Below, in pieces: positions 1 to 24,853 of a DNA stretch of 24,853 nucleotides (positions are counted from its first letter, which is position 1; each line of letters begins with the position of its first letter). Below the pieces are notes generated by a model, which worked only from the letters and a program-made list of their open reading frames with translations, did no database searches and was not told the DNA's origin. The translations under genes were made by a program, and so were the position numbers. The DNA is from a virus. The stretch lies in IMG/VR virus record IMGVR_UViG_3300037117_000117, positions 1 through 24,853 of that record. One strand, 5' to 3'.

Positions 1-1
1 T

Positions 2-124
2 TGTGCACCGGAAGCGTCCATTGCTTTGTGGACTTCGCTCAGTCAGACGTTGTTCAGGTATCTTCCACCTGCTAGCGGGGGTTATCCTCTGGCTATTTCA
101 CAGGTGATCACTTTGGGCACGTAG
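2..124 (+). CDS. C-terminal end of an upstream gene (partial)
   Basis: An open frame enters from the left edge and stops at the TAG at 122-124, giving about 40 residues. The last residues read SQVITLGT. It ends a few bases before the first boundary repeat, which is where most plus-strand genes in this window end, and this is the main reason for preferring this frame. Another frame closes at the TAG at 73-75. No function can be assigned from so short a fragment. Confidence 0.4.
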   Translation, partial: CAPEASIALWTSLSQTLFRYLPPASGGYPLAISQVITLGT

Positions 125-130
125 GCGTTG

Positions 131-200
131 ATTTTGGTTTGGCCTCACCGCTACTGAGATCGCGCGTGAGGTCTGAAGGTTCGACAGGGGAGGGTTTGTA
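131..200 (+). repeat. Boundary repeat, forward copy F1
   Basis: The GGCCTC block lies at 141-146, a CG-rich centre follows, and TCGACA lies at 181-186, followed by GGGGAGGG. At the position where other forward copies carry GTG, this one reads GTA (198-200), so the next gene probably starts at the TTG at 204. Confidence 0.85.
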
Positions 201-203
201 GAT

Positions 204-452
204 TTGTTCTGGGCAGTTTTAGGAGCGCTTGCAGTTTATGACGGGTTGAAGTCAATACGATTCTCGTCAGGCGAAGGAGAACGTGAAGAAGTTGAGATAC
301 CAGAAGTTGAGATACCGCGATGTATAAACGGTGGGGCACATGCCTTTGGTGAATTTGTGACCAGTAAGAATTTTTACAAGACCAGGGTGCGCGAATGTTC
401 CCGCTGCAAGCTTGTAGAGATGCGAGGGGCCTGTCAAGGGTATGCCGTTTGA
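204..452 (+). CDS. Small hypothetical protein with CxxC pair
   Basis: This 82-residue protein is not recognised. It has a hydrophobic N-terminus (MFWAVLGALAVYDG), then an acidic stretch with a 15-bp tandem duplication (288-302 and 303-317) that encodes EVEIP twice. A Cys/His-containing C-terminal half follows, with CSRC near residue 67, which could bind zinc but is not a full ribbon. The TTG start is preceded by GGGGAGGG of repeat F1. The stop codon is the TGA inside the TTTGAAGG of the next forward repeat copy, so both ends are set by repeats. It is the payload of the F1-R3 pair. The start codon is uncertain. Confidence 0.5.
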   Translation: MFWAVLGALAVYDGLKSIRFSSGEGEREEVEIPEVEIPRCINGGAHAFGEFVTSKNFYKTRVRECSRCKLVEMRGACQGYAV

Positions 453-476
453 AGGTTCGACAGGGAGGGCTTGTGG
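448..476 (+). repeat. Boundary repeat, partial forward copy F2
   Basis: This copy has only the right half of the repeat: TTTGAAGG, TCGACA at 457-462, GGGAGGG and TTGTGG. No GGCCTC block precedes it in the usual place. It is one of four copies that break the forward/reverse alternation. No convincing gene follows; the 120 bases to the next repeat contain nothing I can support. Confidence 0.75.
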
Positions 477-599
477 AGGGATGTGCATACGGACACATAT
501 CGAGAGTTGACGCTACAGTGGGTTTGGGCTATTCCCGCGCAACACTCTCGTACCGCCATTCGCCCACGGATTGTTGTTTCTCCGGCAGGAGAAGACAGC

Positions 600-668
600 C
601 CCACAAACCCTCCCTGTCGAGCGTTCAAAATCAAAGTGAAAAGCAACACCGACCGAGGCCAATAAAAA
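600..668 (-). repeat. Boundary repeat, reverse copy R3
   Basis: Read on the minus strand this is a full-length copy: TTGGCCTC (complement of 655-662), TTTTGAACG, TCGACA (complement of 615-620), GGGAGGG and TTTGTGG. It closes the first unit and lies just upstream of the lipoprotein gene. The GAGG at 655-658 is rather far from the ATG at 675. Confidence 0.9.
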
Positions 669-674
669 AAGACT

Positions 675-1211
675 ATGAAACTCTACTACCAATCCACTCT
701 GATCTTCACGGTGATAGGTACGCTGCTCTTGAGCAGTTGCTCCACCACCGGCCTATCAATCTCCTTAACCGTCGTCTCCGATGCGTGCGCCGCGGCAGCC
801 GTGACGATTCCACTGCTAGAGGGAGCCGGCCTTGTGCCGCCGGGAATCGGCAACATTATCCTGGCATACACCGGCGCCGTGAGCGATGCGGCGTCCCAGT
901 CGGCAACGGAACTATTGTCGACGGACACGGCATTAATACAGTCCGAGAAAATCATCGGGTATTTCGCGGCCGTGGCGGTGCCGGCGCTCGGTCCAACAAT
1001 TGGACCTGAAGTCGCGGCGATTGTCAAAGCGATCGAAGCGGCGGTGAACCTGTTTATTGCGCAGTTCAAGAGCCCCATGGTTCAAAGTGCGATCAAGCAC
1101 GGCACACTCAATGGTGTGAAGCTGGGGACTGGAGATCGGCGCGCGCTGGGATCGCTCAAGAGTAAATTTCAGGCGACGTCGGCCAAGTGTAAAACTCTGA
1201 TGAAGCCGTAG
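675..1211 (+). CDS. Predicted lipoprotein, hypothetical
   Basis: This 178-residue protein has a clear lipoprotein signal: a short basic start (MKLYYQ), a hydrophobic stretch and the lipobox LSSC, with the modified cysteine at residue 22. The mature part is rich in Ala, Gly and Val and forms long hydrophobic helices, ending in a basic tail. It is therefore expected to be membrane-anchored outside the cytoplasm. The family is not recognised. It may be a host-envelope protein of the virus (superinfection exclusion or lysis accessory), but this is inference. It lies between a reverse and a forward boundary repeat, where the larger genes sit, and its TAG stop is followed at once by repeat F4. Confidence 0.75.
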   Translation: MKLYYQSTLIFTVIGTLLLSSCSTTGLSISLTVVSDACAAAAVTIPLLEGAGLVPPGIGNIILAYTGAVSDAASQSATELLSTDTALIQSEKIIGYFAAVAVPALGPTIGPEVAAIVKAIEAAVNLFIAQFKSPMVQSAIKHGTLNGVKLGTGDRRALGSLKSKFQATSAKCKTLMKP

Positions 1212-1275
1212 GTTTTGGCCTCACCGCTATCGAGAGTGCGCGTGAAGTGTGAAGGTTCGACAGGGAGGGTTTGTG
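1212..1275 (+). repeat. Boundary repeat, forward copy F4
   Basis: This is a canonical full copy. TTTTGGCCTC lies at 1213-1222, GCGCGTGAAG in the centre, TCGACA at 1257-1262, then GGGAGGG and TTT, and GTG at 1273-1275. It begins directly after the lipoprotein stop and donates the Shine-Dalgarno and the GTG start to the next gene. Confidence 0.95.
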
Positions 1276-1842
1276 GATACGTCAAAGCCAATTGAGTGGC
1301 AGCAGATCAAATCGGGATGGCTCGGCTACCAGGGCGAGCAGCTCCTTTGCATCGTCGAGAAAGTCGAAGATCTCCCCGTTGAAGGTTACGCGGCCAACAT
1401 CCTGCAGGACGTGTTTACGACGCCTGAAGCGGCGATGGCCAAAGGGGAGCTCATCTTGCATCGCATTTCGAATCACGAGCGCGAGCACGATCAACCGCCC
1501 AAGCAGTCATGGATAGTGACGCTTCTCCCTTTGCTTAAGTCCATGGTACAGATTCTTGAAGCCGGGGTTCCCCAGTTGGCAGGGACACCCAAAATGCCAC
1601 CAGGCGCGACTCACCAAATGCTCTATCAATCCAAAGCCAATCCGACTATGGGAAGATTGTGCTTCCTGATTGACGGGCGCGTCGAATCGCTGATGACAAG
1701 CGGCAAAACGGAACCATTCACGCCGGGTGACGATTGGATATTGAAATCCACGCTGGATGTCAAAACGGGGCTACCTCTGCTCGACTCGGAGAACAACCCC
1801 GTGAATGTCGCCCGCTTAACACCAGAGGCGAAGATCGATTAG
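1273..1842 (+). CDS. Hypothetical protein, payload of unit F4-R5
   Basis: This 189-residue protein is not recognised. The frame is open further upstream (a GTG at 1249), but that stretch is the repeat itself. The start chosen is the GTG at 1273, preceded by GGGAGGG. The protein then begins MDTSKPIEWQQIKSGWLGYQ. The N-terminal part resembles a small alpha/beta domain, the middle has a Pro-rich linker (residues 95-115), and the C-terminal part is rich in charged and turn residues. The stop (TAG, 1840-1842) lies inside the reverse repeat R5, which also encodes the last residues (TPEAKID). Start and stop are both repeat-donated, one of the cleanest examples in the window. Confidence 0.75.
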   Translation: MDTSKPIEWQQIKSGWLGYQGEQLLCIVEKVEDLPVEGYAANILQDVFTTPEAAMAKGELILHRISNHEREHDQPPKQSWIVTLLPLLKSMVQILEAGVPQLAGTPKMPPGATHQMLYQSKANPTMGRLCFLIDGRVESLMTSGKTEPFTPGDDWILKSTLDVKTGLPLLDSENNPVNVARLTPEAKID

Positions 1843-1860
1843 CGGCAAGGCCAACAAAAA
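1803..1860 (-). repeat. Boundary repeat, reverse copy R5 (diverged)
   Basis: On the minus strand it reads TTTGTTGGCCTT, CGCTAATCGATCTTCGCC, then GCGACA in place of TCGACA (complement of 1806-1811). It overlaps the last 13 codons of the preceding gene and supplies its TAG stop. The AATCGATCTTCGC centre marks a subfamily shared with copies R12 and F14. Confidence 0.8.
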
Positions 1861-1871
1861 AGGAGAACAAA

Positions 1872-2639
1872 GTGAAAGTACATAAGCTCGGAAAGCTACC
1901 CAAGGTAGTCGATCACAGAACACTGAAGATGGCGCGCTATCGCGTCCCCGGAATCGTCGTTCCGCCCGAAGTCTCCTGGGTCGCCAAAGTCCCGAGCTGG
2001 CCCATGTACTACAACGACGTTTTAGGGGACTGCGTTCCCGCCGCGATGGGGCACATGATCGAGCAGTGGACCCGATACGCGGGCAACCCGATCATCCCCA
2101 CGCAAGCCAACATCCTCAAAGCCTACGAGGACATCGGCGGCTACGTGCCGGACGATCCGACGAACCCGCAATCGAACGCGACCGACAACGGCTGCGTCAT
2201 GCTCGATGCGCTGAACTACTGGCGTCAAACTGGAATCGCCGGCCACAAGATTCTGGCATTTGTTTCCGTCAATCCACTGAACGCGAACGAAGTGCGGGAA
2301 GCGGTCTATCTGTTCGGCAACGTTTTCACCGGCATTCAGCTTCCGACGTCGGTGCAGGGGTTCAACTCCTGGACCGTTCCCGACGGTGGCATTATGTCTC
2401 AGAACGGCGTGCCGGGGAGCTGGGGCGGGCATTGCATTCCTACGGTTGCAGTGTCCCCCAAATCGCTCACGGTCATCACGTGGGCGGAACGGCTCAAGAT
2501 GTCGCCGAACTTCGCAACCGATTACGTTGATGAGATGTGGGCAGCCGTCTCGCTCGATTGGATTGAGAAGAACGGTCTTTCTCCTTCTCAATTCAATCTC
2601 GCACAACTGGAAAAGGATCTTGCAGTAGTCACGGCGTAA
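1872..2639 (+). CDS. Papain-like cysteine peptidase-fold protein (predicted)
   Basis: This 255-residue protein starts at the GTG at 1872 behind a strong AGGAG (1861-1865). It carries a pattern known from phage proteins with a cysteine-peptidase-like fold. A LGDCVPAAMGHMIEQW segment near residue 53 could hold the nucleophilic Cys. A GGHCIPTVAV segment near residue 191 could supply the His. A VITWAERLKMSP segment and a DEMWAAVS segment follow. There is no signal peptide. It could be an enzyme, or a structural protein that kept the fold. The motif reading is from memory of the family; catalysis is inference. Repeat F6 follows the stop. Confidence 0.6.
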   Translation: MKVHKLGKLPKVVDHRTLKMARYRVPGIVVPPEVSWVAKVPSWPMYYNDVLGDCVPAAMGHMIEQWTRYAGNPIIPTQANILKAYEDIGGYVPDDPTNPQSNATDNGCVMLDALNYWRQTGIAGHKILAFVSVNPLNANEVREAVYLFGNVFTGIQLPTSVQGFNSWTVPDGGIMSQNGVPGSWGGHCIPTVAVSPKSLTVITWAERLKMSPNFATDYVDEMWAAVSLDWIEKNGLSPSQFNLAQLEKDLAVVTA

Positions 2640-2646
2640 AAGAATG

Positions 2647-2716
2647 TTTTTGTTTTGGCCTCACCGCTACTGAGTGCTTCGCGTTGGGGCCGAAGGTTCG
2701 ACAGGGAGGGTTTGTG
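2647..2716 (+). repeat. Boundary repeat, forward copy F6
   Basis: A full copy with TTTTGGCCTC at 2653-2662, TGCTTCGCG in the centre, TCGACA at 2698-2703, then GGGAGGG, TTT and GTG. It starts eight bases after the preceding stop and donates the next start codon. Confidence 0.95.
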
Positions 2717-3070
2717 GACGTTCAACAAATTGCACGTATTTGCCATGAGACGAATCGGGCCTATTGCGTTTCCATCGGTGATGGTTCGCAGAAGGAATGG
2801 CCGGAAGCTGAGGAATGGCAGCGGCAATCGGCTATCAAGGGCGTAGAGTTCGCAATTGCGAATCCCGACGCACCAGCATCGGCGCAACATGATGCGTGGT
2901 TGAAAGACAAGGCCACGGATGGGTGGAAATACGGCGCGGTGAAAGATCCCGCCAAGAAAGAGCATCCTTGCTTCGTTCAATATCGGTTTCTTCCGATGGA
3001 ACAGAAGATCAAGGACTATCTCTTTAAATCCGTCGTGCGGGCATTTGTTGACGCGGCGAACGGTAGATGA
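2714..3070 (+). CDS. RyR-domain protein
   Basis: This 118-residue protein matches the RyR repeat domain (Pfam PF02026), found in ryanodine receptors and in many bacterial and phage proteins. Visible signatures are HDAWLKDKATDGWKYG, then the HPCFVQY block, then FLPMEQKIKDY and a helix ending VVRAFV. The length fits a stand-alone single-domain phage protein. The GTG at 2714 follows the GGGAGGG of F6; the open frame upstream is only repeat sequence. The TGA stop at 3068-3070 touches the beginning of reverse repeat R7. Bacterial RyR domains have been proposed to bind nucleotides or ligands; the role here is unknown. Confidence 0.85.
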   Translation: MDVQQIARICHETNRAYCVSIGDGSQKEWPEAEEWQRQSAIKGVEFAIANPDAPASAQHDAWLKDKATDGWKYGAVKDPAKKEHPCFVQYRFLPMEQKIKDYLFKSVVRAFVDAANGR

Positions 3071-3130
3071 CTGTCGAGCCTTCAAAATCAAAGTAAAAAG
3101 CAGTACCGACCGAGGCCAATAAAAAAGGAG
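3070..3130 (-). repeat. Boundary repeat, reverse copy R7
   Basis: TGTCGA lies at 3072-3077 and GAGGCC at 3112-3117, followed by an A-tract and GGAG. On the minus strand it is closely similar to R3 (same TTGGCCTCGGTCGGT start and TTTGATTTTGAA centre), so the two probably derive from one recent duplication. Confidence 0.9.
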
Positions 3131-3140
3131 AAAAGAGAAA

Positions 3141-3647
3141 ATGCTAACACTTCCCTCCGGCAAAACACTGCCGGACAACTACACAGACCAGGACATCATC
3201 AACACCTTGGGAACGTATACCCAATCGTTCCCGGAGGACCCGGACTACGCGTTCATCATCAAGCGCTATGACGACGCGTACCCGTTGAGCCTGAACCCCG
3301 CGCACCTGGCGTTCACCATGCACTACGCGGATTACAGCGCGCCCTTTTCACCCCGCTTCGCCCCGGAAAAGGCCACGGAGCTGTACAACGCCATGACAGC
3401 CTCAGACCAGCCCTACGGAGATCCGGCCGAGGTAGCCTGGGGAATCCGAAGCATGGGGACCGTGATGGCCATGCGGCGCATCGACTACGGCTACACTGAG
3501 GGGCCGCAGTTCTTCCCCGATCCCACAAATACAACGGGGGTCACGATTCCGCCCACGGGACCAATCAAATACACGCTGGTTCCCCCACCTCCGTACAAAG
3601 CCGTGGTTTCCTCTACTCGCATTGGAGGCGGGCACGGGAATTCGTAA
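3141..3647 (+). CDS. Hypothetical protein, possibly virion-associated
   Basis: This 168-residue protein starts at the ATG at 3141 behind AAAGGAG. It has no signal peptide, transmembrane segment or motif I recognise. It is rich in Tyr, Pro and Asp, and its C-terminus is Pro/Gly-rich (LVPPPPYKAVVSS, then GGGHGNS), a composition common in virion accessory proteins. It sits between R7 and F8 with its own strong ribosome-binding site. Confidence 0.65.
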   Translation: MLTLPSGKTLPDNYTDQDIINTLGTYTQSFPEDPDYAFIIKRYDDAYPLSLNPAHLAFTMHYADYSAPFSPRFAPEKATELYNAMTASDQPYGDPAEVAWGIRSMGTVMAMRRIDYGYTEGPQFFPDPTNTTGVTIPPTGPIKYTLVPPPPYKAVVSSTRIGGGHGNS

Positions 3648-3650
3648 TTC

Positions 3651-3720
3651 TGTTGTTTTGGCCTCACCGGAGCCGGGCGCTTCGGTGGGGCTTTGAAGGT
3701 TCGACATGGGAGGTCTTGTG
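3651..3720 (+). repeat. Boundary repeat, forward copy F8
   Basis: TTTTGGCCTC lies at 3656-3665 and TCGACA at 3701-3706, followed by TGGGAGG, TCTT and GTG. The centre GCGCTTCGGTG can form a small hairpin with a TTCG loop. A base change creates an ATG at 3706 within the repeat, so the next gene has two possible repeat-donated starts. Confidence 0.95.
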
Positions 3721-4476
3721 GGACGGAATGCTGCCGAAGTTGCTATGTCAAAGATTGCATCGTCGGCCAATCAACAGCGGATCATCAATAAATTCCACGG
3801 GCAGATTAACATCTCGAATCAGTTGGACGTGCAGACCGGGAGGCTTTGGGATTGTATCTGTTACACAGCAGGCGGGACCTTTACTATCCAAAACGGCACG
3901 TTCTTCACAAACGTAGATCGATCCTCCGGAAAAACCTATCTCGAAACCAATCTGGGCCAGAGTCAAAAGCTGGACGCTCCTGAAGCATTCGCAATCGAGC
4001 GGGTCATTTTCACCTTCAGCAAGAGCGCTGATCCGCTTGACGTAGCGATGTGCCGGGACGAGATGTGGTGGCAGTTCTTCCTCGGCCAAAAGTGCTACCT
4101 CTGGTCGCCACTCGCGCACATGCAGACCGTAAAAGAGCCACTCAGCCCGATTCGTATTTGCGACTTCTGCAAATCGGTTTACGCGAACGCGACGACGTGC
4201 CCCGGCTGTGGAGCAAATAGCTTCACACTTTCAACGCTGGGCGAGATCGACTCCGGCCAGCAGTTTGCAATGGACGTGAATCCGACAATTCCAATCGTTA
4301 ATCAGATGTCGTTTTGGCTCGGAATGAATTCGAAATACCCGCTCACGTTTCGAGCCCCGATAAAGATCTGGTGTCATTTCGAAGGCCTTCATGCGCGCGG
4401 TGTTCAAATAGGCATGAAGTGTCGAACGTTCAATCACCCGACGCGAAGCGCGAACCCCGCTGAGGCCAACAAATGA
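3718..4476 (+). CDS. Hypothetical protein with internal zinc ribbon
   Basis: This protein has about 252 residues and its family is not recognised. Near residues 145-165 it has a treble-Cys zinc-ribbon signature: ICDFCKSVYANATTCPGCG. The flanking parts (TGGTFTIQNGTFF-type strands, WWQFFLGQKCYLW) look beta-rich, as in virion baseplate or tail proteins. The GTG at 3718 behind GGGAGG follows the pattern of sister genes; the ATGs at 3706 and 3745 are alternatives. The last residues are encoded by repeat R9 (ending PAEANK), and the TGA overlaps the ATG of the next gene. It is the largest payload seen between a forward and a reverse repeat. Confidence 0.7.
   Translation: MGRNAAEVAMSKIASSANQQRIINKFHGQINISNQLDVQTGRLWDCICYTAGGTFTIQNGTFFTNVDRSSGKTYLETNLGQSQKLDAPEAFAIERVIFTFSKSADPLDVAMCRDEMWWQFFLGQKCYLWSPLAHMQTVKEPLSPIRICDFCKSVYANATTCPGCGANSFTLSTLGEIDSGQQFAMDVNPTIPIVNQMSFWLGMNSKYPLTFRAPIKIWCHFEGLHARGVQIGMKCRTFNHPTRSANPAEANK
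4418..4472 (-). repeat. Boundary repeat, reverse copy R9
   Basis: TGTCGA lies at 4420-4425 and GAGGCC at 4462-4467. It codes for the C-terminal tail of the preceding gene, and its GAGG sits seven bases before the ATG at 4473, an ideal Shine-Dalgarno spacing. Confidence 0.9.
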
Positions 4477-4697
4477 AAATCTTCAGATGTGATCGTTGCG
4501 GCATCGAGGGAACGACCAGAGATGGTAACGACTTCGTTGAAAACTGGGAAACCGTGACGGTCAGCGAAAGCTTTCACTACGATATTTGCGTAGAGTGTGC
4601 CCCTGCGCTCTTTGTGTTTTTGTCTCGCATCGACTCGAAGGAACAAACTCCAAATGTCGAACTCTCAACAGTAGACGCGGAGATCGAAACCCGCTGA
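4473..4697 (+). CDS. Small zinc-finger-like protein
   Basis: This 74-residue protein has two CxxC knuckles, CDRC near residue 6 and CVEC near residue 39, with a beta-rich stretch between them, consistent with one bound zinc. The family is otherwise not recognised. Its ATG overlaps the TGA of the previous gene, so the two are probably translationally coupled. The GAGG of R9 serves as ribosome-binding site. Its last residues (VELSTVDAEIETR) and the TGA stop come from the next reverse repeat, R10. Confidence 0.7.
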   Translation: MKIFRCDRCGIEGTTRDGNDFVENWETVTVSESFHYDICVECAPALFVFLSRIDSKEQTPNVELSTVDAEIETR

Positions 4698-4709
4698 GGC
4701 CAACCCAAA
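4653..4709 (-). repeat. Boundary repeat, reverse copy R10
   Basis: TGTCGA lies at 4655-4660 and GAGGCC at 4696-4701. It is a second reverse copy in a row with no forward copy before it. It provides the tail and stop of the small zinc-finger gene, and a GAGG ten bases before the lysozyme start. Confidence 0.85.
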
Positions 4710-5363
4710 ATGATCCCCGGAACAGATTCAATCATCGATTTATCCCACTGGAACACGGTAAGCTCATTCCCCGAAATCAAAGCATCGAGCGTGCAGGCGA
4801 TGATGCATAAGTGCAGCCAAGGTCTATGGTCCGATCCAACATATGCAGCACGGCGCGCCGAGGCCACGGCCGCGAAAATCATCACCGGCGCCTACCACTT
4901 CGGCGTAGCGTTCGAAGATCCCGTGAAGCAGGCCGACTACTTCATGGGAATGATGGGCGCCCATTACGCGATTCCAGCCCCATCGGTTCTCGCTCTGGAT
5001 TGGGAGTGGAACCAGTCGAACACGATGACCGCCAAACAAGCCGGTTTATTCGTGCAGCGGATTTATCAACGGACCGGGGGCTCATGGCCGATGCTTTACA
5101 CGTCCGCCGTGTTCCTGAAGTTAGCCCTTGTCGACGCCGATCCAGAGACGCTGGGCTACCTGCACAACTGCGATTTGTGGTTGACGGGGTTCACTCCCGA
5201 ACCTGTGTTGCCGGCCGGCTGGACAGCATGGAGGATCTGGCAGCACGGGATAGGCTCATGCCCTGGAGTGGTGGGACAAGTGGATCGGGATACGTTCAAT
5301 GGGACGCCAGAGCAGCTTACGGCATACTTTATTGGGTTCCCGAATGAGGTGCCGAATTTGTGA
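4710..5363 (+). CDS. GH25 lysozyme (endolysin)
   Basis: This 217-residue single-domain glycoside hydrolase family 25 muramidase cleaves the beta-1,4 bond between N-acetylmuramic acid and N-acetylglucosamine in peptidoglycan. Family signatures are IIDLSHWN at residues 8-15 with the first catalytic Asp, YHFG near residue 68, ALDWEWN near residue 94 with the catalytic Asp/Glu pair, WPMLYTS near residue 128, and WRIWQHG plus VDRDTFNG near the C-terminus. There is no signal peptide and no separate wall-binding domain, so it would need a holin or similar for release. The length is normal for the core domain. The GAGG of repeat R10 lies ten bases before the ATG. No holin is obvious next to it. Confidence 0.92.
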   Translation: MIPGTDSIIDLSHWNTVSSFPEIKASSVQAMMHKCSQGLWSDPTYAARRAEATAAKIITGAYHFGVAFEDPVKQADYFMGMMGAHYAIPAPSVLALDWEWNQSNTMTAKQAGLFVQRIYQRTGGSWPMLYTSAVFLKLALVDADPETLGYLHNCDLWLTGFTPEPVLPAGWTAWRIWQHGIGSCPGVVGQVDRDTFNGTPEQLTAYFIGFPNEVPNL

Positions 5364-5435
5364 TGTTTTTTGTTTTGGCCTCGGTCAGTGGTGCGCTTCG
5401 CGTGAAGTTTGAAGGCTCGACAGGGAGGGTTTGTG
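5364..5435 (+). repeat. Boundary repeat, forward copy F11
   Basis: TTTTGGCCTC lies at 5373-5382, GCGCTTCGCGTGAAG in the centre, TCGACA at 5417-5422, then GGGAGGG, TTT and GTG. It begins directly after the lysozyme stop. Confidence 0.95.
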
Positions 5436-5597
5436 GCTACGACAACCACGATTTTAGTTGAAGGTCTGGTCCGGATGTCAAAATCTCAAATCGAACAAAC
5501 AAAACGGGGCGAAGAACGGGCCATACGTAAAGTCAAGAAACTCCGCAGGCGCATCCGGGCGCTACAAAACCTGCTAGAATGTCGTCGAAAGCGGTGA
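5433..5597 (+). CDS. Small basic coiled-coil protein
   Basis: This 54-residue protein starts at the repeat-donated GTG (5433), with GGGAGGG upstream; MSKSQIEQ at residue 15 is an alternative start. The second half is strongly basic and helical (KVKKLRRRIRALQNLLECRR), suggesting a nucleic-acid-binding helix or short coiled coil. The family is not recognised. It shares the F11-R12 slot with a tRNA gene. The stretch from 5598 to 5747 between them contains no gene I can support. Confidence 0.5.
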   Translation: MATTTTILVEGLVRMSKSQIEQTKRGEERAIRKVKKLRRRIRALQNLLECRRKR

Positions 5598-5747
5598 TCG
5601 GCCCTCGTCTAGAAATGTCCGCGCGTGGATCTCTAGGACACCCAGAAATGGGAAACATCGGCGAAGAACCGAATGGGTCGATTTAAATTGGATAGGCGAC
5701 GAGTTCCAGCCGTTTTCAGAATATATTTGAAAGATCCGCGTAGGCAT

Positions 5748-5823
5748 GGGGCCGTCGTCTAGCTGGTCAGGATAGAGGATTTTCACTCCTCCGACATGAG
5801 TTCAAATCTCATCGGCCCTACCA
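5748..5823 (+). tRNA. tRNA-Glu (anticodon UUC)
   Basis: A full cloverleaf is visible. The acceptor strands are GGGGCCG (5748-5754) and CGGCCCT (5813-5819), with a G-U first pair. The D-arm holds AGCTGGTCAGGA. The anticodon stem GAGGA/TCCTC encloses the loop TTTTCAC, with anticodon TTC at 5782-5784. The T-arm is ATGAG TTCAAAT CTCAT. The discriminator A is followed by an encoded CCA (5821-5823). Encoded CCA and isolated placement are typical of phage tRNAs. It lies inside the F11-R12 cassette slot. Confidence 0.95.
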
Positions 5824-5852
5824 ATCCTCCGCCGCGCGGTTCCTCCATCCGT

Positions 5853-5910
5853 GAATGTCGAACGCTCCAAACCAAACGCGAAGATCGATTTGCGGTGAGG
5901 CCAACACAAA
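5853..5910 (-). repeat. Boundary repeat, reverse copy R12
   Basis: TGTCGA lies at 5856-5861 and GAGGCC at 5897-5902. The minus-strand centre AATCGATCTTCGCGT puts it in the same subfamily as R5 and F14. No gene starts immediately after it; the next start is about 100 bases downstream. Confidence 0.9.
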
Positions 5911-6013
5911 ACCCTTTACATCGTTTGAAATAGAGAGTACCATTTTGACCATGTAGATCCTTACTCCGTTTACCCGCCTCGTGAGTCTGGACGCTTGCGG
6001 GGCGGGGTTTCAA

Positions 6014-6259
6014 ATGAGAAAATACACACTCAGCCGCGAACAATTTGAAAGGCTCCGCGACTCTCTCGCCATAGACGGGTTCAGCGTAGCGGGGGACAGC
6101 GGGCCTCTTGCGGGCGACGGCATCTCGGGATCTTTCGTCTACGTGGAACCGGAATTGACCTTGACGGTCTCCGGGAAGCCGTGGTACATTTCAACCTCTT
6201 TGATCTGGGAAAAGGTCGATCCCCTCGTCACTCAAGCGGGCGGGGCAGTCGTCGAATAA
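6014..6259 (+). CDS. Hypothetical protein
   Basis: This 81-residue protein is not recognised. It begins MRKYTLSREQFERLRDSLAI, followed by a predicted beta-rich part (SFVYVEPELTLTVSGKPWYI). The ATG at 6014 follows GGGGCGGGG; an upstream GTG at 5981 in the same frame is less likely. Its TAA stop shares a base with the ATG of the next gene (TAATG), so the pair is probably translationally coupled. Confidence 0.6.
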   Translation: MRKYTLSREQFERLRDSLAIDGFSVAGDSGPLAGDGISGSFVYVEPELTLTVSGKPWYISTSLIWEKVDPLVTQAGGAVVE

Positions 6260-6465
6260 TGCCTCTCCTGATTTACTATTGTGGTGTGATCGGCTGCGCT
6301 GCGAGCCTTGCGCTGGGACTGATTATCGGCCACGGGCGCAAGATGAGCGCAACCGAACGCGCCGCGCTCGCGGTTACCGCGTCTCAATGTCCAAACTGCA
6401 ATAGACCAGTGCGGGACGAAAAAGGTCACTTTGTTAAACCGGGCGGCGTTTCCTCCACTCCGTGA
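6259..6465 (+). CDS. Small membrane protein with CxxC tail
   Basis: This 68-residue protein has one N-terminal transmembrane segment (residues about 3-24, ending ALGLIIGHG), a short basic linker, and a cytoplasmic half with a single CPNC knuckle near residue 44. It could be a small holin-like or accessory membrane protein, but the CxxC tail is not typical of holins. The start overlaps the previous stop. The end lies at the edge of repeat R13. Confidence 0.6.
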   Translation: MPLLIYYCGVIGCAASLALGLIIGHGRKMSATERAALAVTASQCPNCNRPVRDEKGHFVKPGGVSSTP

Positions 6466-6524
6466 ATGCCGAACGCTCCAAAACCAGACGCGGAGCATTC
6501 AGCGTTCAAGAGGCCAAAACAAAA
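6464..6524 (-). repeat. Boundary repeat, reverse copy R13 (diverged)
   Basis: TGCCGA (6467-6472) replaces TGTCGA and GAGGCC lies at 6510-6515, followed by AAAACAAAATC. It has no forward partner before it; the previous copy is also reverse. It lies upstream of the long beta-helix gene. Confidence 0.75.
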
Positions 6525-6551
6525 TCAATAAAATCGTGTAGAATATGGTCC

Positions 6552-9488
6552 ATGCGGACATCTAGACTTCTGCTGCCCTTGTTCTTCCTTGCTTCCTTCG
6601 CCTTCTCGCAAACCGCGCCAATCCCGCCTTGTGTGCTGAACTTCGCACTTAATGCGGCGGGATCGAGTCCCAACTTTTCAAATAAGGCGCCATCCTGCGA
6701 CAAGTGGACCTTGACAGTCTACAGCGTGGGATTCAGCGGATATTCTCTGACCCTGCAAAGCGCGCCGGCCGCAACCCCCTCAACGCCGGGAGCCTTCGTC
6801 ACCTATGCGGGCACGACGGCCACCGGCTCAAACCCAGTCACAGCTACCGGCATTGCAACGTTCACCAATGGCACGGTAGCAACCCCCTGGCTACGCGTCA
6901 CTCTGAGCGGATTGACGGGTTCGGGCACGGTCTACGGCGTTTTGCAGGGCAGTCAGACGCTAGTAAGCAAGGGCGGCAGTGGCGGCGGCTCTCTGGCAGT
7001 CCAGGTGAACGGTACGCCGATTTCGAGCGCCGCGACCACCTTGAACTTTCAACAGGGAGCGAGCGTCACGCAAACCGGAGCCGGCACAAGTACCGTCACG
7101 GTGACGACGAATGCTAACGGCGGGCTTTATCTCGGCGAATGGGTGGACCCAATCACGTCTTACAACGCATCGGGCAGCGCGACAACGACGACCGGATCCG
7201 TGAACACGGGCACCCCCACGGCCTTGACGCTTGGGAGCGGCACCGGCTGGTCCTCGGGCATGGGAATTCAAGTTATCGGAGCTGGCGTCGCCGGCGCGAA
7301 TCTGATAACGAGTTGCTCCACCGTATCCGGAACGGCCTGCACATTGGCCACGGGCGCGAGCACAACGGTTTCCGGGGCAGTCGTGAAGCATGATGACACG
7401 GCGGCGATTCAGGCGGCGTACACGGCTGCAACGCTGGTCCATCTTCGGGCGGGAACCTACAACGTGAGCAGCGCGATCACGATTGCCAATCCTGGGCAGA
7501 TCGTGGGGGACGGTCAAGGGCAAACCTTCATCCAAATCACGGCGGCAAGCATTGCGACGGGGGCGTTTGTAATCAACACCAACATTTCGGGATCTACCAC
7601 CGGGCCTGATAATCTCGGCGAAACGCTGAGGGACTTTACCGTCAACCAAGACCCGACCGTCACTCCTACCGCGGGATTCGCTTTTTACGTGACGACCGGC
7701 GGAGGCGGCGGAACCTACGTCACCACACTTCACCTCGTCGACATCACGATCAACAACACGTTCTCAGGCGTGTTCTTCGGCTCTGGCGCGATTCAAAACT
7801 GGGTGGAGCGGCTTCACATCCGGTATCTGCAAAACGGCGGCGCATCCGGCCAGTCTGGAATTGTGGTGAACAGCCCCAGTCCATCGGGCGATACACATTG
7901 GGACCATAACGAATTGAACGGGCCTAACTCGGGCCTGCTGATCATCAATGCCGATACGCAGTCCTTCACCGATATGAAAATCGTGAATACAGGGCTGGTG
8001 ATAAATGCAGCTTCCAATCTTTCGGTCAGGCGCATCCGGTTTGACGATGCGGCCATTGAAGGCACCAACGGCAGCGGCGTTCCGAGTTGCGAAGTAAACA
8101 TCGGGGCAAACGGCAACACGACGGACCAAATCAGCTTCACAGGCGGCGGGATCGGGCTTTCCCCGAATGGGATTTGTGCCACGAACACTCTTGCGCTGAA
8201 CGTGGCCGGGGTGTTTTTCTACAACACGACGTTGCAGATTACGGCGGCTGGTTCCTACGGGAGCGTCATCGGCAACACGTTTTCGAGTGAGCCGAGTTCG
8301 TCGACGGCGACGGCGGTCAATTTGACCAGCTCCTCTATATTCAGTGTCACAAGTAATGTGATCGAGAGTGGAGCGTTTGGCGTCGTGACGGATTCGTCGA
8401 TCGCCAACATCTACAATTTGAACTCCAATGTGAACAAAAACGCCGTGGCCAACAATCTGAACGCGGCCACCGTGGACCATGAGATATTCACCCCACCTTC
8501 CTGTGCGGCTGACGGTTCCCATGCTCTAACCTTTCCAAGCGGAGCATTTTCCTGCACCGCGATTAGCGGGGGAAGCAGCGGAACCGCAGGGTCCCAGCTA
8601 TTCTCCACAACCGGGTCAACCACGGCCACGGCGGCTACAGCCACTTCCCTAATTGGCACGGTGTCCGGGAGCACCACCATACCGGCGAACACCTTCACGG
8701 CGGGACAATACTTCCAATTTGTGGCGCAAGGATATTTTACAACCCCGGCCACTCCCGCCAGCCTGACAATCGATTTGAAAATAGGCGGTACGGTTAGAAT
8801 ATCGACCGGGGCCGTGGTGCAGATCGCATCCGTGACCAGTGGGACCTGGCGACTAAGCTGCGGCGTTACCACGCGAACGGCCGGGGCCAGCGGCACTCAG
8901 ATTGCGAATTGCATTTTTGAGGGCACCGGGGCAACCTTGACACCAGGGGAAGCCCCCATGCAAACTAGTTCCGCCTGGACCATCGACACGACCGCGACTG
9001 AGGCCATCGACCTTGCCGCGACCTGGAGCACAACAGTAGGGGCCCCCACGATTACGTCAACCAACGTTGTCGGGTATATCCCTGGGGCGGCGAGTTCCTC
9101 GGGAACCGGAGTCATGCTGGCCTCGTTCTTTACTACGAATTCCGAAACGACCACAAGCGGCTCACCCGTGGATTTATCGACACCGGATACCATCACTTTC
9201 ACCCTGGCGGCGACTACCAACGTGGTGATCACTTACATGGCATATAGCGTGTTGACGAACAACACTCCAGCGGGCCTCTTAAACGAGTTAAACATCGATG
9301 GGTCCGTTACAGCAGCATCGGTTTTCGAGTGCGATTCCGGCAACAGCACCTTCAAATTCATGTGTGGACTGGCGTACAAAGTCAGCCTCGGTGCGGGATC
9401 GCACACGATTAAGGTTCAGCATTGGATATCCAGCGGTTCTACAGGGACTTGGACCAATCGACTCACTCAGGCTTTCTCGTCGCCATAG
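6552..9488 (+). CDS. Tailspike-like protein with pectate-lyase-type beta-helix and signal peptide
   Basis: This 979-residue protein starts at the ATG at 6552 with a strong Sec signal (MRTSRLLLPLFFLASFAFSQ). It continues with Ser/Thr/Gly-rich beta-structure. Around residues 280-345 it has the entry pattern of a pectate-lyase superfamily beta-helix (DDTAAIQAAYTAA, then LRAGTYNVSSAI, then IVGDGQGQT). Helix rungs follow to about residue 640. The C-terminal third is beta-rich (GGTVRISTGAVVQIAS), like receptor-binding or capsule-binding domains of tail proteins. The architecture suggests a tail fibre or tailspike binding or cleaving surface polysaccharide. The signal peptide is unusual for a virion protein and could instead mean a secreted host-type protein. 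It ends just before repeat F14. Confidence 0.75.
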   Translation: MRTSRLLLPLFFLASFAFSQTAPIPPCVLNFALNAAGSSPNFSNKAPSCDKWTLTVYSVGFSGYSLTLQSAPAATPSTPGAFVTYAGTTATGSNPVTATGIATFTNGTVATPWLRVTLSGLTGSGTVYGVLQGSQTLVSKGGSGGGSLAVQVNGTPISSAATTLNFQQGASVTQTGAGTSTVTVTTNANGGLYLGEWVDPITSYNASGSATTTTGSVNTGTPTALTLGSGTGWSSGMGIQVIGAGVAGANLITSCSTVSGTACTLATGASTTVSGAVVKHDDTAAIQAAYTAATLVHLRAGTYNVSSAITIANPGQIVGDGQGQTFIQITAASIATGAFVINTNISGSTTGPDNLGETLRDFTVNQDPTVTPTAGFAFYVTTGGGGGTYVTTLHLVDITINNTFSGVFFGSGAIQNWVERLHIRYLQNGGASGQSGIVVNSPSPSGDTHWDHNELNGPNSGLLIINADTQSFTDMKIVNTGLVINAASNLSVRRIRFDDAAIEGTNGSGVPSCEVNIGANGNTTDQISFTGGGIGLSPNGICATNTLALNVAGVFFYNTTLQITAAGSYGSVIGNTFSSEPSSSTATAVNLTSSSIFSVTSNVIESGAFGVVTDSSIANIYNLNSNVNKNAVANNLNAATVDHEIFTPPSCAADGSHALTFPSGAFSCTAISGGSSGTAGSQLFSTTGSTTATAATATSLIGTVSGSTTIPANTFTAGQYFQFVAQGYFTTPATPASLTIDLKIGGTVRISTGAVVQIASVTSGTWRLSCGVTTRTAGASGTQIANCIFEGTGATLTPGEAPMQTSSAWTIDTTATEAIDLAATWSTTVGAPTITSTNVVGYIPGAASSSGTGVMLASFFTTNSETTTSGSPVDLSTPDTITFTLAATTNVVITYMAYSVLTNNTPAGLLNELNIDGSVTAASVFECDSGNSTFKFMCGLAYKVSLGAGSHTIKVQHWISSGSTGTWTNRLTQAFSSP

Positions 9489-9602
9489 TTCTTTTTGGTT
9501 TTGGCCTCACCGCTAATCGATCTTCGCGTCGGCTTTCTCTCTTTCTACATGGGCAAATCGTGAACCTGTCGAGCGCACACCCGTTGAGCGAAGTGGAATT
9601 TG

Positions 9603-9785
9603 GGCAACAATTTACTTGACTGATGGGGTCAGCCGTGATACACTTCGACTGACCCACCGGATAAGGGCTTCAACGCTGTTCCGCCTGCCAGCTTCCAGCG
9701 CTTGACCACTAGCCTAAAACGAAAATAGACTTCTAACCGCCGTTAGAAGTCTATCCCAATTTGGTCAGGCAAGTAAATTGTTGCC
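9603..9785. mobile_element. MITE-like insertion, 183 bp, 21-bp inverted ends, 8-bp target duplication
   Basis: The ends 9603-9623 and 9765-9785 are inverted repeats matching at 20 of 21 positions (outer part GGCAACAATTTACTTG). The 8-base sequence GGAATTTG flanks both sides (9595-9602 and 9786-9793), as expected for a target-site duplication. There is no room for a transposase. Inside are a 7-bp inverted repeat (GGGTCAG and CTGACCC, within 9624-9656) and a perfect 13-bp hairpin (9725-9754). It would have to be moved by a transposase encoded elsewhere; several IS families make 8-bp duplications and I cannot say which. Confidence 0.85.
9715..9754 (-). terminator. Intrinsic terminator of the minus-strand methyltransferase block
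   Basis: A perfect 13-bp stem (9725-9737 with 9742-9754) closes a four-base loop. On the minus strand it is followed by TTTTCGTTTT, as in a Rho-independent terminator. No T-tract follows on the plus strand. It lies 70-110 bases past the stop of the minus-strand gene at 9823 and inside the MITE-like insertion, so the mobile element may have brought a terminator with it. Confidence 0.7.
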
Positions 9786-9822
9786 GGAATTTGTGACGAG
9801 GCCAAAACAAAAAAAATTCACT

Positions 9823-10845
9823 TTACGGAACATTCGCCGGTTCCATCTTGTCGAAATCGAATAATGTAGGGCTTGTGACTTTCTGTTCCATCGCCTTCAG
9901 GTATCCGACTCCATCCGCCCAGTAGTCCGATGAAAGTTCGATCCCGTATCCTTTTCGTCCGCGCTCGACCGCGACATAGGGCACGGTCATCAGGCCGGCG
10001 AAGGGATCCAAAACCAGTTCGCCCTTGTTCGAGTAGCGCTCGATCAGCCGTTCCACGATATCGAAGGGTAATGGACAAATGTGCCCTTCAACCCGGTTCC
10101 GCGCCTGGTCCGTGTTCAACGTGCGCATCCGCACCACGTCATCCCAAACCCAATCGGAATGCGAGCGTGGATCGAGCAGCATAAAGTTGGCCGGGAGCAT
10201 TCCCTTATCTTCGAGGATCTCCGCGATCTTCACGTGCTCCTTGAATCGATACAGGTGCTTTTTGTTGAAGTCATGCCAGACGCGGCGGAGCTGGTCCGTT
10301 GAAAGAGATTGAACTTCTTCGGGAGACAGGAAGCGGTCGCCGGCCGATCGCCAGAACGGGGACGCGTCGAATTGCCAGCGCGATCGCGAGTAGGCGTCCA
10401 TGTCTCCATCGGGGATGATCGACCGAAGCACCGGCAATTTCTGATCGTAGGGCACGATCTCGCCATCCAACGTGACACACAGCGGCTTGGGATGAGTCAC
10501 GGGCACGTCGGCGTAGGCACGCGCCATGTTCGTCGGCAGCTTGCGGAACAGCAGAATGTACTCGGGTGATCCGACACCCATCTTCGTTCCATCTTTCCCG
10601 TTTTCGGTCCATCCCAGCCGGTAGGTCTGATTGTTCTCGCGCACGACGTCGGTCACGATCGTGATTCGGCCCGCGTAGATCAGCCCGTGTTTCTGAAGGT
10701 GCGCCACGCACTTATCGGAGAACGGGTTCACGCTGTACATGCCGAGGCCCGTGACGGATCCGTAGAGTAGCCGGTCTTTGCAGTGGACGCAGTACATCCG
10801 CCCGGGCTTCAGCGCGCGTTTCAGATGCGGCGTGAGGTAGTCCAT
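9823..10845 (-). CDS. C-terminal methylase half of a helicase-methylase (fragment)
   Basis: This 340-residue protein resembles the C-terminal half of large phage and plasmid helicase-DNA methylases. Signatures are MDYLTPHLKRALKPGRMYC, TDVVRENNQTYRLGW, DGTKMGVGSPEYILLFRK, WDDVVRMRTLNTDQA, and the SAM-binding DPFAGLMTVPYVA near residue 279. Homology-like sequence (PYEYTPSYNDYGHN) continues in frame upstream of the ATG for about 35 codons to a TAA, without a start codon. The catalytic motif IV region expected just before it is missing. It is therefore probably a remnant whose N-terminal half is the fragment at 13011-13628. Whether it is expressed is unclear. Confidence 0.75.
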   Translation of the reverse strand: MDYLTPHLKRALKPGRMYCVHCKDRLLYGSVTGLGMYSVNPFSDKCVAHLQKHGLIYAGRITIVTDVVRENNQTYRLGWTENGKDGTKMGVGSPEYILLFRKLPTNMARAYADVPVTHPKPLCVTLDGEIVPYDQKLPVLRSIIPDGDMDAYSRSRWQFDASPFWRSAGDRFLSPEEVQSLSTDQLRRVWHDFNKKHLYRFKEHVKIAEILEDKGMLPANFMLLDPRSHSDWVWDDVVRMRTLNTDQARNRVEGHICPLPFDIVERLIERYSNKGELVLDPFAGLMTVPYVAVERGRKGYGIELSSDYWADGVGYLKAMEQKVTSPTLFDFDKMEPANVP

Positions 10846-10935
10846 TTGTTCGAAAAAGCGGTCGTCGTCGGTGTTGTGGCCGTAGTCATTATATGAGGGC
10901 GTGTATTCATAAGGGAATTATATACATGACTCCCG

Positions 10936-11061
10936 TTAGCCTTTCTTTGCATCAGTTTGCCGCTTTCTTTTCGCGCGCCGTTTCGCCGCTTTTGACTTCG
11001 GTTTCGGTCTGTAGCGAAGTACCACATCAGCTATCGTGTCCAACTCTTTGGGTGTGTTCAT
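10936..11061 (-). CDS. 41-residue basic protein, copy 2
   Basis: This tiny protein begins MNTPKELDTIADVVLRYRP and ends in a Lys/Arg-rich tail (residues 20-41, ending DAKKG). It is a clear paralogue of the gene at 11624-11749. Its ATG shares a base with the TGA of the preceding gene (TGATG), so it is probably coupled. The basic tail suggests nucleic-acid binding. The sequence CATGTATATAATTCCC follows the stop in both copies. Confidence 0.7.
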   Translation of the reverse strand: MNTPKELDTIADVVLRYRPKPKSKAAKRRAKRKRQTDAKKG

Positions 11062-11555
11062 CAAATAAGCTCCGGAATGCTATGACTGTGATCCCACCAA
11101 ATATATGCGACACCCATCGGCCTGCCGTCTCTCATCCGGCGCTTGAATCGGTGGGCGAACTCCACCTTGAATGCGGCCCACTGATCGTTCTCGCTTCCGA
11201 GCGGGAGCAGTCCGAGCGGAACAGCCTCCATGATCATCGGGCGGAACCACTTCAAATCTCTATCTGGCCAGATGCCGTAAGGTTGACCGCGCCAGTCGTC
11301 AAGGGCGCTTTGCCATCCGCCCATGAGCGGCATATCGAAGTAGCGGACCGAGAACCTGTAGGCGCGGCGTGGGATGGTGCGGCGGATAAATTCCAGCCGG
11401 ACCGCTTGACGCCTCCGGCGATTCTCCATGACTTCATTCCACGTCACAATATGGCGGTCGCGCTTTTCGTCGGAGGTGAGGTAGGCCAGTTCAGCGGGAA
11501 TGTTTTTTCTGCCCCAAGCGACAAGAGCGGAACGCGTCGTGAGCGAAGCCATCAT
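11061..11555 (-). CDS. Hypothetical protein in methyltransferase block
   Basis: This 164-residue protein is rich in Arg and Trp and is not recognised. It has an N-terminal basic part (ENRRRRQAVRLEFIRR) and a C-terminal part with several Trp (YGIWPDRDLKWFRPMIM, then AYIWWDHSH). It has no signal or membrane segment. It lies between the two copies of the 41-codon gene, and its stop overlaps the start of copy 2. It may belong to the inserted module that split the helicase-methylase gene. Confidence 0.6.
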   Translation of the reverse strand: MMASLTTRSALVAWGRKNIPAELAYLTSDEKRDRHIVTWNEVMENRRRRQAVRLEFIRRTIPRRAYRFSVRYFDMPLMGGWQSALDDWRGQPYGIWPDRDLKWFRPMIMEAVPLGLLPLGSENDQWAAFKVEFAHRFKRRMRDGRPMGVAYIWWDHSHSIPELI

Positions 11556-11623
11556 TCGGCTACCTCAGCGGACACCTGGACCGGAGGCACCGATACTTTG
11601 GGGAATTATATACATGAGTATAG

Positions 11624-11749
11624 TTAGCCTTTCTTTGCATCGCGTTTGGCCTTTCGTTTCGCGCGTTTTTTCGCGGCCTTCGCCTTTTCGGGCGGTCGGT
11701 AGCGAAGCACTACGTCAGTTATTGTGTCTAACTCTTTGGGGACATTCAT
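11624..11749 (-). CDS. 41-residue basic protein, copy 1
   Basis: The protein begins MNVPKELDTITDVVLRYRP and ends in a tail of alternating Lys, Arg and Ala (ending RDAKKG). The ATG overlaps the TGA of the upstream methyltransferase (ATGA), and the AGGAGG nine bases before it lies inside that gene. The first 19 residues differ from copy 2 at only two positions, while the third-codon bases differ more, which suggests selection on the protein. Function unknown. Confidence 0.75.
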   Translation of the reverse strand: MNVPKELDTITDVVLRYRPPEKAKAAKKRAKRKAKRDAKKG

Positions 11750-13014
11750 CCGAACAGCACCTCCTGAGACATTCGTTTCTCTGCCATAGCGACGTATTCG
11801 GGATTCAATTCGATCCCGACGAATTTTCGCCGGTGTTTGCGGGCAACGAAGCCAGTCGTACCAGCTCCGAAAAATGGATCCAAGATCGTTCCACCTTCGG
11901 GACATCCGCCGATCACGCACGGTTCGATCAGCTTCGGCGGGAACGTGGCGAAGTGGGCTTCAGGGAACGGTTCAGCACCTACGGTCCACACATCGCGAAG
12001 GTTCCGCATCTCCGTGATGGCGCGGAAAGCATTCTGACCAGTATCGGCCATAGCCTCAGTCTTGCCGTTGAAACTACCCTTGGGCGCACTCGGGCGCACG
12101 CCAACCTTCGCGCCAGTTTGCTCAACCGCCTCTTTCGTTTTGCCCTTATCAAACCGCGAACCTCTCCACGATGCGGGTTGCCATTGCTCATCGCTGCCCC
12201 GCGCGCCGCGTTCGTCTTGATACGACAAACGCGCTTCACGCTTATATCCGTTGCCGGATGGATGGCCGCACACGGCAGGCTCCTTAATCGCTTCATGGTC
12301 GTAGTAATATCGTTCCGACTTGGAAAGCAGGAAGATGTATTCGTGGCTCCGCGTCGGCCGATCCGTTACGCTCTCCGGCATCGGCGCTGGTTTGGCCCAG
12401 ATGATATCGGAGCGCAACCACCAGCCGTCCGCTTGCAGCGCGAACGCCACGCGCCAGGGGATACCAACAAGATCCTTCGGCTTCAGATTGGCGACGTAGC
12501 GGGAGGGTGCGCCCTGTGCACCTTCGTTTGTAACTTGCTTAGGTCCAGCCGCATCGGTCGTCTTGCGCTGTCCTGGATGCGCGTTATAACTGTCTCCGAG
12601 ATTAAGCCAGAGCGTTCCATCTTCGCGGAGCACCCGACGAACTTCGCGAAACACCGAAACGGCATGATCCACATACATTTCTGGCGTCGGCTCCAATCCG
12701 AAGCATCCACGCCATGCCCCGCAAATGGAACAAGAGCCGCGAATCGCCCGCGCCCGTATTGGCTCTCGAAACTCCGCAATCTCACCCTGCACTTCGCCAC
12801 GTCCGTTTGTGGCTTGCGCCCAGTTGCCGCGCCCTACTTCTGTTTTAATCGACTCCTCAATCCAGTCATGCTCGCAATCCACAGCGCCGCCCCAAATGGA
12901 CGGCGGGAGGTTGTAATCGCGCAAACCCCAGTAGGGCGGGCTGGTGATACAGCAGTTTACGGAGGCATCCGGCATAGTTTGCAGGACGCTCAAGGCGTCT
13001 CCGTTGTGTATCAC
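11746..13014 (-). CDS. DNA methyltransferase (N4-cytosine or N6-adenine, beta type)
   Basis: This 422-residue enzyme would methylate an exocyclic amino group in DNA using S-adenosylmethionine. The catalytic motif IV TSPPYWGLRDY is near residue 24, WLNLGDSYNAHPGQ near residue 135, and the SAM motif DPFFGAGTTGF near residue 388. The order IV before I is that of the beta class. A CSICG segment near residue 91 could bind a metal. The frame is open further upstream, but the GTG at 13014 is preferred: it overlaps the TGA of the upstream gene (GTGA), and the earlier stretch is a shadow of that gene. No restriction enzyme is nearby, so it is an orphan, probably protecting the element's DNA. Confidence 0.88.
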   Translation of the reverse strand: MIHNGDALSVLQTMPDASVNCCITSPPYWGLRDYNLPPSIWGGAVDCEHDWIEESIKTEVGRGNWAQATNGRGEVQGEIAEFREPIRARAIRGSCSICGAWRGCFGLEPTPEMYVDHAVSVFREVRRVLREDGTLWLNLGDSYNAHPGQRKTTDAAGPKQVTNEGAQGAPSRYVANLKPKDLVGIPWRVAFALQADGWWLRSDIIWAKPAPMPESVTDRPTRSHEYIFLLSKSERYYYDHEAIKEPAVCGHPSGNGYKREARLSYQDERGARGSDEQWQPASWRGSRFDKGKTKEAVEQTGAKVGVRPSAPKGSFNGKTEAMADTGQNAFRAITEMRNLRDVWTVGAEPFPEAHFATFPPKLIEPCVIGGCPEGGTILDPFFGAGTTGFVARKHRRKFVGIELNPEYVAMAEKRMSQEVLFG

Positions 13015-13628
13015 GCGGGCACCGCCGCAATCAACTGTTTGTACGTCAGCCGCTTGCCTACAATGGCATCCACGAACGAATCGAGCCGCTCGAACGTGTG
13101 GCGTTTGACGTTGCCCTCGTTCAGCCGAAATGCGAACCTTTTGTGCCACGATTTGAAAAACCTTGTTAACGCCTGGCCGGTATCCATGATCCCGAGGAAC
13201 CCGGCGTAGTGGATCAATTCGTTCGTGATGAACTGGCGATGCCCTTCCGCTTTGAGCGTCTCAAGTTCCGCGGCTGATCGGATGTAGGGCAGGGTCATGC
13301 CGCCGAACCGTTCGCGGGCCGCGCGCACAAATTCGCCCTTGACTCCCAGCGGGCAGACGATCAGCGCATAGCCGACGGTCTCCGCCAAGATGGATTCGAT
13401 TATCTGGAGTTGAATATCAGTTTTTCCCAATCCGAATGACGCGAAGATGGCCCGGTTGCCGCCGCGGATCGCCCAGCGCGCCAGATCCGCCTGGTGAGGG
13501 AATAAATGTGGCCGTAGCGTCAACCCGGCGCTCTCAGAGCCTCTTTCGTCGGCGATAACGACCTTAGAGGCTAGAAACTGGTCATACGTCTGTGGAGCGA
13601 CGATATCGGTGTATTCGAAGGGTGTCAT
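13011..13628 (-). CDS. N-terminal fragment of an SNF2-type helicase-methylase, internally deleted
   Basis: This 205-residue protein carries the N-terminal part of the large helicase-methylase family: LFPHQADLARWAIRGG, the Walker A-like FASFGLGKTDIQLQ near residue 65, and motif Ia LIVCPLGVKGEF near residue 88. It then jumps from QFITN directly to ELIHYAGFLGIMDTGQALTR, which in family members lies after the DEAD-type motif II and motif III. About 60-80 residues thus seem deleted in frame. The last 45 residues (ending AIVGKRLTYKQLIAAVPA) do not resemble the family. It is probably non-functional as a helicase. The stop overlaps the start of the methyltransferase gene. Confidence 0.7.
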   Translation of the reverse strand: MTPFEYTDIVAPQTYDQFLASKVVIADERGSESAGLTLRPHLFPHQADLARWAIRGGNRAIFASFGLGKTDIQLQIIESILAETVGYALIVCPLGVKGEFVRAARERFGGMTLPYIRSAAELETLKAEGHRQFITNELIHYAGFLGIMDTGQALTRFFKSWHKRFAFRLNEGNVKRHTFERLDSFVDAIVGKRLTYKQLIAAVPA

Positions 13629-13685
13629 TGGACGTTGCTATAAATCCTCCCTGCATTCTGTCAGGTTTGCTGATTGAAAACAATG

Positions 13686-13706
13686 GTACTTCAGTACTTT
13701 AGTACT
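13686..13706. promoter_or_regulatory. Triple GTACT repeat, possible operator
   Basis: GTACT occurs at 13686, 13694 and 13702, an exact 8-base period, and the second and third copies are AGTACT palindromes. It lies in the 185-base gap between the divergent minus-strand methyltransferase block and the plus-strand genes, where a control region is expected. No sigma-70 boxes stand out. The rest of the gap up to the repeat at 13737 shows nothing else. Confidence 0.35.
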
Positions 13707-13736
13707 CTCTTGCGTAATGCACTGATTTCTGGCAAG

Positions 13737-13812
13737 CTTTTTATGTTGGCCTTGGCGTGCTTTTGCGCTTCGCCGGGGCTTTTGAGCGTTCGACACTTGG
13801 GAGCGTGGTGGA
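13737..13812 (+). repeat. Boundary repeat, forward copy F16 (diverged)
   Basis: TTGGCCT lies at 13746-13752, GCGCTTCGCCGGGGC in the centre, TCGACA at 13790-13795, then TTGGGAG and GTGGTGGAA before an ATG. Unlike other forward copies on this strand it does not follow a plus-strand stop; a divergent promoter region lies to its left. Confidence 0.85.
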
Positions 13813-13813
13813 A

Positions 13814-13990
13814 ATGACGGAGGGTTGGACTGGGAGGGTTAATGCTGCTCATGAGGCGAGGAGGCGGCGTACCGAAGTTGGCATGTGCGCGAATCGGGTT
13901 AATCGATTGCCCGAGGCTGCCCTGGTGCCGGGCTGGCCGCGCTCTAGCCCTCCCTGTCGAGCCTTCAAACTTCACGCGGAGACGGATTAG
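13814..13990 (+). CDS. Small hypothetical ORF, payload of F16-R17
   Basis: This 58-residue reading frame starts at the ATG at 13814, with GGGAG of the repeat upstream. It is basic (EARRRRTEVG) and ends in a tail encoded by R17, with the TAG stop inside the repeat. A competing frame starts at the ATG at 13842, directly after a second GGGAGGG, and runs to a TGA at 14007-14009, ending in a tail of the VEPSN...GEAKT type seen in other genes. I cannot decide between the two, and neither product is recognised. Confidence 0.35.
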   Translation: MTEGWTGRVNAAHEARRRRTEVGMCANRVNRLPEAALVPGWPRSSPPCRAFKLHAETD

Positions 13991-14005
13991 CGGCGAGGCC
14001 AAAAC
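13946..14005 (-). repeat. Boundary repeat, reverse copy R17
   Basis: TGTCGA lies at 13955-13960 and GAGGCC at 13995-14000. On the minus strand it is close to the consensus (CGCTAATCCG, CGCGTGAAGTTTGAAGG, TCGACA, GGGAGGG). Confidence 0.95.
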
Positions 14006-14025
14006 ATGAAAGGGAGCGTGGCCGG

Positions 14026-14709
14026 ATGAACTGGAAGCACATTGAGGCGATGTTGAAGGGTAGCGGGCGGTTTCAATGGGCCGTGGTGGACGGTCAGCAC
14101 CTCGTGACCAACGGACACTTCGCCGTCGTTCGTGGGGAGGTCACGATCCCGGAAAAAGGCGAAGCGTGTGCGCCCCTCGAAAAACTGTGGCGGAATTACT
14201 ACGTGACGAAACTGGGAGCCGCCGAGGTTGGCGGGTTGGTGTTGGTCGGAGAGGCGCAATACCTTCGCAAGGTTGGCCCTGAGTGGATCGAAGAAGCGTA
14301 CTTTCGCTGTTTTCCCGGCGCCAAATGGTTTGTCGGTCCCAAACATTGCCTCCTTGCTGCTGTAGACGGTGTTACCGTCGTCGCATTGGTGATGCCCCTC
14401 AAACAAGAGGATGAAGAACGCCCGATTATACCGGAGGGCATTTCAGACGCCCAGGTTTTCGCGCGATTCTCGGCTGAAGAAAACGGCTGGTACTTGCTCT
14501 CTGAAGATAAGCTCGCCTCCGAGATTGGCGACTTACTCTTTTCCATTAGCGATAAAGAGTACAAAATAACGGATCTCGAAAACGAGATAGACTCTGCACG
14601 CCGTGAAATCGAATCACTCGAACGGTTGCAACGCGAACGATTCCCACCTGTCGAGCTTTCACCCTCCAACGAAGCCGCGCCACTGACCGAGGCCAAAACA
14701 AAAACATGA
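14026..14709 (+). CDS. Hypothetical protein with C-terminal coiled coil
   Basis: This 227-residue protein is not recognised. Residues 1-150 are mixed alpha/beta (WAVVDGQHLVTNGHFAVVRG near the start). Residues 160-205 form a predicted coiled coil (ISDKEYKITDLENEIDSARR). The last 20 residues (VELSPSNEAAPLTEAKTKT) are encoded by repeat R18. The ATG follows GGGAG at nine bases. The ATG at 14006 would encode a seven-residue peptide whose TGA overlaps this start (ATGA). The TGA stop overlaps the ATG of the resolvase gene. The early part faintly recalls sliding-clamp strands, but I do not claim it. Confidence 0.65.
   Translation: MNWKHIEAMLKGSGRFQWAVVDGQHLVTNGHFAVVRGEVTIPEKGEACAPLEKLWRNYYVTKLGAAEVGGLVLVGEAQYLRKVGPEWIEEAYFRCFPGAKWFVGPKHCLLAAVDGVTVVALVMPLKQEDEERPIIPEGISDAQVFARFSAEENGWYLLSEDKLASEIGDLLFSISDKEYKITDLENEIDSARREIESLERLQRERFPPVELSPSNEAAPLTEAKTKT
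14646..14705 (-). repeat. Boundary repeat, reverse copy R18
   Basis: TGTCGA lies at 14649-14654 and GAGGCC at 14689-14694. It lies wholly within the coding sequence of the coiled-coil gene, forming its tail. It is a reverse copy without a forward partner before it. Confidence 0.85.
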
Positions 14710-15398
14710 AATCGGTGGCCATCTACGCGCGTGTCTCAACATCGGATCAGAATGCGGAATCTCAACTGATGGAACTCCGCTCCTACTGCCAGCGAAGGGG
14801 CTTTGAAGTACATCGGGAGTACGTCGACCAGGTGACGGGAGTCGTAAATAAACGACGGGCCGGGCAGGGACTCGAATATAAGCGACTCATGGCGGACGCG
14901 AAACAGAAGCGCTTCGATGTCGTGCTGGTCTGGAAGTTCGACCGTTTCGCTCGATCGCTGCAACATTTGATAGAGGCGCTCCACCTGTTTGAAGCCTTGG
15001 GAATTGACTTCATCTCAATGACGCAGGAAATCGACACGACGACCGCGCAGGGCCGGTTACTGTTCCAGATGATCGGATCTTTCGCGGAGTTTGAACGGGA
15101 GATGATTGTCGAACGGGTCAAAGCGGGGGTTGCCAATGCGCGGCGTAAGGGGGTTCGCTTGGGACGGCCGCGCGAGAGCTCGCCGGCGGATGAGGAGCAT
15201 ATTTTGAAGTTGCACCGGGATGGACTTTCTGCTACGAGGATTTCAAGATTGACTGGACGTTCCAGGGCGGGCATTTGGCTTGTGATACAGCGGCGTTTGG
15301 ATGAATATACCAAGCAGCGTGCTCTTGCGTTGGCCTCGCCGCTACCGGGCGCTTCGAACGAAGATTTGAAGGCTCGACAGGGGAGTGTGGTGGAATGA
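14706..15398 (+). CDS. Serine recombinase, resolvase/invertase family
   Basis: This 230-residue small serine recombinase cuts and rejoins DNA through a serine-phosphate link. The catalytic domain shows AIYARVSTSDQNAESQLMEL with the nucleophile Ser11. LVWKFDRFARSLQHL holds active-site arginines. MIGSFAEFEREMIVERVKAG is the long dimer helix. ARRKGVRLGRP leads into a C-terminal helix-turn-helix (LSATRISRLTGRSRAGIWLV). The catalytic and DNA-binding parts are complete by about residue 203. The last residues (ASPLPGASNEDLKARQGSVVE) are encoded by forward repeat F19. The stop overlaps the next ATG. Resolvases and invertases act on short inverted or direct sites, so the surrounding repeats are candidate substrates; this is inference. 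Confidence 0.92.
   Translation: MKSVAIYARVSTSDQNAESQLMELRSYCQRRGFEVHREYVDQVTGVVNKRRAGQGLEYKRLMADAKQKRFDVVLVWKFDRFARSLQHLIEALHLFEALGIDFISMTQEIDTTTAQGRLLFQMIGSFAEFEREMIVERVKAGVANARRKGVRLGRPRESSPADEEHILKLHRDGLSATRISRLTGRSRAGIWLVIQRRLDEYTKQRALALASPLPGASNEDLKARQGSVVE
15325..15394 (+). repeat. Boundary repeat, forward copy F19
   Basis: TTGGCCTC lies at 15330-15337, GGGCGCTTCG in the centre, TCGACA at 15374-15379, then GGGGAGTG and an ATG at 15395. It lies inside the 3' end of the resolvase gene and encodes its tail. Confidence 0.95.
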
Positions 15399-15631
15399 CC
15401 ACGTGTGCGAAAGATCTGAATGTTCATGTTGTTCACGGAGCTAATGAAAAGTGCGACTGCGGATTTACAGAGAGTGGATGGAAACCCGCAAATGACGGGA
15501 TAAAGCGTCTAATTCCAAAACACTCCCCTGTCGAGCCCTCTCCCTCCGTCGAAGCCACACCTAGCGGCGAGGCCAACGCATCAAAAGCTAACGAAGATTT
15601 GAAGGCTCGACAGGGGAGTGTGGTGGAATGA
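15395..15631 (+). CDS. Small hypothetical protein, nearly half encoded by repeats
   Basis: This 78-residue protein starts with an ATG overlapping the resolvase stop and ends with a TGA overlapping the XRE gene start. Residues 1-44 are unique and include CDCG near residue 20 (MTTCAKDLNVHVVHG at the start). Residues 45-58 (VEPSPSVEATPSGE) come from reverse repeat R20, and the end NEDLKARQGSVVE comes from forward repeat F21. That ending is identical to the resolvase tail. Function is unknown. Confidence 0.5.
   Translation: MTTCAKDLNVHVVHGANEKCDCGFTESGWKPANDGIKRLIPKHSPVEPSPSVEATPSGEANASKANEDLKARQGSVVE
15520..15580 (-). repeat. Boundary repeat, reverse copy R20
   Basis: TGTCGA lies at 15529-15534 and GAGGCC at 15569-15574. 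On the minus strand it contains GGGGAGTG, the same variant as F19 and F21. Confidence 0.9.
15590..15627 (+). repeat. Boundary repeat, partial forward copy F21
   Basis: Only the right half is present: ACGAAGATTTGAAGG, TCGACA at 15607-15612, then GGGGAGTGTGGTGGA. It is identical to F19 over about 38 bases, which points to a recent duplication. The GGCCTC block is replaced by the end of R20. Confidence 0.9.
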
Positions 15632-16038
15632 CGGGCACGTTGTTTGATATCGAGGATTTTAGATATGCGATGGCTGAAACATATTTGAACGCCTACGTTG
15701 CCATCCAGATTCGAGAACTTCGCCAACGACGCGGATGGTCACAAGCGGAATTAGCGCAAGCGGCTGGATTGCACCAAGCTCAAATATCGGATCTCGAAAA
15801 TGTGAACTGGAGCTGCAAAAGGGGAAATCCCAACGTCGAAACACTTCGAAAAGTGGCGCGGGCCTTGGAAGTGCGCCTAAGGATTTCCTACGAAACGTGG
15901 TCCTCTGCTATCGATGAAATTTGTAGCGGTGGATCTATACCGATTCCAGTCGGATTCGAAGATGATGAAGTATTTAAGATGGCTGTCGAGCCCTCACCCT
16001 CCAACGAAGCCACCAATAGCGGCGAGGCCAACCCATAA
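15628..16038 (+). CDS. XRE-family HTH regulator
   Basis: This 136-residue DNA-binding protein has a Cro/C1-type helix-turn-helix at residues 28-85. Visible motifs are IRELRQRRGWSQAELAQAAG, LHQAQISDLEN and NVETLRKVARALEVRL. Such proteins act as repressors of phage and plasmid promoters or as antitoxin partners; no toxin gene is adjacent. The ATG is donated by F21, with GGGGAG upstream. The last residues (VEPSPSNEATNSGEANP) come from R22. The TAA stop is directly followed by the start of the ATPase gene. A natural control site has not been identified. Confidence 0.88.
   Translation: MTGTLFDIEDFRYAMAETYLNAYVAIQIRELRQRRGWSQAELAQAAGLHQAQISDLENVNWSCKRGNPNVETLRKVARALEVRLRISYETWSSAIDEICSGGSIPIPVGFEDDEVFKMAVEPSPSNEATNSGEANP
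15982..16036 (-). repeat. Boundary repeat, reverse copy R22
   Basis: TGTCGA lies at 15984-15989 and GAGGCC at 16024-16029. It codes for the tail of the XRE protein and provides the GAGG upstream of the ATPase start. Confidence 0.9.
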
Positions 16039-18828
16039 ATGAACGAACTCGAAGCACAAGCTCAGAAGCTCTTGCACGTTTTACAGACGGGGGACACGGG
16101 CAAACCACGGCCGACAATCCCGGTAAAGGTGCTTGAGCAGCACATTGCGATCCTCGGTAAGACCGGCTGCCACCGCAAAGGGCAGGGGATCTTGATGTAC
16201 GACGGGTCCATTAAGGCCGTTGAGGATATCGTTGTCGGCGAGCGGTTGATGGGGCCGGACAGTGAGCCGCGCGCTGTCGTCGAATTGTTCCGTGGCGAGC
16301 AGGAGATGGCGCGCATAATACCCACGCGGGGGAAGTCATTTGTTGTCAACCTCGACCACATCCTCACGTTGAGACGAACCTGTACAAACAATGGCAATAA
16401 GCCAGACAAGAAGCGCTGGTCGATAATCGACGTGCCGGTAAAAGAGTGGCTGACATGGCCGAAAACGAGGCGCACTCACTATTACAAGCTGTTCCATTCA
16501 GATGGTGTCGATTTTCCGCCGTGCGGAACACCGGCCACTATCGAGCCTTACTTTCTCGGCATATTACTCGGCGATGGAATGCTTCACAGTCGCCCTTCTG
16601 TGAGCACTCCTGACGATGGGATAGTGGCGCTGCTCCGTCTCATGGCTTCTAAGTATGGGATCGGACTCCGGCAAGATAAATCGAGCGGAACATGCCCCAG
16701 TTACACTTTCACCGTCGGTCAAAAAGGCGGCGTTGTTCTTAATCCGATCACTGAGCAACTTCGATCCCTCGGATTGTGGGGCACAAAAGCGGCCACCAAA
16801 TTTATCCCGCAACATTATAAAGTCGCATCGAGAACCAACCGTCTAGAGCTGTTGGCTGGTCTGATAGATACGGATGGGCACCTGTCGAGAGGGTGCTACG
16901 ATTTCATTTCCAAATCCAAACGGCTTGCCGAAGATGTGGCCTTTCTTTGCAGAAGCGTTGGTTTATGCGTGCAAATCGTTGAGAAGTTTTGCAAGGCCCA
17001 AACCGGCGCCGGAGGGATTTATCATCGCCTGTCTATTTCCGGTCATACCTCGATGATCCCGTGTCGGATTGAATACAAACACGCTTCTCCGCGACTCCAG
17101 AAGAAAGATGCACTCAAGTCTGGTTTCGAGATCGAACAACTTCCCGTTGAGAAATTCTGGGGCTTCGCGCTTGACGGGGACGGCCGCTACCTGCTCGACG
17201 ACTTCACGGTCACCCACAATAGCGGTAAAACTTACACGGCCAAGGGTATCGCGGAATCGCTACTCGCTGAGAATCGGCGGGTCTGTATTCTCGATCCGAC
17301 GGGCGTATGGTGGGGACTACGTTCGGACATCACGGGCAAGAAGCCAGCATTCTCTATTTTCGTCTTAGGCGGGAAGCATGGAGACTTGCCGCTCGACTCG
17401 CACACGGGCACGGCGATCGCGGAGATCATCGGTAAAACCCATACCTCGGCGATCATCGACACGCGCAGATTCACGATCAGCGAACGGACCCGATTCTATA
17501 CCGACTTCGCGGAAACGCTCTTGCAGGTCAACGAAGGGCCTCTGCACGTGATCATCGACGAGGCGCACCTGATGATGCCACAAGGAAGGGTGAGCGATCC
17601 GCAATCGGCGAAGATGTTGAACGCCGGAAACAATATGGTCAGCCTGGGGCGCGGCGTGGGGCTCCGGATTATTATGATTTCTCAGCGCCCAGCCAAGCTT
17701 CACAAAGACGGATTAACTCAATCCGAGTGCTTGATTGCCCTGCGTTTGATCGCACCACAGGACCGGAATGCGGTGGAGGATTGGATCGGAGAATGGGCGG
17801 ACCCGAAGCAAGGAAAGGAACTACTGTCGTCGCTGGCCTCTCTGCCTACCGGAACGGGCTGGATATGGGCACCTGAGATCGGTCTATTGGAACGCGTGAC
17901 CTTCCCGCGGATCTCGACGTACGACAGCTCGAAGGCGCCGGACGGGGCATCCCGGCAGATTGTACTTGCGCCGATCGATCTGCCGGCGATACAAGAGCGA
18001 TTGCAGGTTGTCGCGAAAGAGGTTCTGGAGAACGATCCCAAGAAACTGCGGGCGCGGATCGCGGAGCTCGAGCGATTGGCAAAGTCCGCACTTGGGCAGC
18101 CGCCGACGGTGGTTGAAAAGCCGGTGATGTCGGAGGCTGATTTTGACCGGTTCGCGAACACAGTGAACAACCTCCGCACCATCTTGAGCAATACGCTGGA
18201 GGAAATTAATAAGGCAGTCGCGCCGGGCCGTCCGATTCCGCTTAAGTCTGGTGTGCAGGAGATCGAGACGGAATTTAGACGCGTCAAGGGGATGCCGCCG
18301 CTACCGATGAAGGTGGCCCCGCGCTTGGGGATCACGGTTACGCCGCAAAACGGTTCATCCGAGATCGGCAAGTCGGGACTCCGCCGCATGTTGATCGCAC
18401 TTGCTCAGAATCCGCAGGGGTTGACCGACTCGAAATTGGGACTGCGGGCGGATGTCTCCGTCAAGGGCGGATCGTTCGATACGTATCTGAGTAAGGCGCG
18501 CCGTTCGGGATGGGTCGATGGCGATCGCCAGTCGTTGAAGATCACACGGGCCGGGCTTGAGGCGTTGGGACACTGGGAGCCGTTGCCGAAGGGCAAAGAC
18601 CTGCTCAATCACTGGATTCGAAAGATGGGGACGGGCGGGGCATCCAGGATGTTGCTTGCGTTGAGCAATCTTTATCCACTGTCTTGCACGGCACAGCACT
18701 TGGGAATCACGGCCGGGGTTTCGGTCGATGGCGGATCTTTCGATACCTACCTTTCGAGATTAAGAGGATTTGATCTGATCACGGGGGATCGCACTGCACT
18801 TAGAGCAAGTGAGGAGTTTTTTACATGA
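16039..18828 (+). CDS. HerA/FtsK-like ATPase interrupted by an intein
   Basis: The precursor has 929 residues; removing the intein (44-394) leaves a 578-residue P-loop ATPase. The Walker A motif is split as ILGKTG/SGKTYTAKG. Further host motifs are VCILDPTGVWWGL, a Walker B HVIIDEAHLMMP near residue 508, and SQRPAKLHKDGLTQ near residue 552. This is the pattern of HerA-type (DUF87) DNA translocases, used in DNA pumping or end processing. A coiled region follows (residues 660-740). At the C-terminus two copies of a winged-helix unit, about 779-840 and 868-929, share GGSFDTYLS. The start is adjacent to the XRE stop, with GAGG eleven bases upstream. Confidence 0.88.
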   Translation: MNELEAQAQKLLHVLQTGDTGKPRPTIPVKVLEQHIAILGKTGCHRKGQGILMYDGSIKAVEDIVVGERLMGPDSEPRAVVELFRGEQEMARIIPTRGKSFVVNLDHILTLRRTCTNNGNKPDKKRWSIIDVPVKEWLTWPKTRRTHYYKLFHSDGVDFPPCGTPATIEPYFLGILLGDGMLHSRPSVSTPDDGIVALLRLMASKYGIGLRQDKSSGTCPSYTFTVGQKGGVVLNPITEQLRSLGLWGTKAATKFIPQHYKVASRTNRLELLAGLIDTDGHLSRGCYDFISKSKRLAEDVAFLCRSVGLCVQIVEKFCKAQTGAGGIYHRLSISGHTSMIPCRIEYKHASPRLQKKDALKSGFEIEQLPVEKFWGFALDGDGRYLLDDFTVTHNSGKTYTAKGIAESLLAENRRVCILDPTGVWWGLRSDITGKKPAFSIFVLGGKHGDLPLDSHTGTAIAEIIGKTHTSAIIDTRRFTISERTRFYTDFAETLLQVNEGPLHVIIDEAHLMMPQGRVSDPQSAKMLNAGNNMVSLGRGVGLRIIMISQRPAKLHKDGLTQSECLIALRLIAPQDRNAVEDWIGEWADPKQGKELLSSLASLPTGTGWIWAPEIGLLERVTFPRISTYDSSKAPDGASRQIVLAPIDLPAIQERLQVVAKEVLENDPKKLRARIAELERLAKSALGQPPTVVEKPVMSEADFDRFANTVNNLRTILSNTLEEINKAVAPGRPIPLKSGVQEIETEFRRVKGMPPLPMKVAPRLGITVTPQNGSSEIGKSGLRRMLIALAQNPQGLTDSKLGLRADVSVKGGSFDTYLSKARRSGWVDGDRQSLKITRAGLEALGHWEPLPKGKDLLNHWIRKMGTGGASRMLLALSNLYPLSCTAQHLGITAGVSVDGGSFDTYLSRLRGFDLITGDRTALRASEEFFT
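16168..17220 (+). other. Intein with LAGLIDADG homing endonuclease, inserted in the P-loop
   Basis: The 351-residue intein begins with Cys44 of the precursor (CHRKGQGILMYDGSIKAVED, block A) and has the block B-type VNLDHILTL. Two LAGLIDADG motifs are present: FLGILLGDGML and LLAGLIDTDGHL. It ends GRYLLDDFTVTHN, followed by Ser as the +1 extein residue. The length and both dodecapeptide motifs indicate an intact splicing domain plus homing endonuclease. Insertion between GKTG and SGKT of the P-loop is a known favourite intein site; unspliced protein should lack ATPase activity. Confidence 0.95.
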
Positions 18829-18900
18829 TGGTTTGGCCTACCTCTAATCCGTCGTTGCGTCTTATTTTGGAGCGTGCGACATTCGCAGGATGGATCTGTG
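18829..18900 (+). repeat. Boundary repeat, forward copy F23 (diverged)
   Basis: TTTGGCCT lies at 18832-18839, GTTGCG in the centre, GCGACA at 18876-18881, then CAGGATGG and ATCT before GTG at 18898. It begins at the ATPase stop codon. Confidence 0.8.
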
Positions 18901-19149
18901 GCCGATGAATTATTGTCCGCTTGCCATTGGCTGGAGAAACCCTTCAGAAACAGAAGAGAAGATTTTGTTTATTCCACTTCGGAACCGGCGGAGGACACCT
19001 TTACAGTAGAAAACCGGGCGATATTGGACATGATGAAGTCTATCGAGATAGAAGCTATGTATTTGAATTTTGAAGAACATCCGCGGGTGTGGAAGTGGCG
19101 ATACAATCCTGCATGTCGAGCGCGCGCACGTCGACGAAGTCACCAATAG
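18898..19149 (+). CDS. Small hypothetical protein, payload of F23-R24
   Basis: This 83-residue protein begins MADELLSACHWLEKPFRNRR at the repeat-donated GTG, with AGGATGG upstream. It is acidic in the middle and ends in a basic tail (RARARRRSHQ) encoded by R24, which also contains the TAG stop. No domain is recognised and there is no membrane segment. Confidence 0.6.
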   Translation: MADELLSACHWLEKPFRNRREDFVYSTSEPAEDTFTVENRAILDMMKSIEIEAMYLNFEEHPRVWKWRYNPACRARARRRSHQ

Positions 19150-19168
19150 GGGCGAGGCCAACACATAG
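19110..19168 (-). repeat. Boundary repeat, reverse copy R24
   Basis: TGTCGA lies at 19114-19119 and GAGGCC at 19154-19159. It supplies the tail and stop of the gene to its left and precedes the ATG at 19171. Confidence 0.9.
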
Positions 19169-19170
19169 AA

Positions 19171-19407
19171 ATGCCAACCATAAATGAATGGGTGAACGCG
19201 GTAGGACGGACCTACAAAACACGAGCAGGAAAATTCGTGGAGATCATGGGCGTTTCGCAGACGTCCGTAAAGGGCCTTGTAATTGGAGGTGACGGTCGAG
19301 AGCGCAAGTTCACACTTCGAAACGGATTATGCGACGAAGATTCGTCATTGGACCTGATGGAGATGGTTCGGACGACGAACATCCCGAAGGATCCGCTCAG
19401 CGCCTAG
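19171..19407 (+). CDS. Small hypothetical protein
   Basis: This 78-residue protein is not recognised. It is beta-rich with alternating hydrophobic residues (MPTINEWVNAVGRTYKTRAG, then VKGLVIGGDG) and could form a small barrel. Its GAGG lies 14 bases before the ATG. It is the last plus-strand gene of the run, and its final 11 bases overlap the end of the convergent minus-strand gene at 19397. Confidence 0.55.
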   Translation: MPTINEWVNAVGRTYKTRAGKFVEIMGVSQTSVKGLVIGGDGRERKFTLRNGLCDEDSSLDLMEMVRTTNIPKDPLSA

Positions 19408-19603
19408 CAGGGTAAGCAGGCAGCGCCAGTCCTCCGCCGTAGCCCAGCAGAATAGAGAGCAGCCACAGCACCACGCAGACAATGACGACCGCGCGGATAA
19501 TCTGGCGAATCGCCGGGTCCATTGGGATCTGGCTGAGCAGCCACAGCACCAATCCGACAATCACCAAACCAACAATCAGACTGAGTAAAAATGGAGGGAA
19601 CAT
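19397..19603 (-). CDS. Small membrane protein, two transmembrane segments
   Basis: This 68-residue protein has two hydrophobic segments (about residues 4-24 and 37-56, for example LIVGLVIVGLVLWLLS and VVIVCVVLWLLSILLGYGG) with a short polar loop PMDPAIRQIIR between them. This matches a family of small bacterial and phage membrane proteins of the Thivi_2564 type. It could act as a holin because of size, topology and neighbouring virion genes, but the match does not prove that. The start follows AAAGGA. Confidence 0.7.
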   Translation of the reverse strand: MFPPFLLSLIVGLVIVGLVLWLLSQIPMDPAIRQIIRAVVIVCVVLWLLSILLGYGGGLALPAYPARR

Positions 19604-19635
19604 AGTTTTTGAATCCTTTCAAAGTTGAAGTCGTT

Positions 19636-20085
19636 TCACGGCGCGGCATAGTAAAACACCGTGATCCGATAAAACCCCGCCGAGCCCGCCGACGGCGCAA
19701 CGATGGTCGTCGCCGTTCCCGCCACTGACGATTTGAGCGGCGAGGCAAAAGTCATCGAAAAATCAACGTACACATTACCGAGCGCACAGGTGTTTCCCGC
19801 TGAAAACGCGAGCGACCCAGGGAGGTTTGTCGTGGTTGTGGTCAGCACCCCGGAGGCAGCGATTGCCGTGGTGCAGTATCTCTGTATTTGCATCCCGGTG
19901 ATGTAGTGAAACTGCCCGGTCACCAATGGCAACGTGGCCGTTACGGTCGTTGCAGCGGCCGAGAGCGCCGTGACTGCCAGCGATGATGGGAGAGGATGCG
20001 GACCATTGCCCGACGGGCTCAGATCGGCGCGCGAGGCCACTGCAAGCGCAAGAAAGACGGTCAGAATCACATAACGCAGTTTCAT
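19636..20085 (-). CDS. Secreted or virion-associated hypothetical protein
   Basis: This 149-residue protein starts at MKLRYVILTVFLALAVASRA, a typical Sec signal; an upstream in-frame start is less likely because the signal would be internal. The mature part is Thr/Ala/Ser-rich beta structure with four Cys or fewer, resembling the other exported proteins in this block. The Cys pairs (QRYCTT and GNTCALG) may form a disulfide. The function is not recognised. Confidence 0.6.
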   Translation of the reverse strand: MKLRYVILTVFLALAVASRADLSPSGNGPHPLPSSLAVTALSAAATTVTATLPLVTGQFHYITGMQIQRYCTTAIAASGVLTTTTTNLPGSLAFSAGNTCALGNVYVDFSMTFASPLKSSVAGTATTIVAPSAGSAGFYRITVFYYAAP

Positions 20086-20150
20086 CACTCCATGCCCCCA
20101 TAACGGAAGTACCATTTACCTTTATCACAAATGGTCGTATCGTGGGTGAA

Positions 20151-20660
20151 ATGCCCTTCAAAGACAAGGCCGCTGCAAACGCTAACCACCGGAAAAACGC
20201 CAAACTTTGGACGGCCAGAGCTAAGGCAGCCGGACTGTGCACGCAGTGCGGCAAGGCACGAAAGAGCGATCACGCTCAATTGTGCGATCCATGTTTTGTA
20301 AAATTCAAGGAATTTCATAAAATTCACAGATTGAGGGTCCGGCAACAAGCAATCCAAGCCTACGGCGGAAAGTGCGTGTGCTGCGGTGAAGCGCAGCAGG
20401 AATTTCTAACGATAGACCATATCCACGGTGGAGGAACTGTTGAACGTGACAAGCTGAAACGGCGAGGCTGGGGTCTTTACGCATACCTAAGAACACTTGG
20501 ATGGCCAACCGACAAGTACCGGCTGCTGTGCATGAATTGCAACCATGCTCTTGGACATTACGGATATTGCCCTCACGGCCCGATTACTGGAAGCTTTACT
20601 CATAGCGGTCCGCGCGTCTCATTGGTAAGCAACAACAGATCCAGTAACCCCAGTGGTTGA
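20151..20660 (+). CDS. HNH-type endonuclease with zinc ribbon
   Basis: This 169-residue protein is encoded opposite to its neighbours. It has an N-terminal zinc ribbon (CTQCGK near residue 30 and CDPC near 46). A second CxxC (CVCCGE) is followed by FLTIDHIHGGGTVERD and LLCMNCNHALG, a His-Me finger (HNH) nuclease core common in phage and homing nucleases. The ATG at 20151 is chosen; a GTG nine bases upstream is possible. It sits between two minus-strand secreted-protein genes and its last 42 bases overlap the end of the next one. That placement suggests a selfish free-standing homing nuclease, which is inference. Confidence 0.82.
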   Translation: MPFKDKAAANANHRKNAKLWTARAKAAGLCTQCGKARKSDHAQLCDPCFVKFKEFHKIHRLRVRQQAIQAYGGKCVCCGEAQQEFLTIDHIHGGGTVERDKLKRRGWGLYAYLRTLGWPTDKYRLLCMNCNHALGHYGYCPHGPITGSFTHSGPRVSLVSNNRSSNPSG

Positions 20661-21260
20661 CGCACTCCACTTTAGGCCCAGGTTGAATGCAGCCCCGTAG
20701 AGCGATTGAATCAACTGGGAACCCGGCGGAATCGAGAAAGTAAGCAGGTCGTTTACCGGTGTGGCCGTGTTGTCCGTGACCGTGACGGTTACCGCGGCGC
20801 CGTTCGTGTTGTTCAGAATGATCGCAATGACGCAGGCCGTCGCCGCCGATGTCACGAGGGTTGAGCTGGTTGGGACCGCCGCAAGTAGGGATCCTGTCGC
20901 GACTGAGTTGCCGCATGAGGTTTTAGGCACCGTGTTTAGCAGTCCGCTATCCACAAGGACGTGCCCGAGGACGTTTGTGCCGGCCGGGAGCGCATTCGTG
21001 ATCGCAGTGACGGCCGCTACGGTCGTGACGCCCGTGAGCGTGCCCGCTACATTCACGTGCGCCGAACTGACCGTGCCCGCCAAGGTGGCGAGATTACCGC
21101 CCGTTTCGAGCGCCAGGGCCGAAGTGTTCAGGTTCGTGCCCGCGTTGGCCGTGACGGTTTGGCCCCCCGACGGATTGAGTTGGGCGAACAGCGTCCCGGC
21201 CACGTAAAGGCCCAGAATCACTGCGCTTGTAAGGACTGCGCGATTTTTGAAGAACTTCAT
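20619..21260 (-). CDS. Secreted or virion-associated hypothetical protein
   Basis: This 213-residue protein begins MKFFKNRAVLTSAVILGLYV, a Sec signal ending near LFAQ. The mature part is rich in Ala, Val, Thr and Gly with repeated beta strands (SSAHVNVAGTLTGVTTVAAV), like a fibre or decoration protein. A C-terminal domain contains a PPGSQLIQSLYGAAF segment. The start follows GAGAGGTG close behind the previous stop. The family is not recognised. Confidence 0.65.
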   Translation of the reverse strand: MKFFKNRAVLTSAVILGLYVAGTLFAQLNPSGGQTVTANAGTNLNTSALALETGGNLATLAGTVSSAHVNVAGTLTGVTTVAAVTAITNALPAGTNVLGHVLVDSGLLNTVPKTSCGNSVATGSLLAAVPTSSTLVTSAATACVIAIILNNTNGAAVTVTVTDNTATPVNDLLTFSIPPGSQLIQSLYGAAFNLGLKWSASTTGVTGSVVAYQ

Positions 21261-21268
21261 AACACCTC

Positions 21269-21547
21269 TCAACAAATATGCCCTGCAACCGACGTGTTGT
21301 ACCATCCCACCAAACCAGGAGCCGATGCAATCCACGACATGCCCGCCGCGACCGGAGCGCCCGACTCGGCTTTATAAGTCATCACGCCGCCCGGCTGGAC
21401 GTCCTGCATTGGAATGATTGCCAAGCCCGCTCCGTCGTATGCGCCAAATCTTATCACACCCGCCGTATCGTTGTTCACTTCGAGCCAGTACAGAAAGAAA
21501 GAGCGCCCCATTATCTGAGTTAACGTTGTTGGTATTTTTTGTCTCAT
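21269..21547 (-). CDS. Small hypothetical protein
   Basis: This 92-residue protein begins MRQKIPTTLTQIMGRSFFLY and continues with a beta-rich Gly-containing part (IRFGAYDGAGLAIIPMQDVQ). It has no signal peptide. The stop is nine bases from the start of the next gene. A micro-frame from the repeat pair upstream ends in a TGA that overlaps its ATG. It probably belongs with the virion genes of this block, by position only. Confidence 0.55.
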   Translation of the reverse strand: MRQKIPTTLTQIMGRSFFLYWLEVNNDTAGVIRFGAYDGAGLAIIPMQDVQPGGVMTYKAESGAPVAAGMSWIASAPGLVGWYNTSVAGHIC

Positions 21548-21627
21548 TCATCGACTATGTTTTGGCCTCGGCGAAGATTTCCACTTCTCTCAAATTTTGT
21601 GCGCTCGACAGTCCACAATTTGCCCAT
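21544..21627 (-). CDS. Possible micro-ORF of the empty repeat pair
   Basis: This 27-codon frame begins MGKLWTVERTKFERSG in the middle of the empty repeat pair and stops at a TGA overlapping the next gene's ATG (ATGA). It has no clear Shine-Dalgarno. A nearly identical start occurs in the other empty pair. It may be only a by-product of the repeat sequence. Confidence 0.25.
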   Translation of the reverse strand: MGKLWTVERTKFERSGNLRRGQNIVDE

Positions 21628-21673
21628 GTCGAACAGGCGAGAGCCGATGCGAAGCGCGATTTGTGGTGAGGCC
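21560..21673. repeat. Empty boundary-repeat pair F25/R25
   Basis: TTTTGGCCTC (21560-21569) and TCGACA (21605-21610) are followed after only 16 bases by TGTCGA (21627-21632), then GAGGCC (21668-21673). It is an inverted pair without a payload gene. It lies between two minus-strand genes and provides GAGG upstream of the next one. Confidence 0.95.
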
Positions 21674-21682
21674 AACATAAAA

Positions 21683-22870
21683 TCAACAAGGAATGTACTG
21701 CTTACCCACAAGATAGGCAATCACCGACGTCGGCAAAAGCGATGCGTTCGTAATTTGAGAAAAGAAGTCGATCTCCAAAACCGAATCCTTGGGATACCAG
21801 AGAGGCGTGACCAGTGCTCCGTTTTCGTATGGCGATCCCGGCCCGCCGTTGTAGAAGATGTCCATAATCGGTTTGTTGGAAATCTTCACCCGGTTAGAAT
21901 CGAAGATCGACAGGGAGCAGACGGGCGTCGTGATCGTGGATAAAGCGCTCCCGCCAACTCCGGCAAAGAACGGCAGTTGATTATTTCCAGGAGCATTATT
22001 GATCGGAATCCCAAAAGGCCCGCCGGGAAGCAAATAAGTCGCAAACGCAATCGCGGCCGAAGCCGGTGTGCTGTTAATCAGATTGATGACCTGGAGCAAC
22101 TGTGTGTTGCCGCTATTCAGCGTAAATCCAGTGTTGTTAGTTGCAAGATGTACGGTGATCGCGGTACCCACAACGGCGATACTCAGCGGCACATTTGCCG
22201 TCCCCGTCGAATCGAGCAGATTGATCGTTCCAGATACTCCGCCTACGCTGGCCACTGAAAGGGCGGCGCCTTCTTCAGCCGCGAAAATCGCGGGACGGGC
22301 GGCAATTCCCGAAGCCTGCATCAGAATGACCTGATACAGTTCAAAGTCGTAATCGACAATCGACCTGAACGTGACGACGGGCGCGTTTGCCGATGCAACC
22401 TGCGTCAAAACTCCGGTCGTCTGATAAGTGAAGGTCTTTTCGTAAGCTTTATACGTGGGATTGCGCGGCGGATTGCCTTTCTGCCGGCGGATTCCCTGAA
22501 AGGCAAGTTGGCCTGTCAGAGGATTCGCCGGCAAATCGATCCCGTACAGGTCAAAGTAGAGCGTCCCCGTCTCCGGATACAATTCACCGGGCACGATGGC
22601 CAACTCGGGGGAGTTTGGCGCCTGCACCGGGTCAGATGACATGTAGACGTTTCGCGAGGCGCGCGAAAGCCGGTACATTCCAGTCCCATCGGCTGCAAGG
22701 ATGCGATCAAGCCCAACGACGCGACGAAGCAGGAAGTCCCCATAGCCGCCGAGCAGATAAATTGAGTTGCCCTTCTGGTTCGATCCGTTCGCGAAAATGG
22801 AGGCGTCAAAGGCCCATGTGAAGGGCAGATCGTAGTAGCCTGGCGGGGGTGCGTAGGGTTGGGTTTTCAT
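21683..22870 (-). CDS. Hypothetical structural-type protein
   Basis: This 395-residue protein is not recognised. It lacks a signal peptide. The N-terminal half has WAFDASIFANGSNQKGNSIY and AAYG-type strands, and the C-terminal half is beta-rich (LSVASVGGVSGTINLLDSTG). Composition and size fit a phage minor structural protein such as a fibre or decoration protein. The ATG sits ten bases after the GAGG of the repeat pair upstream, which serves as ribosome-binding site. The stop is followed by the second repeat pair. Confidence 0.65.
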   Translation of the reverse strand: MKTQPYAPPPGYYDLPFTWAFDASIFANGSNQKGNSIYLLGGYGDFLLRRVVGLDRILAADGTGMYRLSRASRNVYMSSDPVQAPNSPELAIVPGELYPETGTLYFDLYGIDLPANPLTGQLAFQGIRRQKGNPPRNPTYKAYEKTFTYQTTGVLTQVASANAPVVTFRSIVDYDFELYQVILMQASGIAARPAIFAAEEGAALSVASVGGVSGTINLLDSTGTANVPLSIAVVGTAITVHLATNNTGFTLNSGNTQLLQVINLINSTPASAAIAFATYLLPGGPFGIPINNAPGNNQLPFFAGVGGSALSTITTPVCSLSIFDSNRVKISNKPIMDIFYNGGPGSPYENGALVTPLWYPKDSVLEIDFFSQITNASLLPTSVIAYLVGKQYIPC

Positions 22871-22941
22871 TTTGTTTTGGCCTCGGCGAAGATTCCGCTT
22901 CTCTCAAATTTTGTGCGCTCGACAGTCCACAATTTGCCCAT
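22867..22941 (-). CDS. Possible micro-ORF of the empty repeat pair
   Basis: This 24-codon frame begins MGKLWTVERTKFERSG and ends FAEAKTK, with its TGA overlapping the ATG of the structural-type gene. It differs from the sister frame in the other empty pair by one indel, yet both end in an ATGA overlap with the next gene. No clear Shine-Dalgarno is present. Confidence 0.25.
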   Translation of the reverse strand: MGKLWTVERTKFERSGIFAEAKTK

Positions 22942-22987
22942 GTCGAACAGGCTAGAGCCGTCTCGAAGATCGATGGTAGGTGAGGCC
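22875..22987. repeat. Empty boundary-repeat pair F26/R26
   Basis: TTTTGGCCTC lies at 22875-22884, TCGACA at 22919-22924, TGTCGA at 22941-22946 and GAGGCC at 22982-22987. It is nearly identical to the pair at 21560-21673 over the first 75 bases, so one is probably a recent copy of the other. Confidence 0.95.
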
Positions 22988-22994
22988 GACATAT

Positions 22995-23528
22995 TCACTT
23001 TTTCATGTACGCGAGAACCGAAAGAACAAAGGACATAATGCCGAACAGCGCGGCCACGAGAATACCGATCGACCAATTGCGCTGCTGCAAATTGTCCCGC
23101 TGCGCTTTATCTTTGCCGCCGCCTTCACTCCTGAATTCCCGCAGTGCAACGATCTCGGCATCCACCTTATCTATCCGCCGGTCCAGCGCGTTATTCGAAA
23201 CATCCGATTTGTCGTTGGCCGCTTTGAGCATCGCCAGTACTTCCGTCCGGGCCATGAGCGTCTTTGCCTGATCGTCGAGCTGTCCCCGAAATTCATTCGA
23301 CCGCGCGTTGTACTCCTTTTGAGCCGTCTCCGCTTTTTCGATGGCCTTTTCCGAAGACGCGAACGAATTGGCGTTTAAATTCTTTTGCTCCGCGATTTGG
23401 CCTAAATAGAACCTGTCGCGCTCATTCATTTTATCCGTCAGCGCCTGTAGCTCCGAGCGAAAGTACTCTTTTAGAGTGTCAACGGTCCATCCGCTGGGAT
23501 GCGCTCGGTCCTGTGAAGTGTCGGCCAT
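22995..23528 (-). CDS. Coiled-coil protein with C-terminal transmembrane segment
   Basis: This 177-residue protein is mostly helical and charged with heptad-like spacing (residues 15-140, for example LDRRIDKVDAEIVALREFRS). A single C-terminal membrane segment (about 153-174, ending VLSVLAYMKK) would anchor it with the coiled coil in the cytoplasm or, if inverted, in the periplasm. Similar small tail-anchored coiled-coil proteins occur in phages near lysis or tail genes, but this one is not assigned. No repeat separates it from the gene upstream. The start is preceded by GAGGTTGG. Confidence 0.65.
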   Translation of the reverse strand: MADTSQDRAHPSGWTVDTLKEYFRSELQALTDKMNERDRFYLGQIAEQKNLNANSFASSEKAIEKAETAQKEYNARSNEFRGQLDDQAKTLMARTEVLAMLKAANDKSDVSNNALDRRIDKVDAEIVALREFRSEGGGKDKAQRDNLQQRNWSIGILVAALFGIMSFVLSVLAYMKK

Positions 23529-23548
23529 CTAATTACCATTATCCAACC

Positions 23549-24517
23549 TCACCGCCTCGGATAAAACCAGCCGAATACAGCCGCGCCGATCGAACCACCA
23601 GCGACAGGGGAACCAACCGGCACATTCGCGAATACCTGGATTGTCTGATCGCTCACAACCCGGATCGAATACACGCCGGGAACCAGGAGCGAGTTTTGAA
23701 AAGATCCGAAGGTGTTGGTCACATTCCCCAGCGTTCTGGCGTACCGGACGCCATACTGAAGCCTCCAGATGATGTTTCCTGAGAAGTCATCGTAGCCCGT
23801 CACCCCGGATGTTTGAGCTACGAATTTGTTGATCACGCCGTCGTATCCGGAGGGGACGCGGATCTGTAAAATCAACACGTCCAGGCCCGTAAAAACTCCC
23901 CCGCTCTGAAACGCAGCGATGGGGAGCCCGTTCATTTCTCCGGGGATCGGGACCGCGTTCGATGGCATCACTTCCCACGGAGGATCGTCCCAGATCGGCG
24001 CCCCGAGCTCCGGAATTCTGCAGCAGGACTTTAGCCCGCCGTGCGCCGCGACCCACTGCCATTTTTTGGCGCGCGAGATCAGCGCCATGTCGTACTTTGT
24101 GGGGTTCCACTGAACCGGCTTCGGTTGGTTGTCCCGCCGAATCACTGGGGGAAGCATTGAATCGGGAAGGATCGGCTGAGGCGTCCAATTGAACAAGGGG
24201 CCTTGTGCCGTCGGGCCGACGTGAAGCGTGGTCAATGCGCCGGGCGGGGTAATTGAGTTTGGAAGCACGTTCGGCGTACTTCCTGGGCCGGTCCATACCA
24301 CGGTTTGGTTGGGTTGAGAAACCCAGCCTGAATTTGAAGGTATTCCCGGCCCGGCCGAGATTGGAATTTGCAGATTGGGAGCGCCCGCGCCGATCCAGAT
24401 CCACCATCCATTCGTCTGAAGCATCCAACCGGATCCCTGATTTGGTGTAAGCTGGGTTGCTTCCGAGGGTACATTTAATGGAACGATGTCCCCTAATCCA
24501 CGCATTCCGATTCTCAT
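23549..24517 (-). CDS. Hypothetical structural-type protein
   Basis: This 322-residue protein is not recognised. Its N-terminal 120 residues are rich in Trp, Pro, Gly and Asn (GSGWMLQTNGWWIWIGAGAP), suggesting short beta repeats. The middle has WQWVAAHGGLKSCC. The C-terminal domain resembles a beta-sandwich (FTGLDVLILQIRVPSGYDGV) such as those in tail or decoration proteins. The ATG is seven bases after the GAGG of repeat F27. It is likely part of the virion gene block, inferred from neighbours and composition. Confidence 0.65.
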   Translation of the reverse strand: MRIGMRGLGDIVPLNVPSEATQLTPNQGSGWMLQTNGWWIWIGAGAPNLQIPISAGPGIPSNSGWVSQPNQTVVWTGPGSTPNVLPNSITPPGALTTLHVGPTAQGPLFNWTPQPILPDSMLPPVIRRDNQPKPVQWNPTKYDMALISRAKKWQWVAAHGGLKSCCRIPELGAPIWDDPPWEVMPSNAVPIPGEMNGLPIAAFQSGGVFTGLDVLILQIRVPSGYDGVINKFVAQTSGVTGYDDFSGNIIWRLQYGVRYARTLGNVTNTFGSFQNSLLVPGVYSIRVVSDQTIQVFANVPVGSPVAGGSIGAAVFGWFYPRR

Positions 24518-24518
24518 G

Positions 24519-24703
24519 TTTTGGCCTCGCCTCTATTTGCGGATGAAATGGATTTCGAAGGCTCGACAGGGGAAGTCTGTGGAAGTGTTTCATGCCCGGA
24601 ATTAGAAAGAAGGGTGCACGCATCTCGCGTACCACCATGCCTCCACAAACTGCCCATGTCGAACCTTCGGCCTTCACGCGAAGCACTCAGTAGCGGCGAG
24701 GCC
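24519..24703. repeat. Boundary-repeat pair F27/R27 with an 88-base slot
   Basis: TTTTGGCCTC lies at 24519-24528, TCGACA at 24563-24568, TGTCGA at 24657-24662 and GAGGCC at 24698-24703. The 88-base slot has a GTG frame of eight codons on the plus strand and one of 14 codons on the minus strand, neither convincing. It looks like a slot with a decayed payload. Confidence 0.9.
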
Positions 24704-24722
24704 AAATCAAAATCGGCGGCGT

Positions 24723-24851
24723 TCAACACGCGGGTTCCCCTCCCCACAGAATAAGCTGAATCTCACGTGGCGCACAATCCTCACAGGAGCCAGCGGCGCT
24801 TGTAGTCGCAATTTCAACATGGACAAGTCCGGGAGCGGGCACGATGAAGAG
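24723..24851 (-). CDS. C-terminal end of a gene entering from the right (partial)
   Basis: A minus-strand frame from the window edge ends at the TGA at 24723-24725, just before repeat R27. It has 42 residues (LFIVPAPGLVHVEIATTS at the start, ILWGGEPAC at the end), a hydrophobic alternating pattern like a beta domain. Another frame is also open here, so the choice rests on composition and on the repeat following the stop. Confidence 0.45.
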   Translation of the reverse strand, partial: LFIVPAPGLVHVEIATTSAAGSCEDCAPREIQLILWGGEPAC

Positions 24852-24853
24852 GC

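Follow-up and report, generated by a model that had tools for sequence, protein, structure and literature searches.

Facing pairs of a 55-nt repeat at gene boundaries frame slots of variable content in related phages

Results

Arms and paired units in the window

The stretch of DNA analyzed here (the window) is a 24,853-nt fragment of an uncultured phage, IMG/VR record IMGVR_UViG_3300037117_000117. Its genes, which include a serine recombinase, a helix-turn-helix (HTH) protein, a RyR-domain protein and a tRNA-Glu, are interspersed with copies of a half-element, here called an arm, in forward (F) or reverse (R) orientation (Table 1). An arm is about 55 nt long and has conserved end blocks, GGCCTC and TCGAC, set 40–42 nt apart around a variable middle. 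Exact and profile scans located the blocks named in an earlier note on this DNA and gave a complete list of 30 half-elements (14 F and 16 R, two being half copies), matching its count of about 30. The repeat length of 70 bp given there is too long, as the arm core measures 52–58 nt and 70 also counts the start-codon flank.

In order, the 30 half-elements read FFRFRFRFRRFRRFRFRRFRFRFRFRFRFR. Orientation switches between neighbors in 25 of 29 cases (permutation p 8.5e-5), bearing out the forward-reverse alternation that had been claimed, and the four exceptions named at the time (F2, R10, R13 and R18) are exactly elements 2, 10, 13 and 18. This list combines profile and exact matches with weak copies added by eye; the profile-only list of 26 elements switches in 21 of 25 cases (p 3e-4). 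A Markov-shuffled sequence scanned with the arm profile returned no matches.

Table 1. Arms, slots and selected genes of the window (E, nhmmer E-value)
Feature	Position	Strand	Support
F arm 1	131..200	+	E 7e-10
F half-arm, inner block only (order exception 2)	447..476	+	scans
R arm	601..662	-	E 8e-10
F arm, SD-like GGGAGG and GTG at inner end	1212..1277	+	E 2e-10
Slot, most of ORF 1249-1842 (197 aa)	1278..1797	+	
R arm, codes C-terminal end of ORF 1249-1842, tail RLTPEAKID*	1798..1858	-	E 1e-5
F arm	2652..2718	+	E 1e-10
Slot, RyR-domain ORF 2684-3070	2719..3070	+	Pfam PF02026 2e-10
R arm	3071..3126	-	E 4e-9
F arm	3655..3722	+	E 5e-9
Slot, ORF 3706-4476 (256 aa)	3723..4418	+	
R arm	4419..4470	-	E 1e-9
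R arm (order exception 10)	4654..4704	-	E 9e-9
F arm	5372..5436	+	E 7e-12
Slot, ORF 5409-5597 and tRNA-Glu 5748-5823	5437..5847	+	
R arm	5848..5908	-	E 9e-11
R arm, weak (order exception 13)	6459..6520	-	outer block matched
F arm, inner end degenerate	9498..9550	+	E 3e-6
R arm, split by 183-bp insertion (9603-9785)	9566..9808	-	
F arm	13742..13806	+	E 4e-7
R arm	13948..14005	-	E 6e-13
R arm (order exception 18), codes tail VELSPSNEAAPLTEAKTKT* of ORF 14026-14709	14648..14699	-	E 2e-7
Serine recombinase (resolvase/invertase family), between R and F arms	14706..15398	+	Pfam PF00239 5e-42
F arm, codes C-terminus of serine recombinase	15326..15398	+	E 1e-11
R arm	15527..15580	-	E 2e-8
F half-arm, identical to 15357-15398	15590..15631	+	E 0.003
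Slot, HTH (Cro/C1-type) ORF 15628-16038	15632..15982	+	Pfam PF01381 1.4e-13
R arm, codes tail VEPSPSNEATNSGEANP*	15983..16034	-	E 2e-10
F arm, weak	18832..18900	+	
R arm	19113..19164	-	E 1e-6
Complete empty unit: F 21559-21611, 15-nt slot, R 21627-21680	21559..21680		
Complete empty unit: F 22874-22925, R 22941-22987	22874..22987		
F arm	24517..24580	+	E 3e-10
R arm	24650..24708	-	E 4e-11

The gaps from F to R peak at 30–35 nt (15 of 86), a range that holds none of the 84 gaps from R to F; the F-slot-R unit is therefore real. An empty unit is discrete and about 143 nt long. Inter-arm gaps range from 6 to more than 4000 nt, and slots span 0 to 2 kb. In the window, slots contain ORFs, the tRNA-Glu or about 15 nt (21611-21627 and 22925-22941), in agreement with the small genes, tRNA and empty slots described before. 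The further statement that larger genes lie outside the slots stands as a tendency (median length 290–490 nt in slots versus 594–1000 nt between units) and not as a rule. The two empty units share 88% identity over 101 nt. The insertion that interrupts one R arm comes with an 8-bp duplication, GGAATTTG.

Distribution in relatives

The arm profile finds 57, 63 and 79 copies in three relatives of 58–63 kb, against 26 in the window. Scanned exactly with the inner end of the window's arms, viral contigs other than the window gave no match. Genome G015 carries 22 copies in the order FRRFFFFFFFRRRRFRRRRFFF (alternation p 0.99) and G011 six in the order FFFFFR, mostly single arms in both, and G008 and G009 have a diverged arm version with weak alternation (p 0.21 and 0.10) in which single arms are common. 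Pairing is thus not obligatory across relatives. The inverted pair with a slot between TCGAC ends, proposed as the natural unit, describes the window and its closest relatives and fails as an obligatory arrangement in G011 and G015. Single copies independent of pairs, which the earlier note had said would count against it, are in part what these four genomes contain.

Translation signals

An ATG lies 1–2 nt past the outer end of 21% of arms, compared with 2.6% by chance, and start codons immediately inside the inner end are modestly enriched (0.43 vs 0.33). The association of arms with starts is 0.40 vs 0.13, in both orientations and at both gene ends. Of the fixed relation to reading frames asserted previously, the ATG near the outer end survives; the arms themselves are read through in all three frames. 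Because of this read-through, we rejected protein-level selection on arm-encoded tails, and the common tails are more likely a by-product.

Slot contents in related phages

The suggested search for relatives in which a slot is empty or differently filled yielded both at syntenic slots: contents differ (empty vs filled, or unrelated genes), and homology resumes at the arms. In the clearest case, the slot in G005 (33103-33496) codes for an ORF of 112 aa that carries a CPNCG motif resembling a zinc ribbon, and the syntenic slot of contig L023 (7346-7592) holds an unrelated 63-aa ORF; the arm cores are 81% and 81% alike, and the slots score 10 against each other (random maximum 14). Both ORFs start with GTG just past the upstream arm, and both end in residues encoded by the downstream arm, VE(K/N)SQxxQAAxPNEAK(T/P)*, overlapping the next ATG. 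Slots at G004 33341 (516 nt) and G005 42627 (642 nt) are also unrelated, behind an upstream arm core that is 97% alike. The slot at G005 19232 is filled (582 nt) vs 35, 31 and 31 nt in G003, G004 and G014, and that at G005 34016 has 147 nt vs 32 nt at L023 8090 (arm 94%). The unit is absent from junction 30328|30833 in G008, G009, G010 and G011, where 2, 7, 28 and 3 nt, respectively, take its place. Homologous slot genes occupy different slots in different phages: the RyR-domain ORF has its homologue (G003:1831) in another slot, and the homologue of ORF 1249-1842 (G004:7408) sits in a different neighborhood.

Homology is lost at the inner end of orthologous arms, and among the 15 arm pairs that match well and have homologous flanks, 12 share only the outer one. 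Conservation is 0.42 in slots vs 0.62 in inter-unit DNA (p 0.005); the window alone shows no such excess (slots 0.45, outside 0.39). None of the compared phages showed an exchange event bounded by near-identical flanks; the closest pair is only about 80% alike, so breakpoints are not defined at single-base precision. At about 56 of 77 orthologous gene ends, arm similarity does not exceed that of random arms, which could reflect fast drift and not replacement. The impression that conservation is in every case higher in orthologous arms than in genes was dropped as an ascertainment effect, since in an unbiased set 21 of 77 reach or exceed the 99th percentile for random arms. The idea that an arm moves along with its cargo was likewise set aside: subtype concordance of F-R mates in G003 (p 0.024) is uninformative, because R-F neighbors match it (p 0.028).

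Discussion

Arms as probable linkers between exchangeable genes

Several phages share a common layout in which arms of conserved spacing frame slots that are empty or hold unrelated genes. We think it probable that the arms are gene-boundary linker elements that frame exchangeable slots, carry translation signals and act as crossover points. Two phage genes flank an F-R pair, and in the clearest instances its inner end gives the slot gene a ribosome site and start codon, its downstream arm the last codons and stop, and its outer end the ribosome site and ATG of the next gene. Exchange may occur by recombination between arms through their short conserved blocks, from unit to unit and from phage to phage, so that an incoming gene would arrive pre-framed for translation. 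No annealing recombinase was recognized among the proteins scanned.

It is conceivable, though we doubt it, that the arms are primarily regulatory sites (repressor operators, intergenic hairpins or ribosome-site modules) and that exchange follows as a side effect of the repeat being present at each junction. The fixed 40–42 nt between end blocks, about four helical turns, would fit a protein contacting both; empty units are polar relative to transcription, with a GGAGG variant ahead of the next ATG; and known phage boundary repeats include promoters (PMC8707807), repressor sites (PMC10516654) and start-associated elements (PMC3203893). The unit also folds into two stems formed by the end blocks, but both sides change in only 1 of 23 predicted pairs (covariation term -0.02) and the arms of a unit resemble each other no more than random arms do, and for these reasons whole-arm hairpins within the unit were rejected. 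No Rfam covariance model matches the elements, and they lack the clear covariation of a structured RNA family. Promoter-like sites (7 vs 9.0 expected, sigma-70-type signals only) and terminators (13 vs 21.4 expected) are not enriched, and regulation alone does not account for arms paired in inverted orientation across slots that reach 2 kb.

A stronger version of exchange, in which arm pairs are the dedicated sites of an evolved, phage-wide system and a phage enzyme precisely replaces slots with start, tail and stop codons built in, seems unlikely to us; if it were true, any incoming gene would be expressed immediately.

Movement of the F-R unit as a miniature inverted-repeat transposable element that may or may not carry cargo and is served in trans by an unseen transposase is quite improbable. 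The unit is indeed short and discrete with inverted ends, is present or absent at orthologous junctions, and has been duplicated whole on either side of one gene (21559 and 22874). ATGA or ATGAA flanks it on both sides at three junctions, but the two genes require ATGA there anyway. The fixed-length target-site duplication of such elements is not consistently seen: the longest flanking repeat averages 3.54 vs 3.38 permuted (p 0.086), and the 11 units with repeats of at least 5 nt (6.1 expected, p 0.02) are mixed in sequence and position. Single arms, and cargo exchanged between fixed arms, also misfit transposition of whole units. Host chromosomes from 84,980 species yielded no copies beyond chance level; the two short contigs matched, L055 and L056, are taken as chance because the resemblance of L055 to these phages is limited to a weak 47-aa match and L056 has no match at all.

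That the serine recombinase uses the arms as crossover sites for cassette inversion or exchange is very unlikely: its homologues in the window, G003, G004, G005, G008 and G009 each lie directly downstream of an arm, and the C-terminus can be arm-encoded, but homologues also occur in G010, G012, G016 and G017, where no arms were found (G016 and G017 by k-mer scan only), the G011 homologue adjoins no arm, none was matched in the arm-carrying fragments G013–G015, no dyad crossover site was recognized within the arm blocks, and no inverted slot has been demonstrated. The slot-side flank GGTTTTGGA, which appears to resemble phage invertase half-sites, was dropped as a candidate because it is absent in G008 and G009.

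It has long been asked how phages exchange single genes and keep their operons intact. In these phages the joints can be seen directly, as fixed-length arms at dozens of junctions, as empty, filled and swapped versions of slots, and as translation signals, and gene swapping becomes testable within one phage group. Such an arrangement would be a natural template for adding genes to phage operons.

Comparison with known systems

The SPbeta element SPBRE is likewise repeated in many of the intergenic regions of its phage; it is a 15-bp repressor operator in promoter regions, with no paired slots (PMC10516654). The 56–58 bp intergenic repeats of halovirus HF2 also keep their position among related viruses, but they are experimentally shown promoters with AT-rich motifs, and the available part of the report describes no paired slots (PMC8707807). 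The SAS/ESAS repeats of cluster K mycobacteriophages are tied to translation starts, about half of them with an added inverted repeat, and vary in consensus by subcluster (PMC3203893); the arms may resemble them in these points, although the arm-start association occurs in both orientations and at both gene ends. SAS/ESAS repeats are 13 bp long and present in 11–19 copies nearly all in one orientation, with inverted repeats of 17 bp, a few bp apart, and without slots that hold cargo (PMC3203893). In contrast, arms of the window's family are 55 nt long, reach 79 copies and frame slots of 0 to 2 kb. Inverted pairs framing slots genome-wide, structural genes included, were not found in the part of the literature covered by the search.

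A CRISPR array consists of direct repeats with near-constant spacers; the opposite orientations and widely varying gaps seen here uphold its exclusion in the earlier note, which had excluded integron arrays as well. Integron cassettes, too, are small accessory genes that lack promoters and are exchanged at repeats on their borders, but attC sites share one orientation, each moves with its cassette, and a tyrosine integrase acts on them. The arms form inverted pairs genome-wide and, in the cases seen, stay while cargo changes, and a serine recombinase was seen but no tyrosine integron integrase.

By analogy, the nearest known kind appears to be the shuffling cassettes (PeSLs) of T4-type phages, reportedly described as "mobile regulatory cassettes" by Arbiol et al. 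in 2010 and Comeau et al. in 2014. PeSLs are single promoter-plus-terminator modules with a stem-loop, whereas the arms show no promoter (sigma-70-type) or terminator enrichment and stand in facing pairs that frame slots, structural genes included. What the two have in common is a repeated intergenic phage sequence that marks the shuffling of small accessory genes between related phages, presumably by recombination between copies.

Alternating arms in the window and its relatives

The window (24,853 bp of a virus record) contains 30 half-elements, or arms, located at gene boundaries, an F arm reading GTTTTGGCCTC...TCGACAGGGAGGG on the plus strand and an R arm being its reverse. Along the order FFRFRFRFRRFRRFRFRRFRFRFRFRFRFR, orientation switches at 25 of 29 steps (p 8.5e-5, 200,000 permutations), and the four exceptions listed in the earlier note are the four recovered here. 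A profile built from the elements had no matches in shuffled sequence. Arms also alternate in the relatives G003, G004, and G005 (see table), the three phage contigs identified at 62–63% identity when the HerA-like packaging ATPase of the window was used as a query. This ATPase-like protein harbors an intein with a LAGLIDADG-type homing endonuclease domain, and its best matches to cultured phages fall in the intein part. Phages of this kind look like an uncultured group, because a conserved gene of the G005 structural module has no match among 50,697 phage records.

Positions of features in the window, related phage genomes (G) and contigs or loci (L)
Sequence	Position	Feature
Window	9603-9785	183-bp insertion within R arm
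Window	10913-11073; 11601-11761	161-nt duplication between methyltransferase genes, 75% identity
Window	14648-16038	Region of unrelated proteins with similar arm-encoded tails
Window	16039-18828	Packaging ATPase-like protein
Window	21559-21680; 22874-22987	Duplicated whole empty unit, 88% over 101 nt
Window	21683-22870	Conserved gene flanked by the duplicated units
G003	58,096 bp in all	57 elements, switches 41/56, p 0.0006
G004	59,868 bp in all	63 elements, switches 44/62, p 0.001
G005	63,145 bp in all	79 elements, switches 64/78, p 5e-5
G004; G005	963; 13474	Slots with homologous content
G004; G005	33341; 42627	Unrelated slot ORFs, 177 vs 231 aa
G005	19232-19923	582 nt in slot vs 31-35 nt in G003, G004, G014
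G005	31642-32346	Conserved structural-module gene
G005	33103-33496	Slot with 112-aa ORF, zinc-ribbon-like motif
L023	7346-7592	Slot with 63-aa ORF
G005	33448; 35887; 44755; 45338	Arms encoding protein tails
G005 (L048)	15632-16804	DUF5131 family protein (Pfam 4.5e-91) inside F-R slot

Anatomy of arms and units

In almost all full arms the outer block GGCCTC lies 40–42 nt from the inner block CGAC, on the slot side. The sequence between them is variable, and the arm middles compared within one unit do not match each other. F-to-R gaps include a sharp class of 30–35 nt (15 of 86) that is absent from R-to-F gaps; the empty unit of ~143 nt is therefore a discrete object. It is polar relative to transcription: the arm that precedes the next gene bears a GGAGG variant. 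An ATG stands 1–2 nt past the outer end in 21% of arms vs 2.6% at random. The elements steer clear of conserved coding sequence: the share of bases within conserved protein segments is 0.31 for elements and 0.56 elsewhere. Pairing of the end blocks could form two stems, but compensatory change shows in just 1 of 23 pairs.

Similar arm-encoded tails (VE-S-Q/P...EAK/EAN) end unrelated proteins within one phage. The 183-bp insertion is an unrelated MITE-like element that landed in the R arm; its inverted ends read GGCAACAATTTACTTG(A/C)CTGA, and it is accompanied by a duplication of 8 bp, GGAATTTG.

Slot contents and their probable exchange

Slots were compared in 14 pairs of units with both outer flanks homologous. 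The G005 unit encoding the 112-aa ORF and the L023 unit have flanks and arms in common and unrelated slots; in both, the upstream arm supplies the start GTG and an arm encodes the downstream tail, VE(K/N)SQxxQAAxPNEAK(T/P), the stop overlapping the next ATG. G004 33341 and G005 42627 have a common upstream arm (97% across the variable core), and their slot ORFs, 177 and 231 aa long, are unrelated; homologues of these ORFs occur at other locations in G003 and the window. Some slots have homologous content. Among 15 arm pairs with homologous flanks, selected by arm similarity, homology is confined to the outer side in 12. Among 77 orthologous gene ends chosen without such bias, each bearing an arm in the two genomes compared, 21 keep recognisably orthologous arms; the remaining arms are no more similar than random ones, reflecting either replacement or drift.

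The layout is conserved while the same slot differs in content, and the best-supported reading is a boundary element with translation signals, in which recombination between copies would swap slot contents. We infer recombination at the arms to be the route of exchange. A conserved serine recombinase is a candidate enzyme, although it is also present in phages without arms. The arms could instead be primarily DNA or RNA regulatory sites, with gene exchange a by-product; a regulatory role is compatible with exchange, and both may hold.

Limits of pairing

Most arms of G015 and G011 stand alone, and successive ones tend to keep to one orientation. G008 and G009, whose structural genes are at best 74–75% identical to those of G005, carry a diverged element, GTTTGGCGAC...GGTCGTTCCCCG, similar in length and gene-boundary position (corresponding blocks 39–41 nt apart; 35 and 28 copies, respectively; weak alternation). 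Scans of G010, G012, G016, and G017 (the last two by k-mer) found no elements. Judging from this distribution, the single arm may be the earlier or more general form, and pairing would be standard just for the subgroup to which the window belongs. The more distant relative G001 (L003, L052-L054) has a different kind of dispersed repeat, CTCAGCGGTC, in 47 copies of a single orientation throughout.

Comparison with known systems

A literature search of incomplete coverage found no description of a paired-arm slot layout. The idea of a repeated boundary is common to mycobacteriophage SAS/ESAS (PMC3203893) and SPBRE (PMC10516654), both of which lack paired slots, and to halovirus intergenic repeats, likewise without paired slots in the accessible part of that account (PMC8707807). 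The closest kind known to us is the T4-type PeSL cassette, as described in papers citing it (PMC4177764, PMC4503421).
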